A stretch of 64,000 nucleotides of DNA from Daucus carota subsp. sativus (Eukaryota > Streptophyta > Magnoliopsida > Apiales > Apiaceae): the NCBI RefSeq assembly GCF_001625215.2, contig NC_030389.2, positions 2,330,930-2,394,929 on the forward strand, written 5' to 3'. A model generated the notes under the pieces. That model saw only the letters and a list, made by a program, of their open reading frames with translations, searched no databases and was not told the origin of the DNA. Below are positions 1 to 64,000 of this stretch, in pieces; the stretch's first letter is position 1, and each line of letters opens with the position of its first letter. A program made the position numbers and the translations under genes.

Positions 1-1
1 C

Positions 2-370
2 AAGTGTCTCCAATTCTGTGTTGAATGTGAAGTAATAGCAGGGCAATTTAAGGGAACAAAACATTTTATTCCAAGGATGGAGTTATGTCCAACAGAAACA
101 AGGCTACCATTCAAATTATGTAGAAAACAAATGCCTCTACAAGTATGCTATGCCATGACCATAAACAAAGCACAGGGGCAATCTCTTGAAAGAGTTGGTT
201 TGTTTTTGCCAAAAGGAGTCTTCACACATGGCCAGTTCTATGTAGCAGTAAGTCGTGTAACCTCGCCACAGGGTCTAAAATTATTCATCGATGACGAGAA
301 TGGAAACAGCACATACATCACTCAAAATGTAGTTTACAAGGAAGTGTTCTACAATTTACCAGTTATTTAG
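2..370 (+). CDS. Helitron Rep/helicase protein, C-terminal fragment
   Basis: The reading frame is open from base 2 to the stop at 368-370 and is cut by the window edge, so about 122 residues are visible. The end of a PIF1-type superfamily 1 helicase is recognisable: TINKAQGQS matches helicase motif V, and HGQFYVAVSR matches the motif VI region found in PIF1 and RepHel proteins. In Helitrons this helicase is fused to an HUH Rep nuclease that would lie upstream. The downstream RPA-like genes favour RepHel over a host PIF1 gene. No frameshift is seen in the visible part. Confidence 0.85.
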   Translation, partial: KCLQFCVECEVIAGQFKGTKHFIPRMELCPTETRLPFKLCRKQMPLQVCYAMTINKAQGQSLERVGLFLPKGVFTHGQFYVAVSRVTSPQGLKLFIDDENGNSTYITQNVVYKEVFYNLPVI

Positions 371-880
371 TTTTTCCACTTCTGTAACTGTAATTTCACT
401 TTGAGTGTTGTTTGTAATCTATTTCCAACCTTATTTTGTATGAGGTACTAACTCGCACATTGAAATGGTTATTACATTATCCACTGCAATTTCCTTACAT
501 TTATTGTTTGTTTCCGATATTGAAATATAAGGTTCAGCCTTTTAATATATGTAATTAGTCTCCAATATTGTTTGTTTAACAGTATTCCACAACCTTGACC
601 GTCCTGTTCAATTTACACAACTAATAAAGTTAATAGAAGATAGTTGGCAAACTGACAGGTATTGAATATAATATTATAACAAGTACAATAATTCATCTAG
701 GACTTAACCGTGGTTATTTCATATCTAGAAATAGATCTGAGTTTAAAGTATCAGCTGTTTCTTTCATTTGAAGAAGAAGAACGCATCAATCACAGTGTAA
801 TAAATACATAGCATTACAAATCCTGCTACTTGCTTTTAATGTTTCAACTGTATGTATTAATATATATTTGTTTGTTACAG
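371..880 (+). other. Spacer and putative promoter of the first RPA-like gene
   Basis: AT-rich DNA between the helicase stop and the first RPA-like gene. A pyrimidine tract ending in ttacag lies directly before the ATG at 881 and looks like a splice acceptor, so a 5' untranslated exon may lie in this stretch. I see no other gene. Confidence 0.4.
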
Positions 881-3265
881 ATGGCTTTCTACAACTACGA
901 CTCCGTTGAAAAACTTGATGATTCAAAAGATGAGTGGACTGTTCGAGTTAGAGCGCAATCAGTTTGGAAGGGTATCACTAAAAAAACCGGTGAATTCAGA
1001 GGCCTAAACATAATATTCTTCGATGACTACGTAAGATTAATACAACATACTCCTTTCGTGAACATTTATTATTGTAAATAATATAGCATAAATAAATATA
1101 TGGTTTTCTGGCTTTAGAGTTCAAGGATCCACGGTTTCATAGCCTCACAAATTTGTCCAAAGTTTGAAGATCAACTTTATGAGGGTCAGATTTACATTTT
1201 ACAAAATTTCTCGGTAAAAGAATATAATGGTGATGAGACAAGTAGATCTGTGAGAAATGAGAAACATATCTACTTCACAAGTGAAACAAAAATGGAGATA
1301 GATACGAAGGTTGGAATAAAATTTCCAACTCATAGCTTTGACATTCGAAATTTAGATGAGGTGGATGCAATGAAGGGAGACAATAGATTTCTGAATGGTA
1401 ACTTTTTGGGACACATTACCTCCACATGTTTAAGTCACTTTTGATGAGGGGTACATCTAATATTAATTCAATTTCTTTATAGATTTTGCTGCCGTGGTAG
1501 AGGGAATTCCACAGAAAAATGTCTATACCAAGGACGATGTTGAGAGGTCACATGTTTCTTTCACAATAACTGATGGCAGGTATGTGAAATAAATTCATAA
1601 AATTAAAAAAACCGATTGGGAATATAATTTGAAATGTTAACTAGAAAAATTGTACGCTACTGCGCAAATTTGCAGGAAGTCACAAAATGTAACTTTCTTC
1701 AATGAGTTTGGTGACTTCTTTCTGGATGCATTTAGCAAAATTGAAGACAAACCAGTAGTCATTATAATATGCTGTGCCAAAGTAACTGAATGGAAAGGTA
1801 CATCCACCGTGCATTTAGTTCAAACAAATATGCACGTCGGATCATAATTCTTTTGTACTTTATCCGCAGGCGTTGTGTACTTGACTAATTTCCCTGCCAC
1901 AAGATTTTATCTAAATATCAAACATGTTGCTGTTACAATGTTGAAAGAGAGGTTAGATTATTGTTCCAGTTAATTATTTTTAAGGTTTACAACATGTTAT
2001 TATGTTCATTTCATAAGTTTGATTACAAAAATTTATAGATATCATAAGCCAGATTTTTATGTGATGGACATTGATGATGATGATGATGTATCTAAACTTG
2101 AGATTAAAAAAGTGAATGAGTTGCGCAAGCTGAATGAAAGTTACATTCAGGTATTCAACACATTCAAATTGTAATAAAACTGTGTATGTATATACATTAT
2201 CTCACTGATTAAGTATGAGGACAGAAAAAGGTTGCCTGTGAGGTTACGGTGAAAAGGTTTGACGAGAAAATGAATTGGTTTTCTCCATTTTGTCTCCAAT
2301 GTGAGAAAGACATCAAGTTGGCTGATGGAAGCTATCAGTGCTGTGGAAGAAGTATCCTGTATCCGGACAAAAGGTGCTCAACTAATTTATTGTTAAGCTC
2401 TTAGCTTATTTCAGTCATTTCTTAATAATCCATTACATTATTACATTGTTAACTTTACTGCAGGTTTCGTTTATACAGCTTATGTTCTGATAGCACAGGA
2501 ACAGTTGCAATTGTTTGGCCTGATGAGGAAATTTGCCGCCTAACAGGGAAAACGGTATATGATGTTGATGCGGAAGAAATTGAGGTGAGGGTGTTACTAA
2601 TTAGGTCAATTATATTATGGTCCAATAAAAGTTCTGCCAAAAAAATACTTAATATGACATTTTTTTCCTATAGACAGTGGAAGGTGTTAACAAAATACCT
2701 GATATCCTTAAAAGCTTTGAGAAGAAAGCATACACAATAACAATTGTGGTTAGTGAAGAAAATGTAACAAAAGGATCAAATGTGTTTCACGCATCAAACA
2801 TTTCCAAACCACACGAAGTCACAGACACCCATTCTCCAGGTCCTAACAAAAATGTTGTTGCCGAGCAAGAAGAAATTATTGATGTGAGCTTCATACAATT
2901 AAAAACCATATGTTTTGTTCATACCTAGCCAGAAATGTTATAAATTACTGAAATTTTCTTCTTAACAGGTGAATAACAAAGAAATGTTGTCCAACGTAAA
3001 CAGTCCGCCAACTGAGAAATCAACCAACCGTACAAGATCAAGGCTTCCGGAGGAAAAGTTGGAGACATCAATCAAACCGCCAAAATTTAAAAATATCAAA
3101 GTTGAGAAAGTAAGTTCTTCATTATGCAGCTTCCTTTACAGTTTAACACATTGCATTGTTATCTCTGGATATCCGGATATGAATTTAGAACATTAAAAAA
3201 CAATCTTTGTACACTTTTAAAATGTTTAAATTATCTTACACCGCTTAACTTTAATACAGATGTAA
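881..3265 (+). CDS. RPA70-like single-strand DNA-binding protein, copy 1 (Helitron)
   Basis: I model eleven exons with GT-AG introns: 881-1030, 1118-1397, 1483-1579, 1676-1797, 1870-1951, 2039-2150, 2225-2373, 2464-2584, 2674-2883, 2969-3109 and 3260-3265. All phases fit and give 489 aa. The protein resembles plant replication protein A large-subunit-like proteins: an N-terminal OB fold, a second OB fold opening with RIHGFIASQI, then a C-terminal zinc-ribbon OB domain. In that ribbon the first pair is C-x2-C, but the second pair is CC with no spacer, whereas copy 2 has C-x2-C. The last exon encodes only Met and stop. The expected role is binding displaced single strands during Helitron transposition. 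Exon edges are inferred by eye. Confidence 0.8.
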
Positions 3266-4362
3266 GCTCAGCTTCTCAAGGAAATTGAATCCAGCTGACA
3301 ACTAGGATCATCTCACTCATCAAAGTTGTGTACTAAACAGGAGATGCAAAGACTATTTATATCCTACATTTTGTGTCAGATGGAATGCTTTTGTAATCCA
3401 CATGAACGGCATTTGTGCCATGGAACTTGAAACCACCGAAACATTTGGTCTCCTAAAAATCATGTAATTCATACCTTTTTATTCGGATGCAACCAGGGCC
3501 GGTTAGCTAGATTTGAGAGCCTAAGCAGACAGCATCAAAAGGCCTTTTTTATATATAAAAATTATTTCTTATTAAAAATTATGTATATTTTACATTAATA
3601 TAGAATTATGCACAAAAAAAATATATGATGAGATGATAATTAATTATATTTCCATTTAACACAAAATTTATATACCATCTTATATGTTGTTCTTTTTATT
3701 TATTTATTAAGTTTATTTATATATTAATGTAACATTTACACTAATTAAATATTAAAAAAGTACTATAACACAAAAATAGAAAACACATAATTTCTAATAA
3801 TGTAAAACTTATGAAAAATATAATAAGTATTATATATTTAAATAATAAATTTTATTACATTTAGTAAGTACTTAATACACATATCATTAAAAAAATTTAA
3901 AATCATTTGATTAATTTAATTCTCATTTTTTAAGTTAATCTTATTTATATTTATTAATATATCATGTTATATATATTATCTTTTTAAAGTACAATAATTC
4001 ATATTTGTTTTAGATATTATATATTTTTTTATATTAACAAACCAAAATTTAATATTATTATCTTAATATATACAACTTTAGCATATTTTGAGGCCTTTTT
4101 TAGAGGTGGGGCGACCCTATGATAACTAACTAAATTCTGTACATTCTTATTTTTTTAAAAATTGAAGGAATTCAAATAGATTTAAAATAAAGAACATGCC
4201 GTTTAAACAAGATACTTTTAGAATAAAATATGAAACTTATTAACAGAGTTAGGACCAGTACAACAACTACATCAAAATATTTAATGTCCAACTACCAAAC
4301 TAATATGCTATAACACAGAGTCAGAACTCAACTTTCATTGTTTCAAAATTTCATAGCAAAAA
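3266..4362. other. Very AT-rich spacer between the two RPA-like genes
   Basis: The stretch from about 3494 to 4125 is extremely AT-rich. It opens with agggccggttagctag, resembling a hAT-like terminus, and closes with the words gaggcctttttt and gcgaccctat. I found no clean inverted repeat or target duplication, so an insertion is only suspected. The rest is the 3' flank of copy 1 and the upstream region of copy 2. Confidence 0.3.
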
Positions 4363-6407
4363 ATGGCTACATCCAACTGTGAAACTCTAAGAAACGTAAC
4401 TACTGGAAGAACCGACTGGAAGGTTAAGGTCCGGATTATCAGAATATGGAGAGGTTCTACCCTAACTGGAGTTCCTTTCAAAGGATTCAATCTACTGTTT
4501 CTAGATTCAAAGGTCAGTGCTTCGAACAGTTTTTTGCCTATAAAAATATATATTTTATGAAAACATATTTTGAAATATCAATATTATCAGAGCTGCAGGA
4601 TGCATGCCTGGGTACCAGCAGCTTTATCTGATAAAATGGAAAGACTGGTGGAGGAAGGCAAACTATACCTGATTAAAAATTTCCAGGTTCAAAACTATGA
4701 AGAAAAAGCTAAGTATCGTGCCGTACAAATGGATAGGCAAATTGTCTTCACTGCAGATACAAAGTTGAAGGAAATAGAAGAAACTGATATATTCATCCCA
4801 AAAAACAGTTTCGACTTATATGAATATGCAGACCTCAAAAAAGTTGCTGATCAAGATCTCTACCTTACAGGTCCAGTTTCAAAACTTTGCCTTCATCATG
4901 ATCATTATATTTTTACGTTATTATTTAGAGTATAACAATGCAACAGATGTGTTAGGTTTCATTCAAAAGATGGAGGGTCTAAGTAGAAATGCAAGTAACA
5001 AAGTTAAGCTAAAGTTCAAGATCACTGATGGAAGGTACTCAACAACATGTGTTATATACACCCTTCTTCCGGTGAAAATAAACTAATTATACCATCTAAT
5101 TTTTCATTCAGAAAAACAATAAATGTTACTTTATGGGATGCATTTGCTGAAGCTTTTGAAAAAGATTATATGAAGGAGAATCTGGAGCAACCTGTTATTG
5201 TCATAATTGCAAGTGGTAGAGTCACAAAATTTCGAGGTCAAGCATTATTTCTTGCGCATACTGTTGAAAAATTTCTTTTCAAGAGAATTATTTACCACTT
5301 CTAACCTTCTAAGTTGCAGATCAACTTGATATTTGCAACTACTCGCCTACCAAGATCTACATCAATTATGAACATCACAGTGTTGCAAGACTCCGTAAGA
5401 TGTATGTATTAATATCAATTATTCAACTGATTTATAAATCACACGATACAAATCAGGTTTTATGCATTCTTATCAGGCTGAAGGATCCAAATTTCAACAA
5501 AGTTCAAATGCCAAAGAAGAAAAAACCAGCACAAGTTTGTACTATAAGTGAAGTGCAAAATGCATCAGCTCAGTTTATTCAGGTAAGAATCTTCAGTACC
5601 AAATGCAATAAATCTAATAACAAGTACTAATATTGAGTTCTGCACTGTGTAGGAGGAAGTTATTTGTAAGGCAACCATCATTTCTATTGAAACTACAGAA
5701 ATTTGGAACCAACTCATTTGCACTTCATGTTATAGAGATACTCAGATGGAAAACAACAAACAGCATTGCAAATACTGTAGCAGAATTGTTCCACATCCAT
5801 TGAAGAGGTAAAATCACATGAAAATTATAGTGAACTCAGAACAATGATTAGTACTACTGTAATTTTAATATTCTCCATCCAAATACAAAATATAGGTTCC
5901 ATGTGACAGCTATTGCTCAAGATGATACGGGAGATCTTAAAATCATTTTGAAAGACAGAGAAATACGTAATTTGATACACAAGTATGTGGAGGAACTGGA
6001 AACTGAGGTAATTTAAGCAAATCGGCCATGTATCACATTATTACATAGACATGTACTTATCAAAGCTATCTCATTCAGGACAATTCTTTCCCAAAAAAAA
6101 TCAAAGATATTGAAGGAAGTGGATACACAATCAAACTGTTGATAACATCAAGAAATGTGGAGAAAAGGGATTTGTCCTACATTGCTACAGACATAGTGAC
6201 TGGGTACAACTACATAGATGAAAGCGTACAGCAGAAAGATTCATCTATGCAGACTTCAACTTCTGCTGCAGAGGTATGTATTTACATTTCATTTCAAGAT
6301 ATTATTATTTCATAATACAAATGTTTCTTATTTTAAAATCCATACAGCCATCAGGATCATCAATCCAGTTGGACGAAATATCTCAGCTCGACTACGCAAC
6401 ACAGTGA
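4363..6407 (+). CDS. RPA70-like single-strand DNA-binding protein, copy 2 (Helitron)
   Basis: Ten exons are modelled: 4363-4512, 4591-4870, 4929-5034, 5112-5236, 5320-5401, 5477-5582, 5653-5807, 5896-6007, 6079-6273 and 6348-6407, giving 456 aa. Exons 1, 2 and 5 are exactly as long as in the upstream copy (150, 280 and 82 nt) and the phases agree, so the pair arose by tandem duplication of one ancestor. The C-terminal zinc ribbon is complete, C-x2-C-x12-C-x2-C, in the exon at 5653-5807. The start is the ATG at 4363, which places exon 1 in register with copy 1. No internal stops occur in the spliced frame. The same single-strand binding role is expected. Confidence 0.82.
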
Positions 6408-6754
6408 AAAGGATAAGTGTGGAGAGTAGCTGAAGACGTTAAGGAGATGCTCCTATTTTACCCTGAACTTTAATCACATTTTACTTTTCGGGATTATGTA
6501 ACTTAAGTACTATTTGTTAACAAACATTGTACTAATCTGTGTGTAATATTTAAGACAATGCAATCTTTGCTAAAGCAAACTAGAATCAGTCCATAATTCA
6601 ACATCATAAAATAGACTTTCAATGGACTGTTATGACTAATTTTGTTTGGACTATTATCTACAGTAATTAATCGATAATAATTAAACTATCTCACTCATTT
6701 TTTATTTAGCAAAAAATAAAAACTAGCACCATGCGAAGCGGGCAAACATCCTAG

Positions 6755-7177
6755 TTTATATACAATCCATGTACCTACGTGGACATAGATATGTAAAAGA
6801 ACTTTGGCACTTTGCCCATCCGGATTTTGACGGGATCTGTTATATGAAAATGAAACCGTTGCTGGTGCGAATTGGTTTCAAGTTTCCTACTTCAGAGTAG
6901 GCTTAGTACAGTATAGTCACACGTACCATAGCTCAAATATGAGTAAATTAGTACTTATGTTTATTTACATTCTTCTTTCCAATTTTTCGTTTTCACTAGA
7001 ATATATAGAAAGGAATGTAGTTGATGGCCGTCAGGGAATCTATTCTGAATCCGCAGCTATTATGATGGTTTCTTTATGATATATCCTTGTGTTGTTCTTT
7101 TTCTGTTTTCCCCTTTAGATGTATATCCGGAGGACTATCCGGCTGGCTAGTCACTGAGGAGGATGGGCTATCAAGGA
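6755..7177. other. Intergenic, no gene seen
   Basis: This flanks the proposed Helitron end. A short stretch around 6768-6800 (words such as acatagatatgtaaaa) is similar to DNA near 24.90 kb and suggests a dispersed repeat. Nothing else is recognisable. Confidence 0.35.
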
Positions 7178-7363
7178 TAGGGGCGGATCTAGGATTCGAA
7201 TTCTAGGGGCACCAAACAATTCGGAAAACATCTATATATTTTTAAATTCTGTGATGGTACTTTTATAATTTTGCAAAATTTAGAATGGTGAAAAAATATA
7301 AAAAAAATAAATTTAGAAAGACTTGTATCCGTTCGTGACCCTTCTTAGCTAGATCCGCCCCTG
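7178..7363. mobile_element. hAT-type MITE
   Basis: A 186-bp element with 15-bp terminal inverted repeats: the left end is TAGGGGCGGATCTAG and the right end CTAGATCCGCCCCTG, with one mismatch at the outermost base. The flanking octamers atcaagga (7170-7177) and attgagga (7364-7371) match at six of eight positions, consistent with a decayed 8-bp hAT target duplication. There is no coding capacity. Confidence 0.75.
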
Positions 7364-7371
7364 ATTGAGGA

Positions 7372-9009
7372 CACATGTCGTCCGATTCCGAATTTAGGGG
7401 ATGAAATGGTTCACGGCGTTTGCCATGTGTCCAGGCATTTGTTGAGGTGCCTGGCTTGGTTGTAGGCGCCTTGTTCAGCATGAGTGTTCGTGCATGCTGT
7501 GACGGTGGCCTCTACATGTCATTGTGCGTTCCTACTAGCTTTCGGTGGTAAAATTGAAAATGCCGGGTGCCATCAATTGAAAATTTCGCGTTCGTGTACG
7601 TGTGCAAGATACACGACACAGAAAGTACACGATACGAATTATCAGTCTACTTCTATGCCCACCTTTCTTGCTCTCAGGTTGTAAAAAATCTCAATATTGT
7701 ATTTGTCGAGAAGAAAAACAAAAATTGTGTTTTCATTATGAAAAACTAATTGTGAATTTACTTTTTCTTTATTCTCTTGTCTTATTTCATTTTCCCTCTC
7801 CTCCATCCGACCTAGCTCCTGTATTTCTATTCAAAATTAAGTGATGTACAATTTTTATATTTCATAACAATATTATTTTAATTTTTAAAATATACTTGTG
7901 ATAATTGTAATCTTATTTACAGTTTTTATTTTATATTTTAAAATCACTTAATTAATTTAAATTTTGTTATAGATGTGTCACTAATTTTTAAAGATTTTTA
8001 AATTTTATGATTGTTTTACAATATCAATGATTTTTTTGAATTAATAATTAAAGATTTTTAAATTATTCTTATACATTAATTTCTGGTGAATTGTCACATC
8101 CGACTTTCGAGTGAAAAGCTTTTTTTTAGTGGGGTAGTAAATTTCAACCTTTTTTAAAAAAAAAAATTCAGTTTGTTATCACTTCGAAATTTTCTAGTGT
8201 GTTGTCGCTTCAATTATTATTGCTATCCTATAAATAACTTCTACATGAGTTTATAATCAAACAAACTCGTCGTCTAGATTTTTAAATTATTATTTTCATA
8301 AATACTTTCCTACTCAAAGAAATCGCAAGATCAACTACAATATATAATAACTGCTGATGATGATCAAGACTATCATCATGAGTTAAAAACATGTAGAGAG
8401 GTGGCCGATGAGATAGACAATAACAAACAATATGATTTAGATGACGAGCAAGATGATTCTGGTGACGAGCAAGAGCATTTTCCAACTGCTCCCTATTTGC
8501 AACCGGAGAAATTAATGCCTCACCTGATAATTTGCTCAAATATTTATCCACCCAATAATGATTTATTTAAAGCTAGGTCAATATTTTGCATATAAGCAAA
8601 CTACAATTATTGCTATAAAAGCAAATCACATAAAAAATTCTAAAAATTACCATGTTATAAAAAATGATACAACACGACGTGAGATAAAATTCTAAAATGT
8701 CTCTCCTTTTTGAAGTGTTTTGTTATATTTTGTTTTATTATGTTTAGAACTGTTTGATGTTGGATCTGTTTAAAATGATTTTGTTGATCATATTTTAGTT
8801 TTAAGAATTTTGAAATTCTATCCGTTAAATGATCTGGAAACAAAATAGCTAATTGATTTCAATATATTTATTTTCCAACCTGATTGTATCACAGTTGGGA
8901 GTTTATCAATCAAATTCTGATTAACGAAATTGATTTCTTAAGAAAAGAAAAACAGCGACTCCAAATGCACAAAACCGTGGTCACTTTCTATACAAGTTGA
9001 GTAGCAAAT
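7372..9009. other. Intergenic stretch before the LTR retrotransposon
   Basis: AT-rich, with no recognised gene. A 64-codon acidic reading frame at 8401-8595 (rich in D, E and N) has no recognisable domain and no supporting context. Confidence 0.35.
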
Positions 9010-9508
9010 TGATAAGGTACCACGCTACAGGAACCGCCAACAGTACCCGCCCCCGCTACAGGACTTGGAGATCCCCAAAGTCAGACCTCATCATTACTAA
9101 GTACAAGGCAAACAGGATAATAAGCATGCACAAATCCCAAAAGGACAGAGAAAAGGACAGTAGCTGCACCAAAGCAGCCACCCATGCTGGGGAGTGTCCA
9201 CAGACCCATTCCCGCCACTGTAGCAACAGTGGCGGCCAAGGGCCTATATAAAGGACTCCCCAGCCAAAGTGGAAGGTAAGTGCAAATTCCTCCCCAAAAC
9301 TCTCTCTAAAAAGCATCTCTCGCCATACATTTAGAGTGAAAACTCTCTGATTTCCCTTACTTGTCAAGCACATCCAAATCACTGATTATCACGCCGGAGG
9401 CGCCTCACGGGATGTCACCCCCCGTGTAGCGTTGTTTTGCAGGTTAGGTCCTGCCTGAAGCTTCCCGGAACAGTGCACTGGAACCCTAGACGAGATTTGG
9501 AGTTATCA
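9010..9508 (+). repeat. 5' LTR
   Basis: 499 bp, starting TGATAAGG and ending GAGTTATCA. The only difference from the 3' LTR that I find is C here versus T there, in the word cagtaccYgcccc near the left end. A TATA box lies in the middle and a GC-rich stretch near the right end. Confidence 0.95.
9245..9252 (+). promoter_or_regulatory. LTR TATA box
   Basis: TATATAAA within cctatataaagga, about 235 nt into the LTR, a normal position for the U3 promoter. Transcription would start some 30 nt downstream. Nearly the same word, ctatataaagg, precedes two of the antisense genes. Confidence 0.7.
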
Positions 9509-9532
9509 TTTGGCGCGCCAGGAAGGGGCCTT
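9509..9532 (+). promoter_or_regulatory. Primer-binding site region
   Basis: The sequence directly after the 5' LTR, TTTGGCGCGCCAGGAAGGGG, is the expected place for the tRNA primer site, and the TGGCG opening is common in plant gypsy elements. I do not assign the tRNA. Confidence 0.6.
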
Positions 9533-9566
9533 CTCCCTAAGAGAAACCTAACCGCATCCCTGGAAG

Positions 9567-9812
9567 TTGGGTGAATTTATGCAAACTCGATCCGGACTCA
9601 TAGTAAGTCAGACCAGCAACATGGCAAACCCTCGCCCAAACATGCAAAACACCAACCTGCTAAATCCCGACCCTACTAACCCTAATGCTCAAGTAGTCGG
9701 CGACGACGTGCTGCTACAAGACCTATCACCGTCCGGAAACTCCGTCCCAAACGCGGGACAAAACACCAACGCAGTACCCCCCCGCTCGTTCAAGGGGGGC
9801 CCATTGACCTGA
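9567..9812 (+). pseudogene. Gag N-terminal segment, separated by a frame break
   Basis: An 81-codon frame (likely starts at 9567 or 9621) that ends at TGA just before the main gag-pol frame. After one frame change within the C7/G6 tract near 9777-9801, the reading continues as P-I-D-L-T-K-F-T into the long frame. This looks like the original start of gag, cut off by a one-base indel in a homopolymer. It could also be a sequencing error. Asn, Pro and Gln are abundant, as in the disordered gag leader of this group. Confidence 0.6.
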
Positions 9813-9841
9813 CAAAGTTCACACAGCAACAAATCGACATA

Positions 9842-12800
9842 ATGCTAAAAGTGGCATCTGCCTTCCCACAACCTAGGGGAGAAGCACGCGGAAACCATGA
9901 ACCCCAAGACGAGGAAGAGCGAAGTGAAGCTCATAGCCAACCTCACCCACAGAAGTCCACAGCATCGCACCTTGGACCGTCACAAAACACGAACCACAAA
10001 AACCACGGTGGCCAACAACACCGCCCCTCAACCTGGAAGGAAAATAGGAGAATCCGGGATCTGAAAAAAGAGCTCGAGGCCAAGCAAGCAGAGTACGAAA
10101 AGGCCCGCGCCCGCCTCGAAGGCCGTCGTACCGAGACCCCTGAGGTCCGCAACGACACAGGAAGCGTCAATCCCTCCAACGCGGACATGCTCAATACGCT
10201 CATGGCCCTGAAGAAGCGCCTCGAAGATGGCACCAGTGGTGAAGCCGGAGAATCCCCTTTTACAAAGAGGCTCGAAGACGAACCAAAGCAAAGGCACATC
10301 AAGCACCTCAACCTGAACCCCTTTGACGGGATGGGAGATCCCGAGGAACACCTCAGCTACTTCAACCAACTGGCCCTGCACTACGAGTACCGCGACCTCA
10401 CCAAATGCCGTTTCTTCACCGCCACCCTGAGGGGAAGCGCGCAGCGGTGGTTCAGTCGCGTCCCGGCCAGGAGCATAGACACTTGGGCCGACTTTAAAAG
10501 GGCATTCCTGAATAAATTCAGGGCAAACCAACCTCAAGAGGTGCACACTTCCTACTTACAAACCATCGGGCAAAGAGAAGGGGAATCCCTGCAGAGCTAC
10601 ATCAACCGCTTCAAGGAGGCGGTCAATAAGATCATCTGTGTAAACGAGATAGAGGCTCTCGTCCATTTGAAGAGAGGACTTGACCCGTATGAATGCGAAA
10701 AATATGTTGTCAAACTAATGGAAGTCCAGCCTACAACATTAGCCAAGGCATATGACCTGGCGTCCCAAGCCGTCACGGAAGCGGAATCTCTGGCCGTGTT
10801 AAAACGGGCACGAGCACCTCCCGCTAGCAATCAGAAACACTACCCCCGTGAGCGACACGCCCCGTACCAAAAACCCGTGGAGCAAATGCAAGTTCAAACT
10901 ACGCATGGACCTCCTGCCAACAAAAACAACAACATATCTGTAAAAGATCGTCTGGGACCCGCGGTGGGTTCCCACCCCGAGAAACGCCCTGAGCCTAATT
11001 GGACTAAGTTCAGCCTCACCCGATCTGCCCTATTAAGAGACATTAAGAACAAGCCATTTTACCAAGCACCGCCAGCCATGTGGACAAACCCGGAGGACCG
11101 GAACAAAGAGCGCCACTGCGAATATCACGAAACACATGGGCACTCTACGGATAGCTGCCTCGCACTCAAACACTTCCTGGAACGACAAGCTAAAGCGGGA
11201 AACCTAAACCAATACCTCCCACGTGATCTGCCACCACCACCACCACAGGACCATCGAGACGGTCGAAATGTGGTCAATCCCGTCTTCGGCGGCACCGTCA
11301 CGCCCCCTGCCCCAGGCGGGCCTTCAGTGTATGCCATCGCACAGGGAGAGGTGCACAGCCCCATATACTTCACACATGCAGACTACGAGGGCATCAACCC
11401 GGATCACAACGAAGCCCTAGTCGTATCCCTGGTCATAGCAGAAAATGAGGTAAAAAGAATATTGGTGGATAATGGCTCCTCTGCGGACATCTGCTTCCAG
11501 CACACCTGGGATCGACTGCGCCTGAACAACGCGATTCCCGAGCCCTGCCTGGAAGAGACACCTTTGTACGGTTTCGGACACAACGCCGTGCCTATAGCGG
11601 GAGTAGCCCATCTGCCAGTCACCTTCGGGTCACCCCCCCACCAAATCACCAAGACAATCAAATTTTACATCATCAACGCGGTCTCCTCATACAACATGAT
11701 CCTAGGGAGACCAACCCTGAATGCGCTCAGAGCAATCCCATCGACCTCACACCTCAAAATGAAGTTTCCAACTCCCACAGGAATAGGCGAAATCAAAGGG
11801 GACTCTGAAACCTCAAAACGATGCTATGGAATAGCCTTAGTCCTAGCGGCCACCAAGCCCGGGAACATCAAGCGGGAAAACGCCGACAAACGAAAGCAGG
11901 AGAAGCGAAAGAAACATGCTGAAAACCTCCAAAGGAAGAACAAACGGCACCGAGAGGTGCAAGTCATAGAAACCCATGATCCCACGCACGAAGAGCCCCC
12001 GCGCATGGACGCCGAACTCAAGAAATGCCTGTTACGGGATGAGCAGCCCGTGGCAAAACCCGCTGTGGCAACAGAACAAATTCAGCTCTCTCCCACCGAC
12101 CCCACACGAAAAATCAGCATTGGGGCCGGTTTAGAGTCAGTATTCAAGAAGGAACTCACAAACTTGCTGCGCGAATACGCGGACGTCTTTGCATGGAGCC
12201 CAAAAGACATGCCCGGCCTCGATGAATCCGTGGCCATGCACAAACTGAGTGTCGACCCCAAGAAGGCGCCAAAAAAGCAGAAGCGGCGCAACTTCGCGCC
12301 TGACCGCCAAAAAGCAATCGACGCGGAAATAGATAAACTGTTAGACGCAGATTTGATCTGCGAGGTCTCATACCCGGATTGGGTGGCAAACGTTGTGCTC
12401 GTAAAGAAAGCTAACGGGAAGTGGCGCATGTGCGTCGATTACACAGACCTTAACGCGGCATGCCCTAAGGACCCGTACCCGTTACCAAGCATAGACCAAC
12501 TCATTGACGCAACGGCCGGGCACCTCATGCTCAGCTTCATGGATGCCTTCTCAGGGTACAACCAGATTAAAATGGCACCGGAAGACTGCGAGAAAACTGC
12601 TTTCATCACTCATAGGGGGGTATACTGCTATAAGGTCATGCCTTTCGGCCTCATCAACGCGGGCGCCACCTACCAACGCATGATGAATAAGATCTTCGCA
12701 CCACAATTAGGACGCAACATGGAAGTCTACGTCAATGACATGATTGTCAAATCTATGCTCCAAGAGACGCACTTGACCGACCTGCGAGAATGCTTCGCAA

Positions 12801-15301
12801 ACCTCAGAAAACACAACATGAAACTTAACCCCGACAAATGCACTTTCGCCCTGGGAGCGGGAAAATTCTTAGGTTTCCTGGTGAGCCAACGCGGGATCGA
12901 GGCTAACCCGGAGAAAATCCAAGCCGTCATTGACATGCAACCTCCAAAAACCATCAAAGACGTTCAATGCCTCACTGGGCGCCTCGCAGCATTGCGACGG
13001 TTCATATCCAAGCTTGCGGAACGATGCCTCCCTTTCTTCGACACCCTCAAAGGAGCACTCAAAACCAAAAAGCTCACATGGACAGAGGAATGCCAAAAGG
13101 CCTTTGAGGACCTCAAGACATACCTGGCGTCCGCGCCACTCTTGACGACCGCGTCCCCTAGCGAACCATTGTCACTATATCTGGCAGTTTCTGACAAAAC
13201 GGTGGGAGCAGTGCTTATTAAGGAAGCGGAAACGGTGCAAAGACCAGTTTACTATGTCAGCCAAACACTAAAGGACGCAGAAACCCGCTACCCCAATACC
13301 GAGAAAACAGCCCTAGCCCTTGTCATGGCAAGCAGGAAGCTTCGTCACTATTTCCAAGGGCGAGAGATACAAGTCGTCACGAATCAACCCTTGCGCAAAA
13401 TCCTCCACAAGCCTGAGCTGTCAGGACGACTTATTAACTGGGCAATCGAGCTCAGCCAATTCCACCTCACTTATATCCCGAGAACCGCGATCAAAGCACA
13501 GGCCTTGGCAGACTTCGTCGTGGAGTGTAACTTTGCTAAACCAGACGAGGAGGCACCGGACAACCAAAAACCCCTACCGGTAGCGGAAGGGTGGAAGCTT
13601 TACGTGGACGGCTCCGCCACCAACACCAGATGCGGAGCCGGGGCAATACTCATTAGCCCGGATGGTTTTTGTATAAAACAAGCCCTTCAGCTCAACTTCA
13701 AGGCCACCAACAACCAGGCGGAATATGAGGCCCTGCTTTCGGGTTTAGACCTCGCCCTAACTCTACAACTGCAAAATCTTACCATATACAGCGACTCCCA
13801 GCTGGTAGTTCGCCAAACAACAGGTGACTACGCGGTCAAGGATTCAACTCTAGCTCAATACCAACAACAAGTGCAGACCCGCTTGTCCACACTCAAAAGC
13901 TACCAGCTCCACCAAATAGACCGGGAAGACAACTCATTGGCTGACAGCCTATCCAAACTCCTAGAGGGAGAATACACGACCTCGGATGGTCCCGTCTACT
14001 TCCTATCTCTCCCGCATCCCTCAACAGAGGTCAAGGAACAGCTCAGCATTACGCTCAACGAGGACAACTGGATGACCCCCCTCGTCGCTTACCTCCGGAA
14101 CGGAACTCTGCCAACCGAGCGTAACAAAGCTCGGCAGATCAAGGCAAACGCAGCCAAATTCTTCCTACAAGACGATGTTCTCTACCGTCGAAACTTCGAC
14201 TCCCCCATTCTCAAATGCGTCGATGACGATGAAGCAACATACTGCATGCGGGAAGTTCACGAGGGCATATGCGGGGATCACATGGCGGGCAAGGCCCTTA
14301 CACATAAAATCTTGCGCCAAGGATATTACTGGCCAACCATAGCAAAAGACTGCAAAGCCTTTGTCAGAGCGTGCCACCAATGCCAGCTCTTCAGCAACGT
14401 CCCGCGCGCAGCCCCTGCCGTCCCAGTTTCAATACTCTCCCCTATCCCGTTCGCTGTGTGGGGAATCGACATTATGGGGCCTTTCCCCAAGGCCCGCGGG
14501 GAACTCCAATTTGTCATGGTAGCTATCGACTATATGACCAAGTGGGCAGAGGCAAAAGCACTCAGGACCATCACCCAAGAAGACGCAATCCGGTTTGTCC
14601 GCAACCAAATAATCACCCGGTTCGGTATCCCCACGACTCTCATCTCTGACAACGGGACACAGTTCGTTGGAAAGAAATTCACCACCTTCCTCTCTGATCA
14701 CGGGATCAAGCACAAAAAAGCATCAGTATGCCACCCGCAAAGCAACGGACAAGTCGAAGTCACAAATCGCATCATCCTTCGCGGGCTAGAAAAAAGCCTC
14801 ACGGAATCCAAGAAAAAATGGCCAGAACACCTGCCCCAAGTCCTATGGTCCTACCGCACCACGCAGAAAACAAGCACAGGGGAAACACCATTTAAACTAG
14901 CATTCGGGGCAGAAGCACTGGCACCAGTGGAAATAGGATCACCGTCCTTCCGCATGCAAAATTTCAACATCAACGACAGCATTGAGGGAATGCGGACTAA
15001 CTTGGAGTTACTGGACGAGGTCCGAGCAGACGCAGTCCAGAAAATGGAGCTTTACAAAGAAAAGACAAGGGACTTCTTCGGAAAGCGGGTCCGAATGCGG
15101 GCATTCCAGGTGGGAGACTTAGTCAACAGAGCAACCGAGGCATCAGACCCGCGCCACACGGGCAAACTAATGCCTAAGTGGGAAGGTCCATACAAAATAG
15201 CACAAATCATCCGTCCCGGCTCTTACAAGCTATCCCACTTGGATGGCACGGAGGTCAACAATACTTGGCATGCGGAAAAACTCAAGAAATATTATCAGTA
15301 G
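9842..15301 (+). CDS. Gag-Pol polyprotein of Tat-lineage retrotransposon
   Basis: One uninterrupted 1819-codon frame. Domains by residue: coiled region 70-95; gag core about 155-290; zinc-knuckle-like C-x2-H-x4-H-x4-C near 426; aspartic protease with VDNGSS at 542-547; reverse transcriptase about 835-1010; first RNase H about 1080-1225; second, archaeal-type RNase H about 1248-1380 with VDGSA and SDSQ; integrase with an HHCC zinc finger near 1473 and catalytic D1543, D1603, E1639 (D59D35E). The RT box reads YVND (963-966) where YVDD is expected, so the enzyme is probably dead. The first ATG of the frame is used, but the true gag start probably lies upstream beyond a frame break. Stop at 15301. 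Confidence 0.93.
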   Translation: MLKVASAFPQPRGEARGNHEPQDEEERSEAHSQPHPQKSTASHLGPSQNTNHKNHGGQQHRPSTWKENRRIRDLKKELEAKQAEYEKARARLEGRRTETPEVRNDTGSVNPSNADMLNTLMALKKRLEDGTSGEAGESPFTKRLEDEPKQRHIKHLNLNPFDGMGDPEEHLSYFNQLALHYEYRDLTKCRFFTATLRGSAQRWFSRVPARSIDTWADFKRAFLNKFRANQPQEVHTSYLQTIGQREGESLQSYINRFKEAVNKIICVNEIEALVHLKRGLDPYECEKYVVKLMEVQPTTLAKAYDLASQAVTEAESLAVLKRARAPPASNQKHYPRERHAPYQKPVEQMQVQTTHGPPANKNNNISVKDRLGPAVGSHPEKRPEPNWTKFSLTRSALLRDIKNKPFYQAPPAMWTNPEDRNKERHCEYHETHGHSTDSCLALKHFLERQAKAGNLNQYLPRDLPPPPPQDHRDGRNVVNPVFGGTVTPPAPGGPSVYAIAQGEVHSPIYFTHADYEGINPDHNEALVVSLVIAENEVKRILVDNGSSADICFQHTWDRLRLNNAIPEPCLEETPLYGFGHNAVPIAGVAHLPVTFGSPPHQITKTIKFYIINAVSSYNMILGRPTLNALRAIPSTSHLKMKFPTPTGIGEIKGDSETSKRCYGIALVLAATKPGNIKRENADKRKQEKRKKHAENLQRKNKRHREVQVIETHDPTHEEPPRMDAELKKCLLRDEQPVAKPAVATEQIQLSPTDPTRKISIGAGLESVFKKELTNLLREYADVFAWSPKDMPGLDESVAMHKLSVDPKKAPKKQKRRNFAPDRQKAIDAEIDKLLDADLICEVSYPDWVANVVLVKKANGKWRMCVDYTDLNAACPKDPYPLPSIDQLIDATAGHLMLSFMDAFSGYNQIKMAPEDCEKTAFITHRGVYCYKVMPFGLINAGATYQRMMNKIFAPQLGRNMEVYVNDMIVKSMLQETHLTDLRECFANLRKHNMKLNPDKCTFALGAGKFLGFLVSQRGIEANPEKIQAVIDMQPPKTIKDVQCLTGRLAALRRFISKLAERCLPFFDTLKGALKTKKLTWTEECQKAFEDLKTYLASAPLLTTASPSEPLSLYLAVSDKTVGAVLIKEAETVQRPVYYVSQTLKDAETRYPNTEKTALALVMASRKLRHYFQGREIQVVTNQPLRKILHKPELSGRLINWAIELSQFHLTYIPRTAIKAQALADFVVECNFAKPDEEAPDNQKPLPVAEGWKLYVDGSATNTRCGAGAILISPDGFCIKQALQLNFKATNNQAEYEALLSGLDLALTLQLQNLTIYSDSQLVVRQTTGDYAVKDSTLAQYQQQVQTRLSTLKSYQLHQIDREDNSLADSLSKLLEGEYTTSDGPVYFLSLPHPSTEVKEQLSITLNEDNWMTPLVAYLRNGTLPTERNKARQIKANAAKFFLQDDVLYRRNFDSPILKCVDDDEATYCMREVHEGICGDHMAGKALTHKILRQGYYWPTIAKDCKAFVRACHQCQLFSNVPRAAPAVPVSILSPIPFAVWGIDIMGPFPKARGELQFVMVAIDYMTKWAEAKALRTITQEDAIRFVRNQIITRFGIPTTLISDNGTQFVGKKFTTFLSDHGIKHKKASVCHPQSNGQVEVTNRIILRGLEKSLTESKKKWPEHLPQVLWSYRTTQKTSTGETPFKLAFGAEALAPVEIGSPSFRMQNFNINDSIEGMRTNLELLDEVRADAVQKMELYKEKTRDFFGKRVRMRAFQVGDLVNRATEASDPRHTGKLMPKWEGPYKIAQIIRPGSYKLSHLDGTEVNNTWHAEKLKKYYQ

Positions 15302-15692
15302 CAGGCATGGCCTAATGATTCATAGCATGTAAACGGGCATCCTTTTGGACTTATATATATTATTAACGATGTTTTCCGTTAATTGGCATCCTGATGACTC
15401 ATCCAACAAGAAGCACATAAAAAGCACAGTATATAAAGCACATCTCAACAAAAGCACATAAAAGCACATTTACGCACAAGACAAAAGGACAACTCATAAT
15501 ATATAATCCATAGTTTACAAAGATCAGCTAACGACCGCCGCGGGAACAACGCTACCCGGGTCAAGCCACATCAACATGTACCAAGCATATTACAAACACA
15601 CGCATACGGAAAACACAAACAACCATGGACCCCCGAAAACATACAACGGGGGTACTTAGCAAATACAACAACTAGCATGGCGGTAACGCCAT
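15302..15692. other. Spacer between convergent pol and antisense genes
   Basis: Holds no gene. Several spaced copies of the word aaagcacat occur between 15410 and 15475. Plus-strand pol and the minus-strand GRF gene converge here, so both transcripts probably end in or overlap this stretch. Confidence 0.5.
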
Positions 15693-16028
15693 CTAAAACG
15701 CCTCATCCTCCTCGCTCGAGTCGCTCGCGGAAAGCTCGTTGTGAATGAGCTGCAACTGCGCCCAAATCGCACCACGGCGTTTCACCTGGCGGGCACGAAC
15801 ACGCTCCATCTTCTTGTGATAAGATTCATGCAGGTCTTTGTTCTTCTGCATCAACTCCTCAAGGGCACCTCGGGCACGGGTGCTAAGCGGCTCGTCAATC
15901 CACACTTCATAGTAACAATCACCCGCAACACAAGCCTCCATACGCCGCCCAGCATTCCGGCCACCCCAGATAGTCTTCATCACCACAGGACGATCACAGT
16001 AACAGCGAGAGCCTGCAAGATTGGACAT
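15693..16028 (-). CDS. Antisense small protein with GRF-type zinc finger
   Basis: 111 codons on the strand opposite to gag-pol, starting at the ATG at 16028 (an in-frame ATG at 16085 is also possible). Residues 1-50 fit a GRF zinc finger: CYC near the start, GRRMEAC, then a spaced Cys followed by YYEVW. GRF fingers bind single-stranded nucleic acid in proteins such as APE2, TOP3A and NEIL3. The C-terminal half is a charged, probably helical segment ending in an acidic serine-rich tail. A TATA box lies about 80 nt upstream. Extra ORFs on the antisense strand are known in Tat elements. Assigning this one to the GRF family rests on pattern only. Confidence 0.72.
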   Translation of the reverse strand: MSNLAGSRCYCDRPVVMKTIWGGRNAGRRMEACVAGDCYYEVWIDEPLSTRARGALEELMQKNKDLHESYHKKMERVRARQVKRRGAIWAQLQLIHNELSASDSSEEDEAF

Positions 16029-16108
16029 GGTTAACACAATTTTTGCAGCACACAAGGAGGAAACAACAAAGGTGTGAAGGAGCATAATACCTCCGTTTCA
16101 GGGGCAGG

Positions 16109-16117
16109 CTATTTATA
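16109..16117 (-). promoter_or_regulatory. TATA box of the antisense GRF gene
   Basis: TATAAATAG on the minus strand, a strong plant TATA match. It lies 80 nt upstream of the ATG at 16028, leaving room for a short leader. Confidence 0.6.
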
Positions 16118-16497
16118 CTACTCCCTCGCACGTGCCTGGCAGCCACCTGTCACAAAGCAAGCATATAACTTAAGGGGAAGGACGACCACCGCCATCCCTC
16201 CCCTAGACCAAATCCACACGCAACAACAAAAATATAGCAAGGCATGGCCGCGTATCCGCAACCATGCCCTGACAACGGCAAGGCTCCAACCTGTAAACTC
16301 GAGCAAGCAACACAAAGCACAAGCATATACACGCAACTTAAAAGCAAAACAAAAGCATATTAAACGCACAGCCCAAATCCACACACAAGTCAACCGCCAT
16401 TGTACGGCAAATTACAATCCCAAAAGAATAAGTTCAAATAGTCTAACCAGCCAAGTTCAAACGTAACTTCAAAAGCAACAGTTTAGAGACAAAGGAG
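16118..16497. other. Spacer between antisense GRF gene and large antisense gene
   Basis: No gene is supported. It should contain the 3' end of the large antisense transcript and the promoter of the GRF gene. Open frames seen here on both strands are A/C-rich low-complexity readings. Confidence 0.35.
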
Positions 16498-19405
16498 TTA
16501 AATGGTGGGGGTCTCGGTCGAGTCATCAACAAGCTCTTCATCTCCCTCCGGGGTGGCAGCTTCGGTTCCGGGTTGCTTCTCTGCATCAGCCATGACCGTG
16601 TCCGGATTCTCCCTTTCCTCAGCTGCGGAGCGGGAAACCTCTGTTTCCTCAGCAGCGGGATTCTCATCCACGGTCTCCAAAGCTTTTGGACTCTTTGTCC
16701 CAGCGCTACCTCCAGAGCTGCCACTCGCGCTCTCAAGCTCCTTCACCCGCTCAGCAAGCTTCTTGTTCTTCTTCTTCCTCTTGTGCGCCTTAGACTTTGC
16801 TTTCTTCAAGGAAGATGCCAGATCCGCTACCCGCTTCTCCAAAGCGTCACCACCGGAAGAAGAACCACCCGCGCCCGCCACTAAGCTCAAATACTCTGCA
16901 CTTTCTTTCACAGAAGAGACTCCCTCCTCAAAAGCTTTGGCCAAGGCAGCCCGATATTCAACACTTGCCTGATATTTCCGGATGGCCATCTCCTCAGTGG
17001 GTCGCGACGCAACCATAGCTTCAGCTTCTTCGGCACGCTTACGCAGCTCGGTGAAAGTCCGCTCCGAGGCCGCCTCCTTCCCCTCCCAAAACAGCCTTTG
17101 GGTCTCCAACTCCTTGTCCACAAGACCCCTTCGGTCCAAAAGCACCTGCCAGTCAGCTTTGAGAGTCTCCATCTCTTGGGCAAGTTCTTTCTTTTGATCC
17201 TCGACTGCATGGAAGTTCTCCACCAAGGTCTTCTTTTGACCTTCAAGGTCAGCAACCTGCTTCCGCAGTGCAATGTTGTCCTGGCGGAACATCTCTCCCC
17301 GGGTGCTTAACGCCAAGTCATACCCTCGAGCCTGCGACAACCATCAGAAAACATATCACAACCCGCATACACAAAAATTACAACGCTAAGTGCAAAAGCA
17401 ACTGCACAACACATACCTTCCTGTGATGGAGCTCGGAACGACGCACCAGCTTTTTCCATCCCAACCCATCCAACTTCTCAAAATCATCTTCAGTAAGGCC
17501 AACCTGTCCTGGTGGCCCGGCTCCGAACAAATTCCCTCGCCCCACACGGCGGGCATCCACAGGTCCCAATTCATCCTCGGTCCCGGATGCGTCCCCAGCA
17601 CTAACACCTGCTATCAAATCCACATTGCCACGGCGCTTCACACGGCGCCCAATCTGGGCACTCAAGGTCAACTTCCGACCACTGCCAGCACTGCGAACCC
17701 GTTTCCTCCGTCTGGGAACCTCGGGGGTCTGTCCCTCTGTTGTCGGACTCTCCAGCATCAATACAGTTGGCGTCCCGCCAGCCTCAACACTTTCTTTTTC
17801 TTCAACTACACGGGACGATCCCGCCTCCACAGCTTTCCCGCCAGCCTGTGCACTGACCTCAGTTTCACCCTCCCCGCCAAGACCATCGTCAAACTCGCCC
17901 GCAGTGGTATGACCGCCGCCTTCTCTTTCTTCGCTGTCCGCAATCTCATGGATCTCAGGACTCCTCTCAACGTCCTCCTCATCGTCATCTGCATCCCCAA
18001 ACATACCTTGGTTTTCCACCTCCCCACTTGGCACATTTTCTTCCTGCTCAGTCACGGGTTCCGGTTCATCCCTCAAGAGCAGCACGCGGCCTCGGGACGC
18101 CGTCCCCGAAGTAGAGGCACCAATGGCCGTTCCCGCAGTTTGCACCACCGCCCCCCGTGTCGCCCTAGCAGCCGCGCGTCCCGCTCGGCTTTGCGCCGGC
18201 GTGCGTCGCCTTGCCTGCGACCGCCCTTCACCTTCAACCCGGGCAGCACCCCTATACCTGGGGGGATTTCGGTTTAGCAGGCCCGTGAGCAATTTTATCT
18301 CTTCTTCATCAGTCATGCCCTCCAAGGGCGGCAACTCCGTCAATCGCGGGTCCAGGACTGCAAGTTCAAGCAACATATCACAACACTATAAAGCCAAAAA
18401 CCCCCCAAACACAAAGCAAATTCCCCCCACATTTAGTAAAGTCAAAAACTTACGCAAGTATAGTTGCAGCCTCCCGTTCTCAAAGAATGCACTCTTGGTC
18501 CAGGTGCTCCCCAACGCCTTTGTAATACCAACCAGTATCTCCACGTCAACCGCGGACAATTGATCCCGCGGCGCGCGATAACTCTTCTCTACTTTCCGAG
18601 CCATGTTAGGCATCCACGCCAATTCGCCGCCCGCCACCACCAGAAACTCATATTGCCAGTCCGTCATGCTATTTGGAAAATCAAAAGGCATATAGTCCAC
18701 AAGCTCTCTGCCAATCACGCTGCTCTTATTGGCAAAAGGCAACTCCACAAACGGCTTGGCCGTGCTAGTCTTGATGTTAAACAAATGAAAAAAAGCCTTC
18801 AGAGTAGGCTGCTTCGCTAGCGCAGTACAGCTCGCTATAAACCAGTTAATAGCCCGGATCGCGTTGGGCGTGATCTGCGAGATAGAGCACTTCAAATGCA
18901 CGCAGACAAGGTCCCACATAAAACGATGCATCGGGAACCTCAAGCCCGCCTTCAGCTGTTCGAGGGTCACACATATGGACCCGCCAGCACCACGATGATG
19001 CAACCTCTCCTCTTCCCGGGCAGGCCGCCAGCTATAGTCACTCCCAAACCTAAACAGCTTCGCCATGTATGGCCCATACTCCGCCACATTGAACGTACTC
19101 CTCCTCTGGAGATGATCACAGCCTGCCAGTTCTTGCTCCACCTTGGCATTGTTTATCTCCACTGGGCGTATCTTGAAGGTCCGGTAGAAACTACTCTGAT
19201 CCTCAAAAAACCTGTAATGCAGGTCTTTCGGCGGGAGTGGAATGGTAAACCGCGGAAAATCCCGCCATCTACCAGACAAGCTAATCAGCGGCTTTGCCTC
19301 CCGCGTCACGGGATCAAAACAATCTTCCCCAGGCATGGCAGCCATTTCTTCTTCAGTACCCGGATGAATAGCTTCCAGACGCACCTCTTCAGCCACAGCA
19401 GTCAT
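16498..19405 (-). CDS. Large antisense gene, putative gypsy-type transposon domain protein
   Basis: Spliced on the minus strand: complement of 18454-19405, 17417-18357 and 16498-17331, with GT-AG introns of 96 and 85 nt and matching phases, giving 908 aa. The first exon matches the plant 'putative gypsy type transposon' family: PRFTIPLPPK, then EQLKAGLRFPMHRF and QITPNAIRAINWF. The middle is long, disordered and Glu/Ser/Arg-rich. The last exon is a coiled coil of roughly 150 residues followed by a Lys-rich patch and an acidic tail. The start is the ATG at 19405. A strong acceptor (ttgcag) 13 nt upstream, and a GTAAGT donor at 20073-20068, suggest a 5' untranslated intron. Such antisense ORFs occur in Tat elements; their function is unknown. 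Confidence 0.8.
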
Positions 19406-19418
19406 CAATTACCTGCAA

Positions 19419-20561
19419 GATGGCCACACAGAGAACAACCCGTTACATACATCGTCTCAATCCCGTCAACAACGGCGGCATACAGACAGACAGAAACACA
19501 TTTCACAAACAATCCCTTTTTGTTACCCGCAACCCCCATACAAACATATTATCAAACACCTACAGTACAAACACGTGCAACCGCCGCATATTACAAACCT
19601 TAAAACTTCGACCTAGCCCTAATGGTGCACAACCCGAGACGACAATCCCGAGGTCGGTACATCGCCCTCATACCGCAAACGCCACCGTGAAGACGGCAGC
19701 CACGGCAACAAAAGCTTCACTACTACCACCACAAATCAAAGACGAAAACACACACATTCAGACGATTAACATAACTAAAGGGCAAGACCTAACACACCGA
19801 TCTACTCACACTACGGCGCGAACACAAGATTACGACACTCAGAAACGCCGGCGAAGCAACCAAACACATAAAGCACAGTAAAAGCAGCAGCAACACGATG
19901 AAAACAAAAAAAAAAGCAGAGTACACAGACATCAACAAGATACGATTCAGCCGCAACATTAAAAGAAAAGACAAGCATAAACTTGAAGGATCGCCGGCGA
20001 TGCTTACTTGTTAACGGAAATGACAAAGAGAACGGTTGCACTTTACTCCTCCGGACGACCTCTCGCAACTTACAGGTGAAAAAGCGGAGCACTTCGAAAA
20101 AACTAAAGCTTCAGACAAATATACTCAAAACTGGGTTTTATCACATACATATATACTCCCACAATTACCAAGAGATGCATTAACTGCATGGCCACGTGCA
20201 CACACACGATTGGCTCAGAAACTGCACTATCACACCCACCCCTCCTCAAAAGCCGCATAAACCGTACTTCATCCCCAAAAAACCCCCAACTTTGAAAACC
20301 GGTGTCTCTTCGATTACCCATGTACACAACTACATATACGCCACTCTACTTATCAAATCTCACCCACAACATTCTCGCATTCAATTTTATTCCCCATTTA
20401 TTACCCACTTTATTACCAGTCATAAATTGGTCGAAGACAAAAAACATAAATACAAGCAAGCCAAAAGCCAGCGGGAAAGCAAAATACTTCACATATATAT
20501 ATTAAGATTCTTTTTTAATACAAGCCAAAGCGGACTCAGTCCGCGACAAGGAAGCCCTACT
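19419..20561. other. Putative leader intron and promoter of the large antisense gene
   Basis: On the minus strand a GTAAGT donor at 20073-20068 and an acceptor ending at 19419 would define a 5' untranslated intron of about 655 nt. A TATA-like word (TATATATG, near 20147-20155) lies about 75 nt upstream of the donor. The remaining 20160-20561 holds no supported gene. Confidence 0.4.
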
Positions 20562-20960
20562 CTACAGCTGAGCCTCCAACTCCGCAATGCGGGCTTGGAC
20601 ATCCACTAGCCTCTCTTGCAACTCGTCCCTTTCTTCCCGGGCCGCAGCCAGCCTCTCCGCCACCGTAGCCTCCGGCGCGGGTTCCGGACGGTCAATGGGT
20701 ACATACCACCGCCCATTGATCTGCACCGCCGCTCGTCCGCGTCCCGGCACCAGCATCCTCTCATACACCTCCTCAAGGAGGTCGTCGTAGGGAAGGCCGT
20801 CTTCCAGCATATCAGCCAACCTCCTAGCAAAAGGATCGGTCGGCAAATCGTTGAACAAAGTGAGAAGTTCAACCCTTCTCATCCAACGCATCTGCGTCCT
20901 GTAACTACCACTGGACACATCACTACCATTGCTCACAGACGCCGAAGAATTATCAGACAT
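20562..20960 (-). CDS. Antisense small coiled-coil protein, paralogue 1
   Basis: 132 aa, unknown family. A Ser/Asn-rich start (MSDNSSASVSNGSD) is followed by a helical acidic region, a short block VPGRGRAAVQINGRWYVPID, and a C-terminal coiled coil rich in E, R, L and A ending RIAELEAQL. The central block and coiled coil are clearly homologous to the protein at 22289-22675: LLEEVYERMLVPGR against TLEIVYHELLLPGR, and RIAELEAQL against RIVELRAQL. A TATA box lies about 100 nt upstream of the ATG. The small size and coiled coil suggest an oligomerising accessory factor, which is an inference. Confidence 0.7.
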   Translation of the reverse strand: MSDNSSASVSNGSDVSSGSYRTQMRWMRRVELLTLFNDLPTDPFARRLADMLEDGLPYDDLLEEVYERMLVPGRGRAAVQINGRWYVPIDRPEPAPEATVAERLAAAREERDELQERLVDVQARIAELEAQL

Positions 20961-21060
20961 TTTTTACGGTACTCCCACAAGAAAAAGCACGACTTGACAA
21001 TTAGCAGAGAAGAAAGAAGTCGAACGCACAGATGAAGTGTACAAATGAACTTCTCTAGCC

Positions 21061-21068
21061 TTTATATA
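21061..21068 (-). promoter_or_regulatory. TATA box of antisense paralogue 1
   Basis: TATATAAA on the minus strand within ctatataaaggct, 101 nt upstream of the ATG at 20960. It is almost the same word as the LTR TATA box. Confidence 0.6.
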
Positions 21069-21282
21069 GCCACAGCCACAGCCCCGCAATAAAAGCAGAT
21101 GGTGTTCCCAAAGCGTTCAAACTTCCCACAGGCGTTTCCTAGGTCAAATATAACTCAAACACACCTGGAAAACCAGCGGTCAACAGCCTCCTCAGTGAAT
21201 GTCTGTGCAGTGCATTTAATGCACACGGACACCCACAAGCTACCAGTCCACACAACTTCAACACCCACAACCTTCCCGCCAG

Positions 21283-22127
21283 ATCTTCCCTCATTATTGG
21301 CCGCGTCCAATACTTGGGGGGCACATTTTCATTTTACTTCAAATTTTAATCTTCCCTCATTATTGGCCGCGTCCAATACTTGGGGGGCACATTTTCATTT
21401 TACTTCAAATTTTTTAATCTTCCCTCATTATTGGCCGCGTCCAATACTTGGGGGGCACATTTTCATTTTACTTCAAATTTTTATCTTCCCTCATTATTGG
21501 CCGCGTCCAATACTTGGGGGGCACATTTTCATTTTACTTCACATTTTTATCTTCCCTCCCTCATTATTGGCCGCGTCCAATACTTGGGGGGCACATTTTC
21601 ATTTTTATGCAAAATTTTTTAATCTTCCCTCATTATTGGCCGCGTCCAATACTTGGGGGGCACATTTTCATTTTTATTCAAAATTTTTCTTAATCTTCCC
21701 TCATTATTGGCCGCGTCCAATACTTGGGGGGCACATTTTCATTTTACTTCAAATTTTTATCTTCCCTCATTATTGGCCGCGTCCAATACTTGGGGGGCAC
21801 ATTTTCATTTTACTTCACATTTTTAATCTTCCCTCATTATTGGCCGCGTCCAATACTTGGGGGGCACATTTTCATTTTACTTCAAATTTTTATCTTCCCT
21901 CCCTCATTATTGGCCGCGTCCAAAACTTGGGGGGCACATTTTCATTTTTATGCAAAATTTTTTAATCTTCCCTCATTATTGGCCGCGTCCAATACTTGGG
22001 GGGCACATTTTCATTTTTATTCAAAATTTTTTTAATCTTCCCTCATTATTGGCCGCGTCCAATACTTGGGGGGCACATTTTATCTTCCCTCCCTCATTAT
22101 TGGCCGCGTCCAATACTTGGGGGGCAC
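21283..22127 (+). repeat. Tandem array, 13 copies of a 66-71-bp unit
   Basis: Each unit contains ttattggccgcgtccaatac and cttggggggcacattttca, followed by a variable T-rich tail. Units begin (at tcattattgg) at 21291, 21357, 21425, 21491, 21561, 21630, 21701, 21767, 21834, 21904, 21973, 22043 and 22094; the last spacing is short (51). Units five apart share the same tail variants and lie 342-344 bp apart, so a five-unit block has itself been duplicated. The array sits between two paralogous antisense genes. Tandem repeats in the 3' region of Tat elements are known as a source of plant satellites. Confidence 0.95.
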
Positions 22128-22288
22128 AACCCTCATTTTTACTACGTGTTCTGTCCGCTTCAAAACTTTATCGCAGGAACTAAACTCAAACACAGAGGCA
22201 ACACAAGGCGATAAGCGAATAAACAGTTTCACATTAAAACAGAAATTAAATTACAATCAGACACGGGCTACTCCCGCATCGCAACTAC

Positions 22289-22675
22289 CTAAGGAAGCTG
22301 AGCCCTCAGCTCCACAATCCGCTCATCTACAGCTTCGAGCCTGGTAAGCAGGCCTTCCCTCTCCACCTCCGCGTCCCGCAACCGCTCCCGCACCGTAACA
22401 CCAGGAGGGACAGGCGGGTTGTCAATCGGCACCATCAAACGCCCATCCACCTCCTCCGCGTCCCGGGCACGACCCGGTAGCAGAAGCTCATGGTAAACAA
22501 TCTCCAGAGTAGACTCATAGGACTGCTCCTCGTCCTCCAGAGCCTCCGCGATTCTCACCGTGATAAGCTCGGCCGGCAACCGGCGAATCCGGTTGATCAG
22601 ATCCTGTCGCCGGCGCCACTCGCTCGACCGGCCATAGTACAGGTTAGAACTAGCTGCAGAGCTGTCGGAAGACAT
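22289..22675 (-). CDS. Antisense small coiled-coil protein, paralogue 2
   Basis: 128 aa from the ATG at 22675; the frame is open further upstream to 22837. The shorter start is preferred because a donor-like gtgagt (near 22790) and an acceptor-like gtgcag directly before the ATG suggest a leader intron, and because MSSDSSAASSN then aligns with the start of paralogue 1. The protein has a Ser-rich head, a helical acidic middle, a conserved LLLPGRARDAEEVDGR block and a C-terminal coiled coil ending ELRAQLP. A TATA box lies about 190 nt upstream of the chosen ATG. Function unknown. The duplication with paralogue 1 is old, since similarity is patchy. Confidence 0.7.
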   Translation of the reverse strand: MSSDSSAASSNLYYGRSSEWRRRQDLINRIRRLPAELITVRIAEALEDEEQSYESTLEIVYHELLLPGRARDAEEVDGRLMVPIDNPPVPPGVTVRERLRDAEVEREGLLTRLEAVDERIVELRAQLP

Positions 22676-22860
22676 ATCACCTGCACGAAACAAACCAAGA
22701 CAAGACGACCGGTTAAAAGCTCCGATCGGACAACAAATAAGAAAATCGATGATCACTACGCCGGAAAAGCCTAGACTCGAACACTCACCAATATTGCAGA
22801 GACAAGCTGTTACAAGGATACGCGATGAACTGAGCACTTTTCACCAAGATAAAAACTCCC

Positions 22861-22868
22861 TTTATATA
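22861..22868 (-). promoter_or_regulatory. TATA box of antisense paralogue 2
   Basis: TATATAAA on the minus strand within ctatataaaggga. Its position fits a transcript starting near 22830 and a short spliced leader. Confidence 0.6.
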
Positions 22869-23304
22869 GACAGCACTCCAGCCCTTTGAACTTCAGCCGT
22901 TACTTCCCTAGGCAGTTGAAGCGCCATAAAATACACATCCATCACCCCCGTCAAAAGCCTCATACACGTATCCGTGCCAGTAATTAATTGGCACAAATAT
23001 CCGCACAAAATACCATCAGTCAAATTAACCTTGCATGCAGTTACAGCATCAACCACTCACAATAAGCCACGTGGAAAAAACCGTACACTCCCCATACGGA
23101 ACGACAAGACCAGGCGGCAAAAAGCTTCACACCTTTTGAAAATTTTGAAATCTATGACCCAGCAAACACAAACCGGGTAAATCGAAGCCCATAGCCCGCC
23201 ACATCAATCCAACCACTCAAAAATACACACTTGCACAAATACAACCCGGGACGGCACCTTTGCGGGAAAGATTTTACTTACTCCCCCCACCCGCTAAAGC
23301 AGAT
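22869..23304. other. 3' untranslated part of the retrotransposon
   Basis: Between the last antisense promoter and the polypurine tract. No gene is recognised. Confidence 0.4.
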
Positions 23305-23320
23305 GGAAGGAGTAGGGGGG
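23305..23320 (+). promoter_or_regulatory. Polypurine tract
   Basis: ggaaggagtagggggg lies four bases before the 3' LTR start, the expected place for plus-strand priming. The ggggggca at its end recurs in every unit of the tandem array. Confidence 0.75.
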
Positions 23321-23323
23321 CAA

Positions 23324-23822
23324 TGATAAGGTACCACGCTACAGGAACCGCCAACAGTACCTGCCCCCGCTACAGGACTTGGAGATCCCCAAAGTCAGAC
23401 CTCATCATTACTAAGTACAAGGCAAACAGGATAATAAGCATGCACAAATCCCAAAAGGACAGAGAAAAGGACAGTAGCTGCACCAAAGCAGCCACCCATG
23501 CTGGGGAGTGTCCACAGACCCATTCCCGCCACTGTAGCAACAGTGGCGGCCAAGGGCCTATATAAAGGACTCCCCAGCCAAAGTGGAAGGTAAGTGCAAA
23601 TTCCTCCCCAAAACTCTCTCTAAAAAGCATCTCTCGCCATACATTTAGAGTGAAAACTCTCTGATTTCCCTTACTTGTCAAGCACATCCAAATCACTGAT
23701 TATCACGCCGGAGGCGCCTCACGGGATGTCACCCCCCGTGTAGCGTTGTTTTGCAGGTTAGGTCCTGCCTGAAGCTTCCCGGAACAGTGCACTGGAACCC
23801 TAGACGAGATTTGGAGTTATCA
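23324..23822 (+). repeat. 3' LTR
   Basis: 499 bp, identical to the 5' LTR except for one C/T difference. Ends TTATCA and is followed by the target-duplication pentamer gaaat. Confidence 0.95.
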
Positions 23823-24139
23823 GAAATGCATAAAACATATATTCCACAAGCAATGAATATTTTATAAGAAAATCCTGGCATAACATTTGCTAGTATATCC
23901 GAACACTGATTACATTACAAATCATTATAAACACACGTATGACGTAACCAAACACCTAACCGAGAAACCTGACTTGCAAAATAAAATTACAAAATGTCCC
24001 GGATTCTCCTACGACCACATACGGACAAGGCAGAATATTTATAGCACGTATTCATTCTAATATGTCAAGGATCGTTAAGCATTTTTTCTCATTCATGAAA
24101 TACGAGACCAAACTCGCAGCTACGGGAGCAATATCCACT

Positions 24140-24639
24140 TCAATTGCATCTGGAGTTTGTGCAACCATAACACCACCAAGGTACGCCGTCTGCGGTCTTC
24201 GAATCGTCGACGAGTTCTCGAGCTTGTGCAGCCAAGACAGTGAACGCGATAAGGTTTCCGATTCCCATAATAACCAAACCATAAACTATGTTATCAGAAT
24301 CATACATGAAGAGAAGACCACAGCAATGAATATCGGTGATCAACAGAAAAGAAGCTAGAGAAAACAACGCAGCATATCGGAAAGCTATCCAATTCTTACT
24401 CCATACCGCAACGTTCCTACGAAAAGCACGATCAGAATTATGCATCTTTCGAATCATTTAAACCAAATTAAATTTTTTAAAAATGAGAGACGAAGTAAAA
24501 TATTTATTATTCACCTGTAAACGCTAGATTCTTGGCCAAGTTTCACAGCTTCGCGAGAAGACTCGTAGGTGACGTCATGTGGATTGCTTCTTGCATATTG
24601 GCTGACGACATCATGTGGTTTGCTTTGTTTTTGCGCCAT
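24140..24639 (-). CDS. Family A membrane protein, copy A1
   Basis: Two exons on the minus strand, complement of 24515-24639 and 24140-24416, with a 98-nt GT-AG intron and 133 aa in total. I do not recognise the family. Exon 1 encodes a hydrophilic 42-residue head with an internal repeat (KPHDVVSQ and NPHDVTYE). Exon 2 (277 nt) starts with VAVWSKNW, then has two hydrophobic helices separated by a short loop ending DNIVYGL, and a tail ending GVPWWCYGC. Three other copies in this window share this second exon. A1 is the most diverged. The small two-helix layout suggests an endomembrane or plasma-membrane protein. The intron phase matches the other copies, which supports the model. Confidence 0.75.
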
Positions 24640-24963
24640 CTTGGCGATTCTGCTACGCACTTTTGCAGCTCCGGCTGTTTCGAAACAAGTCTTTCAATAA
24701 TATCAGCAAGTGTCAATTAGTTGGCCAAAAGAAGTCTTTATCCAATTTGACAATGTTCTGTTGATATTATTATATTAATGAAATGTGGGCATCTGGATAC
24801 ATCCTGTCCACACACGGATGATAATCGTAGTCGGCAAGTCTCGGAAACTTACACTACTATACTGTATACGCTAATTTTTTTATAAAATCTATGTAGTTGC
24901 GTGTACATAGATATGCAAAACTACTACTCTCTCTATCGTGTACATAGATATGCAAAACTACTA
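24640..24963. other. Upstream region of A1
   Basis: Probable promoter side of A1. From about 24899 to 24975 a roughly 48-bp unit (words gtgtacatagatatgc and actactctctctat) is repeated twice in tandem. Confidence 0.4.
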
Positions 24964-25267
24964 CTCTCTCTATCCCTCTCATTTGTTTACGGTTACTATT
25001 TTAGTATGTCCCTCTCATTTCTTTACATTACCATAAATAATAAATTTTTCTCATCATTACACCCACTATCTTCCCCCACTATCTCATATTTAACAATAAA
25101 AATTACTATTACACCCACTACTTTCCTCCACTATCTCAAATCTATTATTAAATATTGATAGTTCCCACCACTTTACCCACTTTTTATCTAACTTTACTCA
25201 TTTTTCATACATTGTCTTGGTCTCCGTGTCCCCCTCCAATATAAACAATTGAGGGGGACGGAGGGAG
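24964..25267. mobile_element. Stowaway-like MITE
   Basis: The left end (ctctctctatccctctcatt) and the right end (gggggacggagggag) form a decayed inverted repeat of the common plant Stowaway type, with TA next to both ends. About 300 bp, non-coding. Confidence 0.6.
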
Positions 25268-25274
25268 TATGTGG

Positions 25275-25505
25275 GTGTTTGTTTACCCCCTTAAAAGCCC
25301 ACCTTGAAGCACTTATTCGTACCGTTTGTATAATAAATCAAGAAACACTTATAAAAAGTTAGGAACGCTAGCTTTTGTTTCAGGACTTTTACTTCTTTGC
25401 CAAACACTTTAATCACTTATAAGTCTTAACTAGGTTTTAACTTTTACTCCACTTTTTTATTTTAAGCAAGAAGCACTTATTTTAAGCTCACCCAAACGGT
25501 CCCTA
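25275..25505. repeat. Dispersed MITE-like repeat, member 1
   Basis: Similar to two other stretches in this window (33023-33258 and 45240-45617). All share aagcaagaagcacttatttt-like and cacccaaacg words near one end. The best copy (45.2 kb) has inverted termini, so this is probably a non-autonomous DNA transposon family. Confidence 0.5.
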
Positions 25506-26548
25506 TATCCATCCGAATTTTGAGGAGCTCTAAAACTTGCGGAAGACACGACTAATATTTTACTTTTTTTAAGAAAAATCCTAGAGACCCTGGAAAATTA
25601 TTTTAAAATTTTTCCTAAATGATGTGTAAAGTGTGATTGGTTGCTTTCACTACCATGATAATCACCCAATCATAATATTTCACGTTTGTGTCACATCATT
25701 TGGTAAAAATTCTTGGAGAAAAATTTGGTTCACGTAGCATTATCCTTTTAAGAAAATAAATAGACCAAATTAAAAAAGAGTGCGGGTTCACCTTCCGGTC
25801 AGGAATACTATCCTGTTCATATATATGCAAAAGAACTCTATCCATCCGAACTTGAAATGCTCCGAAACTTCCGAAAATGCTCCTCAGTCACAACTAACAT
25901 TTTCCCTTTTAAAACAACTATTTGTTTAAGTATTTTTTATTTCACAATCAGAGTGTAGTTCACAATTAGGAAGTGATTTAGACTGGATTCTGATAAGTGT
26001 TTTTTATTAATAAAATCATTTATGTATCAAAAATAAATATTTTTACACGTTTTTTTATTAATAATTCATCCGATTAAGAAGAGGTATTTGTTCACTTCAG
26101 GATCATGAAATGCAATTCCTGTCCCGAACTTCAAACCAGTTCTTAAACCCCCCACCCCAATTTCCGAAAGAGGATTCTCTTGCTCTCTAAATTCGGGAAA
26201 TTTGTTAAATTTTTTAATTATAGTTTAGTTAATAATATAAATTTTAATTAAAATAATATTAATAAGTCATTGTATATAAAATGTCTCTACTTTTATATAA
26301 CATTCGGAATATTAATTCAAATTACTACTCATTTATAATAAAATTAAAAGATAAAACTAGATTTATTATTATTATTTTGCATTATGAAATGAAAAAATTT
26401 AAATAATAAAATGACGAGAATTATTTAAATTAAAAATATATACAGATTTGATTAAGACTCAGTTTTTTATGATAGTGACTAAAGTCTGTAGCAAAGGCTT
26501 GCAAGGAAATTGCAGATAACTAACAGATTCAAGCAATGTACATGATAA
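25506..26548. other. AT-rich intergenic, no gene seen
   Basis: Only scattered short words shared with other intergenic stretches (for example near 25790-25870). No coding signal. Confidence 0.4.
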
Positions 26549-27667
26549 AGAGCATCTCCAACGGCGTTGGCTATAATTGTTGGCTAAATTGAACCTGTAA
26601 GACATTATGTAAAATTTGCTGAACCTGTAAGACATTGTACTTCAACGGTATTGGCTATATTAGAGAACGGTATTGGCTATATTAGAGCATCTCCAACCAT
26701 CTAAAGCCCTTAGCTAAAAGATGAGTTGGCATACTTAAAATAAAAAGATTTAGCCAACAGCTCCAAAAACTCAACTCCAACCATGATCAGCTGTTGTCTA
26801 TAAATTTAGCCAACCTCCTATGGATGGCTAAATTTGTCGAACCTCTACAGGTCTGTAACAAAATCTGTAGGAAGATTGTACATCATTTATTACCAGATTG
26901 AACTGATATATTCTATTTTAACAATTTAAAATATTAGTACTTCAACGGTATTGGCTATATTAGAGAACGGTATTGGCTATATTAGAGCATCTCCAACCAT
27001 CTAAAGCCCTTAGCTAAAAGATGAGTTGGCATACTTAAAATAAAAAGATTTAGCCAACAGCTCCAAAAACTCAACTCCAACCATGATCAGCTGTTGTCTA
27101 TAAATTTAGCCAACCTCCTATGGATGGCTAAATTTGTCGAACCTCTACAGGTCTGTAACAAAATCTGTAGGAAGATTGTACATCATTTATTACCAGATTG
27201 AACTGATATATTCTATTTTAACAATTTAAAATATTAATAACATACTATTTTTAAATTATAGCCAACCAATGTAGCCAGTACCATTGAAGCAAAATGTCTT
27301 ACAGGTTCAGCAAATTTTATATAATGTCTTACAGGTCCAATTTAGCCAACGATTACAGCCAATGCCGTTGGAGATGCTCTTAGTTGGCTATAATTTAATA
27401 ATAAAATGTTATTTATATTTTAGTTTGTTAAAATAGAATATATCAGTTCAATATGGTAATAAATGATGTGCAATCATCCTACAGATTTGTTACAGACCTG
27501 TAGAGGTTCGACAAATATAATCATCCATAGGAGGTTGGGTAAAATTATAGACAACAGATTCACGTGATTGGAGTGCGATATTTTCAAGAGGTTGGCTAAA
27601 ATTTTTAAATTTGAAATGCCAACTCACTTTTTAGCTAAAGGTTTTGTATGGTTGGAGATGCTCTAAC
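26549..27667. mobile_element. Nested MITE complex with perfect 300-bp tandem duplication
   Basis: The ends agagcatctccaac and gttggagatgctct mark two overlapping inverted-repeat pairs, an outer one (26549-27380) and another (about 26683-27666). Within it, 26641-26937 and 26941-27237 are identical at a period of exactly 300 bp, and an inverted, diverged copy of the same unit lies at about 27400-27666. This is best read as MITE insertions into MITEs followed by one recent tandem duplication. Confidence 0.7.
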
Positions 27668-27952
27668 AATACAATAGAATCCTTTGTTTCTTGCATTCTT
27701 ACTATATCCGTGTATTATTAATGTCAGACGCCCAATTCCGTCAAAAAAATGCTAGAAGCCCAATACAAATAAGCCCCATATAAATAGGAAATAATCAGAT
27801 TTGAGATTAAACACTTGCAAATGCAAAATGTACCCATGCAAAATTTGATTAATATTGGGCCAATCCTAATCACATATGACGATGCATTTTCAGGGTAGTT
27901 GTGGGTTGCTCGGACAGGCCCGTTTATCACTCGGCAAACTTAGGGGTCATTT

Positions 27953-28608
27953 GTTAAATCTGGACCTTTTTTTCTGAATGATTGAAATCTGAATGAACGA
28001 ATAATCTGAATGGTTTATGAAAATTGTTGTTTGTTAATTTATTTTATCTGAATGACAAAAATCATGAATTTAATATATTTTTTGAAATCATATAAATTTA
28101 ATTTATTAATTATTATATATAACATATATTATTTAATCTAAGTCATTTTGTCCGGCTAAAATTCATTGCAGGTTCAATAATCACCATTTCTTTTGGTGTA
28201 TAATTTATTATACTATACAATATAATATATACTTATTTTTTATTTTTTTATATCAATTCGATAATAATTTAATGATTAAATTTTCAATCATCAAACTAAA
28301 AATTCTATAATTTTATAATTTTAAATGAAGATATAAATAATATTATTAGTGAATACATGTAAGAAATAGTGATTAAAAAATTAAATACGATAATACATGA
28401 TATGTGTCATAGTACTGCGCCTTGGGGTAATATACAGCGTCGTGTGATTTAAATGATTCTGGATGGTTCAGACAGATTTTTTTAGGTCAGTCGTCCAGAA
28501 GATTATGGAGTCGTCCAGCTGCATCATTCTATTATCAAACAGTCTGAATGGATGCAAAAGCACTCGTCCAGTTCAGTTGGCTTGGTTCACCCGTAAACAA
28601 ATGACCCC
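27953..28608. mobile_element. PIF/Harbinger-type MITE (Tourist-like), member 1
   Basis: 656 bp with termini GGGGTCATTTGTT and AACAAATGACCCC and a TTA target duplication on both sides (27950-27952 and 28609-28611). It is related to the element at 46586-47189, sharing the ends and internal words around the 3' side (ctgaatgRatg, ctcgtccagtt). No coding capacity. Confidence 0.8.
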
Positions 28609-28611
28609 TTA

Positions 28612-29011
28612 GAGCAAGTCCAAGAGTTCCCTAAATTGATGTCCTAAATTAAGATTTAAGATATTTGAAGCAAACGAGTGTTCCAACCTTAAAACACTAG
28701 GACATCCAATAAATGTCTTATTAATGAGACACTACTATGCATGTCCTAAATCATTTTAATCAATAATTTTCTCCTTCCTACTTTTCATTTCCCTTCCACA
28801 GTGATTCAAATATATTCTTATTTTAATAATAAGGCACAATAATAAGGCATATTGTTGGAGTTGATATGTGGAGATGAAGTCCTAAATCACTAGGAAACCA
28901 TTTTTTATAATATTTATAGGACACTTACTAGGACATTGTTGGTGTTGTTCTTGTATGCACAAAATAACAAATTTTATGATATCCTTTATTATTATATAAT
29001 ACCCGAGTCTA
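28612..29011. other. AT-rich spacer with a faint MITE-like repeat
   Basis: Repeated 'cctaaat' and 'aggacatt' words run from agagcaagtccaag to gttggtgttgttctt, resembling a decayed inverted-repeat element. No target duplication was identified. Confidence 0.3.
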
Positions 29012-29365
29012 CCTGGTCTCCGGTTAACCAATCAGAAAAAAAAATTTATTATAACACCAATCGAAAATCATTCATGAATTTTAGACCAATAATATTTTTC
29101 TTCAACTTTCTTCTATTAAATTTTAACTAAAATACTAGTTTATTTCAAAAAAAAAAACTAGAATACTAGTTAACCAATCAAAAAAGAAAAATTATTTTAG
29201 TACCAACTATAAAACTACTCCTAAATTTTAGACCAATAATATTTCTTACCCAACTTTCTTTCTATTTAATTATAACTAGGATCCCAATTAACCAATTAGG
29301 AAAAAAAAAGTCACTCCTAAATTTTAGAACAATAATATTCCTTCTTCAACTTTCTTAAAAATATA
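29012..29365. repeat. Imperfect tandem repeat, three copies of about 115-130 bp
   Basis: The words gttaaccaatcaRaaa, ctcctaaattttagaccaat and caactttctt recur in order three times, starting near 29023, 29168 and 29288, with increasing divergence and a deletion in the third. Confidence 0.6.
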
Positions 29366-29838
29366 ATTATGTATGATATACAATTTTTTATTAGATTATG
29401 TCATGTAGTCGGCACTATCAGTTAAAAATCGATCAAATTGTAAGAAAAATGATTTTTTATTAAAATTTATCGATCTTAGTTTTATAAAGAATTCAAAACA
29501 ATAATTAAAATTAAAAAAAAATCAAGATTATTCAATATAATCGTTTCTGGCTCTTCGTTTCTATATACAAATACTTATTAAAACATGTTTAAATTCATAA
29601 TGCATGTTCAATATATATTTAATGATTGTGCAAGGATTCTAGAGTATAGTGTTATAATTGCTAGGAACCATTAATCAAATCATATTTTTGTAAACCTTTT
29701 TCATCTAATGACCAAAATGGAAGGTAATACATAATCCAATAACAAATTAGCCTATTTACCTTGACTTCCTTAGGCTGCTCGGTTTAATCTGTGGGGGCAC
29801 TTTAGAACCCTTTGCGGTGAAAGACACTTCTTCTTGCA

Positions 29839-31469
29839 ATGGGCTTAAACCTTACTCGCATCTGCCGTGATTTTCTCGAGCTGTCTGAAGCTGGTAAATC
29901 TGGGATTTCTGTGTTAATATATGTGTTTATCTGTCTTATACTGTTGTGAACTTATCTAGATAGAGCTCAATTCTTACATGTTTTTGTTCACCAGGCACAA
30001 GGTGGATTGAAGAGACACGTGATCGCTATGTTAATTCTGTAGTACTTTGGTTTCACATGAATAAGGAGCAGATCTTGATTAAGGTTTTCTTCTTAGTTGT
30101 ATTCATGTTTGTGAGATTGTGTCTAAGTCATGGCTCATGACTTGCTGAATTAAGTAGAGGTGTTGATAATATGTTGCTTTTTATATTGCTTTTTATAAAT
30201 TACCTTTGTGTTTCGTATATTAACTATTGTTTTTACAATTCCTTTGTGGAATATGTTGCATATTAATTACGGTATGTTTTAGGTTTATGAATAACAATCA
30301 ATAAGTTTGGCCAAAAGGTTTGTGCAAGTGGAAATTTCATTTTGAACACTGAAGTTTATAGAATATTATATCTGCAGTGATGACTCACCAAAATGTTCAA
30401 GTTTAATTTGTGCAGTGTTGTATTGAATTGGAATTAATTGCTTTGAGTTGCTTACAGAGCTTCATCCTTTATAATTTATATCTGGTGACAAACATTAGCA
30501 GTTTCTCCTTATTTTTGGGCTTTAAATGTTTTTCTTTTGGCTTAATGACCTTTTAGCCCTTCAAGTTTGGGTGGAAGTTCCGATGCGACCTCGAAGTTTA
30601 AAAACGTACCTTTCGACGTTGGTATTCAAATTTGCGATTACTCTTTTAAGTCTATATCTCAACTTACTTTATTCTTTGAAAATACTATGAGGACTTGTAT
30701 CTAGATTGGTTTTCAAAGGTTTTCAATGCTACTGTATCATGAAATGTAGATGAATCAAGTGCATTTCTAGGTAAATACATTTGATAAGATAATGTGAAGT
30801 CTGAAATTGGAAGAAGAGAGTTGTTTGTACTATCTAATTGGCTTAGTTTGATTTTTTGAAATTTATTAGAAATTACCTGTGTGTTTTGTAAATAATTTGT
30901 TGCCTTTCCATCTTCTTTACTTAATTTATATATGACGACAGAGATTATATGACCATGATTTACATCAATCAGCCCTGTACAGATTTCTTATTCTATCTAC
31001 ATTGTTAATGCAGTTTGAAATATCAACTTTGAGTCCAGTTTTAAGCTTTAACTCTGAGCTAAAATCATGTCATATATTAACTGATCCCTTGTAATAATAA
31101 TTTTAAGACTTAAAGCACAATTTTATGTCATGTGTATAACACAATTTCATTCTTCGTAACTGCTTGTACGAACTTGTTTCCAGATTGGTTTTATATCTGT
31201 GTTTTGATATGTTTTTATATATGCAGTTCAAGAAGAACCCGGTTCTTTGTGTGGCAGTTGTACTTCTGCTGGCACTCATTGTCATTCATAGCCCTATTCT
31301 AGGTTATGAAGGGGCTGTACCGAGATGGATAGCGAGCTGGATAGCATGGATGTCAATTTTTGCCGTTATCAGTCTCACTTATCAGATTTTTGTGGAAATG
31401 AAAAGATTCAAGTTAACATGGAAGAAATATAAGAAAGTATATTGTTCAGGTATGTTATTGGACACCTGA
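29839..31469 (+). CDS. Family B membrane protein, shortened copy B1
   Basis: Three exons are modelled: 29839-29893, 29995-30083 and 31227-31469, in phase, giving 128 aa. Exons 1-2 encode a hydrophilic head (RICRDFLELSEAGTRWIEET) seen in no other copy here. Exon 3 starts FKKNPVLC and has two hydrophobic helices around the block GYEGAVPRWIASW, then FVEMKR. This matches the first half of B2 (GNEGDVQRWKASW) and B3 (FVEMKR). The second half (NHHM...DWKM and the GACK helix) is missing. Out-of-frame DNA at about 31480-31550 can be read as a faint remnant of the last helix. So B1 is either a truncated protein or an early pseudogene. Confidence 0.55.
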
Positions 31470-32865
31470 GGCACCTTGAGCAAGTAATCGCATTTCCAAC
31501 AATTGTGGATATATCTGGATGGCTCCTTACTGTAATTCAAATGGGGGTACAGATACTGTAGATGTGGAGGATATCAAATTGTTGTATGTGCAATTTATGA
31601 AGCGGTGGTGTAGAGGATCAACTCTTTGCGAATTTGGTACCTATGTCAGAGAACGCTTAATATATCTGTATATGTTGTTGATACAATTCGAAGTAGTGCC
31701 ATTGTATTAATTCAATGATTCATACAATCTGCAGTTTTGTGTTTTTGTTTTGGCACTAGAATACATTGTGTAAAAACACATAATATATGAAGTTATAAAG
31801 TTAGAAGTTAAGGATCCAATCTGGGTTGAATTCTGTTTTGTTAGTCAATTTTTTTTTTGGCTTAGTAGGATGATATTTTTGACACAGAATCGTTATTTTA
31901 TATCCTATATCCCAGATTCTCTATTTCGCTTCAGTTGGGAGCTCCACTTATTCTGAAGTTCTTAATAATCTTCAGCAAAGAGGTATGTTTCTAATTACTC
32001 AAGAGTACGTAAGAACTTGATCCATTCCTGCATCTGGTTTGTAAATCAATTTGTGATATACTGCGAGGTCTGTATTTAGAAAACAATACGTCATGTATTT
32101 GTATTAAATCAGAATCAAATCGATAATGCTGTTGCATCCGTTATAAAATAGTTACACAGATTCTCTGACCTTGACTGGCTTCAAGCCTTCGACTTGCAGA
32201 TGCCCTGTTCTTTCTTCTGGAAATCTGTAGATGTTTGTTGTTCTATCTACATTGCTGAAGCGGTTTGAGATATCATTGGATTCGAGTCCAGTTTTGAGCT
32301 GGAGCAATGAGCAATCTATTTTTTTAGATTTAAACAAGAATTTCAACGAAGTTAAATAAACTTTCAGCCTCCATTTTATGTTGCTTCTTCCCTCCAAGAA
32401 AATAATGTAGAAACCTGTTTTTAGATTGGTTCTGCACACTCGCCTCCATGACTTTAAAAAAAATATTTTTTTTATTTTTCATAAACATAAAAGTAAATTG
32501 AGGATTCAAAAAGTATTTCTAAAAATCTCGTTTTTTTAATAATTAACTCTTTTCGCTGCGGAATTCTGGTTCTGTCATCGGTTACACATCGATGTTATTA
32601 TTGTTTTTGCGGATTGAGAGAGGAATGATTTGGGGCGTTATCTTGCACTTAATTGCATGTGAAGCAGCAATGGGAGTGGTTAAAAAGGATGTTAAAGATG
32701 TGGAAAGTTAGGGGGATAGCAAGCATTATAGTAATATTTGCCGTTTTTTGTGACTAAAAAGATCTCAATAGGAATCATGTTTGGGCTTGCATTGGAATAT
32801 ACTTTTAAAGCTTCCGATTAGAATGACACGTACTGCCCTCGCATACATCAGTGTTATTATAAAAA
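31470..32865. other. Downstream of B1, with a dispersed duplication
   Basis: About 70 bp at 30990-31060 (inside the B1 intron) recurs, diverged, at 32250-32320: ttctatctacattg, gagtccagttttRagct. This implies a local segmental duplication of about 1.26 kb. No further gene is supported. Confidence 0.4.
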
Positions 32866-32896
32866 CTAGCTTTTTAACCCGTGCAAAGCACGGGTT
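32866..32896 (-). mobile_element. Helitron-like 3' terminus, minus strand
   Basis: On the minus strand: a perfect hairpin AACCCGTGC-TTT-GCACGGGTT, then AAAAAG, then CTAG followed by T. This is the classic plant Helitron 3' signature. The element body would extend toward higher coordinates; I could not place its 5' TC end. Confidence 0.6.
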
Positions 32897-33022
32897 GTTT
32901 TAAATATTTTTTCAATATATCTTGTATCTTTTTGTTCATTTTTTCTAAATTAAGATTATTTGTATTATAAACGTAATTTAAATGTAATATTTGTTTGTAT
33001 TTGAAGTCATATCATCAGTATG

Positions 33023-33258
33023 TTAGGCTGCCCCGACTTATGGCTTTCTTTTCAAAGAAAATCGGACTTTTCTTTACCTGTTTATGTAAAAGTTCAGAAG
33101 CACATATAAGAAGCCGAAAATTCCATCTTTTTATCAGGACTTCTACTCTCTTTCAAACATTTTAATATATTTATAAGTCTAGACTTACTTCTCATTTATA
33201 ATCCCCTTTTTTATTTTAAGAAATAAGTCACTTTTTTTAAGTTTACCCAAACGACCCC
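33023..33258. repeat. Dispersed MITE-like repeat, member 2
   Basis: Similar to 25275-25505 and 45240-45617, ending in tttacccaaacgacccc. More diverged than the other two. A (TA)n run follows at 33263-33290. Confidence 0.45.
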
Positions 33259-33461
33259 TATGTTGATGTATATATATATATATATATATACACATATCCT
33301 CACTATTATGATATTTATTAAAATATAAATACAAAAAATATACACTATTAAAAATTTTATTATATAATTAAAATACCACTCACCTAAAATTATTTGAAAA
33401 TTTGTTACAAAAAAATGAGACTCTTGCCGAATTAGAGTCTTTGTCATATAGTTATTTATTA

Positions 33462-33699
33462 CTACCTCCGTCCCACCAGGTTCTTTACGTTACTTTTTGA
33501 CACGCATTTTAATGCTCCTGTAAAGTATACTTACATTATATATATATATTTTTAAAAAAATTCTTGAAAAAATGTTTAAAGTTTAAACTTTTATTCAAAA
33601 AAAGAAAAAATTAAAAATACGTTATGTAACTATACTTTACGAGAATCTTAAAATACGTGCAAACAGTGTACGTAAACTCCCTGGCGGGACGGAGGGAGT
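33462..33699. mobile_element. Stowaway MITE
   Basis: 238 bp. The left end CTACCTCCGTCCCACCAGG and right end CCTGGCGGGACGGAGGGAG are inverted repeats, with a TA target duplication at 33460-33461 and 33700-33701. A (GT)n microsatellite follows at 33719-33742. Confidence 0.85.
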
Positions 33700-33742
33700 A
33701 TATTTATAATCATTCGAATGTGTGTGTGTGTGTGTGTGTGTG

Positions 33743-34605
33743 TAATTTTATTAAATCATAATAATTAAATTCTAAAAATCGGCCGAATTAACGGATTAAT
33801 CAATAATCGAACGGTTTTGATCCGATTTGTTAAAATCCAGTTAAATCGATGTCTAATTGGTAAGAGATTTAAATAATAGCTCGAAAATCAGCGACAATAC
33901 AAAAATATACAAAAATTTATGGGAAAAATTAAAGTTTAAAAATTGATTATATATTGTTTTAACATATATAATATTAAATTAATTTTAAATAATGATCATG
34001 TTAATTATTCCCATTAATCGTCGTTTTTTACAACACTAGATATCTATCTACTTATATATATAATAAGACAACGAAGGACAAAAATTGTTAAGAAAATGAT
34101 CGTGAAAAGTCGAATATACCCCTGCTTATCTTATAATTATAGAAAAATCATCAATTAATGCATTTATTATATTTAAACTATTATATACTATTAAATAATT
34201 ATATTCCTTTGTGAGCTATACTTATGTTAATTACATTCATTGATCACTCATTTATAATAGCGTCATTATTTAATTAATTTTCACATATAGTATCAAGAAT
34301 AAGTACTTAAACTTGATAAATGCAGGGATCAGAATGAGATGTATCAAACTTGATAAATATGGACAAGTTTTGTTAAAGTGACCAGAGTTAGATTCAAAAT
34401 TAAGTTACGTGTCATGCAAATAATGTAAAACTCAATTAAGAGAATGATCTATTTTTAAATATCGATCGAGTAATTTCTTAACACCAAATCTAATAAATGA
34501 ATGATAGATAAATAATCATCATAAAAAATTCTTAAAGAAGCATATAATATATAAATACATTTTCATTAATAATAGAGCAATAGATGATCAACTAAACTCA
34601 CAATA
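33743..34605. other. AT-rich intergenic, no gene seen
   Basis: A possible Helitron 5' start (atctatctacttatatat near 34046) occurs without an identifiable matching 3' end. Otherwise featureless. Confidence 0.35.
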
Positions 34606-34866
34606 ATGGGGTGGCAATTTCGAGGAACAGGTCGTGTTTGTGTCAGCAATCGGGTCGATTTCGGGTCAAGCTAAAATCACTTAAAATTGAATAAAACTAA
34701 AAATTGAAGTGTTTAGAAATGAAATTCTAATTTCGGGTCATTTCGGGTCCATTTCGAGTCAATCGGGTGATTTTCGGGTCACTTTCGGGTTTTATCTCAG
34801 TAAATCGGGTTGCGGGTCGGATCGGGTTCAAGTCGGGTTCGGGTCGTGTCTGATATTGCCACCCCT
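34606..34866. mobile_element. Ac-like hAT MITE with tcgggtc word repeats
   Basis: Ends atggggtggcaattt and atattgccaccccttc are inverted repeats of the YAGGGNTGNAA type. The interior is made largely of the word tcgggtc in varied phase. A target duplication is not visible. Confidence 0.55.
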
Positions 34867-35527
34867 TCTTAATTGATTGTTTCAGATTTTCCGGATTCTA
34901 CCCCTTTCAATTTCAAAACAAAAGGGGTCAATAAAAAAATCAAAAAATCTACTAACTTAAAGATATTTTTCAAATTTTATATATTATCTAGGTCTTTACA
35001 AAAGACTTTAAAGATAATGAATGTATCGTCCAGTCGACGAGTGACAAACTGTAAATATATATTAATAAGTTTAAAATTAATGTCGGCCATGCATGTTCCC
35101 TAGATAAAATTCAATTAATGGTCATCTATCATATGATTATATCAAATTAATTTGTCCGGTATATCAGTATAAATGTCTCTACAAATTATGTTTTGTTAGT
35201 TCAAGTTGAATAAAAATATTATTAACATTAGTAGTTGATTTTTAAAATAAATTTATATTTATAAAATTATTTATCAAATATATTATACAAAAATTGAATT
35301 AAAATCAAAATATAAATCATAATTATAAATATGTATTGGAGTTTTAGTCATATAGTAATTAATGTATATTAATTAAGAGACATTAATGTCTAATAAATAT
35401 GTTAGTATAAAAAGTCAATAGTACCCTCACTATTTATGAATATACATGTATAAGGAGGAAGGGCAGTTTAGTCTCAACGAATTAAATTACTCACACTTGT
35501 TCTATTAGATATATAATAATAAATTTC

Positions 35528-35566
<39 letters not shown>

Positions 35567-35718
35567 TAAAAAAAAATATATCGGGCGGCCTATTGCAGCT
35601 GTTTTCCCAGACTTTAGCACCTATTGCAGGTTCCTCCTATTTGGTGTAGTCGATAACTTGTTCGTTCTCACTTTTATGAACACCTCATCTACACCGCATG
35701 CTAGACGTCACAGATTCT
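34867..35718. other. AT-rich intergenic with an (ATA)n microsatellite
   Basis: Trinucleotide run of about 13 units at 35526-35563. No gene seen. The octamer before 35719 is the target duplication of the next element. Confidence 0.4.
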
Positions 35719-36131
35719 TAGAGCTGTGATTCGAGTCGGGCGGCTCGCGAGCTCGCCCGGCTCGAACTCGTTTAAGTGGGCTCGGCTCGACTCGACTCAT
35801 TAAACGAGCCGAGTTCGGGTAAAGGTTTCGGCTCGTTTAATTAAACGAGCCGGCTCGACTCGACTCGTGAAATTAAACGAGCCGAGTTCGGGTAGAGGTT
35901 TGGGCTCGATTAAGTGTAAAATTATACGAGCTGGCTCGCTCGGCTCGTTAAAACCGGCTCGTTTAGCTAAACGAGCCGGCTCGGCTCGACTCGTGAAATT
36001 AACCGAGTCGAGTTCGGGCAAAGATTTAGGCTCGATTAGTTAATCGAGCCGGCTCGGCTCGGCTCGATTAAAGTTGGCTCGAATTAGGCTCGGCTCGAAA
36101 TTCGCCCGGCTCGCCTCGAATTACAGCCCTA
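35719..36131. mobile_element. Ac-like hAT MITE with ggctcgactcg word repeats
   Basis: 413 bp, with ends TAGAGCTGTGATTCGAG and CTCGAATTACAGCCCTA. Exact 8-bp target duplication CAGATTCT at 35711-35718 and 36132-36139. The GC-rich interior repeats ggctcgactcg and aaacgagcc, unlike its AT-rich surroundings. Confidence 0.85.
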
Positions 36132-36599
36132 CAGATTCTAGTATTCGACTCCAGAAAATACAATCTTAATTATTTTATTTATTTATTTCTGCCGATCATA
36201 TTTTGTTCTGCGAGAAAAAATAACCTTCCCAAAAAATATCCAAGGTTTCTCTCTGAATATGAATAATAATAATGTCATTTAAATAATTCGTTGTCACCAA
36301 ATATAATATATTAATTTTATTATGACATATTGCACATGAAATAAATAAATATTATTATAATTTGAAATCTTCTTTTGAGTTTGTGAAAATTTGTTTTGAA
36401 TGGAAAATATTGGAAAATGAATTTTCAATTCAATAAAAAAGATGCTCATGCATAAAGTAGAATCTTGATAAAGATTATTTGATTAAAAATTATATGATGT
36501 AATATGTTTTGAACAAGATGTTACTTAAACGATTTTATAAAATAATATCAGATACAATTTACTAGAATTTATATATAATAAAATTTAGAATAAATTACA
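36132..36599. other. Spacer upstream of B2
   Basis: AT-rich. A TATA-like word (atatataata, 36571-36580) may be the B2 promoter. Confidence 0.35.
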
Positions 36600-36772
36600 C
36601 GAATCTACAAAAACGCGCCGTGTTCCACCTTTCCTCTGCTCTACTCTACTTAAGAAACTCCACTGCTACTTATTTCCTCATTTTCCACTGTTCACGTTCA
36701 TTCTCACGCCTGATAATCTCGCCGCCGGCGTCGGAGCTCCGGCGACCTAGTAGCGAACGCCGACTTAGCAAG
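36600..36772 (+). promoter_or_regulatory. Probable B2 leader exon
   Basis: A pyrimidine-rich, then GC-rich stretch without ATG that ends at a donor (agcaag|gttaaa, 36772). The acceptor (ttttttgcag) ends at 37374, 11 nt before the B2 start codon, giving a leader intron of 602 nt. The transcript start is not defined by sequence alone. Confidence 0.45.
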
Positions 36773-37385
36773 GTTAAAAATTCTTATTATAATTGCTTTA
36801 CTTTCTGTTAGCAAGGTTGAACAGATTCCTTAGAGTATGTTAATGTTGCTGAATTTTATATGATCCTTGATTCCCTTCGATCTTGACTCTTACGGAACAA
36901 AATTTTATTTGAATTCATCACCTGAAAATCGATATCGAGTTATTGATATTAATCCACTCTTTTATTTTGTGTATCTGTAAATTAGATGTAGACCTTATGC
37001 GATATGGAACCCTATGATGTTATGCGATATGGAACCGATGATGTTTTACTTATCATCGAGTCTGTTTGGATTGCTTTTTTATAATTTTGTTTCGCGGTGA
37101 GTTACAGGAATTTATGTAATGTTGGTATATGGATTTGAACTATTTTTTAAGCACATTATTGTAATTGTTTGAAGTCATGAGGTTAACAGAAACAAGAAGA
37201 TTAGAGTTGAACATTGAATTGCTTAATATGGATTTGTAATGCGTTGAATTGAATTAGAATTGAATTGCTTGCTCTGCCACGTGGTGAGTATTTAGGGAAC
37301 ATGTATGGATTTCTTGTTGTTTTCAAGTTGTTTTTTTTATTGTTTTTTGATGAAATTGTTTTAGTTTTTTGCAGTTCACGGAAAC

Positions 37386-38681
37386 ATGGATGTTTGTTTG
37401 AGAGCTGTGTCGGAGCTAGCAATCATAGCAATAGCTAAGCCTCTTTTAGGGAATGAAGGGGATGTACAGAGATGGAAAGCTAGCTGGGTAGCAGGCTTTG
37501 CGACGTATTTCATTGTCTGTCACTCTATTAAGATCTGTGTGGGAATGAAAAGAGATCAAGTTGCTCTAAGAAACAAAACAGAAGTTTGTGCTTTCATACT
37601 AAAATATATTTTGCAGTTTCTGGTCCCTCTCTCACATTCTTCACTAGCATATGCTTATCTCACCGGGATTGAGACAAAAAATCATCACATGGAAGATGAT
37701 TGGAAAATGGTTGCATTGGGTATAAGAGTACTCACTCTTGTAGTAGGAAGTTTGTTAGCACTCATGGGTGCTTGCAAGATATGTTATTCAGCAGCTAATG
37801 AGCAGTATCAGATAACTGCTATTCAAACAAATGTGGAGAATGTATCAGGACTCGGACAGTGGGATGTGGAGAATCAATCATTTGCCCCGGAAGAGATACA
37901 AATGGATGTGGACGATGACTCATACCCAGATACATTTTTATCACACTCGGATGTCGAGACTCAGTTACTTGCAGATGCAAATGTATCGGAAGAGCCACAG
38001 ATGTATGAGGAGAATCAATCATTTTCAATGGAAGAGATACCATTGGATGTGGATGATCACTCATATCCTGATGCATGTTTATGGGACTCGTTGGAGGGTG
38101 TGGAGAATCATTCACAATCAAATGCAAATGTATTGGAGGAGACACAGAGGAATATGGAGAATCAATCATTTGCACAGGAAGATACACGATTCGATGTGGA
38201 GGACCACTCATATCCAGATGCATGTTTATCGGACTGGTTAGAATGTGCTGTGGAGAATCCATCACTTGCAGATGCAAATGTATCAGAAGAGGTGCAGAGG
38301 GATGGAGAGGATCAATATATTGCAAGTGAAACTGTATCAGAAAAGGTGCAGAGGGATGTTGAGAGCCGACCATATTTTATGGATCTGAAAGAATGGCCTG
38401 AGTGTCTTCCATCTACATCAGAATCTACACCAGATGTGATGGAATTCGTGAATCTATGGGAATGGGATAGAAATGGATTTACAGATACAAATGATCTGAA
38501 ATTGTTACTCTGGGATGTGGATAAGCAATTTTATGCAGATGCAACTGTAATAGAAGAGGAACAGAGATATGGGGAACAATTCATTAGCAGATGCAAATGT
38601 AATGGTACAAATGACGGAGGATCAATTACTTGGAGATGCAAATGTATTGCTAATGCAGATGTATTGGAGCAGCTTTCCTGA
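37386..38681 (+). CDS. Family B membrane protein with acidic repeats, copy B2
   Basis: 431 aa in one exon, start ATG at 37386. Residues 1-140 hold about four hydrophobic helices with markers GNEGDVQRWKASW, LAYAYL, NHHMEDDWKMVA and LMGACK. From about 150 the protein is a long acidic region of imperfect repeats built from ENQSF-x-x-EEI, DVDDHSYPDACL and ENPSLADANVSEEVQRD. The same ENQ...AD...QRD words occur in B3. A one-base shift near 38579 takes the reading out of the repeat register, so the last 30 residues (Cys-rich) are probably frameshifted; in the other frame the repeat words continue for about 40 more codons. A membrane location is likely. Family and function are not recognised. Confidence 0.8.
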   Translation: MDVCLRAVSELAIIAIAKPLLGNEGDVQRWKASWVAGFATYFIVCHSIKICVGMKRDQVALRNKTEVCAFILKYILQFLVPLSHSSLAYAYLTGIETKNHHMEDDWKMVALGIRVLTLVVGSLLALMGACKICYSAANEQYQITAIQTNVENVSGLGQWDVENQSFAPEEIQMDVDDDSYPDTFLSHSDVETQLLADANVSEEPQMYEENQSFSMEEIPLDVDDHSYPDACLWDSLEGVENHSQSNANVLEETQRNMENQSFAQEDTRFDVEDHSYPDACLSDWLECAVENPSLADANVSEEVQRDGEDQYIASETVSEKVQRDVESRPYFMDLKEWPECLPSTSESTPDVMEFVNLWEWDRNGFTDTNDLKLLLWDVDKQFYADATVIEEEQRYGEQFISRCKCNGTNDGGSITWRCKCIANADVLEQLS

Positions 38682-39286
38682 CAGGAATAAAGTATGTCCG
38701 TCTTAATTTTCGAATAGAGTTGAAATTGGGGATACATAGCTGCTTTAGTTTATTTATCTATGACTTGCTTGTTTTTTGTGTATTAAGTGTTTTGCTTTCA
38801 TCGTCTTCATTAAAGATATTGCTTATATAGATACCATTGCAAGGAATATATACGTCTTATATGTAAACCTGTGATGTTTGACTTCATCATCAACGATAGA
38901 TGTTATGGTTACTTACTTCTTATATTACGTGACATAGGTGAATGGATTTACACTACTAGTTAGTGGCTGCACTCAATTGTTAAATCATTCAAATTCACGA
39001 GGACAAACTAAGAAGACCAGAGTCAGTTTATAATAGTTATTTGAAATTTACTTACATATGTGGGGTTTGTTTCATCAATAAATGGATACTAGCTATTTTT
39101 AGCTGCAAAATTTTTCTTCTAAACCTTTAGAACACAAAATTTTGGATCATCCATGATTTGTTGGAAAATTCGTCTAAAAAATCTCCCTTTTTAGCATTAG
39201 TTTTGAGGCAGTATATCATTCCCTTGTTAGATTTCATTATTCTATTTTTGTCAGCGTCGAGTTCTCTTGTTGTTTTTGTTCTTAAG
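38682..39286. other. 3' flank of B2
   Basis: No gene seen. Contains the probable 3' untranslated region. Confidence 0.4.
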
Positions 39287-39490
39287 AGTTCAGCTGGTGA
39301 TTAGTTACTTTAGGTCTTTCATGTCTTCCTTGGTCTCTCTCTTTTTCTTTCTTTTTTTCAGAGTTCAGCTGGTGATTAATTACTTTAGTCTTTCATGTCT
39401 TCCTTAGTCTCTTGGTTTTTTTGTTCTTCAGAGTTCATCTGGTGATTAGTTACTTTAGGTCTTTCATGTCTTCTTTAGTGTGTCGTTCTA
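39287..39490. repeat. Tandem repeat, three copies of about 72 bp
   Basis: Each copy contains agagttcagctggtgatta, gttactttaggtctttcatg and tcttcctt, separated by T/C-rich tails. Copies start near 39287, 39360 and 39430. Confidence 0.8.
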
Positions 39491-40320
39491 GTTTCCTACT
39501 TTAGTTCGTTTCACAGCTTGTTTAGTCTTGGTCTAGATTAATAGAATAAAGAGAAAAGATATACGACTAGAGAATTTATTATTATAGGCAACATGTTCTC
39601 AATTATAATGGAAGATGTGCTTATATAGCCAATTTCTAAACAATAATTAATGAAATAGGTATTGACAAGGAAACTATAATAATAACACAACTATCCTATG
39701 ATATTTTAACATAGATGACCGCATGTACCCTGTTTCTCTATCACTTGATGAATATTAGCTTTTAAAACAAAACCATAAGTTATTGGCAATTCTATCTGTA
39801 CTCATCTGTCAATAATAGATTTGAAGGTCTTATTAGCTGTCAACTGAAGGCAATTATAAAATCGCAACTCTGCTTAGCGAGTCAAATGTAAGCCGTACTC
39901 CATCTCTCCAATTCAATTTCAGCAAATTAAGTACAATTAAACTGAACTTCATATAGTCAAACACTCTAATCAAACTAGAGGGACTGGAACCTAGTATCAA
40001 AAATTTTACTAAGATGTCAAATTGTTTCTTAGTATAATTTGTATTCTATGTTCCTCAGAACTTCATATATGGTCTTCCCTAACAATATAATCTAGTCAAG
40101 CCAAAATTTTGTCATGATTCTCTATTTTAAATACAGAAACTTTATAATATTGACTCAGTAGTCAACTAAGTCCTCGAGACTCCTTGGCTAAGTGCCTAAG
40201 TTCATAATTCCTGTTAAGGCAGCCAGTTTCCATTGGAAATGTGTATAGGAGCGGCTGGCAATTGTTTTACTACAAAATGAGCTATCGTAGTGTTAATTTC
40301 ACCTCCACGAATATAAATTT
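39491..40320. other. Intergenic, no gene seen
   Basis: No open frame, repeat or element boundary that I can support. Confidence 0.4.
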
Positions 40321-40800
40321 TATTCCCTCTTTACTTGTGTTAAAGGAGGATTTTGGTTAACAAGATTTTTATGATTTTGGGGATTTTGGGTTTATGAAAA
40401 AAGAGGGCCTGAGCTTGAGAGATGTCTCGATTTGTCTCGGGTATCAGATTTCATATCTCAAGATGCCTGCGTAACCATGTTTTTTAGGATTAAGCACACG
40501 CAGTTCCGTTATATACTAAGGGATAAGCTAAGTTAAATAGTGAATTAATTAATTTTAATCTGATATAATTTTCGAGTCGTGATATCTTCCGGAATTAAAA
40601 GATATCATTTGGAGATATTTTCTGTAATTGTTGATTCTTTCCTTGTTTCAGTGAGAGGATAATTACTTGTGGGCAAGTAATTAATTATTAATCTGAATTA
40701 ATAAAAGAAATTAGGAGATTATTAGAAAAAATAGGCTATCCAAAAAATGGCATAAATACTTGTTCCTTTATTCTCTCAAGTTATTAACATCCTCATTTCT
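40321..40800 (+). repeat. Possible LTR fragment
   Basis: The run of words ggttaacaagatttttatga, ctcaagatgcctgcgtaac, acgcagttccg, and a TATA-like cataaata near 40750, has the look of a decayed plant LTR. No partner LTR, primer site or target duplication was found. Confidence 0.3.
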
Positions 40801-43685
40801 TAGTTACTTGGCAAAATTTGAGCAGTGTAGATAAATTGGTATTAGAACAGAACAAGGTCTTGGAAGGCAGAAGTTGTGTGTTATTTGGAGTAGAAATGGA
40901 CAACGAGCAACAAAAACATGATAATGAAGCATGAGGAGTCAATACTGACATAGAAACCAAATAGGAAGGCTTACAACTCCCATTCAAAGTTCATGAAGCT
41001 AATACCGATGAGCATTTGCCATGATTAGATCAAACAAAGAGATAGAAAGGAGTATTGAAAGGTCTTACAGCTTATGTAGTAAATAGAAGTGGAAGAGCCT
41101 TTCTTTAATACTATTCTACTGTTGCGGCTTCTGGTTGTTCATGCTACACTATTCCATCGGATATGGTGAAGAGTGAGATGCTAGAAAAATCTCAACAATG
41201 TAGCACTCAACCAAAATTCGATGATGTCGGATTATAACTTCTAGCAAGGTAAAAGGAGCAGGTATGAATGATGAAACTAAAAATCTTACTAGTGTATTTT
41301 AGCAAAAAATAGAATAAAATAGATCTCACCAGTGTAGGAACAAAGCATAACCCTGTCACTATGAGTTTGAATCAGTATATAAGGCACGCATCCCTCCTCA
41401 CTTTGCACGATGCACAACAGCTTCAATTAAGTCGCACACCTCAGCTGATTAGGCACGTGAGGCAAGGCATTCGAACCAGGTGCAAGTATATTGACCCATC
41501 AATTGTAGCTGTTGACATAGTGACCAGCAGATTAGCACTGGTTTGACAAAGTTGCCTATAACTCAAATTTGATTCCTAGATAGCTTAAATTAGGATAAGG
41601 CATTACCTTTCTACCCTGAGCCCTTTAGCTCTTACAACTTATCCGACTTTAATCACTACACTGCAACAAATTCTCCAACAGATCACCAAAACATTAGGAA
41701 CATAGAAAATAAAAACGTAAGGAAAGATGTAGAGTAATTATTTACCAGGTAAAATACGTATCAAACAATAGAACCGGACACGACAACAGGTCACTTCTTT
41801 CTCTAACAGAGTTATCATCACAGATATTGTGCAAGTTCATAGCAGTAAGAGACAGATCACGCAACTGCAAAGCAAAGCTAGGTGGGGATAAGTAAATTTC
41901 TGATAACCCCAACGATGAAGATAGATGCAATTCAGATGATTTGAACTTCCATCATATGTACCAATAGTAAAGGAACAGCATTTAGATAACCAAGTCCGAC
42001 CAAAGCCATATTAAAGCTCAACTCTGCTCAATCTTCAATAAGTTTCGACCAATGAACCATATTAAAGCTCAACTCTCCTCAATATTCGATGAGTTTTGAT
42101 CAATATGTCATATTCATTTGTTTGTGCTTTAAAGGGAATTACGCCGACTCCCCTTGATTTTTGTTATTGGTGAATAGGGTCTCGCATAAGTGATCCCTGC
42201 AAATGTGGACCGTCCACTTTCCCTCCACCAGAATTTATTGCCAAAAAGCTGGGCAAACGTATCGAACCGCAGATTCGCAGGATATATGGCCGAAGAAGAG
42301 TGGCTTATAGAAACGAAGATGTCACTATTAAGAAATGCAGTTCAGATTCTGACAAAGCAGATATTGTCAAGCCTTATAGTGAAGTTGGTTAAGCACAATT
42401 CTAATCCTGAAAGTCAATCTCCGGTTGCTCAAACGAGTCCAACTTCGAAGAAAACCAGACCAACTTTAGAAAAGTAATAGGAAACAAATTCTAGTGAGAA
42501 CACAATTATAAAATTTCTCCACTTCTGATCCTGCAAATCAATCTCCGACTGCTCAAACCAGTCCAACTTCAAAAGAAGTTTCATCATAACATATTCTGAT
42601 GAGAGCACAATCATAAAAATTCTCCACGTGAGTGAAGAGAAGGCATAATGAATAACTAAAAACAGTTTTCCTTCCAAATAAACTTAGATGAAGGATTTGC
42701 AGAAGTGACAGAATTTCATAAGTAGCGGAAATGGGTGAATTTCATAAGTAGCGGAAATGGGTTGCACAATCAACCACCTATCTCCTCTACAGATTCTTTA
42801 AAAGGACATAAATTCACAGGTTCATGTCAGAGAGTCCAGGCTCTCAAGTAGTTGAATGAAGATACAGAGACTGTTTCCCGCAACAAGCACCAAGTAATAG
42901 TAATAGATCAAAATGTTCCATGATATGCTCATGCTCTTTCAACAACATGCCTTCTAACCCTGAAGGAATGGGAGAAAATAGTTTGCAGAATAACAAGCAA
43001 TTGTAATTGATTTGTTAACTGGAAGCCAGCTTGAAATGTTCTTGACAATAAGCAACTACTCATAGTTTCTGACCGAAAAGCACGATGGTCAAACAAGTAG
43101 AATGGATATTCATGCAACATAAAAAAGTGAGTCCCCCATATAACCTGCACATTCGCATTCCATAAACAATACTTCAACCTGCCAAGTACCATATAGTACT
43201 CAGTTAATCCAACTGATAGGCCAAGCCCCGTGAGATCATGTTCTCATAATCTCTCGTTGACATGACCTAAAGGATATAAATCCATATAGCAACCTAACAC
43301 GAGTCAAATCAGATAACCAAGTAGTGCAACAGTGCATCTCAACCCATAGCCACAACCATGAACCATTAGCCAACATCGACGGCTAGCCCAACTAGTTAAA
43401 TTTATGTATCTCTTACAAGATATTAGAACATTTTCTTCCAAAAATATTAGAAAAAACAAACACACACACACACACACATATATTATATATATAATACAAG
43501 CGGGAGTCATACAAACTTTGTTTGAAGAATATTACATTCAAACATTTGTACATGCAGAATGTCTATTCAAACTAAGCCACTTACTTGGATTAAACTTTTT
43601 TATTTACGTCATAACATGCATATCATTAGAATGTCTTGCATCACCAAGGACATTTTTTATCTTAGTCCAGTCTGCCCTTGAATCT
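40801..43685. other. Intergenic, no convincing gene
   Basis: Only short frames are present and I can support none of them. Two near-identical short words (tgaatttcataagtagcggaaatggg) sit in tandem at 42704-42760. An (AC)n run lies at 43457-43476. Confidence 0.4.
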
Positions 43686-45013
43686 TTAATTACCTCTAGA
43701 GCTTGCCAATCCATAACACCAGGAAGGCACATCATTCACGGTCTTTGCATCTTGAATTAGTTCTTGTGCTTGCGAACCGAGAAAACCAAAGCCAACCAGG
43801 CTTCCAAGCCCGATTATAAACAAACCATAAACTGTGTCTTCTGGGTTGTATTTACGGAGAAGATGGAAGCAAAGTACATCCACTACCAGCAGAAAAGATA
43901 CTAGAAAGACCAACGAAATCCATCTGCCAATTATCCAGTTCTTACTCCAAACCGCAACAAGCCTACACAAAGAAACAGAAGTGAACATATGAGAGCATTC
44001 GATCAATCAGTAATTGTTCTATGCCCGACTGATATTTGGAGAAGGATGTCTGATCATAACCACCTCAAAGATAATACTCCATCTGATCCTTTATACAGGT
44101 CGTTTGACTATTTGCACATATCTTTAGGTGTTTTGAGTTTTGACTATTTGGTAAATATTTTTATTCAAAAAGAAAATTAAAATTACTAATTTTAAATATG
44201 TCATTGAAGGATTCAAATCTCTTTGTAAAAAGTCAAACAACCTATAATTAGGAGCCTGTTTGGCTGAGTTTATGCCGTATAAATTAATTAACATGACTTA
44301 TGACTTAACGTGTCATAATGTGACTTAATATAATAAGCCTGAGTTTAAAATGTTTATTTGGGTAATTTTGACTCATCGGTTATTAAAAATATAATAATAA
44401 TAATAATAACTTTAAGTCAGTTTCTAACTTATTTCTAAATTCCAACTTTAAACCGACTTCTAATATGACACCAATATTGCTTTAAGCCCAGACAAACAGG
44501 CTCTAGGCAGAACGATAACTAACTAAAGTTTGAACTTCTTGCACCTTGCCTCGACTGAACCTTATTGCTCTTCCGAGGTTGCGGGAAACAGAGACTGTGC
44601 ACCTAACCACACAATCTCATCTTTGCCCTTAACGCGGCCGATGGGGTAACTAATGTTATCTTACCAAAGGAAAAACTCGAAGCAACATCACAAACAAATT
44701 CAAATTCTCAGAAAATTTTAATAGAAACAATTTCAATTTCAGCACGGACGAACAATCAATATGTGATTAGAAGAATTAATCACCAGTAATAACACGATTC
44801 CACAGAGATTCCGAGATTTGTAAGCTGTCAGATTACGGATCCAACACAATCATAAAGAGATCTAGAAATACTTGTATGAATCACAATAGTCAAAGCTATA
44901 AAAAACTGAGAGAGTAGAAGATGAAATAAAGTGCACCTCAGGTCACTTGATCTGTCAACGAGTTTCGCAGTCTTGCCTGTCCCATATGCATCGGCAGTTT
45001 TATATCCTTGCAT
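43686..45013 (-). CDS. Family A membrane protein, copy A2
   Basis: Two exons, complement of 44937-45013 and 43686-43962; 117 aa. Exon 1 encodes MQGYKTADAYGTGKTAKLVD plus six residues. The donor is GTGCAC, which is weak, but the phase (2) and the R codon split across the junction match A1 and A4. Exon 2 is exactly 277 nt: VAVWSKNWIIGRW, helix 1, loop KYNPEDTVYGL, helix 2 with LGSLVGFGFLG, then AQELIQDAKTVNDVP and WCYGL. The 973-nt intron carries a MITE at 44252-44503. Unknown family, predicted two-helix membrane protein. Confidence 0.75.
44252..44503. mobile_element. MITE with gagcctgtttg ends, inside the A2 intron
   Basis: 252 bp. Ends GAGCCTGTTTGGCTGAG and CAGACAAACAGGCTC, with TAG on both sides (44249-44251 and 44504-44506). 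Three-base duplications fit PIF/Harbinger, although TAG is not the usual TWA. A shorter relative lies at 51681-51826. Confidence 0.65.
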
Positions 45014-45239
45014 AGCGAAATCGGCGAATTTTCTTTGCAGCGCTTAGTATTATTGGCGTGAGTTTTACATAATCGTTATCTATAATCAACTGCCTCCCTG
45101 TATTCGCTAAATGTATATACTCCGTCCTGCCTCCTTAGTATACTAGACACGTGCTCGAGGCCTTTCCAGAGTGGTGAAAAGATTTATGGGTCCTCTCGAT
45201 GAGATTAGAATAAGTGTTTTTGGCTTAAAAGTAAATGAA
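45014..45239. other. Upstream of A2
   Basis: Probable promoter region of A2. No clear TATA box was picked out. Confidence 0.3.
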
Positions 45240-45617
45240 AGGGCCGTGTGGGCAAGTTTAAAAAAAGTGATTTCTTGCTTAAACTAGACAAGTGAAGCAG
45301 AATTAAGAAGTAAATAAGCTAATAAAATGTTTGGAAAAGAAGCAGAAGCTTTGAAAGAGAAGTCATTAAATAAAGGGAGTGTATGTTGCGGCTTAAAAGC
45401 CCGTCTTCTATGTTTATAAAGTTAGAAGCATTTATTCGTACATTTGTGTAAAAGTCAAGAATCACTTATAAAAAGTTAGGAAAACTAGTTTTTGTTTCAG
45501 GATTTCTATTTCTTTCCCAAACACTTTAATCACTTGTAAGTCTTAACTTGCTTCTAACTTCTACTCCACTTTTTTATTTTAAGCAAGAAGTACTTATTTT
45601 AAGTTCACCCAAACGGC
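45240..45617. mobile_element. Dispersed MITE-like repeat, member 3
   Basis: The left end (gggccgtgtgggcaagttta) is the inverted form of the right end (aagttcacccaaacggcccc). The body matches 25275-25505 and 33023-33258. About 378 bp, non-coding. Confidence 0.6.
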
Positions 45618-45793
45618 CCCAAAAATCAGGAATCCTAACTTTTTATAAGTGATTCTCGACTTTTTACACAAACAGCACGATAAGTGTTTCTAACTTAAAA
45701 TTTCAAAAACGGGACTTAAAAGCCCCACTCAAGCACCCACTTGATTTTGTTTTCTAATATAAAAATGTCAATATTTATATAAAATTTCTGAAA

Positions 45794-46232
45794 TCATTGA
45801 TATACTTATATAAAAAATATAAAGAAGAAGCGAGAGGCGTGTAGGTGGCGACTCTCATGTATCTCCGTTTCATTTTTCAAATTTTCTGTAATTTTTGGAT
45901 GAAAAATGTCAAAAATATAAACTATCTTTTTTAGTTTCGGATATATTAGAATCAAATGTCAGAAATAACTTTTTCAAAATATCAAAAATAAAATCTACCT
46001 ACCTTTTTTTGATACAAAATTATCGGAAGAAAGTTTCAAATTATGATTTTAATTTTAAAAATATCAAAAAAAAAATCTTATAGATTTAATAATGTTTGTG
46101 CAAGACAACCAATCCAACGAAATTGAAGAAAGGAGTCATTCATATACAAATTTATTTTATTTCACAAATATTAATTTTGAATCATTAATATAATTTTTAT
46201 AAATCGGCGCAACGCGCGGTTTCTCAAACTAG
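45794..46232 (+). mobile_element. Short non-autonomous Helitron
   Basis: 439 bp. The 5' end is TCATTGATATACTTATATAA after A. Near the 3' end is a GC-rich hairpin (CGGCGC-AA-CGCGCGG region, one mismatch), then ttctcaaa, and CTAG at 46229-46232 followed by T. No target duplication, as expected. Helitron start and end signatures both fit, but the 5' end is less certain. Confidence 0.65.
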
Positions 46233-46585
46233 TGTAAAACTAGAGTTTGTTAATTGTTATGCCATATCTCGGCGTTGTCTTACTTTTTTTTTTTTTAACA
46301 AAATGCAAATTCATTCCATTAAATTAAAAAAAGTCTAGTCGGGACAAATTCCCAACTGACAATGCAATCAGGTTGATAAACAATAAAACGAGCTAAACAA
46401 ATAGCCACATTGTTTCCAGACTGCTTAACACACTGAATCCAAGGATTTTTGAAACTGAAAATGAATACAAAGGCTTCTCGAGTAATTTAGCCTACATCAA
46501 TCCCAAAAATGGTATCTTCACAATTGACCTTCACAATAGTTCCATGGCTGTTGCGGTGTTCAGGCGACTCAGTTGTAAAAACTAA

Positions 46586-47189
46586 GGGGTCATTTGCTAA
46601 ATTTTAACGGTATTTGCTGGATGAGTGAAATTCTGAACCAATGATAAATCTGGATGATGAAGAGATGACGTTGTTTGTTACATCTGAACAATATTTTCTG
46701 AATAATCGAAAATATGGATAAATTATAAATATGATACCTGAATGAGTGGTGACGTTAGCTAAAAAATTAATTTTTAATGATATAATATAATATACTTTTT
46801 TATAAGACAAAAAAATAGTCTTGCAGTTCAAAAGAATTTATAAAATTTTAATACATAATTTATAGTTCAAATTAAGAACTACCTTATGTTATTTAATTAA
46901 AAATTAAAATATAAAGTAGAGTAAGAAATATAATATATCAAAATTTTAAAAAATATTGAAATTACAGTATTCAAAATTATGCATAACACGGTTTATTATG
47001 TACAACACATACGAAGCCGTGGCGAGAGAGTTCCTGGACGAGAGAGGCTACAATTTTTAAAGTGGCTCATTCAGATAATTTAAGTGTCATTCACATGTAA
47101 CAGACTCATAACAAACAATCTGAATGAATGATAGGAATATGCCTCGTCCAGTTCTCTTAGATTTCGTCTAGGGGTTAACAAACGAGGCC
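46586..47189. mobile_element. PIF/Harbinger-type MITE, member 2
   Basis: 604 bp, with ends GGGGTCATTTGCTAAA and GTTAACAAACGAGGCC and a TAA target duplication (46583-46585 and 47190-47192). Ends and internal words resemble the element at 27953-28608, so both belong to one family. Confidence 0.75.
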
Positions 47190-47192
47190 TAA

Positions 47193-48581
47193 GTAATGAG
47201 GAACAAGAGTCCTCGAATAATGAACAATTATAATTTGTGAAAGGTGAGCACATGCGATCGCCACCATTTCAAGCATACCCCAGCTATCTACATGCGGGGA
47301 GCCAGCTATAAACATGCTGAAAGTATTAATGATGCGATAATCCAGATCTCTCAAAACTCCGTCCCAATCATTCTCATTGATAACACAGAAAGACATAACA
47401 ACCAAAAATATAACAATGCGGAATCACCCGAAAATTGGGTACTAAATCAATACACGCCAAAAGGCGAGACGAGAAAACACAATCGAACCTTTGATTTCAA
47501 AAGATTTGAATTATTCAGAAAACCAAGCCCAAGCTCAAATCCGAAAAGATCCGATAATAAAAATCGATTAAAATCTTCGAGGTTTAAGCAACACTCAATT
47601 TTATTGAATTAGAAAATAAGTAGAGGGCGGGGCGCTGGGCAGGGGAGGGAGGTTGATTAGAAAAGTAAGGGGAAAGGAGGCTCGAAGAGGAATGAAGGGG
47701 AGAGATGGGGGTGGCGGCCGCTTGTGGAGGGTAGAGGATAGGTTAGGGTAGGTGGACTCTCATTAAACTAGAACTCTTACTTTTCTTTTATTAATTCAGA
47801 TAATTAATTATTATCTGCAAGTAATTATTTAATTATTTTCTCTCTCAAACTAAAAAAAGATCAATCAGAAAAAAAATTCAAACCATATATTCAAATCAGG
47901 AAGATCACAACAACTCGGTGATAGAAAATATATTTCGAATAGTTATTATCCTTATATTTATTATAGTTTATACTTAATTGAATATTTATTAACTTAGATT
48001 TTAATATTTTATCGTAACGAGAAAGAAATTCTAAATTAAAAATGGATTTAGGGTAATTAGATTTTTTTTTTTGAATTTATCAGTTAACCATGCAAAAACT
48101 ATTGTTTGGATTAATGATTTTAAGAAGTTGGATTTAGCAATTGAACAATCATATATCTATACTATATTATATTATATATTATTATTATTCTATTAAAACT
48201 AAAATATTAAAAATTTATTGATTGCTTAAGTTTTATCAATCGGTCGATATTATTTTACGAATCTCTTTAATATAATGTGTTCTGATAAATCATGTTATCA
48301 TCAATTAAACCAAAACATTCAAAAATTTGGTTAGGTATATAATCTGTTTTATATTTCAATTAAATTTAAAATATAAATAATAAAATTACAAATGTTAAAA
48401 ATCACTCGTGTATGGCGCAAGTTATAAATTGGTATATAACAAAATGAGAGTACATAATTTCTATTCGAACCTCACTTGCTTCGAAAAAGCTTTCATCATA
48501 AATTTCACAACCCACACAGATCCTCAATGTCTTAAATCACCAATGACATTTTTGATCTTAGTCGAGTCTCCTCTTGAACCT
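47193..48581. other. Intergenic; downstream flank of A3
   Basis: A 122-codon frame at 47244-47612 is rich in N, K and S and has no recognisable domain. A G-rich stretch follows at 47620-47760. DNA at about 48510-48600 is homologous to the A2 3' flank (43620-43700), so the A2/A3 duplication extended past the stop codon. Confidence 0.35.
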
Positions 48582-49740
48582 TCAATCAGATCTTAGTCCA
48601 GTCAACCCGTAACACCATGAAGGCACATCATACGCACTCTTTGCATCTTGAGACTTGAATCAGCTCTTGAGCTTGAGTACCTAGAAAACCAAACCCAACC
48701 AGATTTCCAAGCCCCATTATGAACAAACCATAAACCGTGTCTTCTGGATTGTACTCACGGAGAAGATGGAAGCAATGCATGTCCACTAGCAGTAGAAAAA
48801 TGACTAGAAAGACTAACGCGATCCATCTACACCAATTATCCAGTTCTTGCTCCATAAAGTCACAGGCCTAAACAAAGATCAATTAATCTACCAATTAAAT
48901 CTAAAAAAATAATATAAATTAATAAGAAAGATTTCATTACACAATGAAATATGGATAGCGGTCCTAGCATATGATTGTACATTGTTTTCTAGCAGTTGGA
49001 TAAATATCCAGCTGTCAAGATTATAATATTTTTTTTAACATTCTAGCGCATTTTACCTGTTGGATGGGGACTCATCTAGCAGTTCAAAAACGCTAGATAT
49101 GTCATTTTAATTGTCTAGCGGTTAAAAAACGCTAACCGTGTTAAACGTATGTTATAATCCTGGCAGCTGGATATTAATTCAAAGACCAAGAATCTATATA
49201 TTATAAGGAATTTATCAAAATTACGGTTTTTTCTAACTTTTTTTGCGGTTTTACTATCTTTTGAAAAAAATACAAAAATACTAACTTTTTAAAAACTATT
49301 TGCAAAATTACTGTGTGCAACTAGATGCAACCACATACAACTTTTGTTAATTGGTCCCGTAGGAGTGGCAAATATGGTTTCAATCTAGTTGCAAGTATGG
49401 TTGCATGTGAGTGCAACGTACGTGTTGCATACAATATTTTTACAAATATTTTTAAAAGTATGATATTTTTGCAAAATACTTAAAAAAAATATAGTATTTT
49501 TGCAAAAATAATATTGGACTTAGGTATTTATGAAAAAAATCCCTATATTATATCATGGGCCCGACAATCATACGCGATGGACGAGAAACCATGAAATATA
49601 TGTTATTATAGCCTATCTTCATAATCAAATAAAAAGAATAAACATCACCTTTTTCCACTGAATCGTTCAGCTTTATTCAGAGTCTCGAGTTCTCCAGATC
49701 CATTAGCGTTAGCGACCTCAGATGTTGTGTTCCCATTCAT
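48582..49740 (-). pseudogene. Family A pseudogene, copy A3
   Basis: Exon 1 is the complement of 49649-49740 and begins MNGNTTSEVANANGSG. Exon 2 is the complement of 48582-48867. The splice phase is as in A1, A2 and A4. Two indels break exon 2. A +2 change after WSKNWIIG leads to a stop six codons later; a +7 duplication after ELIQ restores the original register, so the tail DVPSWCYGLT is again in the first frame. The middle part in its own frame is still well conserved (WIALVFLVIFLLLVD, YNPEDTVYGLFIMGLGNLVG), which suggests recent inactivation. The intron holds a TIR element at 49205-49543. Confidence 0.75.
49205..49543. mobile_element. TIR element with gttgcat words, inside the A3 intron
   Basis: 339 bp with an exact 8-bp target duplication TATATTAT (49197-49204 and 49544-49551). 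The arms aaggaatttatcaaaa and tttatgaaaaaaatccc, and inner (a)atactaacttttt/aaaagtatgatattttt words, are inverted. The centre repeats ttgcaactagatgcaacc-like words. It resembles the foldback element at 50151-50980. Confidence 0.7.
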
Positions 49741-49967
49741 AGCAAACTCCGCTGGCACTTGTGTAGCAACCTTGTGCAATCGCCTCAGGAGCTATACCTA
49801 AGTTTCATCTACTTGACTATAAAATTGGTTGATTTCTAAAGTTGGCTCTTTAAGTTCAAGGCGCCTTTTGGCTTATTCGAAAAATTATTTGATATTTTTT
49901 GAATTAAATAAATATTTTCAAAATTATACACTAATCTATTTAAAATAAAGAATGTTAAATAGTTTTA

Positions 49968-50363
49968 GGCCAACTCCAACCATAGATCCAAATTTGAATC
50001 ACCAAATGATCCAAATTTAGGGCGAAATCCAAATCCTATTCCAACCATGTGATCCAAATATAGATCCAAATTCACTCACCCTTATAATATTCATATACTT
50101 TGATTTTAAATATTTTAAAAAACAATTAACTAATTTCATCATTAATTATAGGGGAATTATCTTGTATACTTTTTTTCCAATCTTATTTTCAAAAATACTA
50201 CCTTCTTCAATCTTATTTTCGAATCTCTAAAATATTTTCAAAAATACTACCTTTTTGAAAATATTTTCTAAAAATACGGTGGTTGCATATGCAACTATAT
50301 ATGCAACTACAAATCCTGATTTCAAGTTTCAGTTTTCAAATGTCATTTTCGACCTCATATTTG

Positions 50364-50441
<78 letters not shown>

Positions 50442-50766
50442 CAAATATGAGGTCGAAAATGACATTTGAAAACTGGAACTCGAAATCAGGAATTCAGTTG
50501 CATATATAGTTGCATATGGTTGCATTCAGTTGCATATGGTTGCATTCAGTTGATTCTATTGCAATCTAATGGCCCCGCCAGGGGCACACCATACATCCAT
50601 TACAACCTTATATGCAACCATATATGCAACTGAATTCCTGATTTCAAGTTTCAGGAATTCCTGAATTCCTGATTTCCAGATTTCAACTTGAATTCCTGAA
50701 TTCCTGATTTCAACTTGAATTCCTGATTTCAAGTTTTCAAATGTCATTTTCGACCTCATCGTTGGA

Positions 50767-50804
<38 letters not shown>

Positions 50805-51514
50805 TCCAACGATGAGGTCGAAAATGACATTTGAAATTTGAAACTTGAAATCAGGATTTGTAGTGAAGGTAGTATTTTTGAAAATATTTTAGTGAAGGTA
50901 GTATTTTTGAAAATAAGATTGGATAAGGTAGTATTTTTACAAATAAGATTGAAAACGTGGTTATGAATAAAAAAAGCCCATAATTATAATAATACAATTA
51001 ATGACTAGACAAAGATAAAATATTACAAAATAATTCGAAAAAGTTAAAACAGTAGATAAAAATAAATTAAAAGCATTAAAATATTACATTAAAATACTAA
51101 TTCTCATAATTTTTCCCACAAATGCTAAACAAGTGCATTTCGAAGTTCAAGATGAACAATATTTATCTTTGATTTTTCTGTAAAGATTAATAAATTGTTG
51201 AAATTTTATGTATTTTGAAATTATAATTTATTATTAATCATATTTTCTTGAATAACAATTTATAATTAATCGTTGTTTTAATTATATTCTAATCTTAATT
51301 AATCTATCTTTAATAACATTAACAAAATTATCAAATAATAAAAGTAATAATATTTTAATTTTAAAAAGATTTGGATCAGTGAATAATAGTGATCCAAATT
51401 TGGACGAGTACTATTCACTGATTCAAATTTGGATCACTTTTTAGTCCACAGTTGGAGTGGTTTGAGGCAGAACTGTCCCAAATTTGGAATTTTGGATCAC
51501 GGTTGGAGATGCCC
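49968..51514. mobile_element. PIF/Harbinger-like MITE interrupted by a foldback element
   Basis: Ends GGCCAACTCCAACC and GGTTGGAGATGCCC with a TTA duplication (49965-49967 and 51515-51517). The inner sequence repeats the word gatccaaattt in both orientations. A second element (50151-50980) has inserted in its left part, so the MITE itself is about 710 bp. Confidence 0.75.
50151..50980. mobile_element. Foldback-type element with two (AT)n-centred palindromes
   Basis: 830 bp, flanked by exact 8-bp TAATTATA (50143-50150 and 50981-50988). The outer arms are long inverted repeats (caatcttattttcaaaaata against its complement). Inside are two near-perfect palindromes whose arms both contain caaatgtcattttcgacctc. 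The first is centred on (AT)n at 50369-50440, the second on (AT)n at 50767-50800. Between them lie ttgcatatggttgcattcag repeats. Confidence 0.8.
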
Positions 51515-51680
51515 TTAAGATACTCAAGTCAAGAATTATAAGATATACAAATATAGCATAGCAATCAAAAAATATACTAAATAAAATCCTAAATTGAAAT
51601 AAAACAAAAATATTCACTAAACCCACCTCTTCTTGTATGACTTCACTCATGGGAGTTGGGACACAGCATTAGTCTTACGA

Positions 51681-51826
51681 GCCTGTTTGTCTCAGCTTTA
51701 AACTGGGACTAAAAGCTGTTTTCAATTTTAAACTAAAAAATGTCTTTATCTTTGTTAAAAACAAGTCTTTAATAAATATAAAAAAAAGGAAAAAAAAAGG
51801 AGAGAAAAATTAACTCAAACAGGCTT
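51681..51826. mobile_element. Short MITE with gagcctgtttg ends
   Basis: Ends gagcctgtttgtctcagc and aactcaaacaggctt are inverted, as in the element at 44252-44503. About 146 bp. The target duplication is unclear. Confidence 0.5.
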
Positions 51827-51924
51827 CAAAACTTCCTTTTTCCGTCGAGAAACATGCCTTACGACTTTGTATTTGCATGTCATTTTCTTGAGCATGCTGC
51901 GGAGGTTATTTAGCAAAAATGAGG

Positions 51925-53030
51925 TGTTATTTCAAAAAGACTTAATTACCAAAAAAACTATACAACTATCATGTTTTTTTCATTTTAACCATAATAGTAT
52001 ATTTATTGCAGGATAATGCAAGTAACTTTAAATTTTTTTTCAGAAAACCCAATTTCACTAATCCATAACCACGGTTAAGTTAAAATTGAGATGTATGCCA
52101 CATATATTATCAAGTTATTAATCCTGAAGAGTAGCGGCTGCGGGTTTCTACGTAAAAATAATTAACTAATTAATATGTGAATTTTATTAATTTTTTACTA
52201 TCCAATTTAAAGGTCAAAATCCTAATTCACAGATATGAAGCGAATCATAATTTATGTATGAAGGTAGAGGACACTGTTAGCATGATTCTTTTGAAACACA
52301 ATCAGCCTACTAGATACCTGTGTAGCGATAATTATTCATGTGATATAAATAATTGTATCGAATTTATAAATTTATTCAAACTCTTGATCGCTTTATGAAT
52401 TAGTATTACTAATTTTGTCGATATATTACTGCAGCATGGATATGATAAATGTGTTTTGTTCGGGTACAACCTACACAAGCACATATAAATAATATGGTAT
52501 TTTGAGATTTCTACATGATTTTTAAAAAATATTATATATTTTATATGCATTTTGTTAGTAATTGTTTGAACAATAAAACTTTATTGAACTGGTATTCATC
52601 TAAAAAAACAAACAATTCAAATGCTATGATTTTCGATAATAAATATAATTCTTCAACAATATTAATATATATATATATATATATGTAATTTTAAAATAAG
52701 AGTAAATTCTTACTAATCAAAAAATATGTAAACTAAACTAAATTAATTATTTAGCAGACAATAATTTAAAATTATATTATGAGTAGCCCTAATAATTCTT
52801 TGGTCTGTGTATAATGAATTATGTAAATATTTAAACAAAAATTATAAAAAAAATGATATTTTAGTAATGTTGCCTAGGACATCCATTTAACCATGGTTAA
52901 AATTGGGTTCTCTCAAATATGTTTTCTATTAGTTAGTTGCATTTTTCTGCAACAAAATTAGTATTATGGTTAAAATGAAAAAATCATAAAAGTTTAATAA
53001 TTTTTTCAGTAATTAAGTCTTTCAAAAATA
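51925..53030. mobile_element. Long-TIR element, possibly MULE-like
   Basis: About 80 bp at the left (atttcaaaaagacttaatta, ttcattttaaccataata) returns as an inverted copy at the right (attatggttaaaatgaaa, taattaagtctttcaaaaat), enclosing about 1.1 kb of AT-rich DNA without a supported gene. Long terminal arms fit Mutator-like or foldback elements. The exact ends and target duplication were not resolved. Confidence 0.55.
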
Positions 53031-53639
53031 AAAATACGCCCAACGGATGCTAAAGAAAGGAGCCCTTATTTTCTTGTCAACTTTTGAAAATGCAACTGGG
53101 CAACCATTTATTTTATGCGTCAGTCCATCACGTGTTATGCGACTGTTTGTTAGTGTTATTTTATTATTTTTCTCATATTAAATTATATAAATATTAAAAT
53201 AATACAGTATCTAATATTTAAGATCATTTATACAGCCCGTGGGCTGCGTGTAGTGGATCAGGACTATATTATACTACCAGGGATATGAGAGTTTTTTGTT
53301 CATGACACTACGTAATATTTTCACCCGAGCCCCTTTGAAAGCTACCGGTTTGTAGGTTTAGGTAGGCTTGGGGCAGGCTTGACCGTATAACCGGTTTCCG
53401 GAACATTTTTGACTTTAAGCTGAAAAATATATGTTTGTGTAAAATGTTAGAAGTCGGGCTAAAGTCAGAAATAGTCGGGCACTGAGTTAAAGCCAAAAAT
53501 TAGTTTGAGATACTTGTTTTGTTACTTAATTTTTTTGGATTTATGATAAAAAAATAAAATTTCCCTCTTATTTAAAATTTCATTCATACTAAGTAATATT
53601 TAAAATAGTCCACAAAATAATATAAATAAGAAACGTTAA
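53031..53639. other. Intergenic, no gene seen
   Basis: Ends at the target duplication of the next element. No coding signal. Confidence 0.35.
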
Positions 53640-54104
53640 GGGTGTAAACGAGCCGAGCAGAGCCGAGCACTTCTAGATTAGGCTTGAACTCAATTAAAAA
53701 GTTTGGGTTCGAGCTCGAGTTCGATCGAGCCTTAATTTTAGGCTCGAAACTCGGCTCATGAAACTTCCATCGGCTCGAGTTCGTCTTGAGTGCTCGAATG
53801 ATTTCACCAAATATTAACAAAAACTCGAAACATGATCCGTTTGGCTCGAGTTCGATTCAATCAACAATATAAAAATTAAATATTTTATATATAATATAGA
53901 AAAAATATAAAAATAATTATAATAACACAAGTTTAATTAGAATCGCGAGTCTCATGAACCGAGTAACATGAAGTTCAAACTCGGCTCGATAAATTATTCG
54001 AATAGCTCGAGCTCGAGTTCGTCTTGATTATTTTTGAGCCGAATTCAAATAATTTATGAATCAAGTTCGAGCAGCCCACGAATTGTTCGGGTAATTTACA
54101 CCCC
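53640..54104. mobile_element. Ac-like hAT MITE with ctcgagttcga word repeats
   Basis: 465 bp, with ends GGGTGTAAACGAG and TAATTTACACCCC. Exact 8-bp target duplication AACGTTAA (53632-53639 and 54105-54112). The interior repeats ctcgagttcg, ggctcga and gagccgag words. Confidence 0.85.
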
Positions 54105-54495
54105 AACGTTAACAAGGTGGAAGAGGGACCGGGGAGCAGCAATCACTATTATTAGAGTATCTCCAGGAGCCTCCTTATTGGCTCCTATCTCTTGGAGCAA
54201 CATTTTTCCTCTCCCTCCTCAAATCTCAAGTCAAGAGCCTAAATAAATAAAGAAACTCTTCGAGATGATCTTATCACAAGACCTAGAGCACCCTTGAACC
54301 TGACAAGGAAAGGAATAGGACAGGTGATAAGGATTCTCAGCCGCCACTTGATTGAAATCCAATGGCTTGTATCCTGGTTTCATAAAGTCCCGAGTCGTCT
54401 ATAAAGACTTTCACAGCTGAGGGTGTTTCCAGGAAAGTAACGACTTGATATTATTATTAGGTGCTGCTCAAAGAAGAAGAAGCAGAAGATCAGTT

Positions 54496-57400
54496 ATGAA
54501 AGGAAATAAAACATCGGATCTCAATAAAGGTTATGCAAGAAAACACGGTGACTCTGAACAAAGGTTCAACTACTTTGCTCTTAGAGTTTTTCATCTATGT
54601 TTATGTTACTTGATCTATTTTATGTATAATTTTTTCATATATTTCACATTTTTATTTTTTGCAGATCACTAACAATTTCTTATATTTAATCAGTTTAATT
54701 TTTTATTTATGTTTGTCAAACATGTTAAGCATATCATCATATATGATATACTCTTAAATCCTGAATCCTTTAATTTTAATCTTAAAAATTATGTCCGCTA
54801 GTGGCTCCATCTCTGATAGCCTCGAAAAACTCGGAGTCTGAATTGATGAATATTTTCTTGCCGAGTCGGAATGGGTGATTATTTGGCTGTGTTCGGTTTC
54901 TGCTAAAAATAATGAATATGATGCACTACGCTTTAGATAAAGAACAACTGCTTAACACCTTGCTGTTGGTATGCCGCATATACTTGGACAATATGTACGC
55001 AGAAAATGGAAGGACATATCTGGCCTAGTGAATGAAAGATATTGTAATTCTTTGATACGCAGTCTCATCTACTCTAGGGCTGTTCCGGTTTTGGTAAAGA
55101 GGAATGGAAGCGATAGGTTTGTTGGCAACATTACAATCCTTTGCATTTGTGATTGAATAATAACATTAGGCTTTTGCGACATTTGAAACTGAATTATTCA
55201 AGTGGACCATGGTCTTCTGAAGAAACAACCTAGCAGAGAGACGAGAACTGGTGGTGTTCAAATTGTTTACCTAAGCAAGGACATTACCTGTAAATTGGGA
55301 CTTGTGCAAGATAAAGAGTGACGTATCTGATTACTGGACCAGGAGGTGGGTACTGATCGGAACATAGTTGGTGCCAGAATATTGGTAGGAGTGGCCGTTT
55401 TGAGCATAACTTGGGTGAACTGGAATTATGTGTCGATTTAACTTTGGTACACTTAATAATATGCATAAAGTTCTAAAGTAGTCTACATCTGTCTGTGTTT
55501 GTGTTACATGAAGTCATGAACTGAGTTTTCTGTATATTTTTTAATTTCTAATATGAGGATTATTTTTTCTCTGTTTTAATTACATAATAGGTCTTGCTGA
55601 ATACAGATCTCACAAACTCTATTGAGTCTTTTTCATCAGTGCTAACTGATTTTCTTTCTTGGTTTCTTTTTCTACTGATATTTCTCATGTGATGTTTTTG
55701 TTGCATTTATCATCCTCGTAAGCTAGAACGACTTCCATTTTTGTTCAACCCCTCTCCCCCGACCCTTTTTGTTCTATTTGCTGAACCCACCCTTTTTGTT
55801 TTTCAACTGCACTATTTTAAAAAATTTCACAATTCATATTTGCAGTAGATTGTAAACTACTATATATATTATTGTGATCTATCAAATTATGGTTCGTAGA
55901 TTTAGAACACATCTTCTCATATTATGAGTTTATATTCATAGTTGTCACACTATTTTTAGATTACTGTTTTCTTGTCAGTGGTTCGTGCTTAAAATAATCA
56001 GTGTGATGCACTATGCTTCAGATAACACGACTGCCTGACAGCTTGCTAGTGGAACGGTGCATAAAATTTGGACAGTTTGTTCACTGAGGAGGGAGGAAGT
56101 ATCTGGCTAAATGAAAGATGGTGCGACTTGTTCAGTACGCCTTCATACACAGTCTCATCTAACTCTAGGGCTGTTCAAGTCTTAGTAAAGAGAAGTGGGA
56201 GCCATGGGTGTGTTGGCACTTGGCACCATTACTATCCTTAACTTCAGAGCCATTCATTCAGTATTTTCGTGACATAAGAATAGCGGTAGGTTTCTTCTAC
56301 ATCTGAACACCTTAAAATAATCAAGTGAACCAAGGTCTTCTAAAGAAAACCTGGCAGAGACAAGAACTGGTGATGTTGAAGTCTTTTACATCAACATGGA
56401 CATAAAACTTATATTGGGGAGTTTGCAAGATATAGAGTGACACATCTGATTACTGGACTAGGTGTGTAGTGATTGGAACATATCCGGTGTCGAGATTTTG
56501 GGTTGGGCAGGGGTGGCTATTTTAGCAGAACTTGGATGAAAATAAAATCAAATGTGGGTGAGACTGAATGAGAATTGCAAATGATTGAAGCCTGGGAACG
56601 GGAAAAACTGATATGGTGTTTTATATATAATTAGCTTCAAGAACAGTTGATATTTTACTATGGAAGACGATAGAACTGGCATAATACTTGATTTCATAGT
56701 TCAAGACATGATATTAACATCTTTACATAATATATACATAAAGTTATAAGATATGGACATATCTGATGTGATGTGTTTTGTCCTTGAGGCTTATCATTTT
56801 GTTGCTGCTGCTATATTCAAAGATTATATTTTCTTCTCTTATTTTATTACAACAAAGTCTTCCTCATACAAATCTTGCAAACTTTCTGGAGTTCTTTCGT
56901 CACTGTTGGATCTTCCCCAATCTTGTGGGTTGTTTTTGTTTTGCCCATGTTGTCACGTCGATAAGTCGAGTCGAGTCGATAGAGGTCCAGCTTATCGACT
57001 AGTCGACTAGTCGTAGACTAGTCGCTGACTAGTCGAAAAGTTAATTAATAGTTAATTAAATAATATATATTATTATATACATTATATACGTCGTTTCCTA
57101 TAACTAGTCATATGTATATCAATCACAAAATAGATATGTTAGTTACAAACATATCTTTTCCCCCTTTTCATGTATACACATTAACACACTACACACATTA
57201 ACTGTACCAATATATAAACAGATTATACTACATGTATATTCAGTTTTAATCAACTTATGCATACATAAACACATCCACACACAAAGATCTATAAACTTAG
57301 ATTATCATGTTGATTATTGTTGATTTTGAGTAGTTTCATAGAATTTTATTTTTTTTTCATTTTAATTTTTGATTGAATTTTACACTTGTCGACCGACTAG

Positions 57401-58084
57401 TCGACCAAGTCGACCGACTAGTCGATAAGTCGATCAATTAGTCGACCAAGTCGACCGACTAGTCGACAATTCGCAAGTCGACCTCTCCAGTCGATTTTCT
57501 AAACCCGACTAGTCGACTAGTCGTCGACTAGTCGCGACTAGTCGAGCGCCGTGACAACAAACTTTTGCCTCATTTCTCCTCGTAAACAGAGTTCCCCTAA
57601 TTTGAGTTGGAATTAATGAATAATTTATTGTCTTCCTTCGTGCCAAAAAAACTGTAAATTATGCAGTATGCTTTAGATAACTCAACAATTGCTTAAGAGC
57701 GGTGAGACTGATTGGAATAGCAAAAAAATATATATATATATATATCTAACTTTAGTATGCTGTTATAATCTCTCCCCTAATTTATCCACCTCTTTTACAT
57801 TGTGTAGGCCTGTTTTGTTATGGAGTAAGAACTGGATAATTGGCAGGTGGATTGCATTGTGCTTTTTAATCTTCTTTTTACTGGTCGTTGATGTGCACTG
57901 TTTTTATCTTCTACGTAAATACAACCCAGAAGACACAGTTTACGGTCTGTTAGTTATGATCTTTGGAAACCTGGTCGGCTTTGGTTTTCTGGGCACGCAA
58001 GCTAGAGAACTTATTGAAGATTCAAATACTGTAAATGATCTGCCTTGGTGGTGCTATGGGTTGACAAGCTCTACATCGGATTGA
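54496..58084 (+). CDS. Family A membrane protein, copy A4
   Basis: Two exons, 54496-54563 and 57808-58084, joined over a 3.2-kb intron; 114 aa. Exon 2 is well supported: a tgtgtag acceptor, exactly 277 nt as in A1 and A2, and the sequence PVLLWSKNWIIGRWIAL, two hydrophobic helices around KYNPEDTVYGL, then LIEDSNTVNDLPWWCYGL. Exon 1 (MKGNKTSDLNKGYARKHGDS plus EQ) is the best candidate because its phase is right and its opening resembles that of A2 (MQGYKTAD). Its donor GTTCAA is weak, so another first exon is possible. Unknown family, predicted two-helix membrane protein. Confidence 0.7.
54888..56900. repeat. Tandem segmental duplication inside the A4 intron
   Basis: DNA from about 54.89-55.64 kb recurs, diverged, at about 55.97-56.90 kb, a period near 1.08 kb. 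Shared words include gatgcactaYgctt, agtctcatct, ctctagggctgtt and gtaaagagRa. A third, short remnant (gtatgctttagataactcaa) lies near 57.66 kb. Confidence 0.65.
56950..57557. mobile_element. TIR element with cgactagtcg word repeats
   Basis: Ends ttgtcacgtcg and cgccgtgacaa are inverted. Both margins are packed with gactagtcgac words, while the centre is AT-rich. It shares its architecture with the word-repeat hAT elements here, but the termini differ and I found no target duplication. Confidence 0.55.
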
Positions 58085-58761
58085 GGATTCAATGTTAGGT
58101 GAGCTCGAGTTCGACCTGAATTGAAGCTGCAGTAAGGTTGTAATATCAGTTAAAGTCGCACGGGATGAAATCTAAGTGCTACAAATAATGTTTCATAGAG
58201 GCCTCCAAGGTTCGTCACCCGTGACGTGTTTAAAAATGAAGGTAATCTGGTTAATTTGTTTGGAAATATAGTAGCCTTTGTTAATGGTGACTCTTTCCTA
58301 TGAATATGTATTGTTGGGCTTTGAACTTCTTGTTGAAGTTCCATTACTTTTGCCTTTTGGTGTGGTAATTGTTAAATACTTTGTACTTGTGTTCTGTTAA
58401 CAGATTTATACTACCCGCTGTTATGAATTTCTTTTACAATTTTTTTGGTTAATAGTTGTTTTAACTAATTGAAAATTAGCTGCACAAGCTCATTACTGAT
58501 TACTGGTGGCTAGGTTCAAATTTAGGCCCCGATTTAGGATATATGTATAGTATAGGGTCGCGCTCCAATGTTTAAAATAGAATCATAGATACACTAAGGT
58601 TCTGCTGCAGAACCCTATAATTTTTCATAGATTTTCAGGATTTAAATTTAAATACATGTTTTTTTCATCGTTGTGTGTGTTCAAAAGTAATTTCAAAATA
58701 TAATACATAAATAAGACATTATGTGCAGTTCTGCTGCTGAACCCTAACTAACTTGAAATAA
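58085..58761. other. 3' flank of A4, no gene seen
   Basis: Contains inverted short words around gttctgctgcagaaccc (58602-58618) and gttctgctgctgaaccc (58727-58743), possibly a small decayed element. Confidence 0.35.
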
Positions 58762-59752
58762 GAGCATCTCCAGGGGTAATCCCTATACTGGTTACCTAAA
58801 AAATAATAAAATAATAGTTACTTAAAATATAGGTAAGCAAAAAGTTGTTTTACTCCAATGGTATTACCTATACTTGTTACTTATAATTTAAAAATTAATA
58901 TTTATTTAATATTTAAGGTAATATATGTGAGAAGAGTTAGAGTTGGAGTAAATATATGTTATATTATATAGGTAATATTGATGATATGGCATTATAGGGG
59001 TTGGATTTTTGCTTCCTCAAATAAGGGGATGAGTTTTCTCTCCCTTAAAATTTTTAGGGGATAGGGAGTTGCATTTAGGGGTGGCAATCGTTTCGTTTCG
59101 TATACTTTCGTTTCGTGTATTTTCGTGTTTCGTGTACTCAAAGGTAAAACCCGTATCCGCCCGTTATTAATTTCGTGTACCTAATTTGAAACCCGTATCC
59201 GTTTCGAATCGTTTCATGTATATTTTGTGTACTTTTCGTGTATATTATATATAAAAATATTAATATATTTTTTAATCAAAAAATGGATTTAATATATATT
59301 TTCCTTTATAAATTTATTAAATGTGAATGATATATATTATACTTGTATACAATTCTTCATAAATTTGTTAATGTATCTACAATATATATCCACACATACA
59401 TGTAAATATATACTTTATACTCAATTATATATTTAATATATCATTACATATATATAATAAATATAATCTACAAATATTTCGTGTACTTTCGTGTATTTCG
59501 TGTACCCCAAATGAAAACCCATATCCGACACGAAATCTATCGTGTAATTTCGTGTTCGTGTACTTTCGTGTTTCGTGTATCGAAAATCAAAACCCATATC
59601 CATTTTTTTCGTGTCGTTTCGTTTCGTGTTAGCGTGTTACGTGTCAAATTGCCAGGTCTAGTTGCATTGGAGAACTGATTTTTGATGCTAACCCTTAAAT
59701 CTTGTCCACCTAGACCAAATATGAGTAAGGAGAGTGTGCATTGGGGTTGCTC
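58762..59752. mobile_element. PIF/Harbinger-like MITE split by a hAT element
   Basis: Ends GAGCATCTCCAGGGG and CATTGGGGTTGCTC with TAA duplications (58759-58761 and 59753-59755). The hAT element at 59076-59660 sits inside, so the MITE arrived first and is about 400 bp without the insert. Confidence 0.7.
59076..59660. mobile_element. Ac-like hAT MITE with tttcgtgta word repeats
   Basis: 585 bp, with ends TAGGGGTGGCAATCG and AAATTGCCAGGTCTA. Exact 8-bp target duplication GTTGCATT (59068-59075 and 59661-59668). Both margins repeat tttcgtgta and gtttcgtttcg, and the centre is AT-rich. Confidence 0.88.
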
Positions 59753-59755
59753 TAA

Positions 59756-61120
59756 GGTAATGGTTCTGAGGGTTCTTTTTCTAATGGTTCTCTGTTGAAC
59801 ATGACCCATATATGAATATGCTTAATGTCTTCCTAATTATGAAAATAATTAGGAAAAAAGATGCTCCCATCACATCCCAATACGATATTACCGGCCTTTG
59901 CAAGAGATTATAATTGGATGGCGCTAGTATAGTTATCAGATATCCAACACTCGTATGACGGGCATAACTTTAAAGTGGTGCGAGAAATTTACGCAAATTT
60001 GAGAGAACGAACACATATGACAGATCTTACAGATAATGTCTAAAATAATAAATGTTCTAAAATATCATTTATTAATGTCGGATAATCCAGTGTTTTAATT
60101 GTTAGAAGAAAATGTTAGATCATATTGCGTTTTAAATTAAAAAAAACATACAAAACACAGCACTGACATTTTAGATTTAGAGTTTCAAAATGCTATATCA
60201 TGTAACGTTATACGCTGGAAAAGAGGATAAATGTTATACGTTGGAAAAGAAGATTGACGTTATATGATCTAGTGTTCTGGATGATAAAATAGTAGGTCAA
60301 GATCATCTTCTTCGACATCAATATTTAGGACTATTTTTTTGAAAATTATGATAATGAGGTTCAACGCCCCTTTAATATGGTACCATATATTCACACAAAT
60401 CCACGCACAAGATTGTTATTACACGGAATTATTCTGTGTTGTTTAGCTGGGCTAAAAAGCCAAGTCGGCAGCATAATGTTTATGTAAAAAATCAAATCAT
60501 CCCAAATTCCTTGCAAAAAATCAAATTGACATGTTATGAGGAGCGAGAGAGCAACATGAACAGAGATATCCATCATACACAACAAAAAGGGAAACACAGT
60601 ACTTGATCTAAGGAACACACTGCTAACTTTTCAAGAAAACAAAGCAAACTATTCACGTATAAAAACAACTATATTCTTCCTACCATGAGCTCATGGCTTG
60701 AAATCGGCACAAATGTATTCAACTAGAACAGCAATCGACTAAACTACATCACAATAATACAAGGAGCACGTAGCCATAAACAGTTGGAATATATGGAGTC
60801 GAACATCATAGGTTTCCAAAACAGGACAATCTATGTTACAGTACAGATTGTCTTGCAGCGCGCAACACGCAAGACTACGACAAATACAATCATCCTGACC
60901 CAGACTGGACCCTTAATTTCGTTTAAACAGAGTATAAATGACATATACAGGCCGGGTTCCAAAACGTATCAATCAAACACCTTTCTGTTGTTGTAGTATC
61001 AAGTATAAGGGAAATTACTTACACATATATAAATTCATCCAGTTAGCAAGAGGAAAGCGAGATGCTGTAACCAAATTTTTAAAAAATCAGTACCAGCAAA
61101 CACATCTGGAAGATCGTTTC
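59756..61120. other. Intergenic; 3' side of B3
   Basis: No gene recognised. The part next to 61120 probably contains the B3 3' untranslated region on the minus strand. Confidence 0.4.
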
Positions 61121-61882
61121 TCAGCATTCCTGCACTGCCGCTTCTGGTACATCTGCATGAGCCTGTGTCTGATTTTCCGCATCATCCCTCTGTATGACTT
61201 CTGGTGGATCTGCATTCGGCTGATTCTCTGAATCCCGTACACTAGCAGTAGCACCCGCAACAGATTGATTTTCAGCATGCCTCTGCACTACTGCATCACT
61301 GAAATTTGCAACATTTTGATACTGTGCATCCCTTGGTAACACACCAGACGCCAGAATTCTTTCATTCCAATTGCGTGGAATGTTGTGGGTCATACTAACT
61401 GGAAGTAACTGATTCTGCTCATTACGTGTCCAATAATACACTTTACAGGCACCCATGACTGCTAACAGGCCGCTTAATATATCGATGAACATCTTTATGG
61501 CAGATGCAGCCATTTTCCAATCATTTTTCATGTGATGATTTTCTAAATGAAGCTCCTTAAAATAGGCATAAGCTAGTAGAAGATATAACAAAGGAAGTAG
61601 GAATTCCAAACCATGAGTTATGGTGAAAAAACAAACCCTTTCATTGTTCCTCGTATTAACATAGTGTAATGTTGGAGTAAGTTGAGCTCTCTTCATTTCC
61701 ACAAAGACCTTAAAGCAGTAAGAGAGAATGGCAAATATAGCAATGCTTTCTATCAATCTAACGGTCCATAAATGTGGTTCAGTAGGCAACAAGCTAGTTA
61801 AAGCTGCGATTTCTAGCTGAAATAGAACTCCCAGGCACTCAGTTGGGTTTCTCCTAAACTGGGAAAAAAGAAAGTTAAACAA
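61121..61882 (-). CDS. Family B membrane protein, copy B3
   Basis: 253 codons if read from the ATG at 61882. However, the bases before 61858 form a perfect acceptor (tttcttttttcccag), and B1 has its acceptor at the same place (before FKKNP), so the true exon may begin at 61858 with an upstream exon I could not find. Features: FRRNPTECLG, helix, FVEMKRAQL, helix with LLLAYAYFKEL, NHHMKNDWKMAA, last helix with LLAVMGACKVYYW, then a polar tail with three short repeats: AENQSVAGATASV, SENQPNADPPEVIQRD and AENQTQAHADVPEAAVQ. These match the long acidic repeats of B2. Predicted membrane protein of unknown function. Confidence 0.72.
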   Translation of the reverse strand: MFNFLFSQFRRNPTECLGVLFQLEIAALTSLLPTEPHLWTVRLIESIAIFAILSYCFKVFVEMKRAQLTPTLHYVNTRNNERVCFFTITHGLEFLLPLLYLLLAYAYFKELHLENHHMKNDWKMAASAIKMFIDILSGLLAVMGACKVYYWTRNEQNQLLPVSMTHNIPRNWNERILASGVLPRDAQYQNVANFSDAVVQRHAENQSVAGATASVRDSENQPNADPPEVIQRDDAENQTQAHADVPEAAVQEC

Positions 61883-61972
61883 TCATATCAGATATCAATG
61901 TTGGACAGTTTAGCAACAAGAAGTTTCTACTCAATTTTGTGAAATAATAAGCAGCTTGAAAAAATAAATAAA

Positions 61973-62374
61973 TCAAGAGGTCAATTCTCCCCATCTAGTA
62001 ACTATATTATCAAGCATACCTATTCTCATAAAATCTCCAATTATAGAAACTTGTTGGGGCACAATACATAAAGATAGCCCATTATAGAAAGGTCCACAAA
62101 AAGTTAAGCACATAAATTGTTTCGGAAGATACTCTGGTGTACACTTTGGAAGACCCTCATTTGTGAGAGGAATTGATACAACACCCCCAGAATTATTCGC
62201 CACAATAATAGGGATATTTGTTATGAATATATGAATAACGATCAGCTTAACAGGGCTACCGTTAGCAAGAAGTATGGAAAAATAGATTTGTTTAAGAGCT
62301 GAGCTTGCAAAGTCACCGAACAAGGAGGCCGGAATTATGGTATTCCGTCCGACCAATGCCCGGGAATGCATCAC
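61973..62374 (-). CDS. Hypothetical open frame upstream of B3
   Basis: 133 codons starting MMHSRALVGRN, with a hydrophobic stretch (PVKLIVIHIFITNIPIIVAN). I do not recognise it. It lies on the B3 strand, 90 nt upstream, and could be noise, a decayed element or a separate small gene. Confidence 0.25.
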   Translation of the reverse strand: MMHSRALVGRNTIIPASLFGDFASSALKQIYFSILLANGSPVKLIVIHIFITNIPIIVANNSGGVVSIPLTNEGLPKCTPEYLPKQFMCLTFCGPFYNGLSLCIVPQQVSIIGDFMRIGMLDNIVTRWGELTS

Positions 62375-62478
62375 AAAGGTTACATGTGCCTCTTTTTAGA
62401 AATCGTGAATCCGAATCCTTTTGCAATGTGCCTACATACCTTATTTATAGAGATCACACTCAATGTAGTTCTTGATAA

Positions 62479-63028
62479 GTGTTGCCAAGAGATAAGCCCT
62501 TATCCCCTCTAATTTGGGATAAATTAGCTAGTACTTGTGATAAACTAGCATTCCTTCACGTCTATCCGAAGAATCCCACTACAAGTAAGCCACTTGAAGC
62601 CTTCTTATTTGATATATATCCGATTATATACATGAAATATGTGTATATGTCAGAATTATCCTCAAAATAGGTGTATTTATCCCTTAACTAGTGGATAGTG
62701 GATAAAGGATAGCTTGAGTACTCCAAGTCCATCTCCAATTCGTTCTCCTAGAAACAAGGAAGAAGAATCTAACATAACTATGCTAGGCTTCTGCCCAAAC
62801 GGAGGAAAGAACTCGGAACACTCTCCGGGGTATTACTTATGAAAGACCTTTCGGAATATTGCTTATGGAAAGAACTCAAGGTGTACACATTATAAGATGG
62901 TGTAAATCTCCTTGTTCGGAGTTGTGTATTCCCTTGTATATATATCACTACATATAGATTCAACTTGGAAACTTAATATTTACAGAATAATACATAATAT
63001 ATAATTTAGGAAGTTGCCTTCTCTAACA
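62479..63028 (-). repeat. Probable LTR of a minus-strand copia element
   Basis: The right edge ctctaaca (63021-63028) reads TGTTAGAG on the minus strand and sits just past the RNase H remnant, where a 3' LTR belongs. A minus-strand TATA box (TATATATACAAGGG) lies near 62933-62946. The left edge was not resolved. Confidence 0.5.
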
Positions 63029-63232
63029 CACACCTGCAGTCAAAGCGGGAGGAGTATGAACACTCAGACTGGACCTGAAATCAAGGAATAGATGTCGAGG
63101 AAGAAAGATATCAGCCTACTGGGAAAAAGAGAGAACATAAAGAACTCGAACACGGCCTAAGGCACCCTGTTCACGAACAATTTGCATATCCATCTCCACA
63201 TGTTTCATCCGTTGATGTTGAACAGATTTATA
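63024..63232 (-). pseudogene. Ty1/copia RNase H C-terminal remnant
   Basis: Minus-strand reading gives SVQHQRMKHVEMDMQIVREQ, then GRVRVLYV, an in-frame stop in place of the usual residue before ADIF, and LFLDFRSSLSV. This is the end of a copia polyprotein (the KHIEI...VHVPS...ADIF pattern). Broken by the stop; the rest of the element is missing on this side. Confidence 0.75.
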
Positions 63233-63312
63233 ATCCAACAAGATTCTGCTAGACTGCATAACTAATTTTAGGGCGTGTAAATACTAATACTGAAGTGCAC
63301 TAGCCAGGCTAC

Positions 63313-63640
63313 TGTTGGGCCAACTAAGCGAGCCATAACTCCACAATAATACGATATTGTCCGCTTTGGGCTGAGCCTGCACGGCTTTGTTTTTTGGGCA
63401 CCTCCCAAAAGGTGGAGATTGTTACAGATCGTTTCAAATCTCGCTCTGATATCACTTGTTGGGCCAGCTAAGCGAGTCATAACTTCACAATAGTACAATA
63501 TTGTCCGCTTTGGGCCGAGCCCTCATGGCTCTGATTTTGGGCACCTCCCAAAAGGCCTCGTTCTATTGGAGTTGTTTTGGCTGCTTATATTCCAGCTTTC
63601 TGCCCCTCCTTCCACAACCGATGTGGGACAACTCCTAACA
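63313..63640 (-). mobile_element. TRIM-like element: LTR, primer site, partial second LTR
   Basis: On the minus strand, an LTR at 63640-63457 (184 bp, TGTTAGGAG...GGCCCAACA) is followed after two bases by TGATATCAGAGC. That is one change from TGGTATCAGAGC, the initiator-Met tRNA complement used by copia and TRIM elements. Then comes a partial second LTR at about 63414-63313, about 85% similar by eye. No coding DNA is present. Confidence 0.65.
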
Positions 63641-63707
63641 ATTATGATACAATGTGGGATCTGTTAGGAGTTGTCCATCGTGGAGGAGTTTGAGGTGAGT
63701 AATTTGA

Positions 63708-64000
63708 TATGTGGATGATTTAATATTCACAGGCAATAATACAAGTTTGATCGAAGCTTTTAAGCAGTCCATCATGAAGAAGTTTGAGACAAGTGATTTG
63801 GGTCTGATGTCATACTTTCTTGGCATTGAAGTAGAGCACAGAGAAGATCGAATATTCATATCTCAGATGTTGCTGTATAATCCTGTAAGGACTCTAGTTG
63901 AAGTTGGCACAAAGCTTACAAAGAAAGGGAAAGAGCCACTTGCAGATCCAACTTATTTTAAGCAAATTGTTGGAAGTCTCAGGTACCTTGTACCATACTT
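63708..64000 (+). pseudogene. Ty1/copia reverse transcriptase fragment
   Basis: The open frame from 63708 to the window edge begins YVDDLIFTGNN, followed by KKFETSDLGLMSYFLGIEVE and IVGSLRYLV, the familiar C-terminal half of copia RT. The catalytic YVDD is intact, but the codon before it is TGA and no RT sequence is seen upstream, so the 5' part has been lost. The opposite orientation to the RNase H remnant at 63.0 kb means two pieces or an inversion. Confidence 0.85.

Follow-up and report, generated by a model that had tools for sequence, protein, structure and literature searches.

Two interleaved families of putative membrane proteins form a tandem gene array in Daucus carota

Seven family members and the array around them

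The window, the whole stretch of DNA that was analysed, comprises 64,000 nucleotides of Daucus carota subsp. sativus contig C9 (C9:2330930-2394929 of a 441-Mb, 11-contig assembly); a PR-10 gene likewise assigns the plant to Apiaceae. The window holds seven members of two gene families, A and B, in the order A1, B1, B2, A2, A3, A4, B3 (Table 1), and re-reading of the sequence confirmed the places and strands given for all of them in the original prediction. The E-values obtained with A4 as query were 1.8e-44 for A2, 4.5e-27 for A1 and 2.0e-25 for A3; those with B3 as query were 4.6e-23 for B2 and 6.6e-5 for B1. The likeness within each family is thus not due to chance. Most of the listed open reading frames are second exons whose upstream ends are intron: first exons were identified for A1–A3, and none was found upstream of A4 or B3. 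The GACK helix proposed as a mark of family B is present in B2 and B3 but missing from B1, which ends after helix 2, matches residues 4–69 of B3 only and has no acceptor recognised by the acceptor scan; the copy at C9:2190608-2190910 has the same early end. The second-exon acceptor of B2 is out of register relative to the other B copies.

Table 1 Features of families A and B, in positions of the window
Feature	Position	Strand	Listed ORF	Remarks
A1 exon 1	24515..24639	-		Encodes 41 aa of the N-terminus, which varies among copies, and a split codon; ATG-to-donor ORF, AG/GT, phase 2
A1 intron				98 bases, between exon 1 and exon 2
A1 exon 2	24140..24416	-	24140-24457	Two-helix hairpin, stop included; acceptor TTTTCGTAG/G; family match
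B1, truncated copy	31227..31469	+	31164-31469	Encodes just helices 1 and 2; start placed by alignment
B2 exon 2	37374..38681	+	37386-38681	Helix core and long acidic tail
B2-tail tandem repeat	37856..38324	+		Unit 147 bases (49 aa), 3.2 copies, 76% matches
A2 exon 1	44937..45013	-
A2 exon 2	43686..43962	-	43686-44006
A3 exon 1	49649..49740	-
A3 exon 2	48631..48867	-		Frameshifted pseudogene; first listed near 48854
A4 exon 2	57808..58084	+	57689-58084
B3 exon 2	61121..61858	-	61121-61882	Acceptor CTTTTTTCCCAG
A+B block (B2 to A2)	36708..43990			Collinear and inverted relative to C9:2446285-2452361, some intergenic DNA included

The seven-member, 38-kb cluster first described is real, but it is a slice of an array that fills C9:2.17–2.54 Mb (~370 kb) with interleaved copies of the two families, at least 15 A and at least 24 B loci being counted (~40 copies; all genome-wide tallies of A and B are lower bounds). 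We interpret it as a lineage-specific tandem array in an Apiaceae plant, and regard the array itself as solid. Away from it, the genome search revealed a single diverged A copy, on C4, with no B match nearby, and no credible B copy; the only B-like match off the C9 locus, also on C4 (E 0.04), holds two stops. Within the array, seven same-strand B copies without A form a run at 2.23–2.30 Mb. Both the lone A gene and this run were counted against a model of A+B pairing. Retrotransposon ORFs were recognised by eye inside the array, as was the transposon-rich nature of its surroundings. Some B copies contain internal stops (e.g. those at 2206, 2227 and 2233 kb), and exon 2 with its acceptor and stop is kept by 12 of the 15 A loci. 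A bHLH gene adjoins the array at C9:2168427-2169849.

Gene structure, predicted products and constraint

Family A genes consist of two exons, the first of which was identified at 8 of the 16 A loci examined, and their predicted product is a two-helix hairpin. The hairpin and a C-terminal PWWCYG-like motif are conserved, whereas the N-terminus varies from copy to copy. An AlphaFold2 model of the hairpin, built from an alignment of three sequences, reached a pLDDT of 77, and hydropathy also supports the hairpin; the protein is predicted to be small and to span the membrane twice, with both ends in the cytosol. The maximum-likelihood omega for A exon 2 is 0.28 (12 copies; log-likelihood -1989.1 with omega free versus -2050.5 with omega = 1), and family A is thus under strong constraint. 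Among the 40 lowest-dS of the 78 A-copy pairs, about the lower half, dS reaches ~1, which suggests an old array common to many Apiaceae.

Family B genes have an upstream exon and a second exon. A polypyrimidine-CAG acceptor is present in 15 of the 16 copies in which the exon start was recognised (18 were examined). Exon 1 was found in 4 of 16 upstream regions, a count that leaves out a fifth candidate, at the copy at 2425.7 kb, which is unlike the other four; similar ORFs lie beside two further copies of the array. Exon 2 alone encodes 136–435 aa (16 copies read), and the one full spliced model encodes 237 aa. The predicted product has four to five helices and often an acidic tail. Hydropathy indicated 4–5 hydrophobic segments in three models, two of which (L010 and L013) were cut after the helix core; the structure prediction, made from two sequences, reached a low pLDDT of 55. 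B evolves fast and is predicted to be a membrane protein of four to five helices, often with a cytosolic acidic tail that is sometimes extended by repeats. Omega for the core of B exon 2 is 0.64 (14 copies; log-likelihood -3949.8 with omega free versus -3961.6 with omega = 1), so that family B is under weak constraint; the omega runs for both families were made without the C4 A copy, B2 of the window and the copy at 2425.7 kb. Pairwise dS values for B comprise the 45 lowest of 120 pairs. Among eight chosen pairs, no region of B had pN/pS above 1 that would indicate positive selection.

Both are putative membrane families without a match above cut-off in Pfam, the protein-family library searched: neither A nor B reached a family cut-off (L013 being again cut after the helix core), and the viral contigs yielded no confirmed relative. 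The original prediction, which knew of no described family with these marks and named a match to a known transposon protein as one that would refute the linked-system idea, is borne out to this extent. MARVEL (PF01284) was considered for B and rejected. It resembles the B core in its four-helix size, but the profile score is far too low (best 15.8 bits against a cut-off of 32.8), with sub-threshold matches in 2 of 10 members.

Duplication history and competing explanations

Co-duplication of at least one A+B block, that from B2 to A2, is shown by the collinear copy (matching segments 36708-36808, 37340-37925, 42296-42453, 42520-42897 and 43155-43990). A further match of 1293 bases links the A flank of this block to the A copy at 2310 kb; as that copy has its nearest B on the same strand, some of the intergenic DNA in common may represent nothing but A flank. 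A comparison of 2388–2392 kb with 2409–2429 kb showed a rearranged block, leaving just one that is cleanly collinear. Neighbouring A and B genes lie on opposite strands at 14 of 17 junctions (permutation P 0.008), a count that excludes five fragments, three at 2170.66, 2223.9 and 2435.6 kb and two later-found ones at 2227.6 and 2522.5 kb. A and B distances are weakly correlated (P 0.046) over eight chosen pairs, which cover 8 of the 15 A loci. These observations favour the co-duplication originally proposed, and an A+B unit was probably duplicated.

We propose that a segment with a single gene of each family, A and B facing opposite ways, would have been duplicated repeatedly and sometimes inverted, and that later single-family duplications, such as those yielding the seven-copy B run, and retrotransposon insertions mixed the order. 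In the working model that we favour, the two products would form a membrane complex, A being the conserved and B the more variable partner, and the diversity of this complex may be useful, as at recognition or defence loci. We put forward this whole model, with its joint function of A and B, tentatively: its topology, the A–B contact and the recognition role are all inferred.

The array could equally hold two unrelated lineage-specific families that were neighbours by chance, multiplied jointly when segments of a transposon-rich region were duplicated, and have no joint function. Co-duplication by itself needs no such function, and the lone A gene, the B-only run, the very different constraint on A and B and the retrotransposon ORFs within the array would all suit this history; it accounts less readily for the predominance of opposite-strand junctions and for the many open copies retained under purifying selection, and we consider it plausible, though short of likely. 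That A and B are transposon- or virus-derived protein genes agrees with the surroundings of the array but is very improbable, given that they are spliced and constrained, that they occupy one locus plus one A copy instead of being dispersed, and that the Pfam and viral-contig searches gave neither a match above cut-off nor a confirmed relative. A decaying, non-functional array would explain A3, B1 and the B copies with internal stops; the intact second exons at most A loci and omega values well under 1 argue against it, and we judge it unlikely.

A check set beforehand revealed an S1-family gene at C9:2544489-2544791, ~4 kb beyond the outermost B copy. It is the best-scoring of 30 S1-family matches genome-wide, with an open 134-aa frame and four cysteines in the S1 domain (counted by eye). 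About 0.026 matches would be expected in the array or within 5 kb of it if the 30 were independent and randomly placed, but in reality they are clustered. The locus might be read as a recognition locus resembling that of Papaver self-incompatibility, in which B, or A and B together, would act as an atypical receptor with several membrane passes, and the S1-family protein encoded nearby would be its secreted ligand. The plant atypical receptors Papaver PrpS and Ipomoea SE are described as lineage-specific multi-pass proteins without known domains or relatives (PMC13033167). Against this stand the number of B loci, at least 24 instead of one, the lack of positive selection in B noted above, the position of the S1 gene at the edge and not among the pairs, the many S1-family matches elsewhere in the genome, the lack of PrpS homologues beyond Papaveraceae, as stated in a review (PMC13033167), and the description of fennel, another member of the Apiaceae, as being without self-incompatibility (PMC12057180). 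We consider this reading improbable, and equally that of an Apiaceae recognition supergene in which the co-duplicated A hairpin and multi-pass B would form diversified receptors for the S1-family protein encoded beside them, a Papaver-like module that would have arisen separately in asterids. None of the 18 RNase T2 matches in the genome lies in C9:2.1–2.6 Mb, so that this feature of an S-RNase locus is absent.

The two families, with the S1-family gene at their edge, provide named candidates for studies of atypical receptors. Should it prove to be no more than a co-duplicated array, it would still offer a clear example of membrane genes, missing from the family library searched, that have expanded in pairs.

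Comparison with known systems

Lineage-specific tandem clusters of plants show local expansion, pseudogenes, transposons and growth in copy number. The present array differs from such clusters in general in that two unrelated membrane families have expanded together, mostly on opposite strands. Compared with PrpS/PrsS of Papaver rhoeas, it is alike in that B is a putative multi-pass protein without a known domain and that a gene for an S1-family secreted protein is near. The Papaver S-locus, however, has one receptor gene within a pair of tightly linked determinant genes, in contrast to the many B loci and the second family, A, found here; PrpS is ~20 kDa, whereas many B copies are longer; and the S1 gene here, though close to the outermost B copy, lies only at the array edge. 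Set beside B by description, the SE1, SE2 and SEA proteins of Ipomoea trifida are similarly multi-helix, without another domain and lineage-specific, with several homologues per locus. The Ipomoea SE receptors have four helices and a linked 8-cysteine AB2-like ligand; for B, hydropathy gives 4–5 segments.

Structure and selection of the A and B genes

Searches of the 441.1-Mb assembly (11 contigs), in which match counts are lower bounds, showed that the window members of the two membrane-protein gene families, A and B, are part of a larger A/B array on contig C9, where the window spans 2330930–2394929. The seven members named in the original prediction (A1–A4 and B1–B3) were found to be real and correctly positioned by ORF and similarity searches of the window and genome. 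With A4 as the query, at least 18 A matches were obtained genome-wide, 17 at C9:2.1707–2.5241 Mb and one at C4:26.996 Mb. At least 23 B matches were obtained with B3 and at least 24 with each of two other queries, a longer B sequence and a third one, all within C9:2.176–2.540 Mb except one C4 match (E 0.04, two stops). The locus count used was 15 A and 24 B, with five small fragments excluded, two of which were found later. The array is well supported.

The originally predicted ORFs are present but represent second exons only. A pyrimidine-rich tract with TAG or CAG at its end precedes exon 2 of family A, and an exon 1 that ends in AG/GT and fits the phase of exon 2 was identified in 8 of 16 A loci examined, including A1 and the C4 copy; the four full models encode 117–133 aa. 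Exon 1 is strongly divergent among copies, and exon 2, predicted by AlphaFold2 from three sequences to form a helical hairpin (pLDDT 77), is conserved, with P-x-W-C-Y-G near the C-terminus invariant in all 11 aligned copies. In the window, A3 is frameshifted, and the upstream exon search found no exon 1 for A4. The C4 copy has Agenet-like, glycosyltransferase-like and TIR-NBS-like neighbors (judged by eye), and a match to the self-incompatibility S1 family lies 0.5 Mb from it. One A fragment in the array is perhaps a fusion or a remnant.

Exon 2 of family B is 136–435 aa long; among 18 copies examined, its start was recognized in 16, and 15 of these have a polypyrimidine-CAG acceptor before it. 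An upstream exon adding one hydrophobic segment was found in 4 of 16 upstream regions, and ORFs resembling it lie beside two further array copies; in the window, the upstream exon search found no exon 1 for B1, B2 or B3, and B1 is truncated. The B core, the helix part of exon 2, is predicted to comprise four helices (AlphaFold2, two sequences, pLDDT 55). The B2 tail contains 3.2 copies of a 49-aa repeat and has 69 acidic versus 15 basic residues among its 294. Two B copies have the early end in common, and the short form may therefore itself have been duplicated.

Features of the array, the window and other contigs
Feature	Location	Description
bHLH gene at array start	C9:2168427–2169849	HLH domain, 39 bits
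Open gene for a predicted secreted S1-family protein, right array edge	C9:2544408–2544809	134-aa frame
Lone diverged A copy beyond the array, own exon 1 present	C4:26996009–26996480	29–42% identity to array copies
Short B copies	C9:2190608–2190910; window 31227–31469	Identical early end after helix 2; 82% DNA identity
Tail-like ORF	C9:2191153–2191497	Downstream of the short B copy on C9
A fragment	C9:2210384–2210593	Hairpin continuous in frame with an unrelated upstream reading
Stretch with a Helitron-like ORF	window 1–5600	ORF ~2–367 resembles helicase C-terminus (by eye)
RPA-like OB domains	window 1118–1441; 4561–4935	By eye
Gypsy-like retrotransposon	window 9686–15301 (+)	One uninterrupted 1871-aa ORF (kind by eye)
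More large ORFs	window 16498–19408	Strand opposite to the Gypsy-like ORF
Satellite-like tandem stretch	window 21093–22350	LLAASNTWGAHFHF-like readings recur across several frames
PR-10 (Bet v 1 family) matches	C7:311843–437665	Tandem array

For A exon 2, the median pairwise Nei-Gojobori dN/dS was 0.29 (78 pairs, C4 copy included) and the maximum-likelihood omega 0.28 (12 array copies). The corresponding values for the B core were 0.73 (120 pairs) and 0.64 (14 copies; 0.47–0.59 in three subsets). In the likelihood model, kappa was held at 1, and omega was confirmed at 1 in the fixed runs. Fixing omega at 1 lowered the log-likelihood from −1989.1 to −2050.5 for A and from −3949.8 to −3961.6 for B; therefore, both families are under constraint, B weakly. 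Among more distant pairs, some B ratios approached or exceeded 1, which may result from saturation and alignment error. A by-region test of eight chosen pairs revealed no B region with a ratio above 1 (predicted outside loops, 0.64 and 0.53; inside loop, 0.36; helix 4, 0.77). Thus B evolves rapidly, with positive selection not detected.

Duplication of A and B

The order of A and B along the array is near random (18 runs versus 19.4 expected). A-B junctions join opposite strands in 14 of 17 cases versus 8.7 expected when strands were shuffled within family (P 0.008, an optimistic value because tandem copies are not independent), and A and B distances are correlated among eight chosen nearest A-B pairs (r 0.40, P 0.046). 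DNA comparison showed the stretch from B2 to A2 (window 36708–43990) to be collinear with, and inverted relative to, C9:2446285–2452361, intergenic stretches included. The DNA adjoining A2 also matches, over 1293 bases, an A copy at 2310 kb whose nearest B is on the same strand, so that the intergenic similarity may in part reflect A only. A second likely pair of A+B blocks (2388–2392 versus 2409–2429 kb) is rearranged, and 2.23–2.30 Mb holds seven same-strand B copies without A, and hence single-family duplication also occurred. That at least one A+B block has been duplicated is well supported; to this extent, the collinear inverted DNA and the opposite-strand junctions support the proposed co-duplication. 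The two products may act jointly in a membrane, which is a reasonable conjecture.

Neighboring genes and comparison with recognition loci

Gypsy- and copia-like elements were recognized by eye in the array. The S1 family (PF05938) was searched for as a single test chosen in advance, because Papaver PrpS, a small multi-pass protein, acts as a pollen determinant and is linked to a gene of the S1 family. The best-scoring of 30 genome matches (C9:2544489–2544791) lies ~4 kb past the last B copy, in a gene whose product probably begins with a signal peptide and carries four cysteines within its S1 domain (both by eye). By our own arithmetic, ~0.026 matches would be expected in the array or within 5 kb of it if the 30 were placed independently at random. 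None of 18 genome matches to RNase T2, tested after S1, lies in the array region. Elsewhere, one protein tested from the PR-10 array on C7, joined from two exons, scored 245 bits with Api g 1 and 242 bits with Dau c 1, allergens of celery and carrot, versus only 124 with the next PDB protein; the plant therefore almost certainly belongs to Apiaceae.

In line with the original prediction, no family match to A or B was obtained from Pfam or the PDB: neither reached a Pfam cut-off in profile searches (the strongest match, Fibrinogen_BP on the B2 repeat tail, scored 30.1 bits versus a cut-off of 50), and PDB searches by profile and by fold yielded nothing credible. The linked S1 gene and the type of protein would fit a recognition locus, but the copy number of B, the lack of detectable positive selection and the position of the S1 gene at the array edge argue against it, as does fennel, another member of Apiaceae, which has no self-incompatibility according to a review of that species (PMC12057180). 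We consider it very unlikely that the array is such a locus. According to another review (PMC13033167), PrpS and the Ipomoea S-locus SE proteins are multi-pass proteins of unknown kind, and PrpS lacks homologues outside Papaveraceae. The likeness of B to these proteins is one of description: B is predicted to be multi-pass, as are SE and PrpS, and an S1 gene lies close by, as with PrpS.
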